Below, piece after piece: positions 1-64,000 of a stretch of 64,000 bases of DNA. Numbering within the stretch: position 1 is the stretch's first letter; every line of letters begins with the position of its first letter. Below the pieces are notes generated by a model. That model was not told the origin of the DNA and ran no database searches. It saw only the letters and a list, made by a program, of their open reading frames with translations. Source of the stretch: Aphrocallistes beatrix (taxonomy: Eukaryota > Porifera > Hexactinellida > Sceptrulophora > Aphrocallistidae). Made by a program: the position numbers and the translations under genes. The stretch is from assembly GCA_963281255.1 (NCBI GenBank), contig OY725491.1, positions 1,550,001 to 1,614,000 on the forward strand. Direction: 5' to 3'.

Positions 1-492
1 ATCGGGGGTTAGTGCAGCCATCTTTTCATATTTATAAAAATCAATCTTTGGCCGAACAAGTCCAAGTTCTTCGTTGACCGGATCCCAAGTATCTTCTTGA
101 TAGAAATCGTCTCTCCTCCTTCTATCCTGACAATTATGCTCCTTGCTCCAAACTCGAATTTTGTCTTCATTCTTCTTGTCCTTCTTCACTTCTGTCACCT
201 CATAAGGCACATCCCAATTGTATTGTAGTGAAGGCACGAAAGGTTTGGCAATCTTGACATGCATAAACTTGTCTCCTTCTTGATGCAATTTCACGAAATA
301 TGCGACTTCCTCAACGACGTACTGACAGAATCGCAGGCCTTTAAACTCTTCGCGTTCAATGCCGGTCGCCGCAACAATCTTGCTATGCACGGAGTTGATC
401 ACTTTCTGGACAAAGGGGTCGAACGGTTCGTCTAACTGAGGTGGGGGAGGTGGCGGTGGCTTCTTCTCTTTCTTACGTCCAAAATATGACAT
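1..492 (-). CDS. cystatin/stefin-like protein, 5' part of gene
   Basis: An uninterrupted minus-strand frame of 164 codons starts at the ATG at 492 and runs off the window, so the 3' end is missing. The product begins MSYFGRKKEKK, then seven prolines (about residues 12-18), then a region resembling the stefin fold: a segment reading YVVEEVAYFVKLHQEGDKF followed by MHVKIAKPF, like the stefin strand pattern before the cysteine-protease binding loop and its V-H-L-x-V-F-K strand. The canonical QVVAG loop is replaced by VVEEVA, so protease inhibition is uncertain. The rest is rich in Lys, Asp, Glu and Arg, and at 164+ residues it already exceeds a typical ~100-residue stefin. No intron is visible. 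A TATA-like box lies about 50 bp upstream. The fold assignment is by eye and moderate; a cytosolic location is inferred from the absence of a signal peptide. Confidence 0.6.
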   Translation of the reverse strand, partial: MSYFGRKKEKKPPPPPPPQLDEPFDPFVQKVINSVHSKIVAATGIEREEFKGLRFCQYVVEEVAYFVKLHQEGDKFMHVKIAKPFVPSLQYNWDVPYEVTEVKKDKKNEDKIRVWSKEHNCQDRRRRDDFYQEDTWDPVNEELGLVRPKIDFYKYEKMAALTPD

Positions 493-540
493 GCTACAAA
501 TCCTTAGAGCTAGATACACAACACAAGTACGCATAGTCAG

Positions 541-547
541 TTATATA
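541..547 (-). promoter_or_regulatory. TATA box of the cystatin-like gene
   Basis: On the minus strand this reads TATATAA, 48 bp before the ATG at 492. That leaves room for a start site near 515 and a very short 5' leader. It is the only good TATA match close to this start codon. Confidence 0.45.
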
Positions 548-765
548 CTGGGACGTTTGGGACGGGTCGAGGCAATACGTATCCAGGTGGAAGAGATATC
601 GTAAACTGAAACTAGTGTTGATATTCCTTCCATGAAAAGACGTATTGCTCAGGTGTCCCTTAAACCTTCATCTTATTATAATCCTAAGTTATTTTCCACT
701 ATTATTTTATAAAATTGATTCAGTATAATAATACACTATTCCTATCAAGATGTATCTGCCTCTAT

Positions 766-1071
766 TTATTCAATACTGGCTCGAGTTTGAAAAGAATATT
801 GTCGATACACTTTAAGAAACGTTTGTATATTCAACTGAACTCTTAGCCTATTCTGCCAATTCACATCATTATCTGATGAAATAGATTGAATTACATCCTC
901 CGCAATTACAGTGGCATAGGATAATACATTAATGAACCATAGATGTGAACTAGTAATGTCTGTGATACAGACTTGAATGATTTCGTTATTTCGATAAAAA
1001 CTGGATACACTTTGGTCAAATAAGAATAAATAATTTTGGTCAAATAAAGTAATAAATTTCGGTAAGCTTTG
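766..1071 (-). CDS. possible terminal exon without a start codon, unknown protein
   Basis: A minus-strand frame stays open from a stop at 1072-1074 to TAA at 766-768, about 101 codons without any methionine. Its composition looks protein-like: it includes DVIQSISSDNDVNWQNRL and later TFLKVYRQYSFQTRASIE before the stop. A splice-acceptor-like run, TGTATCCAG, lies near 1000 in minus-strand sense, so a last exon of about 235 bp is conceivable. The family is not recognised and no upstream exon was found. A chance open frame in AT-rich DNA is the main alternative. Confidence 0.25.
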   Translation of the reverse strand, partial: QSLPKFITLFDQNYLFLFDQSVSSFYRNNEIIQVCITDITSSHLWFINVLSYATVIAEDVIQSISSDNDVNWQNRLRVQLNIQTFLKVYRQYSFQTRASIE

Positions 1072-1074
1072 TCA

Positions 1075-2298
1075 AATAAAATTATAAAAAATAGAAAATG
1101 GCGAATTGCAGAGAGGGATCACTGCTAAGTATCATGAATATAATTGTTGGTGAGCATACTGTTAATAGAAAACCTTTCCAGTTTAAGTTATGGAAAAGAC
1201 CTTCAGTAGGGATGCGAGTGGGCGGTATTTCATTATAATCATCCCACTATTTAAAAGATTATCAAAGCAGATAATTTGACCTATAATTGGCTACAAACAT
1301 TTAATTAACGTATTGAAGTCATATAATGTGATACTGATTGCAATACAGTCGAATCGTTTTGATGCAAAGAGGACAAAAAACGCTAGGAAAAATCAGATGT
1401 TGCCTATAAACTCAACTACACTCTGCTACAAAATTTGCAATCCTATTATGAAGCCAAATATAAGTCAAAATAGGAACCAATTCCGAGCTAAATTTTGCAC
1501 GAATTTCGCTTGCTCGGAATGGTTCTCTCCTTTTGTCAACGTTTATATGAAAAATATTGGGGTAGTACGAATACATTTTGGTAGAAGAGTGTGCTTATAT
1601 GGTGTACTTCTACTAACTTTATGAAGTCATAGAGACTACAAAAAACCATGACTAACAAAGAATAACATGAAGAATTACCAGTTTTGAGAAAGAACACAAT
1701 AATTATAGGTTCTATATATGGCAGTTCTCTGGTGATGTGCTATAGATTTTCAATTTTAATAGGTGGGTTCCCTGATAACGAGATCACTAATTGAGGGTGC
1801 AAAATAACCAGAAGAAAACGGGAAATGGAGCAAAAACGGTTTTGGCTGTAATAATAATATTTGAGGGAACTATACATTTATGCGAGTAGTGGAGCTGAAA
1901 AATGTCAATCTTACTTTAGAATAGTGAAGTCCTCCCTTATGGATAGTCAGGATATTATACAGTCATCCAGAGATACGCTCCTAATCTCAAACCCCAAAAT
2001 TTTCATATGCCTAAATCGATAAATAACATCATAATAGAGGGTAAATTGGGTACTATTCTGGTCTTCACGCTACTAAACACTTTGAGGCTTAAAATCATAT
2101 GCCTAAAGGAGCGTCTCGCGCTCCTACATAATCCCTTATGGATAGATAGTACTAAGATCGACTGATGACATCTCTCTCAGCGGAGTTACGTTTTAGATTT
2201 AGGACCAATTTTCTACGTACATCTGTGGCGGATAATAAATCAAACCTTTATGGATAGGAAAACAAATATATTTCTATTTTCTAACGTCTGAGTACAAA
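1075..2298. other. intergenic DNA, no gene seen
   Basis: AT-rich spacer between the possible exon and DJ-1. A 103-codon plus-strand frame at 1313-1624 has no recognisable protein character. The 12-mer CTTATGGATAG or a close variant recurs near 1936, 2134 and 2246, close to the 3' side of DJ-1; its meaning is unknown. Confidence 0.5.
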
Positions 2299-2856
2299 TC
2301 AGACCAGCATTGATTTTCCGATTTTCTCGGCTAACTCCTGACTGAACAATACCTGCACAAGCCGCAGTGAGAACTCAATAGCAGTAGCAGGTCCTTGCGA
2401 GGTCACACAGTTCCCATCCACCACAACTCTCTCCTCGACAGGCGCCAGCTGAGACTCTGGGATCTTGTCCCTGAACGACGGGTAGCAGGTAGCTCTTCTC
2501 CCCTCCAAGAGTAAATGTGGTTGTAGAACAATAGCCGGGCTAGCACAAATGGCAGCGTACAGTTTTCCAGCAGTCTTCTGCTTCTTCAGCAACTCCACTA
2601 ACACAGGGTCTCCTGCTAGATTCGTGGCTCCAGGCATCCCGCCGGGTAGAGCTATCAGGTCCCACTCCCGATCTTTACACTCACTAATAAGCACATCGCA
2701 AACGATCTTAGTCCCCCTTGCAGCGTTTGTCATGAGGGAGCCGGATACACTGGCCACTGTAACCTTAGCCTCAGCTCTACGCAGTACGTCTATCAGTGTG
2801 ACGGTCTCTATGTCTTCAGAGCCATCTGCCACTGGGACTAAAACCTCTCGAGACAT
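2299..2856 (-). CDS. DJ-1/PARK7-family protein (DJ-1/PfpI superfamily)
   Basis: A complete intronless 185-codon gene starting MSREVLVPVADGSEDIETV. Length and order match animal DJ-1 (about 189 aa): N-terminal Rossmann-like strand, the conserved Glu (E17, equivalent to human E18) in GSEDIETV, the LPGGMPGATNL loop (about 70-80), and the nucleophile elbow AAICASPA with Cys104 equivalent to human Cys106. The helper His126 of vertebrates lies in a segment that here reads ATCYPSF, as in many microbial relatives. It ends SQGPATAIEFSLRLV plus a C-terminal helix. Members are small cytosolic/mitochondrial homodimers that sense oxidation through the reactive Cys and have reported glyoxalase or deglycase activity; the physiological reaction is debated. 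It is in the same orientation as the cystatin-like gene but 1.8 kb away, so no functional link is implied. Confidence 0.93.
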   Translation of the reverse strand: MSREVLVPVADGSEDIETVTLIDVLRRAEAKVTVASVSGSLMTNAARGTKIVCDVLISECKDREWDLIALPGGMPGATNLAGDPVLVELLKKQKTAGKLYAAICASPAIVLQPHLLLEGRRATCYPSFRDKIPESQLAPVEERVVVDGNCVTSQGPATAIEFSLRLVQVLFSQELAEKIGKSMLV

Positions 2857-3093
2857 AATTTCTTGCTAAATCATTTTTGAAATCGTGTAATTTTTCTATA
2901 GAAAGGGAAGCTTTCTAGGTATTATTTATTGGTGGTTTGGTAGTATATACGTGGGAATAAAATACTTTTTTAGTTCAAGATCGTTGTCAAGCTAACTTAC
3001 CAGGCCTGTTATTAGCCTGGCACTTACCAGAAAACTGGAAATTGGATAAATACCAGGACATTTCATTAAAAAAACCTAGACATACATCCAGGG

Positions 3094-3243
3094 CAGTGTT
3101 CCCCACCGAGCATGTTAAGCGCGCTATTTAACACGCTTAGCTTGTCGAATAACGTGATTTTGTTGTCAAATAATGCAATTTACCCGATTAAACCGCACAA
3201 AAATTGCAAAATTATTCTAATAATATCCCTGAGGGAAACACTG
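3094..3243. mobile_element. hAT-type MITE (150 bp)
   Basis: Terminal inverted repeats begin CAGTGTTCCC and end GGGAAACACTG, with one mismatch. The element is flanked by an exact 8-bp direct repeat ATCCAGGG (3086-3093 and 3244-3251), the hallmark of hAT transposition. There is no coding capacity. Confidence 0.85.
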
Positions 3244-3251
3244 ATCCAGGG

Positions 3252-4734
3252 TCAACATGCCATCTGGACCTGGGTCACCCTAGTAATGGTAGCCATAGCT
3301 AATAAGCAGGCCCGGGGCTTGTAAAAGTAGGGAAACTTTACCTGGTCCGTACCGGACAGGTGGATACACCCTACAAAGCTGCAACTGATGCGCTGTACAA
3401 CAGGACAGGATTTGACATTCGAAATCTTACGAGGCGAGTTTAATCACTAATAACTAAAATTTCATGCAAACTTTTAAAATTTCTCAAATTTTCAAGTGTT
3501 ACAAAAGAATTATTTAAGAGATATAATTTACTAAAAATTTGGAATTCATATTCGAGATCCAAGAGATGAGCGGTCCAATCGGAATCACAACGGATCTGTT
3601 TCAGACACACAATTCCCTGAAGTGTATTGTACTGAAGGAAAATTCTCAAATACAATCAGAAGGGGTGTGAAGAGTCGAATTTGGCTTACAGGAGCTGCTG
3701 CATCAAATGAAAAGAAAAGAATTGACATTTGTGAGAATAACAAGAAAGAATACATTTTATAAACGCCAATCTCAATTTTCAATCAATCATAGGTGGTTAT
3801 TCACTCTTCAAGCGATGTTGTGTTGTCTGATCCTGTTACAATATTCCATCAATTTCCTGTACCAATTATTCAGAGAAATAAGATAGTGTGAAGAAGGAAC
3901 CTTTGGTGAATCCTTGGCACATTTCTGTGGATAAAACTAACTTTTTAATGACTAATAAAGAGACTAATTTCGTGTTTATCTTTACTTACCATAAATAAAT
4001 GATGCTTAATTTCGGTCCTGAAAGAGATGGTAGCGAAGCTGTTTCTGGATAGTTCATGGTCCTTATGATATATTTATCATCACCTCTTCAATTCCATACA
4101 TTCAGCTAATCTCTAAGATGTCAATATTTCTAAAATTTCTTCCATTTGACTTGCCAGTTCCTCAATCCATTCAGAGAAAAATATCTTAAGTTTTCATGCA
4201 TAGAAGATCTATATCTTAGAGAATCAGTGCAATGGGGAGTTGACTTTTCTGATTGGTTTTCACATCTTATATTCGGGAAAGTTTGCTTCTAAACCTAGCT
4301 ACTAAGATGCTCTTCGGCACTGAATAAACACTAGGCACCTACTAACCGGTTGAGGACTAGGGATCATATCATTCAGCGTTATGGTATTTGTATTATCGTA
4401 TTTGTATGAGGGGTCAGAGTATACTGTAAGCAGTTGATCGGTAATTCCTATACTTTTACAGAATATAATTTCAGAAAATTAATCTTGAATTATTGTTAGT
4501 GTGAAATTATTAACTACCATTAATCACCATCTAGTACAATAATTATGGTAAATAACCAATGTTAGGTTGCACAGGATTATATTTACACGGAAATAAAGAA
4601 TTGAGTTGAAATTCAAGTTGAGTAATTTTGATTCGTTAATAACAAATTAAAATAAAATACTATTGCGTTTCTCTAATACTTTAACTGCAATATTTTAAGA
4701 ATGTATCTAAATATATTAACCTTAAAAGCATTTC
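3252..4734. other. intergenic DNA, nothing recognised
   Basis: AT-rich DNA with short chance frames only. Minus-strand frames at 3440-3655 and 3585-3782 are short, overlap each other, use non-ATG starts, and show no known domain. Confidence 0.5.
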
Positions 4735-4781
4735 GGGCCAGTCAGGACATATATTTTGTATTACTTTAAGTTTGGCACCTA

Positions 4782-4824
4782 TCTTAGGAATTTATCGCAT
4801 CGGAGATGTGATAAATTCCTAAGA
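4782..4824. other. near-perfect hairpin, 20-bp arms
   Basis: Arm 4782-4801 (TCTTAGGAATTTATCGCATC) pairs with 4805-4824 with one mismatch around a 3-base loop. It is preserved unchanged in the second copy at 10366-10408. It could be a small foldback element or an RNA hairpin; the loop is short for an animal microRNA precursor. Confidence 0.7.
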
Positions 4825-5107
4825 TCGGCTTGCTGTGGAATAAAAGGGATTTTGAAGCAGCCACGCATTGCGTCAATCTTACTAATAAAATTAAGAAAGA
4901 CGTGTTGGGGTAGAGACGAATTCGTTAATTAAATAAAGAATGCAATTATTATTTGATGCGTAGCATTAATGGTAGAAATCAAACTAATAAGAGTATATTA
5001 TTTTAGATTAATTGTATCGAGTGTCATAGATAAGAAAACTAGAATATCTGCTTTCCTCTTTAATATTATTGCTAATGCAACAGATTGATATTGTCTAAGG
5101 TTACCAA

Positions 5108-5122
5108 TATAAAACTATAAAA
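5108..5122 (+). promoter_or_regulatory. TATA box of channel gene A (inferred)
   Basis: Two overlapping TATAAAA motifs at 5108-5114 and 5116-5122 precede the inferred first exon by about 30 bp. One of them is kept in the duplicate at 10687-10693. Confidence 0.5.
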
Positions 5123-5139
5123 GTACTGACTTGTTTAAA

Positions 5140-5220
5140 CAGTAAAATTCATTTGATACATATACTTCTGCTAGTGAACACTCATATTCTACGTTCAGAA
5201 CAGAGATTCGAGTTCAACAG
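5140..5220 (+). other. inferred 5'-UTR exon of channel gene A with splice donor
   Basis: Downstream of the TATA region the sequence ends in TTCAACAG followed at 5221 by GTAAATAATT, a strong donor. The same layout is found at 10799/10800 upstream of gene B and at 26325/26326 upstream of gene E. The matching acceptor for A is probably TTTTAG at 7867-7872, 11 bp before the ATG. The start of the exon is estimated from the TATA position. Confidence 0.45.
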
Positions 5221-5637
5221 GTAAATAATTTAATCATTTAATTTAGCATAATAGCTCTTTGCTAGTAATACTTAGACTCTTAGACAGCGGTGTTTTGCCA
5301 AAAATAGAAGTGGGGAGGGCGCTTCCTTCCCGTAAAAAAGTTATATGTTTTTTCGTGAAACTTTATCCCCTGATGGTATAGAAATGGTGATAATAAGAAA
5401 GAGAAAAAGAATATGGTTAGTTTAAAATGGCAACAATTGATTTGAATTTGTTATGCTACGTAATACATTCTAAGGCTAAAATTAAAATGGTAGTCAGCAT
5501 GAGGTAAGGAGCGTCCCCCCAAAACACCTACTCTTAGAGCATTAAGCACTCCACCCTAGCATCTAGTCCTTCACAAAACTAAAAAAGAAAGAAACATATT
5601 TTAATGCTTTGGTAATACTGTGAGTACGGTGGGACTC

Positions 5638-5713
5638 TATAAATGGAGGAACTCAAGTCAGATCAGTTCAAGTAAACGCAATCTGATTCATTTATTCGAA
5701 ATCGAGACATCAG
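5638..5713 (+). promoter_or_regulatory. possible second TATA and donor-ended exon
   Basis: TATAAAT at 5638-5644 is followed by CATCAG|GTAGAG with the junction at 5713/5714. The architecture resembles the other promoter exons of this locus but has no second copy to support it. Confidence 0.25.
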
Positions 5714-5929
5714 GTAGAGAGCAAATGGTGTATAAATTATTGCTGAATTAATTTTTTCCTTTTCAATCTTTTGGAATGAATATTTAAAATGAGAGGTCAA
5801 CTTTAATAAACTTTAACCTCGATAGGTTGGGAAGTTGGACCGGCGAACATTATGATGCCCCCTTCTCCCCACTTCCCAATTATAATTTCAATAGCAATTT
5901 TCCATCAATCGATAGGTTAATTGTAGAAC

Positions 5930-6065
5930 CCATAGACTCTTTTAAGTAAGGACTGTAGGCGTTCAATCTCGGGTCCTGGAACTTGGGTTCATTGTGTATT
6001 ATTGATAGTTAGACATGGGAAATGTATTATTGTTAAATAGGAAGTCCTAATTTTAGAGCCCATTG
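5930..6065. repeat. repeat copy, inverted relative to 15775-15912
   Basis: This stretch, including GACTCTTTTAAGTAAGGACT at its start, is an inverted match to 15775-15912 just upstream of gene B. Both sit in the 5' region of a channel gene. Confidence 0.7.
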
Positions 6066-6129
6066 TTGGCATTATTAATGTATGATTTTCATAGATAGAA
6101 AAAGTTTGAACATAATGTGTTAATTTCCA

Positions 6130-6300
6130 GTCATAAATAATTTGAGCACAATGTTAATTTCCCGTCATAAATGATTTGAGCATATTTTGAGCATATTTTG
6201 AGCATATTTTGAGCATAATTTGAGCATATTTTGAGCATAATTTGAGCATAGTTTGAGCATCATATTTTGTAGTTTAAGTTGACAAGATGTTGATAAAATT
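6130..6300. repeat. tandem TTGAGCATATT repeats
   Basis: About ten degenerate copies of an 11-12 bp unit such as TTGAGCATATT or TTGAGCATAAT. A shorter version with the same right flank recurs at 20612-20660, at the breakpoint of the truncated channel copy. Confidence 0.85.
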
Positions 6301-6340
6301 GATAAAGCAGATTTATTGAGGATAAATAAAAACGTATTTA

Positions 6341-6532
6341 TAGTCAACTCCGCTTAATCGAGACACCGGTCGGCGGTCGATCGGGAAAACTGCTTAATTG
6401 GGACAAGTCTCAAGAAACGCAATGGTTTCCATACATAGAAGCTAATACTAAATTTAATCGGTTATTTGGGAAATCCGCTTAATCGGGACAAAATATTCGG
6501 GACCAAAGTGTCCCGATTAAGCGGAGTCGCCA
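6341..6532. mobile_element. pogo/Tigger-like MITE
   Basis: The ends are inverted copies of GTCAACTCCGCTTAATCG, flanked on the left by TA. Internal text repeats the CTTAATCGGGACA theme. Related copies are at 45441-45613 and, truncated, at 20728-20787. No coding sequence. Confidence 0.75.
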
Positions 6533-6540
6533 GGTACTTG

Positions 6541-7502
6541 GGGCATTCACTAAGTACTGATCCCAAATCTGTATCTCAAATGATAGTGAAAATAGGATAT
6601 TTTCGATTTGTCAATTGTATTCCTTAGGGCATCAGCTTCCAAATTGTATATTAGTTTATTTTAAAAGGACAATTCTTGACGTTCCTACATTGGATTTTTG
6701 TAAATCGGTTTAAGATAGTCGCTTTGAACGTGATTTTTGGGGTTCCCTTTGATATATTTCAGTTCTGAGCAAATTTAGATTAAAACTGATTCCGTCATCG
6801 AATTCTACGCATAAACTAACATATAAATTGAATTATGTGAAATATTATAGTTTTAGGCTGAGGGAATAATGTGTTTTGAAGTGGTTTACTACCATTTTTG
6901 TCCCACTTTTTAAGTGGCGAAAATTGATCAAAAATCCACTAAAAGTGGCATGATACTTTTTGATTACGAGCAATACTATTGAACACCTCCCGTTTACTTT
7001 TTCACATTGGTTCTTACTAATTTGGTTCTTAATTACTTTTTAAGGACCTTATTCTACGATTTTCACAACTTTTATTCTCCAAATTTAGTTTTAAGCCATT
7101 TTCAAAGGGAAGATTCCAAATTTTCGCACTACCCGACACTACCCTAAACCGATGAACAAAAATCTAATGTAGGAACCACAATAATTGTCCCTTTATAATA
7201 AACCAATATACAAATTGGAAGCTGATCCCCTAAGGCAGCGCTGTCCAACAGGCGGCCCGCGGGCCGCATGCGGCCTTGCTTTGTGCGGCCCGCGTTGCGT
7301 CCAAAATGCCTCTACCCATACCCATCCCGAGTGCACGCCCCTGTATTGCGGCCCGCCACTAAATGGTATGAAGCAGTTGCCGCCCGAAGTAAATATAGTT
7401 GGACAGCCCTGCCCTAAGGAATACAATAGACAAATTGAAAATATCCTATTTTCACAATCATTTGAGAGATACAAATATGGGATCAGTACTTTTTGAATGC
7501 CC
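6541..7502. mobile_element. long-TIR element, GGGCATTC family, with nested insertion
   Basis: The ends are inverted copies beginning GGGCATTC, with roughly 180 bp of inverted similarity (AAATGATAGTGAAAATAGGA on the left and its complement on the right). The same family occurs in the opposite orientation at 34162-34919, and a diverged copy lies at about 14040-15120. No transposase is visible. A hAT MITE is nested at 7236-7411. Confidence 0.8.
7236..7411. mobile_element. GC-rich hAT MITE nested in the preceding element
   Basis: The ends are CAGCGCTGTCCAAC and GTTGGACAGCCCTG, with an 8-bp duplication CCCTAAGG at 7228-7235 and 7412-7419. The inside holds a GGCCCGCGGGCC palindrome. The open frames on both strands here are products of this GC-rich insert. 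Confidence 0.9.
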
Positions 7503-7719
7503 TAATACATATGTTTTGAATAAACCGAGTCTCGAAAGGTGTGCATTAATACAAATAATTACACTACTCATTATGGTTATTAGCATACAAAGTGACAAGC
7601 AATATTAGAGAGTAGAAGTAAACGAATAATTTAGTAGTCTTCAAATATGAAACGAAATTTCCATGCTAAAAATCTTCCCCCAACTACTACTAGGGTTTGT
7701 TTGTATCCTATATTACAAT

Positions 7720-7776
7720 GGGCATGTCTAATTTCCGGGACGGGACGAGATCCCGTCCCGGAAATTAGGCATGCCC
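7720..7776. mobile_element. 57-bp palindromic MITE with target duplication
   Basis: A nearly complete inverted repeat: GGGCATG at the left, CATGCCC at the right, with 26-bp arms around CGAGA. It is flanked by direct repeats TATTACAAT at 7711-7719 and 7777-7785. A relative with the same ends is at 50394-50490. Confidence 0.85.
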
Positions 7777-7865
7777 TATTACAATACCCATATTTGGAAT
7801 ACTTTTCACTGAAAATATATATTTCTCTTCAATATGGAATAATTTTAAAATACCTCATTCGTTAG

Positions 7866-7872
7866 ATTTTAG
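7866..7872 (+). promoter_or_regulatory. probable splice acceptor of gene A 5'-UTR intron
   Basis: ATTTTAG ends 11 bp before the ATG. The block from about 7820 to the ATG is nearly identical to 15925-15988 before gene B. Inferred partner of the donor at 5220/5221. Confidence 0.4.
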
Positions 7873-7883
7873 AGCTATTCTCA

Positions 7884-9956
7884 ATGGCACATGAAGAGAT
7901 TCCTTTAACTGATATCAAAAAAGAGCTTGATAGCGTACCAGAAATAATAGCATATGTTAACCAAGACATTAACACAGAGGAAACCGATAGAGAAAACCCA
8001 CTCCATAACGCTATAAAAAGGAAGCATATCTACACAATACAAAACCTTCTCGATGATAATGCTGATGTAAACGCTACTACATCCAATGGTTCAAATTCCT
8101 TCCACTTGGCTTGTGAATACGCAGATGCAGACACTCTGTATCTCTTAATCACAAGAGGAGGTGATGTGAACGCAAAAGATGACGAGGGCAAGACTCCTAC
8201 AATGGTGGCAGTGGATAATAGGAATGATGATTGTATCGGCATACTAGCAAGCGCAGGTGCAAATCTGGATGAGAAAAACCATGATGGAGATTCTCCATTA
8301 ATAGTGGCAGCTAGCAATGGATTCAGTAGCACAGTGAAGGAATTGATTGTTAATGGGGCATTATTTGAAGTTAAGGATGGAAATGGTAAAAATGCACTAC
8401 AGAGGGCGATAATGGAAAAGAGTGATGGAGCAGCAGCTAACATCATACGATTAGTCCTCCAGGATGAATACTTGAAACGCTACATAGATGATCCTGAGGT
8501 AGGTCTGTTGAAGATTATTCGCTGTGAGATGAAAGAAACTATGAAAGCCTTACTTGACCATGCTCTTGTCCAACACCCTAAAAAACCACACTTAGCGTTA
8601 GTAAAAACAGAATATTTTGATATTCACATAGCAGATAAGAATCATAAAAGCTCCAAAAAGAGAAATGTTTTCCTAAAACGACTAGCAGATTTGGTCGATG
8701 ATGATATTGCGTACAATGGCACTGTTCGGATACTCGTTGAAAGGAAAATGAAAAAGATCGGGAATCTGTTCCTAGTTTTCAAACTTATATTCCATTTCTT
8801 TTTCATGATAGCACTGTCGTACTCCTTGATACAGGCTTCCTATGAGAATGCCCCAGAAGCGTATACCATAAACCCTGCGAACATCATTCGAATATTTGCA
8901 GAGTTGTATGTGCTTTTTTACTTCGCATATAACTTTGCGTCTGAAGGATTTGAATTTTTTAAAATCTATAAAAATCGAATTGTCTTGAATGAGGAAGCAG
9001 GACAAAAGAAAGCTACAGCATTTGTTTTTCTTCAGACAATTGGTGAATATTTTAGTGACCTTACCAACTACTTCGACATAGTTGGCCTCTTTTCGCTTCT
9101 GATTCTAATCATTCTCCGTTTTACCAGTCAGCCCGCTCAGTGGGAATTCGCTACTATCACCAACGTCATAAACTCATTACGACTTTTTCAAGTAATCGCT
9201 CTTGTTCCTTTCATAGGCCCATACGTTAATACTTTTTTCCAAATTTTGAAATGTGAAGTTCCTCAATTTGTAGGCGGTTTTCTTCTCTATCTTTTCATGT
9301 TCGCTACCTCGTATTTTATCGCGTTACGAACTCCATACACAGCTGAAGGATTCAGAAATCAATCTCTCATGCAAGATACAGATCGAGTGCCAGGGATTGA
9401 CAACGAATTTTATTGGACGTTCGTATCTGGTGTGAGGATCTTACTAGAAGGAAACTTGTACGATGATGTGTATGTGTACCAACATTTGAACTGGTCGGCT
9501 GCCCTCCTATATATGAGTTTCCTATTCTTAACTGTTGTTATCTTCCTCAATGTCTTCATTGCTCAGCTGTCAGATAGCTACAGTGTTGTGAGAGAGAATG
9601 CAAATCGCGCGTATGCCTGGCATCGGTTAACCTTTGTTGTACAAATTCAGAAACAGTCATTGTTTGGATTTTTAAATTGTTTCAAGAGGAGACATATCAT
9701 TGGTGATATAACGATCGATAAGGACGAAATGTTCGAATATTACGGCGTCAGTTGCATTCAGAATTTGAATACCAAACATTACACAGAGGATGTCGAAGTT
9801 AAAGAATCACTGGCTTCAATACAGAATCAGCAGTTGTTCGCTCGGAAAACGCGCGAAATAGGAGCTGAAAAAATAAAAGAGTTGAATGTGAAGATTGATA
9901 ACTTGACAGAATCGTTGGATAATCTGGTGAAGTTGGTTCAAGAAAAGCTAAAATAG
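7884..9956 (+). CDS. ankyrin-repeat TRP-type cation channel A
   Basis: An intact intronless 690-codon gene. About five ankyrin repeats span residues 38-200 (e.g. NPLHNAIKRKHIYTIQNLL). A linker leads to six membrane segments, roughly 294-316, 332-357, 395-413, 420-443, 459-480 and 537-562. The S5-pore loop holds RTPYTAEGF and QSLMQDT. The pore-helix/filter region is SGVRILLEGNLY (515-526). S6 ends FLNVFIAQLSDSY and is followed by an ENANRAYAWHRL helix in the place of the TRP domain, then a C-terminal amphipathic, probably coiled-coil tail (655-690). This order matches TRPV/TRPA-type channels: tetrameric plasma-membrane cation channels with cytosolic ankyrins. The filter is not a familiar TRP filter, so ion selectivity and stimulus are unknown. 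Compared with B it lacks the SKSHARSQQVQLKDK segment. The ATG has a CAATGG context shared with B, D and E. Confidence 0.9.
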   Translation: MAHEEIPLTDIKKELDSVPEIIAYVNQDINTEETDRENPLHNAIKRKHIYTIQNLLDDNADVNATTSNGSNSFHLACEYADADTLYLLITRGGDVNAKDDEGKTPTMVAVDNRNDDCIGILASAGANLDEKNHDGDSPLIVAASNGFSSTVKELIVNGALFEVKDGNGKNALQRAIMEKSDGAAANIIRLVLQDEYLKRYIDDPEVGLLKIIRCEMKETMKALLDHALVQHPKKPHLALVKTEYFDIHIADKNHKSSKKRNVFLKRLADLVDDDIAYNGTVRILVERKMKKIGNLFLVFKLIFHFFFMIALSYSLIQASYENAPEAYTINPANIIRIFAELYVLFYFAYNFASEGFEFFKIYKNRIVLNEEAGQKKATAFVFLQTIGEYFSDLTNYFDIVGLFSLLILIILRFTSQPAQWEFATITNVINSLRLFQVIALVPFIGPYVNTFFQILKCEVPQFVGGFLLYLFMFATSYFIALRTPYTAEGFRNQSLMQDTDRVPGIDNEFYWTFVSGVRILLEGNLYDDVYVYQHLNWSAALLYMSFLFLTVVIFLNVFIAQLSDSYSVVRENANRAYAWHRLTFVVQIQKQSLFGFLNCFKRRHIIGDITIDKDEMFEYYGVSCIQNLNTKHYTEDVEVKESLASIQNQQLFARKTREIGAEKIKELNVKIDNLTESLDNLVKLVQEKLK

Positions 9957-10317
9957 TTACTGTTTCAAAGACAGCGTTTGCATGCAGTTTTTAATGTACT
10001 ACTTCTCAGGGTTCTTTCCATGTTACTTTCCATGGAAAGCATTATATTTTCAGAACTAATTATGTAAGAGATTTCCTCACAACCTGCAAGCTAGAAAATA
10101 TTTAGATCATTGTTTATATATTTTGGTGTAGTTTTAGTGTAAATATGATATGATAAATTTTTGGCTTTCGACTTTCGGGACAAATTACTCTTCCAGATCC
10201 ATCCCCTTGAATGAAACCCTGCTTTGGCATATTTCTCAAGTTTACGTGAGTCCAACGCCGGTCACCCTAGGACTCACTAGGGACCATATTAACCAGGTTT
10301 ATGATTCTGGGGATCGG
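9957..10317. other. 3' flank of gene A
   Basis: Presumed 3' UTR and spacer. The first 250 bp are a diverged relative of the B flank (both hold AGCGT(T/G)TGCATG soon after the stop). No clear AATAAA follows the stop. Confidence 0.4.
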
Positions 10318-10850
10318 GCCAGTCAGGACCGATATTTTGTATTACTTTCCAAAGCTTGGCGCCTATCTTAGGAATTTATCGCATCGGAGATGTGATAAAT
10401 TCCTAAGATCGGCTTGCTGTGGAATAAAAGGGATTTTGAAGCAGCCACGCATTGCGTCAATCTTACTAATAAAATTAAGAAAGACGTGTTGGGGTAGAGA
10501 CGCATTCGTTAATTAAATAAAGAATGTAATTATTACTTGATGCGTAGCATTAATGGTAGAAATCAAACTAAGAATATATTATTTTAGCTTAATTGTATCG
10601 AGTGTCATAGATAAGAAAACTAGAATCTGCTTTCCTGTTTAATTTTATTACTAATGCAACAGATTTGTATTGTCTAAGGTTACCAATATAAAACTAGAAA
10701 AGTAGTGGCTTGTTTAAACAGTAAATTTCATTTGATACATATACTTCTGCTAGTGAACACTCATATTCTACGTTCAGAACAGAGATTCGAGTTCAACAGG
10801 TAAATAATTTAATCATTTAATTTAGTATAATAGTTCTTTGCTAGTGTAAC
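10318..10850. repeat. second copy of the promoter-region duplicate
   Basis: Matches 4735-5275 in the same orientation. It sits 3' of gene A and about 5 kb upstream of gene B, and contains the hairpin (10366-10408), a TATA box and a donor-ended exon. Confidence 0.85.
10687..10799 (+). promoter_or_regulatory. TATA box and 5'-UTR exon of gene B (inferred)
   Basis: TATAAAA at 10687-10693 precedes a short exon ending GTTCAACAG at 10799, followed by GTAAATAATT. Acceptor candidate before B: TTTTAG ending at 15977, 11 bp before the ATG. The implied intron is about 5.2 kb and contains several transposons. Confidence 0.45.
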
Positions 10851-10966
10851 GAAACTGGACGGAATGTTACTGATAAACAAATGAAAGAATCTAATAGAAT
10901 AACAAATTAAATTAGGACATATACAATTACTATATGATTTGCCTTTTTTACTACTGTATTTCTCAC

Positions 10967-11160
10967 TCGATTATCCGAGATAGTCAATCAATTATCCGAG
11001 ATAGTCAATCAATTATCCGAGATAGTCAATCAATTATCCGAGATAGTCAATCAATTATCCGAGATAGTCAATCAATTATCCGAGATAGTCAATCAATTAT
11101 CCGAGATGGCCAATCAATTATCCGAGATAGTCAATCAATTATCCGAGATAGTCAATTGAT
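10967..11160 (+). repeat. 21-bp tandem array, left arm
   Basis: About nine 21-bp units. Because 21 is a multiple of three, one frame stays open as SQSIIRD repeats; this is an array artefact, not a gene. Confidence 0.95.
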
Positions 11161-11310
11161 TATCTGATAAAATTTGATCCAGTTAATTTAGTGTAGATTT
11201 TAATTTTCACAATTATATGTATTCAGATACATATTTTAACAATGATTTATTTAAGAAGAATGGGGTTAAATAATCGAGTTTGATAGCTCTGGCTGGTTAT
11301 TAAATCAAAT

Positions 11311-11574
11311 TTAGAGGTCTTCGAGCCTAATGACTTTGGGAACAGTTATCGTTAGGACATGAAAAAACGAATTGAGGGTGGAGGTGGCAGAGGTGGCAAA
11401 ACTGCAAATGCGATATACAGTATCCTTTTTAACATCATAGAGTTCGGATATTTGCCCATAACTAAGTCCTGTTTCATGAGCTTTGATCAACCTTGAGCGG
11501 ATTTCATCACTGATTGCTCTACCTCCTCTTCTGACAGGAGTAGATTCAGAAATATTTGATGTGTTACTTGCCAT
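11311..11574 (-). CDS. transposase N-terminal HTH remnant
   Basis: 87 codons starting MASNTSNISES. Residues about 17-57 (GGRAISDEIRSRLIKAHETG, then SYGQISELYDVKKDTVYRIC) form a homeodomain-like helix-turn-helix of the type that binds terminal repeats in Tc1/mariner and IS630 transposases. The frame then runs into unrelated sequence and stops; the second HTH and DDE/D catalytic domain (about 250 residues) are absent. It sits between the two 21-bp arrays of its element. It may be an internal-deletion product, and any product could at most bind DNA. Confidence 0.7.
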   Translation of the reverse strand: MASNTSNISESTPVRRGGRAISDEIRSRLIKAHETGLSYGQISELYDVKKDTVYRICSFATSATSTLNSFFHVLTITVPKVIRLEDL

Positions 11575-11708
11575 ATGAAATTAAGTTAACAACGATTTGA
11601 TTCCAAAATAATTCTCCATTTCGCATTTTATATTTAATCAATTATGTAAATACATACAATACCCTTTCATTGTGTGCAGAATCAGGCGAACTGATTGGTA
11701 CATAAATA

Positions 11709-12119
11709 TTCGGATAATTGATTGACTATCTCGGATAATTGATTGGCCATCTCGGATAATTGATTGACTATCTCGGATAATTGATTGACTATCTCGGATA
11801 ATTGATTGACTATCTCGGATAATTGATTGACTATCTCGGATAATTGATTGACTATCTCGGATAATTGATTGACTATCTCGGATAATTGATTGACTATCTC
11901 GGATAATTGATTGACTATCTCGGATAATTGATTGACTATCTCGGATAATTGATTGGCCATCTCGGATAATTGATTGACTATCTCGGATAATTGATTGACT
12001 ATCTCGGATAATTGATTGGCCATCTCGGATAATTGATTGACTATCTCGGATAATTGATTGACTATCTCGGATAATTGATTGACTATCTCGGATAATTGAT
12101 TGACTATCTCGGATAATCG
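11709..12119 (-). repeat. 21-bp tandem array, right arm (inverted)
   Basis: About 19-20 units of the same 21-bp repeat in inverted orientation to the left arm. A few units carry GGCCATC in place of GACTATC. The minus-strand frame reads LSEIVNQ repeats, which is an array artefact. Confidence 0.95.
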
Positions 12120-12233
12120 AGTGAGAAATACAGTAGTAGGCACCTACCTATGTTTACTAAGTAACCTAACAACTTAAATAATGCACACTAAGTCTATCAC
12201 ATCCCCCCCCCTTGAACTTATCGAGCGTGGTTG

Positions 12234-12700
12234 CATACTTACCAACCCTCCAGGGATCCCTGGATTATCCAGGAAAATGACTTATGATCCAGGGATCCAG
12301 GGATTTAATGAAAGGTCCAGAGATTTTGAGCTGTTAACTAGCCTATAATAATTTCCATTAATACAATATAATTTATGGAATTTATTGTAATTTTAGAATT
12401 TATTGTAATTTTATTTCGAAAAGTGTTCTAGAATTTTGATCAAGCGATTATTTAGCGCGTTCGATGACATTATATACGATGTACCTTCCTTTAAATAGTT
12501 TACTTTTCCATTTCGAAATCTTTAATTACATATATTCAGCTTTTATTTAAAATCCAGGAAATTCCCTGGATCGCGAATTTCGAAATTTAACCTGTCTATT
12601 GATTCATGCTAATTTAGTCATTAAAATTAAAAATATAATAACATCCAGGGATTTCACTCCCAAAATCCAGGGAAATTTTCAAGAGGAGTTGGTAAGTATG
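12234..12700. mobile_element. CATACTT-ended MITE
   Basis: The ends are CATACTTACCAACCCTCC and its inverted copy ending GTTGGTAAGTATG. Inside are several CCAGGGATTT-like repeats. Related ends occur at 39413-39628 and, partly, at 49330-49490 and 52437-52541. It overlaps the end of the retroelement relic. Confidence 0.7.
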
Positions 12701-14025
12701 CTATCCGCCCTTCGACCTGTTCTCCTCCCGGTGCTCTCTTAGTTATATAATATTCGTACTTCTTAGGAACTCTGTTTCTTAATGGATATCTACGTGACTG
12801 CCGTTGGGCGCTCGTATCCGAAGCCACTGCAGCATAACCGTCCATTACCACCCACTCTTCCTCTTGCATTACCTCGCCTGTCCCTTACTAGGCGCTCCAT
12901 CCACCTCGAGGTACTCACTCTCTGTCTCCGATCCAGCATTCTCTTCAAACTGTTGTGCGTCGTTTTCGTTGTCACTGCCAGTCGGTGCAGCATAGACGGC
13001 AGTTGTCGCATCATTTCCACCATCCCTATATAATTTACATCTGTTTGTGTGCACCCATTTGGGGCCCTTGCCCCGATTGATCTTAAGTTGACGCCTTTTA
13101 CCCAATAACTTGGAAAGGCCGTTTGTATCTTTGATCAAGCGAATCTGTACGTGTCTCATTCCGCTCCGCTCCGTAATCACCTACTTTAACCTCGGTTATT
13201 CTCCCCTCTGTATCATAACACTCCTTTCTCTTGGCTCTACTTAATAACTCACCAAGATGCGAAGCCACTTGCTTTAGTTGTCCTTTCGTCACCTGTTCCC
13301 CTTATCTCATTCTTTTGGTTGCCTTACGTATCACCTGATCTTGGCCCTGCTTCATGATTATATTTTCGCGTTCGCCTCCATGCAGCACCGTAAACACCTT
13401 ATTTTCAAATAATGTTTCATCTTGCACGTCGGGTCGGTATACTATTTCATAATTGTACTCCTCAAGTTCCATTATCTATCTCGCAAAAGTTCGTCTGGGA
13501 TCCCTTTTTATTCCAACCCCTAATATTCGTGTTCCATAATCCAGAGCTATCCCCTTTTGCGTGAGAGTACATTGAACCAACGTTACGAACTCTTCTCATA
13601 ATTTTTTCGGTACAGCCGTATTTTCCTTTCACCCATGTCTTTAAATGCGGCCTTGCTTCTGGGAGTTCGCCAACCAGGGCCATGCAGGCTGCCCGTTTAG
13701 GTTGGCCTGCTCTTTTGCCTGCCTTCGAAGCTGATTGAAGAATACTTCTATTCGAACCCCTCGCTTCAAACTCATTGATGGGCGGATCGAGGCTCGAGGA
13801 CAAAAGTTCAACTGCTTCCTTGAGAGTGCTTTCTTTTATCGCCTCTAGTACAGTGGACTGTTCGTACTCGTTTCGACAGACAAATGACGATAACATTTGA
13901 ATCGCTATTCGTTTGGTAGAGGAGGCTACTATTGCGCTCGTAGCCGCTATGAACAGGGGTTGCCAGTCTTCTATCCTCTGCTCTTCTGTAAGCGGTTGGA
14001 TCGAAATATTGAGAGGCGTTGCCAT
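12701..14025 (-). pseudogene. decayed Ty3/gypsy retrotransposon (gag and pol remnants)
   Basis: Minus-strand remnants in order. A gag-like frame 14025-13462 starts MATPLNISIQPL with helical content. Around 13469-13425 lies ELEEYNYEIVYRP, the signature at the end of gypsy RNase H, preceded in that frame by a stop where a Trp is expected. Then comes an integrase C-terminal-like stretch (RITEVKVGDYG, DQRYKRPFQVIG) in frame 13292-13098, and a terminal RRYPLRNRVPKKYEYY typical of gypsy polyprotein ends in frame 12869-12654. Reverse transcriptase and most of the integrase are missing, frames are broken, and LTRs were not identified. It is a dead, internally deleted copy. Confidence 0.75.
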
Positions 14026-14039
14026 TTATCTTTACTTAA

Positions 14040-15120
14040 CCCATTGAAAATGGATGAAAATAAAATTAAATTTGGAAAGCTATTTTTTTTGATAATCATA
14101 GAATAAGATGATTAAAATGTTAATACTCGTAACTCAGAACCAATGTGAAGTGATAAACTGGAGGTGTCCAGTATAATTGCCCGTGAAGAAAATATATCAT
14201 GCCACCTTTCCGATTTTTTGACAAATTTTCACCTAATAAATGGGGCACAAGTGGCAGTAAACCACTCCAAAACACATTATTCCCCCCTAGCTTAAAACTA
14301 GAATACTTCAAAGAAGTCAATCTATATGTTATTTGATGCGTAGAATTCGGAGTTCTAAATTTATTCAGCAACAGGTTCCATAGGATTTGTATTAGGTCAA
14401 GTTCGCTTAATATGAAGGCTCTCTATTATGAACAGACTTCTTGGTCCCCAAGCAGCGCCGGCGCCACCGGTCTGGTTGGTCCGGTTTTCACCGGACCACT
14501 TTTAAGAAAAAGCTAAAGTGGTCCGGTAAAACCGGACCACTTTTAATAGTGGTCCGGATAGGTATGGTTAGGTACGGTTGTTGCGCTTTTAATACGATAC
14601 GCTAGATCATACACTTCATTCAATAAGATTAAATAATGTCTACATCTAGTAAGAAAGAGTGTTGATTGTACTAAGGTAGCAATGTGATGACAACTGTTTA
14701 CTATTAGTATAGAACCAATTTTTCCACATACTTACTGTTGCGCTTTGATGACTGGCCACCGAAAAATAACCACATTCGATAGTATACGCCTGAATCCCAG
14801 ATCAATAGCTTCTTTGAACCATGTCAGATCATCATTTAATGCTAAATTCGTGCTCAGCACTAAATTTCCAGCAATTTGATATATATATTGACCATATTTG
14901 GAGAATCTTTTGGATGTCCGTGCATACCAACGGCCTGGAATTTTTTCACATTCCTGGCCGTTACTAGGAACTGAACTTTCGTAGTTAAGTTCAACCTGAC
15001 CACTTCAAATGAGGTGGCGCCGGCCCTGCCAAGGTGCTCATAATAAGCGACCCTGACTGTACAAAGGGTCTACCCTAAACCAATGTACATTTAATTGAGT
15101 GCAGGAACCACAATAATTGT
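14040..15120. mobile_element. diverged copy of the GGGCATTC long-TIR family, interrupted
   Basis: Text near 14127-14360 (aaccaatgtgaag.., cagtaaaccactccaaaac, gatgcgtagaattcg) and 15070-15120 matches the element at 34162-34919. The middle is interrupted by other DNA, including a palindrome of TGGTCCGG repeats at about 14480-14575. The minus-strand frame at 14120-14371 lies in this repeat and is not a gene. Confidence 0.6.
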
Positions 15121-15122
15121 CC

Positions 15123-15235
15123 TGTCACGAAAATTTTAGTCCACGAAAAAAATTGGTCCTATGCTGAAAAATTTGGTCCTGCAATGGACCAATTTTCCAT
15201 GGAATATTGGTCCGGGAGACTATTCATTGGCACCT
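15123..15235. mobile_element. TGTCACGAAAATTTT family MITE
   Basis: Begins TGTCACGAAAATTTT and has repeated AATTGGTCC blocks around a CCATGG core. Related copies are at 33388-33512 and 62375-62505, with fragments near 49015-49085 and 49600-49660. Confidence 0.65.
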
Positions 15236-15239
15236 TATC

Positions 15240-15420
15240 GTTTTTTTATAAGTGGATTTATAAAATAATTTGAAGACTTGGTTGATAGGGTAATTTCACA
15301 CATTTTGTGGAATGTATTCGACGAACACACACACACTGTCCTAGAACTAATAATAATCTAGAAGGATGGCATAATAAACTAAAAAGAATAGCTCGAAAAG
15401 CGTAGTAAATACCTACGAAA
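15240..15420. repeat. repeat shared with 33735-33905
   Basis: Contains TGTGGAATGTATTCGACG and an ACACACAC run. The same sequence with few changes is inside the element at 33205-34110. In both places it follows, at a distance, a TGTCACGAAAATTTT copy. Confidence 0.75.
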
Positions 15421-15624
15421 TTCTAGAAATATTCAAGCAAGAGCAGCATATAGCCTAACTAGTAATTGGCAACTGGTGCTAGGCTCCAGAAGATATCCAA
15501 AAGATAACCAAATTCAAAAACTTAAAGATTACTTTGACACATTTAATCATCCTGCTGAATATACTTGTATGAACAGAATTTCATTGAAGTGATTAAATTC
15601 GTCACCTATTATTATTCTTACAAG

Positions 15625-15760
15625 CGCGCTTCGTTTGCTTGCGCGGCGCGGCTGGCGGATACTTTGTGTCCGCCGGAGGCGCCTGGGGTCACATTGATTA
15701 ATTATTAGGGAGATAGCATCTCTAAATACGTCTGTCCTACTGTTATATTCGATATCAAAT
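15625..15760. repeat. partial bZIP-motif/GC-module repeat
   Basis: Carries the GC-rich module (CAAGCGCGCTTCG, then CGCGGCGCGGCTGGCGGA) followed by the GGGAGATAGCATCTCTAAA segment that also follows it in the full copies. Confidence 0.75.
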
Positions 15761-15774
15761 GGACTCTAAAAATA

Positions 15775-15912
15775 CGACTTCCAATTTTATAATAATACAT
15801 TTCCCATGTCTAACTTGAGCAGATTACGAGATATCAATAATACACAATAGACCCAAGTTCCATGACCCGAGATTGAACGCTTGCAGTCCTTACTTAAAGG
15901 AGTCTATGATTT
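15775..15912. repeat. repeat copy, inverted relative to 5930-6065
   Basis: Ends with AAAGGAGTCTATG just before the conserved leader of gene B. Confidence 0.7.
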
Positions 15913-15988
15913 CACCTGAAAATATATTCCTCCTTAATATGGAATAATTTTAAAATACCTCATTCGTTAGATTTTAGAGATATTCTCA

Positions 15989-18109
15989 ATGGCACATGAA
16001 GAAATTCCATTAACTGATATCAAGAAAGAGCTTGATAGCATACCAGAAATAATAGCATATGTTAACCAAGACACAGAGCGAACCGATGGAGATAACCTAC
16101 TCCATAACGCTATAAAAAGGAAGCATATCTACACAATACAAAACCTTCTCGATGATAATGCTGATGTAAACGCTACTACATCCAATGGTTCAAATTCCAT
16201 TCACTTGGCTTGTGAATACGCAGATGCAGACATTCTGTATCTCTTAATCACAAGAGGAGGTGATGTGAACGCAAAAGATAACGAGGGCAAGACTCCTACA
16301 ATGGTGGCAGTGGATAATAGGAATGATGATTGTATCGGCATACTAGCAAGCGCAGGTGCAAATCTGGATGAGAAAAGCCATGATGGAGATTCTCCATTAA
16401 TAGTGGCAGCTAGCAATGGATTCAATAGTACAGTGAAGGAATTGATTGTTAATGGGGCATTATTTGAAGTTAAGGATGAAAATGGTAAAAATGCACTACA
16501 GAGGGCGATAATGGAAAAGAGTGATGGAGCAGCAGCTAACATCATACGATTAGTTCTCCAGGATGAATACTTGAAACGCTACATAGATGATCCTGAGGTA
16601 GGTCTGTTGAAGATTATTCGCTGTGAGATGAAAGAAACTATGAAGGCCTTACTTGACCATGCTCTTGTCCAACACCCTAAGGACCCACACTTAGCGTTAG
16701 TAAAAGCAGAATATTTTGATATTCACGTAGCAGATAGGAAAGATAGGAGTCATAATAGCTCAAAAAAGAGAAATGTTTTCCTAAAACGACTAGCAGATTT
16801 GGGCGATGATGATATTGCATACAATGGTACTGTTCGGATACTCGTTGAAAGGAAAATGAAAAAGATCGGGAATCTGTTCCTAGTTTTCAAGCTTCTGTTC
16901 CATTTCCTTTTTCTAATAGCACTCTCGTACTCCTTGATACAGGCTTCCTATGAGAATGCCCCAGAAGCGTATACCATAAACCCAGCGAACATCATTCGAA
17001 TATTTGCAGAGTTGTATGTGCTTTTTTACTTCGCATATAAGTTAGTGTCTGAAGGATTCGAATTTTTTAAAATCTATAAAAATCGAATTGTCTTGAATGA
17101 GGAAGCAGGACTAAAGAAAGCTACAGCATTTGTTTTTCTTCAGACAATTGGTGATTATTTAAATGACATTAACAACATTTTCGACATAGTTGGTATCTTT
17201 TCGCTTCTGATTCTAATAATTCTCCGCCTTACCAGTCAGCCCGCTCAGTGGGAATTCGCTACTATTACCAACATCATATTCTCATTACGACTTTTCCAAG
17301 AACTCGCTCTTGTTCCTTTCATAGGCCCATATGGTAATATTTTTTACCAGGTTTTGAAACGTGAAGTTCCTCAATTTGTAGGCGGTTATCTTATCCCTCT
17401 TTACATGTTCGCTACCACGTATTTTATCGCGTTACGAACTCCATACACAGCTGAAGGATTCAGAAATCAATCTCTCATGCAAGATACAGATCGAGTACCA
17501 GGGATTGACAACGAGTTTTATTGGACGTTCGTATCTGGTGTGAGAATCTTACTAGAAGGTAACTTGTACGATGATGTGTATGTGTACCAACATTTGAACT
17601 GGTCAGCTGCCCTTCTCTATATGAGTTTCCTATTCTTAACTGTTGTTGTTTTCCTCAACGTTTTCATTGCTCAGCTGTCAGATAGCTATAGTGTTGTGAG
17701 GGAGAATGCAAATCGCGCGTATGCCTGGCATCGGCTATACTTTGCTGTACAAATTCAGGAACAGTCATTGTTTGGATTTTTAAATTGTCTAAAGAGGAGA
17801 CATATCATTGGTGATATAACGATCGAGAAGGCCGAAATGTTTGAATATTATGGCGTCAGTCATATTAAGAATTTGAATACCAAACATTACACAGAGGATG
17901 TCGAAGTTAAAGAATCACTGGCTTCAATACAGAATCAGCAGTTGTTCGCTCGGAAAACGCGAGAAATATCAAAATCTCATGCGAGGTCCCAACAAGTGCA
18001 GTTGAAGGACAAAGGGGCTGAAAAAATAAAAGAATTGAATGTGAAGATTGATAACTTGACAGAATCGTTGGATAATCTGGTGAAGTTGGTTCAAGAAAAG
18101 CTAAAATAA
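15989..18109 (+). CDS. ankyrin-repeat TRP-type cation channel B
   Basis: An intact intronless 706-codon paralogue, nearly identical to gene A over the ankyrin repeats (about residues 36-200) and the pore/S6 region. It differs more in S1 to S5, e.g. DYLNDINNIFDIVGIF in S3 and GGYLIPLYMFATTY in S5. RTPYTAEGF, SGVRILLEGNLY, FIAQLSDSY and AYAWHRL are all kept. Compared with A it has 3 fewer residues near the start, 4 more in the pre-S1 linker (DRKDRSHNSS) and 15 more in the tail (SKSHARSQQVQLKDK). The tail is charged and probably a coiled coil. The leader from 15925 is shared with gene A. Its 3' half and 3' flank are duplicated at 20789-22645. Confidence 0.9.
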   Translation: MAHEEIPLTDIKKELDSIPEIIAYVNQDTERTDGDNLLHNAIKRKHIYTIQNLLDDNADVNATTSNGSNSIHLACEYADADILYLLITRGGDVNAKDNEGKTPTMVAVDNRNDDCIGILASAGANLDEKSHDGDSPLIVAASNGFNSTVKELIVNGALFEVKDENGKNALQRAIMEKSDGAAANIIRLVLQDEYLKRYIDDPEVGLLKIIRCEMKETMKALLDHALVQHPKDPHLALVKAEYFDIHVADRKDRSHNSSKKRNVFLKRLADLGDDDIAYNGTVRILVERKMKKIGNLFLVFKLLFHFLFLIALSYSLIQASYENAPEAYTINPANIIRIFAELYVLFYFAYKLVSEGFEFFKIYKNRIVLNEEAGLKKATAFVFLQTIGDYLNDINNIFDIVGIFSLLILIILRLTSQPAQWEFATITNIIFSLRLFQELALVPFIGPYGNIFYQVLKREVPQFVGGYLIPLYMFATTYFIALRTPYTAEGFRNQSLMQDTDRVPGIDNEFYWTFVSGVRILLEGNLYDDVYVYQHLNWSAALLYMSFLFLTVVVFLNVFIAQLSDSYSVVRENANRAYAWHRLYFAVQIQEQSLFGFLNCLKRRHIIGDITIEKAEMFEYYGVSHIKNLNTKHYTEDVEVKESLASIQNQQLFARKTREISKSHARSQQVQLKDKGAEKIKELNVKIDNLTESLDNLVKLVQEKLK

Positions 18110-19242
18110 TTACCAAGATATTTCCAAGATAGCGTGTGCATGTAGCTATTAATATTGTAGGTTTTTCCCGGGGTATTTGCATGTTTATCTCCATGGAAAC
18201 TTTTTATAGAAGCTTTTTATGTGAGAAATATCCCCACTAGACTGCAAGCTCGAAAACTTTTAGAGCAAATGTTTAGTTACTAGGTAATATAATGTGTGTA
18301 GTTTTTGATATGATAAAATTATAAGCTGTCAGTAATTTGGTGATCATTAAACATTGTGTCTGTTTTCAATTTTGCTGTCTAAAAGGGTGAAATCGAAATT
18401 TTTTCGAACTTTCAATGTAAATTACTTACACAATCTTTAGGCATAAATTCAGTGGCGGGCAGGATTTTTGAGTCTCTCTTGTATGAAACCCTGCACTAGG
18501 TTCTGCTAGTACAAATTTGATGATAATTTATATAGCAAATAAAGCAGTTTCCCTCTGTCTTTCGAAGCATTCACCACCCAGGAATCTCACAAATGCACCG
18601 CGAATCCAAGTGAGTCTAGTCTAGTATATTGGAATTTATTCAAAGAAGAACTGTGTCAGACTAAACTCACTTAGCATCGCGGCACATTTACGGGATTTTG
18701 GGATGGTAAATGCTTGGAAAGACAATATATGTCGACCAGTGTTAAATTATGTTCGAAGTCTTTTGAGTGTATATCTCCCTAAATGTTGTTAATAATTTAC
18801 AACCCTATAATTGATAAAGTCTGTCAAATTACCAATATATTAATTTTAATAATACAAGTACTAACCCAGCCATTTATCCACTCCAGTCTTCATGAACTAT
18901 ACTATATGTTTCAGGACCGATGGAATAGCACAGTTAAGTCATTAGAAATATAAATGCCATTTGGGTAGGAGAATAAAGTACTCAATCCATCCAAACTTGG
19001 ATGTTGATTCAACTATTAATTAATTATGTGACATTAGTACATACAAGTGACAATTACCCAAAACCTGTTGATGTCTCATTATGTCAGAGATAAATCTATC
19101 AATTAATCAATCAACTTTATTAATCTCGGGCAGAATCTAATTAAGAAAACATGAAATAAAGTTGAGAGAGTTCAAAGAGGTCAAATGTAAAATAAGAAAA
19201 CACATTTTAAATATACAAAATAAGCAAATATGTTCTAACTTA
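18110..19242. repeat. 3' flank of B, duplicated at 21519-22645
   Basis: More than 1.1 kb, nearly identical to the 3' flank of the truncated copy. It includes the presumed 3' UTR with TATAGCAAATAAAGCAG near 18530, a candidate polyadenylation signal (AATAAA) kept in both copies. Only scattered substitutions separate the copies, which suggests a recent duplication or gene conversion. Confidence 0.9.
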
Positions 19243-20140
19243 CAGACTTGCCGTGGATATGGATATCCATGGATGGATTGGTCATATCCATGGATATCGT
19301 GGATATCCATGGGCATCGTGGATATCCATGGGCATCGTGGATATCCATAGGATATTCTGGATGTCCTCTGTATGGTTGTACTAATAGGAATATTTCGACA
19401 GTGAATGGTTGTTGTAGGAATTATTGTTGCTAAAGGATAAACAATAGGGATACTGTTATAATTAAATTAGCAATATACATATATATATAGTACTAAGTAC
19501 ACGTACTAGTGTTGTTGTTGAAGACATATATATTGTGATTGTTGAAAACTTGCAAGTATAACCACAACAATGTTATGAAGTCGCATATGCGTGTATAAGT
19601 ATATAAACTTGTCAATGATAACCAACTTTACTTATGGAATTTCAAGAAATCAGTCGCGATTGCATTAATGGAAGACTTAGGGATAACTCGGCTAGCTACA
19701 AAGATGTACCGGCATCTCACAACATGAACAACGTGAATGCCAAAGCGATCTACCTCACTGAGGAAAAGAAATACGCGCCGTATCTCTCGTGTGGATATTG
19801 TATTAAAACATTCGTGTGGTACAAATTCAGTAAAGGAAAATGGGTAAACCAGAGAAAAGTATATCACAATAATCGAAGCTGGGAATTGTAATCGAGCCTG
19901 AGGAAGTTGCGAAGTTTAGTATATGAATATATTTTCATTAGTAATCTAGTACATCTACATAGCGGTTACCTGTACATACTAGTAATAGACACTACTAGCC
20001 ACCAAAGTTGTTCTAGGTCTTTGAAATATTCATGGATATCCATGGATATCCTGGTTTTTGAATATCCATGGATATCCATGGATATCCACGCAAAAATGAC
20101 ATGGATATGGATGGGATTTTTCTCATCCACGGCAAGCCTG
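19243..20140. mobile_element. hAT-type element, 898 bp, with empty site in paralogous DNA
   Basis: The ends are CAGACTTGCCGTGGAT and ATCCACGGCAAGCCTG. The target duplication CTAACTTA is at 19235-19242 and 20141-20148. The duplicated DNA at 22646-22653 carries a single CTAACTTA without the element. Subterminal regions contain repeated GGATATCCATGG palindromes. The centre holds an ATG-started frame of unknown function. Confidence 0.93.
19634..19891 (+). CDS. small unknown ORF inside the hAT element
   Basis: 85 codons from ATG: MEFQEISRDCINGRLRDN near the start and a CGYCIKTFVWYKFSKGKW stretch. The C-x-x-C is slightly suggestive of a zinc finger (hAT transposases often start with a BED finger), but the later His/His pair is not convincing. 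An overlapping opposite-strand frame is of similar length, so a chance ORF is possible. Confidence 0.25.
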   Translation: MEFQEISRDCINGRLRDNSASYKDVPASHNMNNVNAKAIYLTEEKKYAPYLSCGYCIKTFVWYKFSKGKWVNQRKVYHNNRSWEL

Positions 20141-20148
20141 CTAACTTA

Positions 20149-20393
20149 CCGCATCATTACAGCACTAAGGCTTGCATTAACAGAATTAGCAAAATCATAA
20201 TCTTTAGTAATCTTTAATTAATTTGACGAACTTAATACTAAATTAGTAATAGATAATCTTGCAACAGAATCAGCAAGATGTGCATTACATCTAAAGGATA
20301 TAACCGTTGCTAGCCACAAATAAGTCTGATACTTACTTGTAGATACTACAGTTAAATACAAAAATGAGAAATTAGCAAAATCAGCAAACTCCA
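20149..20393. repeat. copy of the DNA upstream of gene D (matches 22654-22897)
   Basis: Nearly identical to the 250 bp in front of gene D, ending just before the D TATA box. At 20393/20394 it jumps directly into D coding sequence. Confidence 0.9.
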
Positions 20394-20588
20394 CGATGAC
20401 GATGATAACATTGATGATGGCAGCATAGAACGTATCGACACAGCATATCAACTACGCAAATCCGTTAAGAGAGAGAATATCCACTCAATACGATGGTTAC
20501 TCAAAAATAAGTTAATGCAAGTAAATCAGTTCACTTAGTTTGCCAAGAAGCAGAAGAAGATATATTGTACTACTTGGTTACCAGTGGA
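20394..20588 (+). pseudogene. fragment of a D-type channel gene
   Basis: Matches codons about 66-131 of gene D (23180-23376). The promoter, ATG and first ~65 codons are lost by a deletion of about 280 bp relative to D, a one-base deletion in the AAAAATAAGTTAATGC stretch breaks the frame, and the match stops within the codons for SGG. No product is expected. Confidence 0.92.
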
Positions 20589-20788
20589 TAGTTATGGTTA
20601 CCAGTGAATAATTTGAGCATATTTTGAGCATAATTTGAGCATATTTTGAGCATATTTTGTAGCATAGGTTGACAAGATGTTGATAAAATTGATAAAGCAG
20701 ATTTATTGAGGAAAAAAACGTATTTATAGTCAACTCCGCTTAATCGAAACACCGGTTGATCGGGACAACTGCTTAATTGGGTTTTTAT
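20589..20788. repeat. junction filler from the region upstream of gene A
   Basis: TTGAGCAT tandem repeats followed by a truncated pogo-like MITE, matching 6165-6400 in order. It joins the D fragment to the truncated channel copy and marks a deletion from a gene-A-like 5' region into the S5 codons. Confidence 0.85.
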
Positions 20789-21518
20789 AGGCGGTTTTCT
20801 TCTCTATCTTTCCATGTTCGGTACCTCCTATTTTATCACGTTACGAACTCCATACACAGCTGAAGGATTCAGAAATCAATCTCTCATGCAAGATACATAT
20901 CGAGTTCCAGGGATTGACAACGAATTTTATTGGACATTTGCATCTGGTGTGAGAATCTTACTAGAAGGAAACTTGTACGATGATGTGTATGTGTACCAAC
21001 ATTTGAACTGGTCAGCTGCCCTCCTATATATGAGTTTCCTATTCTTAACTGTTGTTATCTTCCTCAATGTCTTCATTGCTCAGCTGTCAGATAGCTACAG
21101 TGTTGTGAGAGAGAATGCAAATCGCGCGTATGCCTGGCATCGGCTATACTTTGCTGTACAAATTCAGGAACAGTCATTGTTTGGATTTTTAAATTGTTTC
21201 AAGAAGAGACATATCATTGGTAATATAACGATCGAGAAGGCCGAAATGTTCGAATATTATGGTGTCAGTCACATTAAGAATTTGAATGCCAAACATTACA
21301 CAGAGGATGTCGAAGTTAAAGAATCACTGGCTTCAATACAGAATCAGCAGTTGTTTGCTCGGAAAACGCGAGAAATATCAAAATCTCATGCGAGGTCCCA
21401 ACAAGTGCAGTTGAAGGACAAAGGTGCTGAAAAAATAAAAGAATTGAATGTGAAGATTGATAACTTGACAGAATCGTTGGATAATCTGGTGAAGTTGGTT
21501 CAAAAAAAGCTAAAATAA
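20789..21518 (+). pseudogene. 5'-truncated A/B-type channel copy (S5 to C-terminus)
   Basis: Homology starts within S5 (GGFLLYL) and runs in frame to the normal stop. An ATG at 20814 would give 234 codons covering the end of S5, the pore loop (RTPYTAEGF, SGVRILLEGNLY), S6, the TRP-like helix and the full B-type tail including SKSHARSQQVQLKDK. The ankyrin domain and S1-S4 are gone. The 5' end resembles gene A (GGFLLYL) while the tail and 3' flank resemble B, so it is a hybrid or descends from a third copy. The reading frame is intact, so expression as a pore-only fragment cannot be excluded, but it has no recognisable promoter. Confidence 0.85.
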
Positions 21519-22645
21519 TTACCAAGATATTTCCAAGATAGCGTGTGCATGTAGTTATTAATATTGTAGGTTTTTCCCGGGGTATTTGCATGTTTATCTC
21601 CATGGAAACTTTTTATAGAAGCTTTTTATGTGAGAAATATCCCCACTAGACTGCAAGCTCGAAAAACTTTTAGAGCAAATGTTTAGTTACTAGGTAATAT
21701 AATGTGTGTAGTTTTTGATATGATAAAAATATAAGCTGTCAGTAATTTGGTGATCATTAAACATTGTGTCTGTTTTCAATTTTGCTATCTAAAAGGGTGA
21801 AATCGAAATTTTTTCGAACTTTCAAGGTAAATTACTTACACAATCTTTAGGCATAAATTCAGTGGCGGGAAGGGTTTTTGAGTTCCTCTTGTATGAAATC
21901 CTGTACTAGGTTCTGCTAGTACAAATTTGATGATAATTTATATAGCAAATAAAGCAGTTTGCCTCTGTCTTTCGAAGCATTCACCACCCAGGAATCTCAC
22001 AAATGCACCGCGAATCCAAGTGAGTCTAGTCTAGTATATTGGAATTTATTTAAGCAAGAACTGTGTCAGACTAAACTCACTTAGCATCGCGGCACATTTA
22101 CGGGATTTTTGGATGGTAAATGCTTGGAAAGACAATATATGTCGACCAGTGTTAAATTATGTTCGAAGTCTTTTGAGTGTATATCTCCCTAAATGTTGTT
22201 AATAATTTACAACCCTATAATTGATAAAGTCTGTCAAATTACCAATATATTAATTTTAATAATACAAGTACTAACCCAGCCATTTATCCACTCCAGTCTT
22301 CATGAACTATACTATATGTTTCAGGACCGATGGAATAGCACAGTTAAGTCATTAGAAATATAAATGCCATTTGGGTAGGAGAATAAAGTACTCAATCCAT
22401 CCAAACTTGGATGTTGATTCAACTATTAATTAATTATGTGACATTAGTACATACAAGTGACAATTACCCAAAACCTGTTGATGTCTCATTATGTCAGAGA
22501 TAAATCTATCAATTAATCAATCAACTTTATTAATTTCGGGCAGAATTTAATTAAGAAAACATGAAATAAAGTTGAGAGAGTTCAAAGAGGTCAAATGTAA
22601 TATAAGAAAACACATTTTAAATATACAAAATAAGCAAATACGTCA
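21519..22645. repeat. duplicate of the B 3' flank
   Basis: Matches 18110-19242 along its length, then continues through the empty hAT site into the gene D promoter. Confidence 0.9.
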
Positions 22646-22911
22646 CTAACTTACCGCATCATTGCAGCACTAAGGCTTGCATTAACAGAATTAGCAAAAT
22701 TAACAAAACACTTTAGTAATCTTTAATTAATTTGACGAACTTAATACTAAATTAGTAATAGATAATCTTGCAACAGAATCAGCAAGATGTGCATTACATC
22801 TAAAGGATATAACCGTTGCTAGCCACAAATAAGTCTGATACTTACTTGTAGATACTACAGTTAAATACAAAAATGAGAAATTAGCAAAATCAGCAAATTC
22901 CACTTATTACG

Positions 22912-22918
22912 TATAAAT
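22912..22918 (+). promoter_or_regulatory. TATA box of gene D
   Basis: TATAAAT 67 bp before the ATG leaves a leader of about 40 nt with no donor site, so D seems to lack the 5'-UTR intron of its neighbours. This box is missing from the pseudogene copy at 20393. Confidence 0.5.
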
Positions 22919-22984
22919 ACAAACTTCCATTAAATAAAACAGAATTCGCAACAACAATAGCAATTCATTTAAACCATCTTCACA

Positions 22985-25438
22985 ATGGCACAAAGTTTGA
23001 ACATGGAGTCAATAGAGGAGCTGGTAGGGGATAAGGACAGAAATGAAGTAATCGAAAATTGTCAACATTCAACGTTCGAATTGCCACCTATTATGAACTA
23101 TAAAGTTCCTTTGAATGATAATACAAATGATTACGAGACTAATAATGAAGAATTAATAGCATATGGTGATGGTGTTTTCAACGATGACGATGATAACATT
23201 GATTATGGCGGCATAGAACGTATCGACACAGCATGTCAACTACGTAAATCTGTTAAGAGAAAGAATATCCACTCAATACGATGGTTACTCAAAAATAAAG
23301 TTAATGCAAGTAAATCAGTTCACTCAGTTTGCCAAGAAGCAGAAGAAGATATATTGTACTACTTGGTTACCAGTGGAGGGGTTGACGTAAATGCACAAGT
23401 TCAAGATGGGAAGACTTTAACAGTGATTGCAGCAGAGAATGGAAATGATGGCTGTATCGGCATACTAGCAAGTGCAAATGCTAATCTTGATGAGAAGGAT
23501 AGTAATGGAGATTCTCCTTTAATAATCGCAGCAAGCAAAGGACACGCTAGTACAGTGAAGGAACTCCTCACTAATGGAGCGTCGTTTGAAGTTAAAGATA
23601 GAGATGGTAAAAATGCACTACAGAGGGCGATATTGAGTAATAGTGATGAAGCAGCAGCTAATATCATACGATTGGTTCTCCAGGAGGAATACTTGAGAAA
23701 TTACATAGATAAGCCTGATGTAGGTCTGTTGAAGATTGTTCGATGGAAAATGAAAGAAAGTCTGAAGGCCATACTTGATCAGATGTTAGTTCAAGTCCCC
23801 ACCGATCAAACGAAATCAGAATCCTCGCTGTTCCGCATTAAAAAAATCAAAAACAAACAAGAATTCAGCACTGTAGTTCAAACAAAATATATTGATTTTG
23901 ATCACTCACACAAACAAAATCACAATACCGAAAATGACTCAGATTATAGCGAAAAAAGACAATATTTCCTGAAGCGGATACTAGACATGTGGGATGAACC
24001 ACTTGCATACACGGGCACCGTTCGGATACTAACAGATAAGAAAATGACAAAATACGGAAACTGGTATTTGTTTTTCAAAATTCTGTTCCATTTCTTCTTC
24101 GTCTTGGCACTTTCCTATTCCCTGATACAAGCTACCTATGAAAATGTTCCAAGAGATTCATATACACGAAGTGCAAGAAACATAATTCGAATATTCACAG
24201 AGTTATATGTACTTTTGTACTTTGCATTCAATATCGCGGCTGAGGTATTCGAACTTTTCCGTATATTTCAAAATCGATCCATTCTGAACAAAGAAAATCT
24301 ACAGGATCAAATCTTCATCAAAAGAAATAAAAAGAAAAATGATCCAGAGAATGAAGGAAAAAAGAAAGATACATCAATTCTATGGACAATATTACAAACA
24401 CTCGGTGATTATTTTAGTGACACTACGAAATATTTCGAGATAGTGGGACTCGTTTCGCTGCTATTTGTAATTATCCTTCGTCTCTCCAAGCAACCTACCC
24501 AGTGGGAATTCGCGACTATTACCAACCTCATAAATGCAATGAGACTTTTTCAGTTAGTCGCCATTGTACCTTACATAGGTCCATACGCCAACATATTTTT
24601 CCAGATCTTGAAACGTGAAGTTCCTAAATTCTTAGGTCTTTACTCTATTTATCTTTTCATGTTCGCAACCTCATATTTCATTGCATTGCGAACTCCATAC
24701 ACAGCTGAAGGATTCAGAAATCAATCTCTAATGCAGGATACAGATCGAGTACAAGGTGTTGACAATGATATTCAATGGACTTTCTTGTCAGGTATTCGGA
24801 TCCTACTCGAAGGGAATCTGTACGAAGATGAGTATTTATACAAACATTTGAATTGGTCAGCTGCTCTACTCTATCTATTTTTTCTATTCTTAACAGCTGT
24901 TGTTTTCCTCAACATATTCATTGCTCAGTTGTCAGATAGCTACAGTGAGGTGAAGGAGAATGCAGAGCGCGCGTATGCTTGGCATAGGTTGAATTTCATT
25001 GTGCACATTCAAACAAATTCCTTACTCACACTATTTAATTGCTACATGAATAAACTTTTTTTTGGAGATATAACGATCGAAAAAGATGAAATGCGCGAAT
25101 ATTACGGCATTGATTGCATTAAGAAACTGAATACTAAACATTTTACAGAAAAAATTGAAGTGAAAGCAATGCTCGCTTCAATTCAAAATCAGCAAATCTA
25201 CGATCGGAAAACGCGGGAAATATCAAAATCTCATGCGAAAGTTCAACACACGGAATTGAAAGATACAGGTATTGTAAAAATTAGAGAATTGAAAGATAAC
25301 ATCGACACCCTAACAACATCAATGACGAAACTAGTGCATGAAGTACAAGAAATGGGGGAGAGGGAGGTAAGGCAAGAAGAGAAATTTACAAAATCTCTAG
25401 ATGGTCTGATGAAATTGATCCAAGAGAAGCTTCAATGA
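22985..25438 (+). CDS. ankyrin-repeat TRP-type cation channel D
   Basis: An intact intronless 817-codon gene with the same architecture as A/B but clearly diverged. An acidic N-terminal extension (about 1-80, with a DDDD run) precedes four to five ankyrin repeats (about 84-240). Six membrane segments lie near 357-380, 396-420, 482-500, 507-530, 547-568 and 624-648. The S2-S3 loop is longer (about 430-470) and very basic, with KRNKKKNDPENEGKKKD. The pore region retains RTPYTAEGF and SGIRILLEGNLY; S6 keeps FIAQLSDSY, and then AYAWHRL follows. The C-terminal coiled coil (about 755-817) is longer than in A/B and ends KLIQEKLQ. As in A, the pore and post-S6 helix are the best conserved parts. An ATG with CACAATGGC context follows the TATA box closely. 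Confidence 0.9.
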   Translation: MAQSLNMESIEELVGDKDRNEVIENCQHSTFELPPIMNYKVPLNDNTNDYETNNEELIAYGDGVFNDDDDNIDYGGIERIDTACQLRKSVKRKNIHSIRWLLKNKVNASKSVHSVCQEAEEDILYYLVTSGGVDVNAQVQDGKTLTVIAAENGNDGCIGILASANANLDEKDSNGDSPLIIAASKGHASTVKELLTNGASFEVKDRDGKNALQRAILSNSDEAAANIIRLVLQEEYLRNYIDKPDVGLLKIVRWKMKESLKAILDQMLVQVPTDQTKSESSLFRIKKIKNKQEFSTVVQTKYIDFDHSHKQNHNTENDSDYSEKRQYFLKRILDMWDEPLAYTGTVRILTDKKMTKYGNWYLFFKILFHFFFVLALSYSLIQATYENVPRDSYTRSARNIIRIFTELYVLLYFAFNIAAEVFELFRIFQNRSILNKENLQDQIFIKRNKKKNDPENEGKKKDTSILWTILQTLGDYFSDTTKYFEIVGLVSLLFVIILRLSKQPTQWEFATITNLINAMRLFQLVAIVPYIGPYANIFFQILKREVPKFLGLYSIYLFMFATSYFIALRTPYTAEGFRNQSLMQDTDRVQGVDNDIQWTFLSGIRILLEGNLYEDEYLYKHLNWSAALLYLFFLFLTAVVFLNIFIAQLSDSYSEVKENAERAYAWHRLNFIVHIQTNSLLTLFNCYMNKLFFGDITIEKDEMREYYGIDCIKKLNTKHFTEKIEVKAMLASIQNQQIYDRKTREISKSHAKVQHTELKDTGIVKIRELKDNIDTLTTSMTKLVHEVQEMGEREVRQEEKFTKSLDGLMKLIQEKLQ

Positions 25439-26225
25439 TCAGAAAAAGTCACTACATATTATCCCTTGCATGATACTTCCACTATGTCTTTTGTAGAATT
25501 TGTTAGCTTTGCATGTAAATCAGTAAAGGGATATCTATTATTATGTAACTAGAAACCTTTACTTGATTCCTCTACTGAATAGTGAATTCACTATGCAGTA
25601 CATTTAGATTATTTGGATCATTTTTGTAATATTATATTTGATTCTTTTTGTACAAATGATGTGAATGAATATGTACTTGTAATAATCCACCAATCCACGG
25701 GCAATGATCGGGATGCGATTCTTTTTGAAATTTTGATCCTGATCGGGATATTTTTCACGACTAATGCCCTATTAATATCCAACATTTAAATGCCCCAAAC
25801 TTATCGTCCAAATAGCAAGAAAATTCCTCAATAATGTTTCTATTTTTCAATAAATTAATAAACTTTTTTCATTTTAGTAAATTCAAACTAAATTTAGCCA
25901 AGATAAGGGCCCTCCTAATAATATAGAATTAATGTTTAAATTTATTATTGGCCCTCAAATTTCTGACACAGGGAATACTTACACAATCAATTCAAATTAT
26001 TGGTTGTTAGTTCAAAGGAATTCTTGAAATATAATTAATTACCAAAGTAGTGTGAATTAATTGGTATATTGTGATTCCAAATAACCTGATCTCTACTAGT
26101 ACAGTTCTATGTTATCATGGCATTTTGAAACAAATTAGATAGTATGTTGCCAGTATTACATAGTAGCTATAATTATATTGGATTCCCCGAACCACAAAAG
26201 GTATCGAAGATAGGGCATAATGAAC
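25439..26225. other. 3' flank of gene D
   Basis: AT-rich with no convincing frame. It presumably contains the D 3' UTR and the spacer to the promoter of E. Confidence 0.4.
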
Positions 26226-26325
26226 TATAAAAGCCTATACACATCTAGATAGGGCAAATATCTACTTCTAATATTTTCATTCTTATTGATCAGACAAGGC
26301 TCTCTTGGACACATTGATTCAACAG
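26226..26325 (+). promoter_or_regulatory. TATA box and 5'-UTR exon of gene E (inferred)
   Basis: TATAAAA at 26226-26232, then about 95 bp ending TGATTCAACAG|GTAAAATTTC. The last bases before the donor (TTCAACAG) are identical to those of the A and B first exons. A likely acceptor is TTTATAG ending at 36419, 15 bp before the ATG. The implied intron of about 10 kb is filled with repeats. Confidence 0.4.
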
Positions 26326-26589
26326 GTAAAATTTCAAATAATTCATTCTACTCTATCAGTAAATATTCCGCATTTTATGACCTTTCCCACTAAAAATAAT
26401 TTAACTGGAGAATAATTACCAAAATTCCTAGCTAATTTTAAATAACATCACCTTAAAAATATACTTCTCCAGGATTATAATCTCAGAAAATTTAGGTTTA
26501 TACTTCGAGTTGACTATTTCGTTAAATACATGAGTAAAGTGAGAAATTGTTAACGAAAATGTGTAATCGAGTTAGCTAAATAACTCCCC

Positions 26590-27180
26590 ACACGAAGGTA
26601 ATTAACAAATAAGATCACATTGAATAATAATAATAAGGGGATAACTCTAAATACGTCTGTCTTACTGTTATAATCGATATAACTCGAAAAATCACAAAAT
26701 TTGTCAATTTTGATGCGTAATGATGACGTCATAACAGAATGTTGAGTCATCATTTTGTGATGATAGTTGCATCATATTTGAGATATATTAATATATACAT
26801 TCTATTAAAATTTCAGCCCTCTATCACCTAAAATCGTTGAGTTATAATCGAAAAAATTTCTAATTATAAAAAAAGTGACAATGACATCATAATTCCATGG
26901 TGAGCCGAGATTTTCGTCTGAGATCAGAACTTAGTGGAGCCATAGCCAAAAGACTCCCACATGCCAAAAATCATCTTTCTATGCATAGCAGTTTCTTCAA
27001 TCAATTCGTTACAGAGATATACATTGTAAATATATACACATTTACCTAGTTTTAATACATACAAGCGCGCTTCGCTTGCTTGTGCTGCGCGGCTGGCGGA
27101 CACAAAGTGTCCGCCAGTCGCGCAGCGCAAGCAAGCGCGAAGCGCGCTTGTACGTATATATATACACACACATTAATCGA
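26590..27180 (-). repeat. bZIP-motif/GC-module repeat (full copy)
   Basis: Contains TGACGTCA (26724-26731), TGAGTCA (26743-26749), a segment near 26920-27010 matching the GGAGCCATAGCCAAAAGACT block of the other copies, and the GC-rich module. Mixed orientation suggests rearrangement. Confidence 0.75.
27060..27152. repeat. 93-bp GC-rich near-perfect palindrome
   Basis: TACAAGCGCGCTTCGCTTGC at the left is mirrored by GCAAGCGCGAAGCGCGCTTGTA at the right (shown here in part), meeting at ACAAAGTGT. The arms are about 42 bp with few mismatches. Two inverted GC modules have been joined head to head. Confidence 0.9.
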
Positions 27181-27629
27181 GTTTTAATAGTAAGGATGTA
27201 GTAAGGATTACACTGTTAATGTATTGTAACATTAAAAATTGAATCAAACAACAGGATATTAGAATGCTATCCCAACTACTTTATAGGATCAATTGATGCA
27301 GATGAAATTTGATTGTGAAATTTATGTGCATTTCTTTAGAGGATAGCTGACAGAATTAAGTTATAATCTATATTTAGAAAGATATTTTTCCCTTCTCTAA
27401 TTACTCGAATTGAAACTAATACTTTCCATATAAGTAGTTAGGTAATCAATCCAGTATAATAATATGCTCTATATTCAGTATATATGTTTGCGTATTGTGA
27501 AATTGCCAATACACGATCTAACCTATCTATTTCAAACACATTACAACATTTATTCAAAAGCGAACTTATCCGCGACTTCAACATCTCAAGTGAGTTCTTT
27601 GTAGAAAAAAAATCTTTATAAAATAAGTT

Positions 27630-27712
27630 ACATGCGCGCTTTGCTCGCTTGCGCTGCGCGGCTTGCGGACACTGCGTTTCCACAGAGATGCTCTGTGGCG
27701 CCTAAGGATATC
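27630..27712. repeat. isolated GC-rich module
   Basis: CATGCGCGCTTTGCTCGCTT followed by CGGCTTGCGGACAC. The rest of the ~500-bp repeat is absent. Confidence 0.7.
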
Positions 27713-27879
27713 GAAGAAACGGTTGATTGGTTCCTAATTCTCTACTAATTCAATTGGTCAATGATAATTAATAATGTAATAATTTGAAGGTGACTCATCA
27801 TTAGTGTTGATGTTGATATAACATCAGGTTGAAAGGTTACTAGGCACTTGAAGATGTAAAATTTTTCACAAAATTATCT

Positions 27880-30510
27880 AGCTTATTTTGTAATTTATTT
27901 ACTTTATATATATATGTAAACAAAAGTAAACAAATGATTTATTTTATAGATGCGAAAATATAATATTCGATATCTACATCCCTAAAAACCCTGTATTAAT
28001 CATTGGAAGCTAGTCTCTAGCATATCTTTCAAAATTCGTCAAAAAGTGTGAAAATATGTATATAAAGGTGTGAAAATATAGGCATGATATTTTTCATTGC
28101 TATACATTATAATAATAATAACCATATAAGTTCTTGCTTTGAAGTATTCATTACATGACAGTTTATTGTAGTGCAGTACAATGATTTCTATTGTGAGAGT
28201 GAAGCCATATAGATTGTATAGAAAAGGTATGAAAATTATTTTCCATTTTTTGCAGAGGTGTGAAGATTTCGCTTAGATCTTAGAACTTAATCGTGTACTC
28301 ATCATTTAACACCTACATGCCAATTTTCATATATCTACAACTTGCCAATTCCTCAATCAATTTGGTATGCTGCCTTTATTCAATAAGGACAATTTAACAA
28401 ACTTTGCATCTTGCACATTAGAAAATGTAAATATCGTACTACATGCAATGCAGTAATGGCATAACCTGAACTTAATCGTAATTAATAAAGCTTCCTTAGC
28501 TACATTTTGCAGTTACACTGTTTCTTTATAAGAAACAGATGTAAAATGGTTAAAATTTTATAGAATTTGAATGATAAGTTGAGGGTGCTCTTTATGCGAG
28601 ACACAATCAATGTGGGTAAATAGCCGTCAACAGTTCAATTCTTTGTGTGCTGTTATTTACATTAGATACGTATATCTTATCAGTGCTGTTAATAGCGATT
28701 CTGTTTCCAACCATTTAGACAAATATGCAAATTGGGGCTACTAAATCTTATTAGGAATATGATTTCATAGTTATACAAGTTCAAGAATGCGTTTTGGAGC
28801 GATACTTAGTAGAATTCTAATTAATCAAAATATACAGTCTTATAAAATGTAATTCGTACAATGTATATAAGTGCAGTAGGTCACTACAGTGAAAATTGTG
28901 TGTCTTCATTTTATCCGAGCAGGGCTGGCTATTTCAAAAGGGATATTTTCAGTCATTCTTAAAAATTGCATCTAGTCCGGCGTCCTTCGATTAATAAAAC
29001 TTTATGTTTCGATTATTGCAATATTCTAGTTAAAAAGTGTCCCAGACGATTCAAAAAACTTGCTGAATTATACTTCCAAAAAGGATAGGTGATTGGAAAA
29101 TTTGCGAAAAAATCTATTTCAAAGTTGTTGAGGCTTGTGACCATTTTGACACACCAAAAGCCCCAAAGGTTTTTTTTTCAGGAGTTTTGAAGATATCTTG
29201 ATTGCAATCAACGCAAAATCATCTCAACTTTAAGATAGTTGACTCAGAATCGTGGTACAAGGCCGATTTTGCGAGTTCTAGTGTTTTGAATTTAAATTAT
29301 TCTAAATTTTCGGGGTGTTTGAACTTTAAGACACCACAAGCGCGCTTCGCTTGCTTGCGCTACGCGGCTTGCGGACACTTTGTGTCCGCAGAGTCGCCCT
29401 GCAAGCGCCTGGAGTTACTCAATCTAACCTATTTTGGGAATTTGTTTACTTTACTTGTATATAAAGTTAACAAATAATTTCTCACATACATCCAAAATAT
29501 AATATTCTAAATCTACACCCCTAAAAACCACATGTCAACCGTTGGAAGCCAGTCTCTAGCCTATTTAAGTAATTTGTTTACCCTATGTATCTAATGTAAA
29601 CAAAGGTAAACGAATAATTTATCATATAGATTCAAAAAATATGATATTCGAACTCTACACACCTAAAATCCCATGCCAAGCGTTGGTAGCTAGTCTCTAG
29701 CTTATTTTTGTAATTCGTTTACTTATGTAACTTTGTAAACAAAATTAAACAAATAATTTATCTTATCGATCTGTGAATCTGATATTCGAAATCTACTCCC
29801 CTAAAAACCCCATGTCAACCGTTTGAATCTAGTATCTAGCATATTTTTCAAAATTCGTCAAATGGTGTTAAAACATGTACTGTATATAAAGGTGTGAAAA
29901 TATACACATAACCTTTTTTATTGCTATACACTATAATATAATTGAGACATCTACATCGAAAGGATTTAACCCCCCCCCCCCACATACCTCAGTTATCACT
30001 TTCAGCAAAAAAATCATATTTGTACGCGACTTTGCGGTTATGGTCATGTTCTCCCTAACCATAAAGACTACAAAATCCTAGCAACGCCACTGATCTCTAT
30101 AAAAAAGCTAAAATAAGAAACCTGAGTATTTAAACAATAATAATATTACATATACAAGCGCGCTTCGATCGCTTGCGCTGCGCGGCTTGCGGACACACAG
30201 TGTACGCAAAGTCGCCCTGCGGGCGCCTGAAGTTACTCAATCTAACCTATTTGGGAATTTTTTCCTTTATATAGATATTGTAAACAAAGGTTAACGAAAA
30301 ATTTTAACGAAAAATTAGATATAATATTCGAAATCTACAGCACTAAAAACGCCATGTCAACCGTTGGAAGCTAGTCTCTAGCCTATTTTTGTAATTTGTT
30401 TACTTTATGTATCCATTGTAAACAAAGGTAAACAAATTGATCATCAAATTTGCTCGAAAATATGATATTCGAAATCTATCCTTACTATTAAAACTCGATG
30501 ATTGTATATA
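27880..30510. repeat. block of degenerate GTTTAC/TCTAGC repeats
   Basis: A loosely tandem family: phrases such as CAACCGTTGGAAGCTAGTCT, TTTGTTTACTTTATGTAT, AAGGTAAACAAATAATTTAT and TATGATATTCGAAATCTACA recur at 27950, 29490, 29600, 29710, 30250 and 30400. GC modules are at about 29338-29412 and 30155-30225. There is a run of ten C at about 29971-29980. No gene was seen; plus-strand 29202-29477 is a chance frame crossing a GC module. Confidence 0.7.
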
Positions 30511-30514
30511 TATA

Positions 30515-31017
30515 TATATATATATATCTGTAACGAATTGATTGAAGAAACTGCCGGGCGCAGAAAGTCTTTTGGCTTTTGGCTATGGCTCCAGTAAGTT
30601 CTGAGCTCAGACGAAAATGTCGACTCATCATGGAATTATGACGTCATTGTCACATTTTAAAAAGTTAAGCAACACAGTTATTCGGGCATAACTCAGCCAT
30701 TATAGGAGATAGAAGGCTGAAATTTTAATAGAATCTGTATACTAACATACCTCACATATGATGCGACTTTCATCAAAAAATGATGACTCATCACTTTGTA
30801 ATGACGTCATCATTACGCATCAAAAATTTTAAAATTGACAAATTTGGTGATTTTTCGAGTGATATCGATTAGCACAGTAGAACAGACATATTTAGAGATG
30901 TTATCTCCCTTATAATTAACCAATGTGACTCCAGGCGACCGAAGGGAGCCTCCGGCGGACACAAAGTGTCCGCCAGCCGTGCAGCGCAAGCAAGCGCGAA
31001 GCGCGCTTGTCTTTACT
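30515..31017 (+). repeat. bZIP-motif/GC-module repeat, full copy
   Basis: Starts near CTGTAACGAATTGATTGAAG. It contains GAAACTGCCGGGCGCAGAAA, ATGACGTCATTGTCAC, GATGACTCATCACT with a nearby TGACGTCA, a GGCGGACACAAAGTGTCCGCC hairpin and the terminal AAGCGCGAAGCGCGCTTGT. The next copy follows after a short CTTTACTATTAAAACTCGAT linker. Confidence 0.85.
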
Positions 31018-31034
31018 ATTAAAACTCGATTATA

Positions 31035-31536
31035 GTTTATATCTGTAACGAATTGATTGAAGAAACTGCCGGGCGCAGAAAGCTGATTTTTGGTATGTGG
31101 GAGTATTTTGGCTATGGCTCCAGTAAGTTCTGAGCTCAGACCAAAATATCGACTCATCATGGAATTATGACGTCATTGTCACATTTTTAAAAGTTAAGCA
31201 ATACAGTTATTCGAGCATAACTCAGCCATTATAGGAGATAGAAGGCTGTAATTTTAATAGAATGTGTATATTAATATACCTCACATATGGTAGAACTATC
31301 ATCAAAAAATGATTACTCATCACTCTGTTATGACGTCATCATTTCGCATCAAAATTTTTAAAATTGACAAATTTAGTGATTTTTCGTGCGTTATCGATTA
31401 TAGCATTATGACAGAAGTATTTAGAGATGTTATCTCCCATATAATTAATCAATGGTGACCGCAGGCGCCCAAAGGGCGCCTCCGGCGAAAAAAAGTGTCC
31501 GCCAGCCGAGCAGCGCAAGCAAGCGAAGTGCACTTG
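31035..31536 (+). repeat. bZIP-motif/GC-module repeat, second tandem copy
   Basis: Same order of blocks as 30515-31017, head to tail with it, at about 85-90% similarity by eye. Confidence 0.85.
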
Positions 31537-31681
31537 TACCCCCATGTCAACCGTTTAAAGCAAGTTTCTAGCATATCTTTGAGATTTGTTTACTTTATAT
31601 ATCTATTGTAAACAAAAGTAAACAAATTAATTATCAAATTTACTCAAAAATATGATTTTCGAAATCTACACCCCTGAGAAC

Positions 31682-31995
31682 TGTTGCATGAAAAAATGCC
31701 CCCACCATGGATATTCATGTAATATGGTGGGGGCCAAAATTTCATGGAGTTAGCGTTAAAAATTGCCCCCCCCTGTGAAAAATTGCCCCCACCATGGATA
31801 TTCTAAAGTATGCCAATGCTTATACAAAACATTTTGAATGCTATTTGGCTTATATTCGTTTACTAAAGCATTGCATATCAACAAACTAGTCGTGTGAAGT
31901 AATAATTATGACTTTCATAAATGTATCGTATATAAATAGTAAACTATGTGTTAAACAAGAATATCCATGGTGGGGGCATTTTTTCATGCAACAGA
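31682..31995. mobile_element. MITE with 35-bp inverted ends (GTTGCATGAAAAAATGCCCC)
   Basis: The left end starts TGTTGCATGAAAAAATGCCC and the right end is its inverted copy. GAAC or AGAAC is duplicated at the borders. It interrupts a copy of the GTTTAC repeat family (CCCCTGAGAAC / GAACTCCATATCACC), which shows the insertion. Additional GCCCCCACCATGG blocks lie inside. Confidence 0.85.
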
Positions 31996-32429
31996 ACTCC
32001 ATATCACCCGTTGGAAGCTAGTCTCTAGCATATTTTTCAAAATTCACCAATGGTGTGAAAATATGCACATAAAGGTGTGAAAATATGCACATGCCCTTTT
32101 TTATTGCCATACACTATAATACATTTAAGATATCAAACATAAGTTGTGGCTTTGAAGTATTAATAACAATGACGATCTATTGTGTAGTGTCGTACAATGG
32201 TTTCTATTGTGATAGTGTAGTCATTTATTTTGTATAGAAAAGGTGCGAAAATTTGTTTTCCATTTTTTTTGTAGAGGTGCGAAAATTTCGCTTAGATCTT
32301 AGAACTTAATCGTAGTCATATCATTTGACACCTGCATGCCAATTTTCACATCTCTATGACTTCCCAATTCTTCAATCAATTCGGACAAACAAAAACAAAA
32401 AAAATCCTAGCATTTTAATATATAAGATA

Positions 32430-32575
32430 TACGAAGGTCACTCAATATGTTTTGAGCCTGGAGTAGTTGCATCCGTTTGATTTTGTTGAAAATTTCTAGG
32501 ATTATTCACCTACCTATTATTATCTTTGACTTTGAGTTTGATTTCAATCGGACAAGTTTCTAAAATATTGTAATG
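32430..32575. repeat. repeat inverted relative to 36030-36175
   Basis: Contains GAGCCTGGAGTAGTTGCATC and TTTCTAGGATTATTC. The inverted copy lies 3.5 kb downstream, before gene E. Confidence 0.75.
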
Positions 32576-32689
32576 AAGAAATTGTCTAAGATATTTTGTA
32601 TTAGTATCTATGAAAACACAACCACAAGTGTTGAATTGGGATATCTTTGAACATTTATTTATGATTTGCAAACGAAATTTAAATATGAC

Positions 32690-33200
32690 AAGCGCTTCGC
32701 TTGCTTGCGCTGCCGCGGCTGGCGGACACTTTGTGTCCGCCGGAGGCTCCCTTCGGTCGCCTGAGGTCACACTAGATAATCATAAGGGAGATAGCATCTC
32801 TAAATATGTCCATCTTAGTGTTAATTAAAATCGATATCACTCGAAAAATCACCAAATTTGTCAATTTTTAAAATTTTGATGCGTAATGATGACGTCATAA
32901 CAGAGTGATGAGTCATCATTTTTTGATGATAGTTACATTATATGTGAAGCGTGTTAGTATACAGATTCTATTAAAATTTAAGCCTTCTATCTCCTATAAT
33001 GGCTGAGTTGTGCCCGAATAACTGTGTTGCTTAACTTTTAAAAATGTGACAATGACGTCATAATTCCATGATGAGTAAATATTTTGCTCTGAACTCAGAA
33101 CTTACTGGAGCCATAGCCAAAATACTCCCACACGCCAAAAATCAGCTTTCTCCGCCCGGCAGTTTCTTCAATCAATTCGTTACGGATACATATATATATA
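32690..33200 (-). repeat. bZIP-motif/GC-module repeat, inverted full copy
   Basis: Reverse orientation: the GC module is at the left, then TGACGTCA near 32890, TGAGTCATCATTTT, and the GCCCGGCAGTTTCTTCAATC end at 33155-33180. Confidence 0.85.
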
Positions 33201-33204
33201 TGTA

Positions 33205-34110
33205 GGACAAATTTGCGAAATCAACAATTATGCATAATTGTCGACAAATATGTAAAATTGTTCATTTCACAACAATTATACAAAATTGTTCATCTAATAC
33301 GACAATTATGCATAATTGTTGTGAAATGAACAATTTTACATAATTGTTTAAATGAAAGCAACAATTATGCAAAATTGTTAATGTTACTGTCACGAAAATT
33401 TTGATCCAGGGGACCAATTCTTTTCATGGAAAATTGGTCCTATGCTGAAAGTTTTGATCATGCATGGACAAATTTTCCATGGAATATTGGTCCGGGGGAC
33501 CATTTCTTTCACAGTTAACCCGATTTCTCCAATTGAGGATGTATGTATTGTATCAAAAAATTAGATAAGCTAAACATGTAGTATATCTAATTAGAACTCT
33601 AATTAGATGGTCAATGAGAAACTCAGAATAAACATTCTGTTGATTTTCGATATTACTGCTAACATCTTCACCCAGAAGTTCTGGGTCTAAATGAATTTTA
33701 ATCCTAGCATTTAGACCTGAATCTTCCTATAAGGATTTATAAAATAATTTGAAGAGACTTGGTTGGTAGGGCAGTTTTCACTCATTTTGTGGAATGTATT
33801 CGACGAACACACACACTGTCCTAGAACCAATAATAAACTAGAGGGATGGCATAATAAATTACAAAAAATGGCTCGAAAAGTGCAGTAAATATCTACGAAT
33901 ATATGTTGAATATGCATAATTGTCGCATTTGATGAACAATTATGCATAATTGTAGTATTAGATGAACAATTATGCATAATTGTAGTATTAGATGAACAAT
34001 TATGCATAATTGTCGTATTAGATGAACGATTATGCATAATTGTTGCGAAATGAACAATTATGCATAATTGTCGGCAATTATGCATAATTGTTGATTTCGC
34101 AAATTTGTCC
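33205..34110. mobile_element. TA-target element with AATTATGCATAATT palindrome arrays
   Basis: The ends are GGACAAATTTGCGAAATCAA and its inverted copy, flanked by TA (33203-33204, 34111-34112). Near each end are multiple copies of the 18-bp palindrome ACAATTATGCATAATTGT, about 4-5 degenerate copies on the left and 7-8 on the right. The interior holds a TGTCACGAAAATTTT MITE and the block shared with 15240-15420. No transposase. Confidence 0.85.
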
Positions 34111-34161
34111 TAACATATATATCCTTACTATTAAAACTCGATGATTGTATATATATACTTA

Positions 34162-34919
34162 GGGCATTCAAAAAGTTCTCATCTCATATCTGTATCTCAA
34201 ATGATAGTGAAAATAGGATATTTCCGATTTGTCCATTGTATTCCTTAGGGGATCAGCTTCCAATTTATATATTGGTTTATTTTAAAAGGACAATTATTGT
34301 GGTTCCTACATTAGATTTTTTGTGCATCGGTTTAGGGTAGTGTCGAAAAGTTGGAATCTCCCCATTGAAAATGGCTTAAAACTAAATTTGGATAATAAAA
34401 GTTGTGAAAATCGTAGAATAAGGTCATTAAAAGGTTAAATAATTAAGAACCAATGTGAAAAAGTAAACGGGAGGTGTTCAATAGTATTGCTCGTGTTGAA
34501 AAAATATCATGCTACTTTTAGTGGATTTTTTGTCAATTTTCGCCACTCAAAAAGTGGGACAAAAATGGTAGTAAACCACTTCAAAACATAGTATTCCCTC
34601 AGCCTCAAACTATAATACTTCAGAAAATTCAATCTATATGTTAGTTGATGCGTAGAATTCGATGGAGGGATCAGTTTTAATCTAAATTTGCTCAGAACTG
34701 AAATATATCAAAGGGAACCCGAAAAATCACGTTCAAAGGGACTACCTTAAACCGATGTACAAAAATATAATGTAGGAACCACAACAATTGTCCTTGTAAA
34801 ATAAACCAATATACAAATTGGAAGCAGATCCCCTAAGGAATACAATAGACAAATAGAAAATATCCTATTTTCACTATCATTTGAGATACAGATTTGGGAT
34901 GAGAACTTTTTGAATGCCC
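34162..34919. mobile_element. GGGCATTC long-TIR element, uninterrupted copy
   Basis: The ends are GGGCATTCAAAAAGTTCTCA and its inverted copy, with about 180 bp of inverted similarity and TA at both borders. It is the best-preserved copy of the family also found at 6541-7502. No coding sequence. Confidence 0.88.
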
Positions 34920-34934
34920 TAAGTATATATATAT

Positions 34935-35430
34935 CTGTAACGAATTGATTGAAGAAACTGCCGGGCGCAGAAGGCTGATTTTTGGCATGTGGGAGTCTTT
35001 TGGCTATGGCTCCAGTAAGTTCTGAGTTCAGAGCAAAATGTCGACTCATCATGGAATTATGACGTCATTGTCACATTTTTAAAAGTTAAGCAACACAGTT
35101 ATTCGGGCATAACTCAGCCATTATAGGAGATAGAAGGCTGAAATTTTAATAGAATCTGTATACTAACATACCTCACATATGATGCGACTTTCATCAAAAA
35201 ATGATGACTCATCACTCTGTTATGACGTCATCATTACGCATCAAAAATTTTAAAATTGACAAATTTGGTGATTTTTCGAGTGAAATCGGTTTTAACACTA
35301 AGATGGACATATTTAGAGATGTTATCTCCCTTATAATTAACCAATGTCACCTCCAGGCGACCGAAGGGAGCCTCTGGCGGACACGAAGTGTCCGCCAGCC
35401 GCGCAGCGCAAGCAAGCGAAGCGCGCTTGT
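34935..35430 (+). repeat. bZIP-motif/GC-module repeat, full copy
   Basis: Block order as in 30515-31017. It directly follows the preceding element, which has apparently inserted in its TATATA leader. Confidence 0.85.
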
Positions 35431-35469
35431 CCTTACTATTAAAACTCGATTAATGTGCGTATATATATA

Positions 35470-35822
35470 TATATCTGTAACGAATTGATTGAATTGGGCA
35501 TAACTCAGCCATTATAGGAGATAGAAGGCTGAAATTTTAATAGAATATGTATACTAACACGTCTCACATATGATGCAACTATTATCAAAAAATGATGACT
35601 CATCACTTTGCTATGACGTCATCATTACTCATCAAAATTTTCAAAATTGACAAATTTGGTGTTTTTTCGAGTGATATCGATTTTAAAATTAAGATGGAAA
35701 TATTTAGAGATTATATCTCCCTTATAATTAACCAATGTCACCTCCAGGCGACCGAAGGGAGCCTCCGGCGGACACGAAGTGTCCGCCAGCCGCGCAGCGC
35801 AAGCAAGCGAAGCGCGCTTGTA
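35470..35822 (+). repeat. bZIP-motif/GC-module repeat, internally deleted copy
   Basis: Goes from CTGTAACGAATTGATTGAA straight to TTGGGCATAACTCAGCC, so about 145 bp including the first TGACGTCA block is missing. The GC end is intact. Confidence 0.85.
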
Positions 35823-36029
35823 TATATATATACATTAATCGAGTTTTAATAGTAGGGATAATCATAGAATCCCCCCGGATTGTGAATATATCGCATCATT
35901 GATAATATTGAATTATCAAAAGTTTGTTCCCAGCTATCATTTTTCCATAAAGAGAATAAATAAGATTCCATAGGGAATGGCTTGCAAATGTGTCGGAGTC
36001 CACAAGGACACTCCATTATATGTGGCATA

Positions 36030-36430
36030 ATATTTTAGAAACTTGTCCAATCTAACTCAAAGCCAAAGATACAAGTAATAATTGGTAGATGATTAATCCT
36101 AGGAATTTTCAACACAATCAAATGGAAGCAACTACTCCAGGCTCAAAACTTATCGAGTGACCCTCGTATATATGAGCCATGGGCGGCACGTAATGGAAGT
36201 TTGAGAGGTTGAGGTATCCTCAGGTAAATAGACTGGACTGGTATCCCTAGGCGCTAACTAGGCATCAAAGCTCATTGCATGGGTCCCAAGTCATCAGCTT
36301 CAGGAGGATCAATCCCTAATTATAAAATTATAATATCAAAAAACGGTTGAACCTTTAGAGGAGTAGAAAACCCCATATTAATATCTTATAATCTTATTCC
36401 CATTTATAGATTTTGGGCAAAAAAATTCTT
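36030..36430. other. leader region of gene E
   Basis: 36030-36175 is the inverted repeat partner of 32430-32575. The remainder is unremarkable. A splice acceptor CATTTATAG at 36411-36419 precedes the ATG. Confidence 0.5.
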
Positions 36431-36434
36431 CAAA

Positions 36435-39218
36435 ATGGCACAAGTGATTAATCAAATGATCTTAATGAATGATGTAGATACAGAAGAAAATATCCAAATG
36501 AATGATGTAGATACAGAAGAAAAAGTTGAAAAAGTGAAGCCTTATTTGAATAGGTTTATGTCAAATGTGTCCGTTAATGACATAATTCCGTGGAAAGATA
36601 CGCAGGATGATTATGAAGAACTCGATAATGTACTTGTAAATTATAGCATGGATAAACTGAAAAGAATGCTACTAGGAGGTGCACCTATTCTGTATAAGAA
36701 GGACGAAAATAATTATGCGATGACACATGCAGCATTTTATACACGTGCTGACATAATAGAAATCATCATAGAGAGGTACAGCAATGAAAGAACTCCGGAA
36801 ATGGAAGGACAGTTCCGGTCACAAGCCTGTGACGCACTCTACACAGTCTGTACTTCAAATAGTGGCGAGATTGCGGAAATGCTATTACAGGCTGGTACAC
36901 CGATAATACCAAATCTGCATTTGAATAGGGCCGCAGAAAATGGGAGCAGAGCAGTATTAGATGTAATTCTCACACATCAGCCAAATATTCGCATAGATAC
37001 AAAAGATTATGAAGGAGTAACACCACTTCATAGTGCGATAACAAGAAAACATCTCCACACTGTAGAATACCTCCTAGATAAAGGTTCAGACCCAAATTTG
37101 GTCAACGACGAAGGTTTTACATCAGTTCACTTAGCATGTCAACATGCAGATGAAGATATCCTCTATCTTCTAACAGCGAGAGGTGCACTAGTAAATGTAA
37201 AGGATAGAAATGGCAAAACACCTGTGATGATTGCCGCACAAAACGGAAAGGATGGTTGCATCGGTATACTAGCAGCAGCAGGAGCTAATCTGGATCAGAA
37301 AGATAGACTTGGTAATGTCCCGTTGATAGTCGCAGCTAGTAATGGACATGCTAACACAGTAAAAGAGTTGATAATCAATGGAGCGTCATTTGATGTCACA
37401 GATAATGAGAGGTTCAATGCTCTAGAGAGGGCAATACTACTGAAAAAAGATGCAGCAGCTGCAATAATCATACGATTGGCGCCAGAAAATGACTACGTAG
37501 ATTATTATTTGCAGACTGTCGAAATCAGTTTGTTAAAAATTGTCCGATATCGGCTGATAGAAACCTTGAAAGCCCTTCTAGACCGTATGCTCGTACAGGT
37601 AGATCCTTCAAACGCACAGTGGGGAGTAGTTCGTACACGATATCTTGACGTGGACACAGAAAAAAGCATGCCTGATGATGATGGTTACCAAAAGAACAAA
37701 ACTTTCTTTCTTCAACGACTAGCAGATTTAGAAGATGAAGATATTGCATACAATGGTACTGTCCGAATACTTGTAGATAAGAAGATGAAAACTTTCGGAA
37801 ACAGAATTTTGACGGTTAAGATCACTTTTTACTTACTGTTTCTATTGGCGTTGGCATATTCTCTCATACAAGCCACATATTTCAATGCACCAAGAGATGT
37901 GTATATTCAAGGATACACTAATTTTATCCGAATTGTCACAGAATTATTCGTTATCTTTTATTTTCTTTTTAATGTCGTGACGGAGGGAGTAGAATTCTTC
38001 CGTGTAGCAAGACTCACATTCCGATATCTTGAAGATAAAAGAAAGGAGCAAAAAAAGATGCTAGATCGTGAAGAAACAATTGAAAATGCACTCAATTATG
38101 ATGACGATGATGTTGAAGAACTAATTGAAGCACAAAAGTCATCTCCCAAAATGAAACGTTCACTCAAATCAAAACTAAATGATTTAATCTGTATCCGAGT
38201 ATTCACAGATTACTTCAGTGATTATTCGAACTATTTGGACGTGATTGGATTGTCCACGCTATTAATCCTATTTATTCTTCGCGCGGCCAGTCAACCAACA
38301 CAATGGGTCTTTGCTACAATTACATTCATCGTGAATTCTCTCAGATTATTCAAGTTAATAGCACTGCTACCACGTCTGGGACCATATGCAAACATTATCT
38401 ACAAGATCCTAGTCAATGATGTGCCGCTATTCTCAGGTCTCTTCTCCATTGTATTACTAATTTTCACTGGCGCTTACTACATATCCTTGCGCACTCCTTA
38501 CACGGCTGAAGGATTCTCAAATGTGTCTCTGATGCAAGACACACAACGAGAATTAGGTGTTGACAACAGTGTACAGTGGGTGTTCCTGACTGGTGTGAGG
38601 ATACTCCTTGAGGGAAACGTGTATCAAGATCAATATGTATATCAACAACTGAACTGGTTGGCTGCCGCTATCTACCTCACTTTCTTGTTCTTAACAGTAG
38701 TTGTTTTCCTGAACGTGTTCATTGCTCAGCTGTCAGATACCTATGGTAGCGTTAAGAACAAAGCAAAACGCACATACGCTTGGCAAAGGCTAAACTTTAT
38801 TGTACAAATCCAAAGAACCTCTCTGCTCTCACTGTGCATCGATTACAGGAAAAAGTATTTCATTGATGAAATAGAAATTGGGAAAGATGAAATGTTTCAA
38901 TATTATGGAGTACATAGCATACATTCGTTAAATGTAAAAAGTTTCACAGAAGAAGTTGAAATTAAAGGGATGCTTTCTACCATCCAAAACCAGCAAATAG
39001 TAGCTCGCAAAACTCACGAAATATCAAAATCTTCTGCAAATATACTCACACCCAAATCTCAAGAAGGAACAAGTCAGGAGATGGAGGAGTTGAAAAAGAG
39101 AATCGATGATCTAGCAATGGAAATGAGGAACAAAGAGACACGATTTGAAGAGCAGTTTACAAAGTCGATGGATGTGCTAATGAAATTGATACAGGAGAAG
39201 ATTAAACAAACTGACTAA
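36435..39218 (+). CDS. ankyrin-repeat TRP-type cation channel E
   Basis: An intact intronless 927-codon gene, the largest member here. The N-terminus holds a 10-residue direct duplication (MNDVDTEEN/MNDVDTEEK). The ankyrin region is longer than in A-D: about seven to nine repeats from residue 65 to 350, including DYEGVTPLHSAITRKHLHTV. Membrane segments are at about 457-480, 494-520, 598-617, 624-647, 665-685 and 740-765. The S2-S3 loop is long and charged (about 530-585, with NYDDDDVEELIEAQ). The pore has RTPYTAEGF, SLMQDTQREL and TGVRILLEGNVY; S6 ends FIAQLSDTY and the TRP-like helix is TYAWQRL. The C-terminal coiled coil is about 880-925. The context is FCAAAATGGC-like (CTTCAAAATGGCA). Like its paralogues, its stimulus and ion selectivity cannot be read from sequence. 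Confidence 0.9.
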   Translation: MAQVINQMILMNDVDTEENIQMNDVDTEEKVEKVKPYLNRFMSNVSVNDIIPWKDTQDDYEELDNVLVNYSMDKLKRMLLGGAPILYKKDENNYAMTHAAFYTRADIIEIIIERYSNERTPEMEGQFRSQACDALYTVCTSNSGEIAEMLLQAGTPIIPNLHLNRAAENGSRAVLDVILTHQPNIRIDTKDYEGVTPLHSAITRKHLHTVEYLLDKGSDPNLVNDEGFTSVHLACQHADEDILYLLTARGALVNVKDRNGKTPVMIAAQNGKDGCIGILAAAGANLDQKDRLGNVPLIVAASNGHANTVKELIINGASFDVTDNERFNALERAILLKKDAAAAIIIRLAPENDYVDYYLQTVEISLLKIVRYRLIETLKALLDRMLVQVDPSNAQWGVVRTRYLDVDTEKSMPDDDGYQKNKTFFLQRLADLEDEDIAYNGTVRILVDKKMKTFGNRILTVKITFYLLFLLALAYSLIQATYFNAPRDVYIQGYTNFIRIVTELFVIFYFLFNVVTEGVEFFRVARLTFRYLEDKRKEQKKMLDREETIENALNYDDDDVEELIEAQKSSPKMKRSLKSKLNDLICIRVFTDYFSDYSNYLDVIGLSTLLILFILRAASQPTQWVFATITFIVNSLRLFKLIALLPRLGPYANIIYKILVNDVPLFSGLFSIVLLIFTGAYYISLRTPYTAEGFSNVSLMQDTQRELGVDNSVQWVFLTGVRILLEGNVYQDQYVYQQLNWLAAAIYLTFLFLTVVVFLNVFIAQLSDTYGSVKNKAKRTYAWQRLNFIVQIQRTSLLSLCIDYRKKYFIDEIEIGKDEMFQYYGVHSIHSLNVKSFTEEVEIKGMLSTIQNQQIVARKTHEISKSSANILTPKSQEGTSQEMEELKKRIDDLAMEMRNKETRFEEQFTKSMDVLMKLIQEKIKQTD

Positions 39219-39412
39219 GCATTTCAGCTTCCTTTGCATGAAAGTTACACTCTTATGTTATTATCTCTATTTTATTCTTTGCATGAAACATCATAATTGA
39301 GTGTAAATAGGATAGGCACTTCGTAAACTGTTTTTATTGTTCTTGTAATTTTTATCCCTCAGTTTATATGATTTGATGTACATAGTTGTATAAAATATTC
39401 ATATTCATATTT

Positions 39413-39628
39413 CATACTTGCCAACTGTCCCATTTTTGGCGGGACGTCCCGCTTTTTTCACCCTTCTCTTGACCTAATTTTCTGAGTGTCCCGCTTTTAC
39501 ATGAAATTTCCCCATTATGTCCCGCTTTTTTTGACTCTATGTATAATACTTTTCTATTGCGTCCCGCCATGTCCCGCGAAATTCAACGCTGCGTCCCGCT
39601 TTTATCATAACTCAGGTTGGCATGTATG
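39413..39628. mobile_element. CATACTTGCCAAC-ended MITE with GTCCCGC repeats
   Basis: The ends are CATACTTGCCAACTG and GGTTGGCATGTATG. The inside has six or more GTCCCGCTTTT-like blocks. Related DNA is at 49330-49490 and 52437-52541. Confidence 0.75.
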
Positions 39629-39674
39629 ATATTTTGTAGCACAATTAATAGCATGTATAGCTATCGTAAATTTT

Positions 39675-39805
39675 ATGGTCGGTCCTTCAGCCCACCTGGT
39701 CCCTAAAGCTCAGGACAGTGCTGTAGCTGTTACGGCTACCCGAGATGCCCTCTAAGCTGCTCGGTGATTACCGGTGACCGGATGGGTTACGGCGCCTATG
39801 AATGC
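39675..39805. other. GC-rich 130-bp island of unknown nature
   Basis: A locally GC-rich stretch (GGTCGGTCCTTCAGCCCACC to GGGTTACGGCGCCTATG) in very AT-rich DNA. It has several short stems such as TACCGGTGACCGG. It could be a SINE head or a structured RNA; no tRNA-like boxes were convincing. Confidence 0.3.
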
Positions 39806-40550
39806 AAGGAAACTTTGTAAAGTATTGTAAGATAATATAATCACACAAGACCTACGTTATAATATAGCTTACACCCGTAAATACCTATGAATTGGATCAT
39901 GAGTATCCAATGCATTCGTCCGAATTTTTTAGTACACTAACCGGGCAAAAGTATTCATACATTACATTATTTCCTATACAAATAGTACTAAATTGGATTT
40001 TTTCATCAAGGGGGGTGTATTCAAACTCAAAGAGATACTAAGAATATGATTCAATGTTCGAAATCTGCATACTCGAAATAGTAATAGTAAAAGATTTCTA
40101 ATAAATTGCACAACCTAATAAGTAAAATTATCATCTGTAGTACAAGATGTAATTCATCACCATCATGTCTAGTGGTAAATAGTGACATATGTGGCACAAA
40201 GTGGCAGTGATTGATAATTTGAAAACGTTGGGAATTAATGATTGATTAGAAAATTATACTATAACCATAGCCTACTGCATATAAGGCTTCACAGTAACTT
40301 GTAGAAATGTATTACCAGCATATATAAATATTGTGTCGAAGTACCCATATCCGTTGTTAAAATTTAGATTAGTCATCATGTGGTTGCGCAATAGGTTATA
40401 TTTGTAACAAATTTGGTATTTTCAGGTTAAGGGCACTTCTAAGTGTTTTTATTATAAATTTTTCGCATAGAGCTGAGATGTGAATGGATTATTAATGCGA
40501 AAAATTTGGAATTTTTTCATGGAATGTTGCTACATTGCAGTGTTGCTATG
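39806..40550. other. intergenic DNA, nothing recognised
   Basis: AT-rich, no frame of note. Confidence 0.5.
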
Positions 40551-40553
40551 GAA

Positions 40554-40857
40554 ACGTGTTTTGGTCAGTTGGGGTCATTTCTTGAAGCCGTGTTAGCTAG
40601 ACATTCAAATGTAATTCTATTTGATAGCGAATAGACTTTCCATATTAAGTGATAGTATAATTTCGACGTCTAAATTCAATGGTTTACGAGATATTCGACA
40701 AATTACCAAATGTGACAAATATGATAAATTGTGATTGTATAATAAATTATACAATCACATAATAGGAAATAGCCTATTCGCTATCAAATGGAATTACATT
40801 TGAATGTCTAGCTCTTGCGGTTTGTAAGATATGACGCCAACTGATCAAACACGTGTT
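40554..40857. mobile_element. inverted-repeat element (ACGTGTTTTGGTCAGTTGG ends)
   Basis: The left arm, with GCTAGACATTCAAATGTAAT and TTTGATAGCGAATAG, is mirrored at 40768-40857. The centre is AT-rich. No target duplication is certain. Confidence 0.75.
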
Positions 40858-41513
40858 GTGTTTGTTTGTGTTTTTAATAACTAATAATTAATAATTTTTG
40901 AGATATCATATAAGTACAGTATACAGGATATCTCAAAGGTTTTTCCGATTGTACAATTGAGAATTAATAATACTTTTGAGAGACCCTATATACTACTAGT
41001 ATCACTAATTCGTTATTATTCAGCTAAATTGTATGGTGTAATGTAGTCTAAAGTCAATGTAGTCCAAAATCTTGTCAACATAATTATTGTGATACAAGTA
41101 CGTATATTTGAACTGAGTAATAAGTAACATGATACAGTAGAACTAGGATAAAATGAACTTTCAGGAAGAAAGTAAGCATTAATCGAGGTACATCTCCCCA
41201 ATTAAGAATTAAACAAAACATATATTGCCAATATCCACAATGACTCATTATCTCTAAAACGCTGGTCAGAACTGCGATCAAGATGGCAGACTTACATCAT
41301 GATGGCGCCACCTAATATAATTAATATCTATATCGACCAAAGAAAAAATTAGGATAGGTAAGAATGAAAACAATTTAATATACACATGAACTTAGTGGTA
41401 GAACCATTTAAGCACCATTTAAGCACTACTTATCCGAGTACGTATTAACCAGTTAGAAGCGAGATCTCAACGGTTCTACGTAATTTAGGGTATTCCAGTA
41501 TAGTATAGGTATT

Positions 41514-42856
41514 GGAAATCATGGATTTTGATCAGAATTTGAGTGGGATTTTGATCAGAAAAACAACTGTGGATTTTGATCAGAAAATACGGATTTTGAT
41601 CAGAATTTTGAAGGAGATTAAGATCAGAATTTCATAGCCGGATTATGATCAGAAATGTAGGAATATGATCAGAAATGTGGGAATAAGATCAGAATTGGCA
41701 ACTTTGGAACAGAAATTTACATTCTGATCCAATTCCATCAACATTAGAGGAATTTGATCAGAAAAATGGGATTGTGATCAGAAAAGTGGGATTTTGATCA
41801 GAAAATATGCAGAATTATGATGAGAAATATTGGGATTTTGATCAGAAATGTCGGATTATGATCAGAAATTGTGTGGATTATGATCTGAAATTGTGTGATT
41901 ATGATCAGAAATTGTGTGGATTATGATCAGAAATGTCGGATTATGATCAGAAATTGTGTGGATTATGATCTGAAATGTCGGATTATGATCTGAAATGTCG
42001 GGTTATGATCAGAACTTGTTTCGAGGAATAGTATTATACACTTATGCTGAAAATATCAAGTTTCTCCCATTTACCAATTCTTCAATCAATTCTGAACAAC
42101 ACAAAAAACCCCAAAAAAAACAAAAAACAAATCACAGGGGTCTCCAACCCTTTATAGGGGTCTCCAACCCTTTATGCCTTGAGGGCCACATCATTAAATA
42201 AAAGTTTCATCGAGGGCCTCAACTTCCTCGATATCTATGCGAGATATTACGCTATAAGGCTATTTACTTTATTGGATTCAGAAAATTGATAAAATACTCC
42301 GAGGCCTGAAAAGAATCCTTTATAATGAGGGTATGAAACAAAAAATTGAAGAATTGGTAAATGGGAGAAACTTGATATTTTCTGCATAAGTGTATAATAC
42401 TATTCCGAAACAAGTTCTGATCATAACCCGACATTTCAGATCATAATCCACACAATTTCTGATCATAATCCACACAATTTCTGATCATAATCTGACATTT
42501 CTGATCATAATCCGACATTTCAGATCATAATCCACACAATTTCTGATCATAATCCGACATTTCTGATCATAATCCACACAATTTCTGATCACAATCCCAT
42601 TTTTCTGATCAAATTCCTCCAATGTTGATGGAATTGGATCAGAATGTAAATTTCTGTTTCAAAATTGCCAATTCTGATCTTATTCCCACATTTCTGATCA
42701 TATTCCTACATTTCTGATCATAATCCGACTATGAAATTCTGATCTTAATCTCCCTCAAAATTCTGATCAAAATCCGTATTTTCTGATCAAATTCCACAGT
42801 TGTTTTTCTGATCAAAATCCCACTCAAATTCTGATCAAAATCCATGATTTCCACAT
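41514..42856. mobile_element. large foldback element with GATCAGAA repeat arms
   Basis: Arms of roughly 550 bp (41514-42085 and about 42345-42856) are inverted copies of each other, from GGAAATCATGGATTTTGATC to the mirrored end. Both consist of some 25-30 irregular repeats of a 12-20 bp unit centred on GATCAGAA. The loop (about 42086-42344) contains a direct duplication of GGGGTCTCCAACCCTTTAT. No transposase and no clear target duplication. Confidence 0.88.
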
Positions 42857-42965
42857 TATGCCACTGTGCCAGGAATGCGCTGCATAATATTATAACTACA
42901 CAATCAAATGCTCCAATTCTTCGAAATATTACGTTGATTGAATAAATTTGATGGCAATATTGCAT

Positions 42966-44790
42966 TACCTTTCGAAATTGTTATCAAGTTGTTGCGTCTT
43001 TTCGGAGTATCCGATCATACTAATGGTTCTTAAGATTATTAGAGATTAGTTTTAAAAAATTAGTTTATTCAGCTAGACTGCTAATGATCTTGACAATTTT
43101 AGCAGAAATTGATGGTATAATGCAGTCCATTTAAAAAAGTAACACTAACGTATATGTATACGTATACATATATACTATATTTTTGCTTCATAATAGCAGA
43201 AGATGACTACAACAACACTCAGATAAGACATACGCGTAGAGAAAGCTCTTAAAATATCTGTAGACAATATGCTCAGTTTTATCTAGGTGGTACCATCTTG
43301 AATCATCTATGTTTTGCTCAGTTTTACAATTGTGCACAAATTGGTTTGGCATTATTCCTTCTTCAGAGCATTTTCTAAAATATATATTTATATATGAATC
43401 GTAAATTGGTTTTATCGAAGTTTTCTAAATGAATGTTTGTACTCATTGATCCAACTTTATGAGTTCACTTGGCTTAGTCCAGTTTCAGAGTTTTGTCCAG
43501 AGGTTTCTTTCTAATGCTAATGTCTGTTTTAGATAGATTAGACCACTGTAAAAGAAAAATTAGTCTTATTTGGTCCAGTAGATTTTGTAAGAATCAAAAA
43601 TGGGATTCATCGCAAATTAATATATATAGTCTCGAAAATTCTCGCCATCATCTTTAAAACTATGATACGAAAGTTAATCATAAGCAACTGGTCATTGGGA
43701 CTCATTTTAGATAATGAATAATGATCGACCGAAAGTTTTGCTGAATATCGGTTTAGGCAAAAGAATAACTACTGTTATTATGTTTATTCGAATTGATTGA
43801 ATAACTGGCAAGTCATGGAGATATGAAAATGAGGATGCATAAACCAAATTATGAGTCTATGATTAAGTTCGAATATCTAAGCGATTTTTTCACACCTTTG
43901 CCAAAAGTGGAAAACAAATTTTCACACCTTTTCTAAGCAATATGTATGACTTCACTCTCAAATAGAAATCATTGTAGGACTGTTGTTGTTTATAATATAA
44001 ACATGAAGTAAATTAATTGAATTTAGAAAGAATAGTGTAAACATTTGTTCGAAAAGTTAATTTTTGAACTAGCAAGATTAATTGATAGGATAGAGTCACT
44101 CGAAAGCGACTGTGTCCGCAGCGCAAGCAAGCGAAGCGCGCTTGTAAGTATAAAACTGATAGTGTGCACTCTTTTGTAAAGCACTCCCTGCCAGGGATGG
44201 AAAAGCCTCCACTGCTGACAGATGAACAAAATGTATTCATAATGAAGAATAGTGAAACGAGAAATTCAATTTACAAATTAGATTATTATTAAGGTATTAA
44301 TTTTGAGCTGGAATACTTCTATGTCGCATATACGTATGCTTTTAACGCGATAACTTACAATGTTAGAAGAAATGTTTGTGTACGCGTCATATTGTTAATT
44401 GTGAATTGTGTTTTTTTTTAAAAATAATATAATACGTATATGTATACATTAAACACAACCTTTTTCAAGATATCCTTTGAAGTTCTAAGTTAATCAAAGG
44501 AAAATAGAGAATTGAGAGAAGAAAATAATTTTAGAATTTATATATTTATAGTATTTATACTCTCTATATTTTTATGTATTTATACCTCGATATTTATAGT
44601 TACAAGTCTTAACTCGTTGTCATTGGTTGTGAACGCGTATCATTGGAAATAATATTTCAATAATAAACTTTTAGTTCTCTCATAATCTCACACTAACTTC
44701 TGGCAATTAGTGTTAAACTTGAAACAATTAGAATTTAGATTGTATTACATAATGAAATAAATTATTAATTTTAAACAAAGACGTCAAAAA
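42966..44790. other. intergenic, repeat fragments only
   Basis: 43860-43990 is an inverted fragment of the GTTTAC repeat family (CACACCTTTT, GAAATCATTGTAGGAC). 44110-44145 is a GC module (GCGCAAGCAAGCGAAGCGCG). The short minus-strand frames at 44013-44240 cross that module and are not genes. Confidence 0.55.
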
Positions 44791-45105
44791 ATGGTACTTC
44801 GTAGAAAAAATCTGCAACTGCAGGTGTTAAAATTGTCTTCTGTGCCTTCAGCATTAAAAAAAAGAGGATTTCATTTAATGGATTCTGAGTTCACACCCTG
44901 TCTGGTCATTCAAATGTGTCTCATTTTGCCCTTTGGTGTCGGATCGAAAATCTTACACTTAGTTGCACATCCCATACTATCAAAGCACCTATTCCCAGAA
45001 TTTCAGACCTTAATCACTTATGGTTATGCCAGGAGGAAAATTCTCGAGAAAAAATATGAAAAAATATGGCCACTCATAACAGAAGTTGGCCACTATATAG
45101 TATAG
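44791..45105 (+). CDS. unrecognised 104-codon ORF
   Basis: Starts at an ATG and includes SVPSALKKRGFHLMDSEF and ARRKILEKKYEKIWPLI. No known domain, no signal peptide, no nearby partner. The length is only slightly above what chance gives in this window, so it is listed with low confidence. Confidence 0.12.
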   Translation: MVLRRKNLQLQVLKLSSVPSALKKRGFHLMDSEFTPCLVIQMCLILPFGVGSKILHLVAHPILSKHLFPEFQTLITYGYARRKILEKKYEKIWPLITEVGHYIV

Positions 45106-45440
45106 TATATAGTATAGTTGGCAAACTAATAAGCCAATTATCCATCATATAGTCTTGAAAATATGATGTTCGGATTCTATACTCATAAAATACTAGGTCA
45201 ACTATTGAAAGCTAGTCTTTAGCATATTTTGTCGAAAGGTGTAAACATATTATTTAAAATCCACGGTTGCCCTTGGAATGTATCGCGTCATTTCTGGTTT
45301 AAGTCATTTTGGGTGGGGAAGTCATAAAATTTTGGGGTATTTACTATAAAAAGACAAATCCAAGGGCAACAGTGTTAAAGGAATGAAAATACCCACAACA
45401 TATGTTTTCACTGTTATACACCATAATGAAAATAAATATA

Positions 45441-45613
45441 CAAGTGACTCCGCTTAATTGGGACACTTTGGTCCCGGATATTTTGTCCTGATTAAGCGGA
45501 GATTCCAATTAACTAATGAAATTTACTATTAGCTTCTATGTAAGAGAACCATTCCGTTCCTGGATATTACCTGTCCCAATTAAGCGGTTGTCCCAATTAA
45601 GTGGAGTTGACTG
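45441..45613. mobile_element. pogo/Tigger-like MITE
   Basis: The ends are CAAGTGACTCCGCTTAATTG and the inverted CAATTAAGTGGAGTTGACTG, with TA at both borders (45439-45440, 45614-45615). Same family as 6341-6532. Confidence 0.85.
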
Positions 45614-45634
45614 TATGTAAAGTAGATTGGATAT

Positions 45635-45990
45635 TGGATACAAGCGCGATTCGCTTGCTTGCGCTGCGCAGCTAGTGGACACTTTGTGTCCGCCAGATGC
45701 GCCCTTTGGGAACCCAGGCTCACTATGATTAATGATAAATTAGGTAACACCTCTAAATACATCTGTCTTGCTGTTATAATCGGTATCACTCTATTACCTA
45801 AAATGGTTGAGGTATAGTCAAAAAACTAAAATTTCTAATTATAAAAAAGGTGGAAATGAGTCTATATTTTCGTCTGAGGTCAGAACTTAGTAGAGCCATA
45901 GCTAAAAACTCCTACATGCCAAAAATCAGCTTTCTGTACCTTGCAGTCTCTTTCAATCAATTCGTTACAGATATATCTTATATATTTAAA
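45635..45990 (-). repeat. bZIP-motif/GC-module repeat, diverged inverted copy
   Basis: GC module at 45640-45700 (CAAGCGCGATTCGCTTGC), then TAAATACATCTGTCTTGCTG. It ends with the TTTCAATCAATTCGTTACAG segment. The TGACGTCA block has been lost. Confidence 0.75.
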
Positions 45991-46530
45991 AAGGATCTTT
46001 ATTGTGTTTGTCCGAATTGATTGAAGAATTAGCAAGTCGTAGAGATATGAAAATTGGCATGTAGGTGTCAAATGATATCACTACGATTAAGTCCTAAGAT
46101 CAAAGCGACATTTTCACACCTTTTTTATACATATATATGACTTGACTCTCACAATAGAAATCATTTTACGACACTACTACAATAGATTGTCATTGTTATT
46201 AATACTTTAAAGCCACAACTTATGTTTGATATCTTAATTTGATTATAGTGTATAGCAATAAAAAAGGTTATGTGCATTGTGCATATCTTAACACACCTTT
46301 ATTTACAAGTTTTCACACCATTTGACGAATGTTGAAAAATATGCTAGATACTAGCTTCCAACGGTTGAAATGGGGTTTTTAGGGCTGTAGAATCTGAAAA
46401 TCGTATTAATGAATCTATGTGATCAATTATTTGTTTACTTTAGTTTACAATAGATACATAAAGTAAACAAATTACAAAAATAGGCTAGAGACTAGCTTTC
46501 AACGGTTGACATGGGGTTTTCAGGTGGAAA
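45991..46530. repeat. GTTTAC/TCTAGC repeat fragments (inverted)
   Basis: CTAGCTTCCAACGGTTGA and TTTGTTTACTTTAGTTTAC recur in the reverse sense to those at 28000-30500. Confidence 0.65.
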
Positions 46531-46536
46531 TTTCTA

Positions 46537-46757
46537 GTTCCTCTATTAGCAAGACTATCTTGCTAATAGCCGAACTATTGTTCATTGGGTGTATAAAATT
46601 ACTTGCTATTATGCGAATATTGCTATTAGATGAATTGCAAATTAATATGGGAACTCAACTGTATGCAATATGATATGCTTTCGCTCTGTACTTCAAAATC
46701 GATTGCTATTAGACGAACCTTGCTAATAGAGCAATTGCTATTAGGCGAACACTACTG
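46537..46757. mobile_element. TA-target MITE with CTATTAG ends
   Basis: The right end is GGCGAACACTACTG bordered by TA. The left end GTTCCTCTATTAGCAAGA is a diverged inverted copy. Internal repeats of TTGCTATTAG. Confidence 0.6.
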
Positions 46758-46761
46758 TATA

Positions 46762-47357
46762 CAGTGGAACCCCGCTTAACGGCCACCTCGATATACCGGC
46801 CACTTTTTGAAGTCCCGTTTAACTTATTATAGACATTAACATTAATTTATTTCAGAATTACGGCCATTGTTTTAGAACGAAACACTATTTTAACCTCAGA
46901 ATTACGGTCAATCTTAACAATAGGGAGTAATCATTGCATGTTTGAAAACGAAAACAATTTCTTGAAAATTCAATTACAATACATTGGATTGTACTAGTAC
47001 GTATACCTATAAATGCAAAGCAAGCAGACCCAATGAGCTGAATCTCAAACGAAAAGTGGAGCCAATTCAGAATTCTTCTGGTCAGTCGCATCGGCAATTG
47101 GCAGAAAGATTTAATATTGGAAAAACCCAAGTATCTTCCATTCTTAAACGAAAAACAGAGTATTTAACAGCTTATGAGGAAAATAGGAAACAATCAAAAT
47201 TAGATGCATATTTTAACTAATAATTATGTATTAGTATGTTCTTATTAGTATAGTATGGTTAATACTAATGGAATATGGTTTTTTTCAAAAGGTTTCTCAA
47301 TTACGGCCATTTTTCTCGGTCCCGAGGGTGACCGTAAGTAATTCCAGGATTCCACTG
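46762..47357 (+). mobile_element. pogo/Tigger-like element with HTH remnant
   Basis: Left end CAGTGGAACCCCGCTTAACG, right end inverted (TCCAGGATTCCACTG), TA at both borders. It encodes only the N-terminal DNA-binding domain. Confidence 0.85.
46984..47220 (+). CDS. pogo-type transposase HTH (psq/CENP-B N-terminal) remnant
   Basis: An open frame (TTG at its first codon, so the true start is uncertain) with LNLKRKVEPIQNSSGQSHRQ followed by LAERFNIGKTQVSSILKRK, the pipsqueak-type helix-turn-helix at the start of pogo/Tigger transposases and CENP-B. It stops after EENRKQSKLDAYFN; the second HTH and the DDE domain are missing. It lies inside an element whose ends are of the same superfamily, so domain and ends agree. 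Probably inert. Confidence 0.75.
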   Translation: MDCTSTYTYKCKASRPNELNLKRKVEPIQNSSGQSHRQLAERFNIGKTQVSSILKRKTEYLTAYEENRKQSKLDAYFN

Positions 47358-47367
47358 TATATATATA

Positions 47368-47797
47368 CTGTGGAACCTGTATACAACGGCCACCCAAGGG
47401 GCTGGACAAAATTGGCCGTTATACACAGGTGACCGTTATATAAAGGTGATTGTCTTATTCCCCAAAATGTATCAACGTAGTGCGATAAATATTAAGTTTT
47501 TAGAAATCCATTACTTGAAGTAATTACATGAAACTTGTTTATTGTTCGCAACAGGTCATGTAATAAACACATAAAAAGGTGAAAAAGGTGATGACCGTTA
47601 TAGACAGGTAGTTGCCGTTATAGACAGGTGATGGCCGTTATACACAGTTTTAGGGTCGGTAAGGGACTACAAATGGGTGGCCGCTGGCCGCGTTGAGCAG
47701 GTGACCGCTATACGCAGGTTCAATATTATGGAATTTCGGATGGGACTGTTCATTGGTGACCGCTATAGACAGGTGACCGTTATAGCAGGTTCGACTG
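47368..47797. mobile_element. pogo/Tigger-like MITE (GGCCGTTATA family)
   Basis: The ends are CTGTGGAACCTGTATACAAC and ATAGCAGGTTCGACTG, with TA borders. Inside are repeated GACCGTTATAGACAGGT-like blocks. Its right half recurs at 52054-52256. Confidence 0.85.
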
Positions 47798-48020
47798 TAT
47801 ATACACTGCCTGAACAAAAGTATTCGTACACCCCATAATTCCCCATACAAATAGTTATAATACTGATATATTTAGCAAGTCGAGGTATTTAATTGGTAAG
47901 AGATACGCTTTATTTAACTTCAAATTCAAATTCTCCATATTCGAATTACTCACTTTTTAATCTTTCAACTTGTTTACACTCCCACAAGGTTAAAATTTTT
48001 CAAACTGTGCCACTTCACAC

Positions 48021-48431
48021 CAGAGTGGACCATGGGTCACTTACAGTGACCCATGACCCATCTGACCCATTGCATGCGTGACCCATGACCCAGTGACCCA
48101 GTACGTGACCCAGTGACCCAGTATGTGACCCAGTGACCCAGTACGTGACCCAGTGACCCAGACTAGTTTAACACAACACATACAAGTAAATGATGTTAAT
48201 CAATTAATTTATTCTTATAACCTTCTAAAACTACAGAGATGATCCATCGATTTATGTGGCCCATGTGACCCATGACCCTGTAATCCAGTGACCCAGTGAC
48301 CCAGTGACTGGGTCACTGGGTCACCTGGGTCACTGGGTCAAGAGGTCGTGACCCATGACCCAACTGACCCAGCGATTTATGTGACCCAAGTGACCCATGA
48401 CCCATGACCCAGTGACCCATGGTCCACTCTG
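48021..48431. mobile_element. hAT-type MITE made of GTGACCCA repeats
   Basis: The ends are CAGAGTGGACCATGGGTCAC and its inverted copy. The target duplication CTTCACAC is at 48013-48020 and 48432-48439. Most of the interior is GTGACCCA(T/G) tandem sequence, including a tight inversion near 48290-48335. Confidence 0.92.
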
Positions 48432-48489
48432 CTTCACACCATCAATGCCATCATATACAATGGTGATCACTCGTGACATGTGGCATAGG

Positions 48490-48620
48490 AAAGCAAATGA
48501 AATTTTAATAGAATGTGTATATTAATATATCTCACATATGATACAACTATCATCAAAAAGTAATGACTCATCACTCTGTTATGACGTCATCATTACGCAT
48601 CAAAAATTTGCAAAATTGTC
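48490..48620 (+). repeat. fragment of the bZIP-motif repeat
   Basis: Holds AATTTTAATAGAATGTGTAT, GACTCATCACTCTG and TGACGTCA without the GC module. Confidence 0.8.
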
Positions 48621-48635
48621 AAATTTGGAGCTATT

Positions 48636-48680
48636 AAAAACGCTCATCCGCATGCGGATATACGTTCATCCGCATGCGAA
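48636..48680. repeat. ATCCGCATGCGGAT palindromes
   Basis: Two copies of the palindrome follow the bZIP-motif fragment directly; the same arrangement, with more copies, occurs at 53455-53560. Confidence 0.8.
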
Positions 48681-50385
48681 TTGCGAGAATGGAAATTAAG
48701 TAATAATAAAAGAAATTTTGGAATAAAAAAGGGACACATATATAGTTAGCAAGGTCCTGGGACAAATTAAACGTCCCCAGAGTAGTTATGGACAAGGCCT
48801 TCAGACATGGAGCGGCCATGGCCGCCCCACTTTTGACGAAGCATCTGATGGGTAGGTCTGGGGAGGTTAGTTAGTAGGCCTGAGATGACTAGTAGGTATG
48901 CAGAGGTGCGGCTGGGGGAGGTTAATGGGTAGGCAAGGCGGCCTTGGTAGCAACAATTTGAGGAGCTTCCAACGGCACTGGTTATAAATGAGTGTAGACT
49001 TGTCAGGCCAAAATTGGTCACCCCTGGCTAAATTTGGTCACCCGGACCAGTTTTGGCTGCCAAAATTAGTCTGGGGGACCAGTTTTAGTGCAGTTTCTGC
49101 AGAGAGATGCCCCTATGGCAAGGACGGTGTACCACATCCGTCCATTTGTATGTATCTCCGTACGCTGCGAAATTTGAGTTTTCAAAAATTTAGTAGTCCC
49201 GATGTATTGCAATATTCATATCTCACATGCCAAGTCAGCTGCACTATCGGTCTACCGGCAGACATTTTTTTTTCACATGAATAATGCCAACTTGAGCCAT
49301 GATAAAAGCGGGGTGCACCGTTGAAGTTTGCAGGAAATGGCGGGACGCAATAGTAAAACTTCTACATACTTGTAGAATCAAAAAAGTGGACAGAATAAAA
49401 CTTCATATAAAAGCGGGACATTCATGAAAATTAACTCAACAGAAGAATGCAAAAATCGGGACGTCCAGTCAAAACGTGCAGTTGGCATGTATTGAATAGA
49501 CTCCCTATTAATAGAGACCTCCTAGAGTGATTGTAATGTCATCACATCCTATGAGGAGAGGACTACTTTAGTGTACGTAATTAAATGACACAAAATTTAA
49601 CCCGGACCAGTTTGGGTCTGCAAAAATTGGTCCCCCCGGACCATTTTTTTCATGACAGGCTCAAGTAGAGTTGGTGAGGCCCTGGCTCTACCAATAATCT
49701 TTAGGGCATTAGGATCACGCGATCATTGACCGCTTGATCACGATTGCGATTCTATTTTGACGATGGAATGAAGTCAGATCCTTTTTTTTGAATGACCGGT
49801 TGGGAGATTATGAACTTTTTTAGCCTGATCATTTTTCTAATCATTTTGAGGATCCTCACCATCATTGACTTATTCTATTTTTCTATGCTGTTGTCATTTT
49901 GAGTCTTTTCCAGATCCATTAAAAAATCTTAGCGCATGCACTGATTGGCTCTTAGATTATGTGCTTCTTATTGCAGGATATCTGAAAATTGGTTGTAACT
50001 AAAACCTAGAAGGGACGGGGAGGGGATAAGCCTGGGATATTCTATGTTTCACATTAGGCGCAACCTATCAATTCTGATCGCTCTCAACAAATTATACTTA
50101 AGTATGTACTATAAATATGTCCACTGATCCACATTTAACTCCAATGAGTTCATTCAAATTCTCCATTCAAATTCTCCCTCCCAGATTTTGAAAAAAATTT
50201 GAAACTTTTTCTTCGGTGAGTTGGAGTATCCCCCCGGAATTGGATAATCCCAGGCAGTATTATGGCAAATAACAAATCCATATTTCAGTCAGCACCAGGT
50301 TCATCACTTGCAATCTGCCATCTATAGCTCTTGTTAGTAAGATACTTAATGTAGGCAAGTATTATCTAGTAAACTTTCATGGTGC
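48681..50385. other. intergenic, mixed repeat fragments
   Basis: Fragments of the TGTCACGAAAATTTT family (near 49015-49085 and 49600-49660), a CATACTT-family fragment (about 49330-49490, GGCGGGACGCAATAG to GTTGGCATGTATTG), and a GCACTATCGGTCTACCGGCA motif at 49243. No gene recognised. Confidence 0.5.
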
Positions 50386-50393
50386 CACAATTT

Positions 50394-50490
50394 GGGCATG
50401 CCTAATTTACGGGATGGGCCTGCATCCCGTCCCGTAAATTATGCATCTAGATTTTCCGGGACTGTCCAGTCCCGGAAATTAGGCATGCCC
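50394..50490. mobile_element. palindromic MITE, GGGCATGCC ends
   Basis: The ends are GGGCATGCCTAATTTACGGG and inverted CCCGGAAATTAGGCATGCCC. The target duplication CACAATTT is at 50386-50393 and 50491-50498. Two sub-hairpins inside. Related to 7720-7776. Confidence 0.88.
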
Positions 50491-50654
50491 CACAATTTGC
50501 AGATGTTGCATTGTTTCATTGGTGCCGACTTGCTTTATTTCTGGGATACGGAAAATGTAGTGAACTGAAATAATATCACTCCTTTTATCCAGGGAATGAA
50601 AGGTTCAGGAACAAACTTATTAAACTTGAACTGAACAAACTGAACGCAAGACTC

Positions 50655-50760
50655 TTAAGGGATTTACATTAAACGAACTGAACGAACGCCAGCGGTTGCC
50701 GAACGGCAGTTGAACGTGAACTGAACGAACTGAACTGAACGAACTGAACGAACGCTAGTG
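50655..50760. repeat. GAACTGAACGAAC tandem repeat
   Basis: Irregular repeats of GAACGAACTGAAC. No coding meaning. Confidence 0.8.
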
Positions 50761-51407
50761 GAGTTGAAGTTAGGTGGTGAAAGTATTTTCGTTTCGAACG
50801 TGGTAAACTTAATCTGTTCTAAAAATTTCCTCAAGCGGGAGCAGAATGATTAACCAGGGAGAGGAACACCACGAAACAAATGCTATGACGGGTCACAACA
50901 CAAAGCTTGTGGTATGAGGATGATTTAAGTCGTACTTGGGGACGCGTTATAAGCCCTGAAAGCTGACAACATGGTTTCATATCATAATGTCAAATTCTTC
51001 CTGATTTACTCCATGTTTACAAATGCAATATTTATCACAGAACGTAGTTGATTAAATCCTGATATGGGTATAAAACACAGTAAACTGAATTAATAGATTC
51101 TGAAACAACATTAAACCGAGGATGGGAGGGATTAATCGCATATCAATGACCTTATCCTTAGACAAAACCTTATTCTCATAGATCAATTACGAATAAAAGA
51201 CATTTATGAAATTAATACCAGGCGGAACTTAATTTTAAAAATTTCCAGGGAGTGGCATTGTCTTCCTTTTACGACAACCTCCTCTCCCATGGCGACGTCT
51301 CTATTCTAAACTTCTCATACATACATATATACGCAGTGAATTGCAGATATTCATATATTTAATTTAAGCAAAGTATTGTAACAACATCATAATGTAGATT
51401 GTATTAC
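50761..51407. other. intergenic DNA, nothing recognised
   Basis: No frame, repeat or RNA signature of note. Confidence 0.45.
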
Positions 51408-52313
51408 GTTCTGCGCCAAGTTAGAGCTCCTACTTGGCGAAACAAAGTTGGAATAATTTGTATTTTTTGAAATAGTTCCATTTAGCGCTGCGCAAAGTAG
51501 AAAATAGGAATATACGTATTTCATTCAAATACTGTTAAGGTGAACAAATTTTTGGATATATTTTTTGAAAATCATACAGCTAAAGTGTAGAGAAACGGAT
51601 GTACCATTATTTGGCAAATAGATTCCATTCATTCCATTGGTTGCCAAAATGATGTTACCAAAAAAATACAATTTAATTGACAGAATAAGATTACATCCGT
51701 CTCTACGGTGCTTTATTTTAATTATTTATTTACGCATTCAAAACTGCCCATCTTTGAGACTCAAATCAATTCTTTATTTCCATGTAAATATAATCCTGTG
51801 CAACCTAACATAGGTCATTGATCATTATATAAGATGGTGACTAATGACACAAAGTTGATAATGTCACTCTTAACAATAATTATTCGAGTTAAAAGGTTCA
51901 AACTGAGAAATTTCAGTGTATTACTAACGAATTTGAGATCAGGTATCAAGTATCTCTATGATTTGATTGCAAAGTCTGTCAAAAATAGGGCCATTTTAAT
52001 AATATTTATACATTTCTTGATTAACAAAATATGTTCCCACACTTTCCATATGCAACCGTTATAGACAGGTAGTGGCCGTTAGACGCAGTTTTAGGGTCAG
52101 TAAGGGACTCTACAAACGGGTGGCCGCTGGCCGCGTTGAGCAGGTGACCTCTATACACAGGTTCAATATTATGGAATCTCGGACGGGACTTTTCATTGGT
52201 GACCGCTATAGACAGGTGACCGTTATATAGAGTGGCCGTTATAGCAGGTTCGACTGTAAATGTAATTCCTACTTTGTTGCGCCAAGTAGGAATATTCTTA
52301 CTTGGCGCAGAAC
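51408..52313. mobile_element. element with GTTCTGCGCCAAGT inverted ends
   Basis: About 55 bp of inverted similarity at the ends (GTTCTGCGCCAAGT, TACTTGGCG, AACAAAGT). ATTAC is repeated at both borders (51403-51407, 52314-52318). Near its right end is a truncated GGCCGTTATA-family MITE (52054-52256). The 76-codon frame at 51834-52064 shows no transposase features. Confidence 0.75.
52054..52256. mobile_element. truncated pogo/Tigger-like MITE
   Basis: Matches the right half of 47368-47797, with the same GGTTCGACTG end next to TA. The left end is lost. Confidence 0.8.
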
Positions 52314-52370
52314 ATTACTACGACAGTAAGGCATGAAATCTGGATCTTGCTCTTAGAAGTGTATCTCCTT

Positions 52371-52659
52371 CAGGGGTGTAGTGCTCAAATTTCTTTTGGG
52401 GGAGCGCTTATAAAGGAATATATTAAGCAAAAATTGGTAGTCCCGCTTTTTCAGCCTACAGGTATAATACAAATATACGATGTCCCGCTAAAAGTACTAC
52501 TTATGTCCCGTTATTTTGCATGCAGAGGTTGGCATGTATGCTTTCAGTACATTATAAAACAGTCAACTCCGCAATCCATTCTTGCCAAACGATTCTATAG
52601 GTGATAACAATCGTCAAGTTAAAGTGAGGGAGCGCCGCTCCCCCTACACTACACCCCTG
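52371..52659. mobile_element. hAT-type MITE
   Basis: The ends are CAGGGGTGTAGTG and CACTACACCCCTG. The target duplication ATCTCCTT is at 52363-52370 and 52660-52667. Inside is a GTCCCGC/GGTTGGCATGTATG fragment of the CATACTT family (52437-52541). Confidence 0.92.
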
Positions 52660-52667
52660 ATCTCCTT

Positions 52668-53454
52668 TATTAAATGTGAAGCTATTATACTACGATTTTA
52701 GTCGAAACATAGGATATCCAGGCTTATCCCCTTCCCGTTCCGTCTAAGTTTTATTTACAAACAATTTTTCTGTGAAATACTACAATAAACAGCACATTTG
52801 CTTTGAAAAAATTAGCCATGCGCCCAAGTTCAATCAGTGCGTGTCCTAAAGTATTTTTAATATATCATTTTCCGGCATTAGAAAACTATTACTTATTCTG
52901 ATAGCTGAGGTTGTAGATATTTCGAATTTTAGTTCTTATTTTGAATTTTACTACTACATCAGCTCTCTTACAATCGAACCTCATTAATGACCAATTGACC
53001 ACTTAATAAGACGGGCATTTCCGCAGAATACCACCTGTCATTTTACAATATATGTTCCAAGCGATGATCATGCCCTGCGCCACGTAATATGATGTGTGGT
53101 CACCGACTAGCTTAGTGTGTGTATGGACACACAAAGACTATACAGTATCAGCTAACCTTGAATACAGTAAATTAACATAGGTATCTAAGCACCGCATCAT
53201 GTCCTGCCTTTGAGGCAGTCGGTGTTCGGACACCCAGGAAACCTTGTTGCGCCGACCCTGATGACCATATATATATTTTGCTACATAATGTGTAGCCTTG
53301 TGGATAGTTAATGAGATAGGTGATTGCAGAAAGAGAACCAGTATATTTAATTAATTGCTAAATTTACAGCCATTTCCTTGGTGCGAAAAGAGATCTAAGT
53401 CATGAATACCTGTAGAATACCATACATATTGAAAGGATTTAATTTAGTAATTAT
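52668..53454. other. intergenic DNA, nothing recognised
   Basis: No convincing gene or repeat. Confidence 0.45.
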
Positions 53455-53560
53455 TTGTATCCGCATGCGATACCCGCATGCGGATAGACGTATATCCGCA
53501 TGCGGATAAGCCTTATCCGCATACGGATGAACCTTATCCGCATGCGGATGAACGTATTTA
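53455..53560. repeat. tandem ATCCGCATGCGGAT palindromes
   Basis: About five copies spaced roughly 20 bp apart, each with a CCGCATGCGG core, next to another bZIP-family fragment. Confidence 0.9.
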
Positions 53561-53569
53561 ATATATGCA

Positions 53570-53722
53570 AATTTGGTGATTTTTCGTGCGATATCGATTA
53601 TAACAGTTGGACAGACGTATTTAGGGATGTTATCTCCCTTATAATTAATCAATGTGATTCTCCTGCGGACACAATGTGTCCGCCAGCCGCGCACGCAAGC
53701 AAGCAAGCGAAGCGCGCTTGTG
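53570..53722 (+). repeat. 3' part of the bZIP-motif/GC-module repeat
   Basis: From AATTTGGTGATTTTTCG through GATGTTATCTCCCTTATAAT to the GC end AAGCGAAGCGCGCTTGT. Confidence 0.8.
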
Positions 53723-54320
53723 ATTAGTATTTTACTTATTTTTATAATCATTATTGACAATAGTCACGCAGGAGCTCCCAAATTTAAACTTGCATTGGGG
53801 GTACCCCGCATCATTTTTGGAAAAGTTTGCTGTATATGCCCTATACCCAGGGGGGTAACCCCCCAGAAAAATTTTTAAATTTTAGGTGGTCAAATATCAA
53901 TGTACATCAATTCTTATCAAATCTCATACGGGATTTGAATTTCCTTCCTGTAACCTGATTACCACTTTGTGCTTCGCGCCAATTCATCACAAGCGTTTGC
54001 GAGTATATTTAGGTTTTAGTCAACATAGTGATAATGATACAATGTATGGCATTCTAATGAAAAATAATTCTGTACGGATTTTAGATGCCTATGAAATAGT
54101 AGCATACTCAAGTTTTCACCTCATTCGGATCTAAATGGAAACTCGAAGCTAATGTTGGAGTATTCGTCTCAAATAAAGGAATAATTGTTACACTTATGGG
54201 TTAATGTAAATCAGATCTGATGAAATCATTAAACACGGAATAATTGAATTGAAGAAATAAGTATCTTAGTAGATATCATTGGAATTGAGAAAATAAACTC
54301 ATATAATTGAGGGCTAAAGT
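53723..54320. other. intergenic DNA, nothing recognised
   Basis: Short frames such as 53886-54134 show no domain; a G-rich stretch lies at 53795-53870. Confidence 0.4.
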
Positions 54321-54324
54321 TCAC

Positions 54325-54436
54325 AAATCTGGGGGGCTAGGCCCAAATAGCTCCCCCGTAGATCAATTCGTAAAATTTTCAGGGGGGGGCCATGGCCCCC
54401 CTGGACCCCCCCTGTATCCGCCCCTGCCTATACCAC
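54325..54436. mobile_element. G-rich hAT-like fragment
   Basis: Right end CCTGTATCCGCCCCTG resembles common hAT MITE termini (CAGGGGCGGATACAGG inverted), and there is a GGGGGGGCCATGGCCCCCC palindrome. No target duplication was identified. Confidence 0.4.
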
Positions 54437-54781
54437 AACTAACAGTTGAGGACACAAGCAAAGCAACATTCTTGTACTTTCTTAGCAATAACAACAGAAA
54501 ATACTGAGCACTGTTTTTGGTCGCTTTGGGTTTAGTTGCTCATTTTAACAAACCACTGATGTATTCATATGTTAATCGTATGGGTTATTTGTCTCATTAT
54601 AATATACTATATACACAGTCTCTCTACAAAATAGGTCAGAGAGTCGAAACAAAGTGTCAAAACAAACCCCATATACTCTAGAAATTGGGAATATACTATG
54701 TGATATCGATTTTTCAGACGATTCTAAACTGAAATGAAAATGGTAAGAATAATCGGTATCCACTGCATTAAATAAGGACCA

Positions 54782-55170
54782 GGGGCCTTATTCACTAAGA
54801 AAACTTAAGATTTGCTTAACTTTATATAACTTTATATAGTGGAAATTTTGAAGAGTTGCATTACGATTTGGGTAAATAGATGTTCAATGATACCAATAGA
54901 AATATAAACTACCTAAATACTGGAAATATTCCAAGTCACTCTCGAAATATTCGTGATGTCATACTTAAGTATTATGATGTCATACTTAACTTAAAATATT
55001 ACGTAACTTTCTGAAAAGTTTAACAAATGAGTCAAAATTTGTCAAGCATTTCAATTGTACCACTTAAAATTAATAGAGTATCAATCTATTTGAATTCTTT
55101 AAAAATCTCTTCTAATTTTGAAGATTCAAAAGTTAAGCAAATCTTAAGTTTTCTTAGTGAATAAGGCCCC
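54782..55170. mobile_element. MITE with ~42-bp inverted ends (GGGGCCTTATTCACTAAG)
   Basis: Left GGGGCCTTATTCACTAAGAA and its exact inverted copy at the right end continue through AACTTAAGATTTGCTTAACT. No coding sequence. Confidence 0.9.
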
Positions 55171-55694
55171 AGGATTGCGGTATCACAATGTCTGACTATC
55201 TCAGATTTCCAAATTTTCTGAGGGGCTTGAAACTGGGGGGCGAAATGATAGTTTCGCTTCACCTGACTTGAGATGGGAGTCGATTGTCCCTCATGATGTC
55301 CTAGGATCGACTCCCTTGTCGACTAACCACTAGTGTAGGTTCATTAGAAACCAAGACAAGTGTAGAAAACGCAATGTGTCATCTATATATGCTATCAATA
55401 CTCGATTTCTCTTCATATATATGCTCCAAATTGATTGTAAAAAACTTCCTCCGCAGAATATTGAGCTCTGACATACCGAAATATTCTGTGAGCGGTTCGA
55501 GCAATTCGAATCTCAGACAATAATGTCAAATTACGTCAGAGTTATGATGTCATATCACCTTTTTATAAAAAATAGTGGGTTTTTTCATAATTGCGAGTAA
55601 AGGTTTCTTTAGATAATAGCACTAACTTGCTTTGATGTGGTAAATGTATAATTTTGGATTGTTTCCAGCCTTAGTATAAGCTAAATAGTCAACA

Positions 55695-56045
55695 AGGCTG
55701 GATTCGGTTAACCGGTTAACCGCCGTCAATCTCGGTTAACGTTTAAGAAAATATTCGATGGGTTAGCCGATCTGCTTTATTTTATAAATATTTACACTAA
55801 TTTCATTGTTTTTCAACTGAGATTCATGAATATTACTTTCAAAAATTTGGTAATACAGTATAATTCCTATTTTCTAAACATATAGTATATTTCGAGACCA
55901 CTGAAAATGATAAAATTTTAATACCAGGTTAAATATTAGTCCAAAATCCATATTTTTACTAACTAATATTGACATCGGTTAACCGGTTAACTGTCCTGGA
56001 GTAAACCAAATAGCCGAGTCCTAAAATCGGTCAATCAACCCCAGT
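55695..56045. mobile_element. possible MITE with CGGTTAACCGGTTAAC motifs
   Basis: The palindromic string TCGGTTAACCGGTTAAC occurs at 55706-55725 and again near 55975-55991, in what may be subterminal positions. The borders are not clear. Confidence 0.45.
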
Positions 56046-56619
56046 CCTGTAGTGAAATACAAAATGCAGCATAATTAGTATATTGATTCAGCATATATCA
56101 AAAATTAATAAACTATTCCGATATGAAAATGATGAAACTGAAGACATAATCATGTGTTGAGTTAACATTTTTGCTTCCTTGATTCACTCGAGCCATTAAA
56201 AAATATCCCATATGCAAAAAAAATAAAATAAATATTAAATATTCCTTAGGTAACTCTGCTTTCCCTAATGGTCATGTGGTCTATAACAAATATGATTATA
56301 ATTTTATTTATAAATATACAATATAGATTACAAATTAAAAATGCGTGCTTTCGGGAATTTTTTGTCGATTAAAGGTACTGCTAAGAACAACTAAAGCGAA
56401 GTATCGTGTTTTTCTGAGATTTGCTCCAATTCACATCATTGCGCTTACATTTATGTTAGGAAATCTAGGGAAGGATATCCCCCTGCTCTCCATAGATTTC
56501 CCCGTCCCATACCACCTTGATATTACGTCCATGTCGGAGTATCTCGTCCGTCCGTATGTATGTATGTATGTATGTATATTTTAACACCACCACTGCAAAG
56601 CTTTGTTTAAAGATATAAG

Positions 56620-57265
56620 TTAATTCTCAACGACTAATGTAGGTTTTTTCACTATGTATGATCCGATTTTCGCGCTTTAAAAGTAATACGTAATATGAAT
56701 ATTTTATGAGTTATTAACATATTGAAATATACATATTTTCGCACCTTTTGAAAAAGTTCTTATTTAATGCTAAAAGCGAGCTCTCAACGACTAATATAGA
56801 ACATTTTAATATGTAGATCCCGATTTTCACACTTTAAAAGTAATCATGTGAATAATATATGAGGTATTAGCATATGGATATATACATATTTTCACACCTT
56901 TCTAAAAAAATCTTATTTTGAGCTAAAAGCGAGTTCTCAACGACTAATATATGGCATTTTAATATGTAGATTCAGATTTTCACACTTTAAAAGTGACAAT
57001 ATGCGAATATTATGAGTTACAACATAAGTTTATATACATCTTTTCACACTTTTTAAAAAAATTTCATTTTGAGTTAAAAGCGAGTTCTCAACGGCTAATC
57101 TAAGGTATTTTAATATGTGGAATCCGATTTTCACATTTAAAAAGTAATAATGTGAATATTTTACGAGTTATTAGCATATGTATATATACGTATTTTACAT
57201 CTTTTGAAAAAATCTTCTTAGCGAGCTTTCGACGGCTATTATAGGGTATTTTAATATGTAGATTC
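56620..57265. repeat. five ~150-bp tandem repeats
   Basis: The phrase CTCAACGACTAAT (or CGACGGCTATT) recurs at about 56626, 56782, 56936, 57086 and 57228. Each is followed by TTTTAATATGTAGATTC, CACACTTTAAAAGT and TATATACATATTTTC. Left flank GTCCGTCCGTATGTATGTAT; right flank GCACTATCGGTCTGTCGACC, similar to 49243. Confidence 0.85.
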
Positions 57266-57761
57266 CAAATTTCACACTGAAATGCCCTAAAATGAGTATT
57301 TCCCGATAAATTCCGATATTCGCATTTATTGTTCCTTCGAGTCACTTTCTGGAGCTGCACTATCGGTCTGTCGACCGTCATTTTTTGGTATTAATATCTA
57401 AAACCGGAATATCTGTTAAGAAATCTTGTTTCTAATAATAATAATGACAACTTAAGTATACCCATGATATCTATTTCTAGCAACCAATTAATTTTGTCAA
57501 ATCAATTGAAATGAGCCAATAGTGTTAATTAAGCTTAATTATAAACATGTTAGTCAATTTATGAATGGGATTGGAATGTTTCTGGGTACAATATTAAGTT
57601 TAATAAAATCGTTGATTAGAATCCAATTTATTACAAAATTAAAAAGATGTCCTTGTTTCCCCTCGCTTATATACATACACGAGTATCATCATGACTTTCT
57701 ACATAGTCATCGCGATACAAAGTAAGCAGGGAATTATCTAGGAGCACGAGACACTCCTTTA

Positions 57762-57925
57762 GCAGGCCTCTCAACCAACTCTCACGATCTCGTCGTGTGT
57801 TACACGATTTCGGGTAAAATGTCACGATCTCACGACAAATCCCCCAAATCTCACGATTTGTATCAAATATCACGACGCTTCTATCAAATCTCACGATTTG
57901 CGAACTCTCTCAGGTTGAGAGCCCT
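57762..57925. mobile_element. MITE-like unit with CTCACGATTT repeats
   Basis: Inverted ends CAGGCCTCTCAACC and GGTTGAGAGCCCTG resemble hAT termini, with several TCTCACGATTTG blocks inside. No target duplication was found, so the right border may be wrong. Confidence 0.55.
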
Positions 57926-57929
57926 GCAG

Positions 57930-58933
57930 ATAGTGTGTATTTGACAAAGAATCATATAAATGTCTCAAGACAGAATTGTGAGATTTATGAAATATCACGG
58001 TTTCGAGCCCTCGCAGGTTGGGAGCTTTATGCATATGATTTTAAGCCCAATCAAGTTTAGGAGCAGAAAATTTTGGAATAGTCTCCTATACCATAATGTT
58101 ATTTATCGATTTGAAATTTTACGAGATTGAGATTAGGAGCATATCTCCGGCATTGTATAATATTCTGAAAGTGAGTATAGTCCAAAACAGTTATTGCTTA
58201 TTGCAATAAGTTTCGCTATCCATAATATAGTCATTTAGTACGCGTATCGCGGAGCCTTTGTGAGAATTCATGAACATAATTACAAACATAAGATGGAGGC
58301 AAACTGGTATATCAGATTATTGAAAGTTCTGGAGAGCTTGTCCCTAGAAAAAAACTTTTATAACATGAGCTCTATTTTAAACAAGTTTCAAAAATCAAGT
58401 AGATATATTTTAAAAAAGTCCTTCACAGACAGGATAGGAGTATGCTTCATCAATTTATTCAGGACCGAACATAGAACAATAAATTATGCCGAAAATAACT
58501 TATTTCAATCTCTATGAATTGAATTCTGCTTATTCAAGTAAACTTAAGGTGCTCAATTGTACAAAGATTTGGGAAAGCTAATTATCCCCATTCTGAATAA
58601 ATCTTGACTCGATTCATTGCAAGAATTTCATTGAGAACAGCGGCTTAAACTTTAAATTCCGTTCTACCAATGTACCATCTGAAAATTGGTGGCATAGATA
58701 CTTCAGTGATTCCACTATTTTATCCCAGATACCCAGCATTAGACAAGGGGTATCGAAAGCAAAATAAAAATTGAGCTGCTGAGTGCAGATAGATAGTGAG
58801 GCTTAGAAACATTTGTATTCAATATAATGTAAGTGGAAACGCCGAAAAAAATTATTAATCTACTAAAAAATTCCTGATCACTCCATGAATCCGCTCTCTA
58901 TTTATAGTATATTTATTGTAGTTTCCATTTCAA
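57930..58933. other. upstream region of channel F
   Basis: No promoter exon like those of A, B and E was found. The 85-codon frame at 58260-58517 has a non-ATG first codon and no known domain. TTTATTGTAG ending at 58921 could be a splice acceptor just before the ATG. Confidence 0.35.
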
Positions 58934-61303
58934 ATGTTTCAAAATTACTCAGATGATCAGATGTTACTTGATACATTCGAAATGAATGGCAATAGTGAAG
59001 CAAAGGGGAATACTACTAATTGCAACGTTTTGGATAAATCGGAGAGGAAGACAAAAAAGAGCGAAGTAACTATCGAGAGAGATAATGATTACTTGGCAGA
59101 TGAACTACACAAAGCAGCTGAACATGGAAACAAAGCAACAAATGGTCAAAGCAATGGAAAACATAGAGGATAACATCAATGCATTAAACGCTGAGGGATA
59201 TACTCCACTCCATTGCGCCATAAAGAATAAGCATATTCACACAGTACAATACTTGCTCGACAATAAAGCGGATGTCAACAAGATGGCAGATGATGGTAGG
59301 AATTCAGTCCATTTTGCATGTCAACACGCAGACATAGGTATACTCTACCTCTTAATTACAAGAGGAGGTGATGTCAATGCAAAGAATAGGGAAGGAAAGA
59401 CTCCCACAATGATCGCAGCAATGAAGGAAAAAGACGGTTGTATCAGCTTACTAGCAACTGCAGGTGCGAATCTGGATCAGAAAGATGATGAAGGACAGGT
59501 TCCATTAATAATCGCAGCTATCGATGGACACACTAATACTGTGAAACAGTTAATCACTAACGGAGCCTCATATGATGTCACAGATAAGTCAGGGCATAGT
59601 GCACTTGAAAGTGCTATCATTAAAAAACACGACGGAGCAGCAACCATTATGATCAGATTGGTACAACATGATTGGTATTTAAGCAAGTTGATAGAAGAAT
59701 CCAAGATAGACTTGTGCGAGATAGTTGAAAATAGCCTAAAAGAAACTCTGAAAGCATTGCTTGATCGTATGGTCATACGAAAAGATCTCCCAAATGCGAA
59801 AAGATCCCTCAAACCTTATGTTGTAGAAACAGGACATATAGACTTAGAAACAAAGAAAATCTCTGACAAAGTATACCAAAATAACAAAACATTTTTACTC
59901 AAACAAATAAGAGACCTTGAAGATGAAGATATTGCATACAATGGTACAATTCGGGTACTAGTAGATGAGAAAATGAGAAAATACGGATACGTATTTTTGG
60001 GGATCAAAATTTCGTTCAATATTCTCTTTCTACTAGCACTTGCATATTGCTTAATCCAAGCTTCTTATGAGAAATCCCCTAATAAATATAACACCAAAAA
60101 TCCACGGAACAACTTTCGAATATTTACAGAATTGTGTGTACTTTTATACTTGATATTCATCATAATCATTGAGGGAGTGGAATTATTTCGTGTAGCTAGG
60201 CTCACATTCAGTTACGCTAAAGAGAAAAAAAATGACAAAGGAAAAAATAAAAATTGTGAAGATGCACCCATTTCAAAAGTAGAAGAAATGAGAAAAAAAT
60301 TTAAAGACACAATTTTGATTCAAATATTCACTGACTACTTGACGAAACGAACTATTTAGATTTATTGTGCCTCTCTTCCCTAATAATCCTGATAATTCTC
60401 CGTCTCGCAAACCAACCCTCTGAATGGATTTTCGCTACTGTCACCTTTCTCGGGAATTCATTGAGAATCTTCAAGCTAATCACCCTCATACCATGGATTG
60501 GCCCATATGCTAATACATTTTATCAAATCTTGAAACGTGATGTCCCGCTATTTCTGACACTTTTCACTCTTTTTCTTCTCATATTCACCGGTACTTATTC
60601 CATTTCATTGCGTACTCCCTACACAGCTGAAGGATTCACAAATGCCTCTCTGATGCAAGATACCAAACGGAACAACGGCACTGACAATGGTATACAATGG
60701 GTGTTCGTATCTGGAGTGAGGGTACTCTTAGAAGGAAATGTATACGGAGACAACGATGATGATGTGTATGTATATAAACATCTGAACTGGTTAGCTGCAA
60801 TTCTCTACCTCACTTACATATTTTTAACTGCTGTTGTTTTCCTCAACATGTTTATCGCTCAGCTGTCAGCTACCTATGCGGAGGCAAAGGAAAATGCTGA
60901 ACGTGCGTATGCATGGTATAGGTTGAACTTCATTGTACAAATTAAGACAAGCTCTCTACTCTCACTCTGTTGGGACATCAAGCGTAAGATTATTCCTAAT
61001 AAAAAAAACACTAAAGAAACTAAAGAAATACATATCAATAAGGATGACTTATTTAAATATTACGGAGTACACACCATTAAAGATTTGAATACTAAATATT
61101 TCGCAGAGGATGTCGAAGTGAAAGCAATGCTCGCTTCAATTAAGAATCAGAAAATATTCGCTCAACAAACTTACGAAATGTTAAGATCTCATCAAAACAA
61201 AGCGCAATACGTGCAATCGCATGACAAAGGAAATGAGGAAATTAAAGAATTAAATAAGAAAATTGATACTCTGATGAAAATGATTGAAGAAAAAATTAAG
61301 TGA
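58934..61303 (+). pseudogene. ankyrin-repeat TRP-type channel F, two frameshifts
   Basis: A member closest to gene E, split over three frames. 58934-~59135 encodes an N-terminal extension ending ELHKAAEHGNK, matching LNRAAENGSR of E. The frame then shifts and 59085-60359 covers ankyrin repeats (EGYTPLHCAIKNKHIHTV), S1 and S2. It ends in a stop inside the sequence FTDYLTK where E has FTDYFSDYSNYLD. Homology resumes after 60340 in a third register (NYLDLL, then CLSSLIILIILRL) and runs to the normal stop through RTPYTAEGF, SGVRVLLEGNVY, FIAQLSATY and AYAWYRL. The pore-S6 loop has an acidic insertion (GDNDDD). Net, the second shift restores the first register. No splice sites explain either break well. 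Sequencing error is possible since the rest is well preserved. Confidence 0.8.
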
Positions 61304-61920
61304 ACTGAAAATGTGTATTGTCTCCATTTTAATTTGTGTGTAGATAGTAAGTAGTAGATAGTTTTGCATGTCCATGCTCTGTAGAAACCTGAGATAGGAA
61401 TCAAATCCAGGTGTAGAATGATCCATTATATTGTGATCACTATTCAAGTGTGTTATATTACTAATCTGCTGATCTTTTTCTCTACTGTATATTACATTTG
61501 TAATCATGTTTTTGATTTATTGTTCCCCTGAGTGCGTCTTCTAAGTATTTGTTACTTATCGTACGACATCTGTCCTTCAGCTAGCATAATTTTGAAAAAT
61601 CTGACGATCTAATTCGGACCAGAATTGGAATGTAGGGTATTTAATATGTACATGTGCATAGTATATGCTCCAAGTTGCGAACGAAGAGGGACAGAGTGGA
61701 TGTACAAAACTGTCCAGATCTAACTTTGACTTTGGCACAGTAAATGATAGATAAATATTAGATATAGCGTATGAGTTAGGGTCTTTCCTGCGTGATCACC
61801 TAAATTTATTTATGCCTAAGGTTATTTCATTTTAAAAGACTAATTTGTACACAGCTGTTATATAACTTATTTCAAAATAGGGTATGAGTAAAATGCTAAC
61901 AAAATATTATTCACATTCAA
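61304..61920. other. 3' flank of channel F
   Basis: AT-rich with short chance frames. No repeat recognised. Confidence 0.4.
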
Positions 61921-61923
61921 CTA

Positions 61924-62085
61924 CAGCATAACTCGTTAATACGAACACGGATGATAAGAAAAGAAATACATATTTTATACCCTATGGAGGAAAACTGCTG
62001 TAAATCACTCCGGTTAATGTGAATTCTGGATAATACAAACAAATTTCGACCGTCCCTGGGTGTTCGTATTAACGATATTCTACCG
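61924..62085. mobile_element. pogo/Tigger-like MITE
   Basis: The ends have CTCGTTAATACGAACAC and its inverted copy, with TA borders (61922-61923, 62086-62087). Confidence 0.7.
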
Positions 62086-62374
62086 TATAAACAACCTTAT
62101 TTTCAAACTTTTAGAATCTACGAGTATTACGTAGCTATTAGCATACTAGCGCGCTTCGCGGATTGTAAACACAAATTGACAATATAACTTGACTGCAAAT
62201 TAAGTCGAATTGGAGCTGTTACCAATTAGATAATTCGAGCTGTTAACAATATTTGGTCACTCTATAGTCTTGATATTTCGACCTCTGTTTATTACATGCT
62301 ACAGTCTTGGAAAAAGTTTTCATTCTTAATCCATTTTCGTCAACTGACTTATGTGAGGCCGGGTTTTGAAAAAG

Positions 62375-62505
62375 TTGGTCTCCAGGGCCAATTTACCTGA
62401 AAAAATGGTCCTCCTGTCCAATATTCCATGGAAAATTGGTCCATTGCAGGACCAAAGTTTTTCAGTATAGGACCAATTTTCCCGCGGACCAAAATTTTCG
62501 TGACA
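62375..62505. mobile_element. TGTCACGAAAATTTT family MITE, inverted copy
   Basis: Ends AAAATTTTCGTGACA. Contains TCCATGGAAAATTGGTCC as in 15123-15235 and 33388-33512. Confidence 0.7.
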
Positions 62506-62509
62506 GCCC

Positions 62510-63715
62510 TACCAATAACTTGTCGAAGGCTATTATCTTCTATTAGACATAATACGATTTGTCCAAAATGGCCCTACCAATCCTTAGTCCCAGGCCAAAG
62601 GTCCTACTAATCCTCATCCCGAGTCGACGCCCCTGATTGTCATTATTGCAAATTCAGTATCCAATTATATTTTAGGTGCAGGGAATTTATCACTACTCAT
62701 TGAGTTATGCAGTAGACTTGCTTGCATTTCAATATATATTGATGGTTATTGAGACTTTCAATGTGTTATTATAATTAAGTTCGTAGCCAATTATATATCA
62801 AATTATCAGCCTTGATTATTAATCAAATAATGAGATACCGTCCGCCCGCATTCTGACTGAAGGTCTTTTTGGAGCTGATACAAGTTTCCTATTAAAAGTG
62901 GCCTAATTATAGAATGTGGCGGATTTAAATGTCTACATATTGCTTAGGATAGTGCATCTTATACTCAACAATTTTGCTAATTTAATTGAAACTTTTACTC
63001 TTAGTTACAAGTAATAAGCTTTAGAATTGCATATTTTACTCTAGCAATTCGTATAAGGTATCCTCCATATCATGTGAAATGCAAAAGATGCAAGATGTGT
63101 AAAATGAGCTCGTGACTAGATAGGCTAATTCTTTAAGTCATTTGACCTCCATATAATTACAATGTACAAACGTATATTATAGAAACTGAATTTCATCAAT
63201 TTTGTCAACGAAACAAAAGTCTCCTACTCAATTGTCGCCTCAAAATTAACAAGATCAAGGCTCACAGGTATTTCATTTTATCTTAAGCTAGATTAGTGAG
63301 TCAGCGAGTCAATCTAATAATCTAAGTCTAAGAATAAGCTCCAAACAATCCCTCCCATGATATCGCTCAAGTCAATTGGTCCATTTCCACCTCCTTTTCG
63401 AAATCCAGAATCCATCACTATCGTATCTATACAATTAAAACTCGATTATATATCGTGAACACAGGACTGGTATCGAACTAAATATGCCGATCGACGAACC
63501 TATTTATTATTATTTATATGGGAAAGAATCAAGTGTTCCAAATACTTCTGTCCGGTTGGTGTAATAATGGGAAATCCCTGGATTCCAGGTTTGAATCAAG
63601 CCCAGGATCTCAGAGGGGGGCTAATATGGTATAAAATATTTGTCGTCGAAAATTCCGTTTACCATATTTCTGAAATAATTAATAATTCCATTAAAACTTG
63701 ATTTTGCATGGGAAC
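62510..63715. other. intergenic DNA, nothing firm
   Basis: At 63269/63270 the text CTCACAG|GTATTTC resembles the first-exon donors of the channel genes. A convincing TATA box is lacking, so a further channel gene downstream is only a guess. Confidence 0.3.
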
Positions 63716-63718
63716 GCG

Positions 63719-64000
63719 GAATTTGGCCTAAAATCAATTCGGAATTTGACCTAAAACTGATGTAGGAAAATGACCTAAATTGAAGTAGGAATTTGACCTA
63801 AGGAAATTTCCAAAGTAGAAAAATGGCCTAAAAAAATCGAAATAGGAATTTGACTTAAAGAAATTTGAGAAGGGGAAAATGACCTAAAATCGATATAGGA
63901 ATAAGACCTAAAACGTGTGAAGTAGGAATAAGACCTAAAACCTTCGAAGTAGGAATAAGATCTAAAGTTGGAGGGAGAGCGAAAGTGAGCATTTTAGGTT
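63719..64000. repeat. irregular TTTGACCTAAAA repeats at window end
   Basis: Some 14 variants of GGAATTTGACCTAAAA or AATAAGACCTAAAA, much like the arms of the foldback element at 41514. It probably continues past the window. Confidence 0.8.

What the first reader, a model, noticed from the sequence alone, without database searches (positions are those of the whole stretch)
7884..61303. A local, one-strand family of ankyrin-TRP channels with intronless coding regions
Four intact and two broken members of one channel family lie on the same strand within 54 kb. All share RTPYTAEGF, R(I/V)LLEGN(L/V)Y, FIAQLS and a YAW-x-RL helix after S6. The pore signature LLEGN(L/V)Y is not one I recognise from the named TRP subfamilies, so this may be a lineage-specific expansion, for example of chemosensory or mechanosensory channels. 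Intronless coding sequence suggests an origin by retroposition followed by tandem duplication.
Basis: partly seen in the sequence, partly recalled or inferred. Interest (0 to 1): 0.75.

Follow-up and report, generated by a model that had tools for sequence, protein, structure and literature searches.

The report
Glass sponge TRPV-like channel family
The window holds part of a gene cluster for TRPV-like ion channels whose only named relatives are in a glass sponge, an animal without neurons whose kind still fires electrical impulses, so these channels are natural candidates for sensing the dirt or touch that sets such impulses off.

The parts
7884..9956 (+). member A, intact single ORF, 690 aa, short ankyrin domain
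15989..18109 (+). member B, intact single ORF, 706 aa, 89% identical to A
20141..20588 (+). D-like 5' remnant (upstream region 20141-20394, coding pieces 20419-20588) beside fragment C
   Evidence: 96.9% and 95.5% DNA identity to 22646-22903 and 23178-23377
20814..21518 (+). member C, 3' fragment, B-like; block 20784-22654 is 96.9% identical to 17375-19243
22985..25438 (+). member D, intact single ORF, 817 aa
36435..39218 (+). member E, intact single ORF, 927 aa; modelled here
36540..37583 (+). E: ankyrin domain, residues 36-383, about ten helix pairs in the model
37785..37787 (+). E: Met451, at the place of the pre-S1 Trp of TRP channels (rTRPV1 W426)
   Evidence: alignments; 58 of 58 rows Met
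38604..38618 (+). E: filter LLEGN, residues 724-728, aligned with TRPV GMGD
38775..38789 (+). E: TRP box YAWQR, residues 781-785, Tyr781 at the place of rTRPV1 W697
39075..39212 (+). E: C-terminal long helix, residues 881-926, possible coiled coil
59085..60359 (+). member F, 5' part (broken by frameshift)
60365..61303 (+). member F, 3' part

Best explanation
These are members of a glass-sponge (hexactinellid) clade of TRPV-fold cation channels. Shown by sequence or model: cytosolic ankyrin domain, linker, six transmembrane helices with a pore helix between S5 and S6, TRP helix and a strand after it as in TRPV; an altered gating hub (pre-S1 Trp to Met, S1 Phe to Leu, TRP-box Trp to Tyr/Phe, S4-S5 Gly kept) and a mostly EGN filter; local expansion by DNA-level tandem duplication. 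Inferred: a cluster also in Oopsacas (four members on one contig length). Inferred: four subunits, perhaps mixed, form a calcium-permeable plasma-membrane channel that is not strongly voltage gated, in which the faster-changing ankyrin domain and S2-S3 loop take up the stimulus or partner and the constrained pore passes the current. Inferred, weaker: in a glass sponge they act as sensory trigger channels that depolarise the syncytium when sediment or touch arrives, upstream of the voltage-gated calcium channel thought to carry the impulse.
Against: No expression site, current or stimulus is known; one homologue (P0013) bears a Trinity transcript name, which shows transcription in some organism and nothing more. 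Most homologues have no species name. The wider profile (19 sequences, three tiers) scores an algal TRP (CrTRP1, 1.7e-12) slightly above TRPV4 (1.1e-11), so TRPV as nearest kin is not settled. With the ankyrin part included, TRPA1 leads Foldseek. Calcium permeability of an EGN filter is a guess. The ankyrin-fast, TM-slow pattern is weak in pair A-B (non-synonymous to synonymous 12:7 in ankyrin, 37:27 in TM), and the outer turret of the pore has pN/pS 0.70.
Confidence: 0.6

Rival explanations
1. They are ordinary TRPV channels: sponge TRPV orthologues that have merely diverged fast in glass sponges.
For: Only TRPV among the 50 rows; TRPV4 best; the Ephydatia paper reports differential loss of TRPV and TRPVnan among sponge lineages, so TRPV existed in sponges (PMC7385117 passages).
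Against: 5 of 12 fingerprint positions lost, including both Trp that the TRPV consensus keeps; CrTRP1 scores as well for the wider set; 15% identity in the structural match.
Confidence: 0.35
2. They belong to TRPVL or another poorly sampled Group I subfamily known from cnidarians and annelids.
For: Same fingerprint total (7), same N-F-I-A in S6 and loss of the TRP-box Trp in the TRPVL row of Table 1.
Against: TRPVL keeps the pre-S1 Trp and the pore-helix Phe; these do not (58 of 58 Met; Gly or Arg at the pore-helix place, by register). No TRPVL sequence was at hand to compare.
Confidence: 0.12
3. The family is housekeeping or intracellular (for example osmotic balance or store release) and its expansion is neutral copy-number drift in a repeat-rich region.
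For: 8 of 23 loci broken; window rich in repeats; dN/dS up to 0.72 between young copies.
Against: 15 intact copies, dN/dS under 0.5 in 12 of the 14 pairs computed; several subfamilies hold both Oopsacas and own-genome members.
Confidence: 0.25
4. Retroposition made the intronless copies.
For: All 15 intact members are single ORFs; the Aphrocallistes paper suspects retroposition for single-exon genes that break synteny (PMC10282587 section 6).
Against: Copies share non-coding flanks (80 bp upstream for A/B, 1.1 kb downstream for B/C); no A-runs within 400 bp downstream of the six window members; homologues from other genomes are long single ORFs.
Confidence: 0.08

Closest known systems
TRPV channels (TRPV1-6, Nanchung, Inactive)
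   Same: Ankyrin domain, linker, 6 TM, S4-S5 linker register (Gly, Asp, Phe kept), TRP helix, strand after it; best structural match of the channel part and best profile match of the close members
   Different: Pre-S1 Trp to Met, S1 Phe to Leu, S6 Leu to Phe, TRP-box Trp to Tyr/Phe, filter mostly EGN instead of GMGD; S2-S3 loop of tens of residues, about ten ankyrin repeats in E (TRPV six, recalled), long C-terminal helix
TRPVL
   Same: Fingerprint total of 7, N-F-I-A in S6, no TRP-box Trp (Table 1 of PMC9242649)
   Different: TRPVL keeps pre-S1 Trp and pore-helix Phe; its place 666 is Trp, here Phe
Chlamydomonas TRP1
   Same: Best PDB sequence match of the wider set (1.7e-12); fingerprint total 7; N-F-I-A in S6
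   Different: Keeps the pre-S1 Trp; its seven residues overlap only in part
TRPA1 and NOMPC
   Same: Ankyrin plus TRP layout; TRPA1 tops the Foldseek list when the ankyrin domain is included
   Different: With the channel part alone the 50 rows listed by Foldseek and by VIA are TRPV; lower ranks were not seen
Oopsacas minuta 'ankyrin repeat domain-containing 29-like', 'ankyrin' and 'ion transport domain' proteins
   Same: Same family, 43-60% identity over the channel part
   Different: Database names describe domains only; the genome paper mentions 'many hits' for TRP and does not describe them in the section read

Membership tests
[quoted passage not shown]
   7 of 12 in E: Y466, G649, F677, F750, N760, I763, A764; equal to the lowest value listed for a Group I subfamily
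Group I TRP channels | Ion_trans domain | tested here: met
   Pfam Ion_trans above cut-off in A, B, D, E; TIGR00870 trp matched at 2.6e-10 in E but at 39 bits, far under its curated cut-off of 498.75
TRPV | TRPV fold from ankyrin linker to the strand after the TRP helix | tested here: met
TRPV | All 12 fingerprint residues (TRPV row of the table) | tested here: not met
   W426, F434, F638, L678, W697 equivalents are M, L, G or R, F, Y/F (register)
TRPV | Place inside the TRPV clade in a tree with other TRP families | not tested
TRPVL | TRPVL consensus W - N G Phi F W N F I A A | tested here: not met
   Met instead of Trp at 426 in 58 of 58; Tyr or Phe in 51 of 58 (Asn in 3) at 441; Gly or Arg instead of Phe at 638; Phe instead of Trp at 666 in 58 of 58
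TRPA1 | TRPA1 fold best match for the channel part | tested here: inconclusive
   TRPA1 is first in Foldseek for the whole protein and not among the 50 rows shown for the channel part; absence from the list excludes nothing
Cation channel with sensory function | Current evoked by a physical or chemical stimulus | not testable with these tools
   needs expression

The most novel reading that the evidence does not exclude
A separate Group I TRP subfamily that exists only in glass sponges, with a gating hub rebuilt without the pre-S1 and TRP-box tryptophans, which provides the sensory trigger for the nerve-free impulses of these animals; its many paralogues mix into tetramers so that the syncytium can tell stimuli apart.
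Probability: 0.2. Interest if true: 0.85.

Novelty: new variant of a known kind. Interest (0 to 1): 0.55.

Why it matters
Glass sponges stop feeding by a calcium-dependent impulse set off by sediment or touch (PMC5095125 passages), and the one glass sponge whose ion-channel section I read has no Nav and no obvious Kv genes. The passages read name a candidate for the impulse (Cav) but no sensor for the stimulus. This family gives a short list of intact, single-ORF genes to test. It also shows a TRPV-fold channel in which tryptophans that sit in the contact patch of TRP helix, pre-S1 and S4-S5 linker are replaced together, a natural test of what that hub does.

Tried and rejected
Introns: the C4:2.05 Mb copy looked exon-like but is a broken copy with frameshifts and a repeat-rich stretch of about 1.5 kb in place of residues 489-625. 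Tier-2 copies looked split, but in the three read (L053, L056, L060) one open frame runs through a long S2-S3 loop. VIA with the whole protein listed ankyrin proteins and was set aside; TRPA1, TRPC, TRPM and TRPN do not appear among the 50 rows, which excludes nothing. NCBIfam hits to bacterial ankyrin proteins reflect generic ankyrin repeats. A bacterial promoter scan means nothing in an animal genome. The species of the window is not determined; 'glass sponge' rests on the eight named homologues. Whole-genome counts are lower bounds for large families (tool note); merging of pieces into 23 loci was by hand. Four of the 99 sequences in the filter table were not parsed.

In print: I looked with searches of the held PMC library only. 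Seen: PMC10280926 passages and section 12; PMC10282587 passages, outline and section 6; PMC7385117, PMC3890488 and PMC5095125 passages; PMC9242649 passages, section 6 and part 1 of 2 of section 7; other papers as search listings only. In what I read none describes this family, its filter or its hub. Supplementary files could not be read, so PMC10280926 or PMC7385117 may list some members there.
Full report
What is there. Four intact ORFs (A, B, D, E) with ankyrin repeats and an Ion_trans domain, a 3' fragment (C) and a frameshifted copy (F) lie on the + strand of the window. E (927 aa) has an N-terminal stretch of about 185 residues that A, B and F lack, so the ankyrin domain differs in length: about ten helix pairs in the model of E, about six inferred for A and B from the alignment.

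Where it comes from. The window is bases 1550001-1614000 of contig C4 of a 100.5 Mb assembly in 28 contigs. Of 67 proteins found with the channel part of E, eight carry a species name and all eight are Oopsacas minuta, a hexactinellid sponge; one more has a transcript name without species. Two wider searches with alignments (21 proteins, none with a species name; 79 proteins, seven of the same eight) added no species. Each search scored only the roughly 8000 candidates sharing most words, so remote relatives would be missed. Of the 87 distinct proteins, 21 are copies of this genome's own loci (99% or more); the rest, beyond Oopsacas, are from unnamed sources. Database members look like mechanical ORF calls on genomic contigs: P0075 is the 3' ORF of F read from its TTG. 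If so, the 800-900-aa homologues from other genomes are single uninterrupted frames too. Several members share one contig length (four Oopsacas members on 676369; three or four each on 1255502, 1378725, 857026 and 1375190), which suggests clusters elsewhere; contig identity is inferred from length alone.

How many. A search of the whole genome with E gave 61 matches. Taking those of at least about 45% identity and merging broken pieces by hand gives 23 loci: 17 on C4 between 1.557 and 1.905 Mb (9 on +, 8 on -), two more on C4 (2.05 and 4.39 Mb), one on C6, one on C7, two on C14. I left out C13:23260 (38%, stops). Fifteen are intact single ORFs of 690-937 aa. Eight are broken: C, F, C4:1627-1630k, C4:1639-1641k, C4:1812-1815k, C4:1902k (in-frame TGA), C4:2048-2052k and C6:736k (truncated, in-frame TAA). 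A search with a more distant member (L009 channel part) gave 97 matches at E up to 0.001, 74 places after merging, and one with a tier-3 channel gave 82 matches: the family sits inside a larger set of TRP-like genes, many of them in long open frames.

Evolution. In a tree of 101 channel parts (quick method, SH-aLRT only) Oopsacas, own-genome and unnamed sequences fall together in several subfamilies, and one clade (14 rows, support 97) holds only own-genome copies: A, B, D, E, F (P0075), L002, L004, L006 and six more. So there is an older radiation shared with Oopsacas and a younger local one. Long branches are present and the root was placed on tier 3. DNA comparison inside the window: A and B share 7804-9860/15910-17968 (93.9%); B and C share 17375-19243/20784-22654 (96.9%), 1.1 kb past the stop of B; the piece before C matches the start of D. 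The C locus is thus a D-B chimaera, as unequal exchange between neighbours would give. dN/dS is 0.36-0.72 for the seven young pairs of intact copies, 0.14-0.33 for A or B against fragment C, and 0.13-0.28 for five older pairs, of which three have dS near 2; three more pairs were saturated. By region, over the seven young pairs, which overlap: ankyrin part pN/pS 0.65, S2-S3 loop 0.58, linker 0.56, C-terminal part 0.34, S1-S2 and S3-S4 0.24, S6 plus TRP helix 0.19, pore helix plus filter pN 0 in 189 codon comparisons; but the turret has 0.70 and S5 0.37, on very little synonymous change. In three independent pairs pooled, non-synonymous to synonymous changes are 140:66 in the ankyrin part and 64:78 in the TM part (Fisher p 2.5e-5), with pair A-B showing little of it (12:7 and 37:27). 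The low synonymous change in S5 and turret (pS 0.02-0.05) may mean gene conversion.

What is odd about it. [quoted passage not shown] TRPV, TRPM and TRPC keep 12, TRPN 11, TRPA1 10, TRPY 8, TRPS, TRPVL and CrTRP1 7. Mapped through the ungapped matches (DKKMKTF to EEKWKTF of Inactive; LVDKKMKKFG to LLRDKWRKFG of TRPV4, both weak matches on their own), E reads M L Y G F (G or R, by register) F N F I A Y. Over the 58 rows of A2 (3 window, 7 other own-genome, 48 other): Met 58 of 58 at the pre-S1 Trp that every Group I row of that table keeps; Leu 56 of 58 at S1 Phe; Gly 58 of 58 at the S4-S5 Gly; Asn, Phe, Ile and Ala 58 of 58 each in S6; Tyr 31, Phe 26, His 1 at the TRP-box Trp, with a Trp two places on in 51. 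The same paper (section 7, part 1) names W426, F434, G563 and W697 as one contact patch, so three of its four partners differ. At the filter: E 47, Q 8, D 3; G 51, S 7; N 53, D 3, S 2, where TRPV has GMGD; LLEGN stands in 67 of 99 sequences tabulated, own copies counted twice and four not parsed. Tier-2 channels aligned (L053, L056, L057, L060) keep LLEGN; tier-3 channels have LVDGG or LLDGG. S4 has one to three basic residues in the 15 intact members, so strong voltage gating is unlikely (inference).

How it may work. Channel architecture and constraint are shown by model and sequence; conduction, calcium permeability and tetramer are inferred from the fold; the stimulus is unknown. Glass sponges propagate Ca-dependent impulses through a syncytium and start them on sediment or mechanical stimulus (PMC5095125 passages). 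Oopsacas lacks Nav and obvious Kv, and its authors noted many TRP hits without describing them in that section (PMC10280926 section 12). A family with a constrained pore and more changeable cytosolic parts fits a sensory array that feeds one electrical output. This is the reading I commit to (channel identity and clade about 0.85, sensory trigger about 0.4; 0.6 overall).

Verdict. New variant of a known kind.

Noticed in passing
G000:C1:6833441-6839308 (outside the window): Four Ion_trans domains in one open frame of 2203 aa, the layout of a four-domain voltage-gated Ca or Na channel without introns; a candidate carrier of the impulse.
   Followed up: no
L053, L054, L056, L057, L058, L060: A second group of channels, 30-41% identical to E; the four aligned keep the LLEGN filter; the three read have a long, charged S2-S3 cytosolic loop, with (DKS)n repeats in L053.
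   Followed up: partly
G000:C16:3891899 and C18:3076675: TRP-like channel parts inside open frames of 3884 and 3423 residues.
   Followed up: no
41513-42853: Large inverted repeat, arms of about 445 bp at 93% (41513-41957 against 42853-42410), built of TGATCAGAAATGT-like units.
   Followed up: no
10963-11164 and 11710-12124: 21-bp tandem repeats in opposite orientation; the second is an open frame of LSEIVNQ-like repeats, 153 aa, on the - strand.
   Followed up: no
2299-2856 (-): DJ-1/PfpI family ORF of 185 aa, one exon.
   Followed up: no
26628, 30517, 31031, 32692, 34925, 35493, 48498: Interspersed repeat of up to about 500 bp in both orientations, roughly 80-93% alike, probably a mobile element family.
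   Followed up: no
E residues 663-708 and equivalents: Very low synonymous change between copies in S5 and turret (pS 0.02-0.05 against 0.09-0.21 in the other regions), possible gene conversion.
   Followed up: partly
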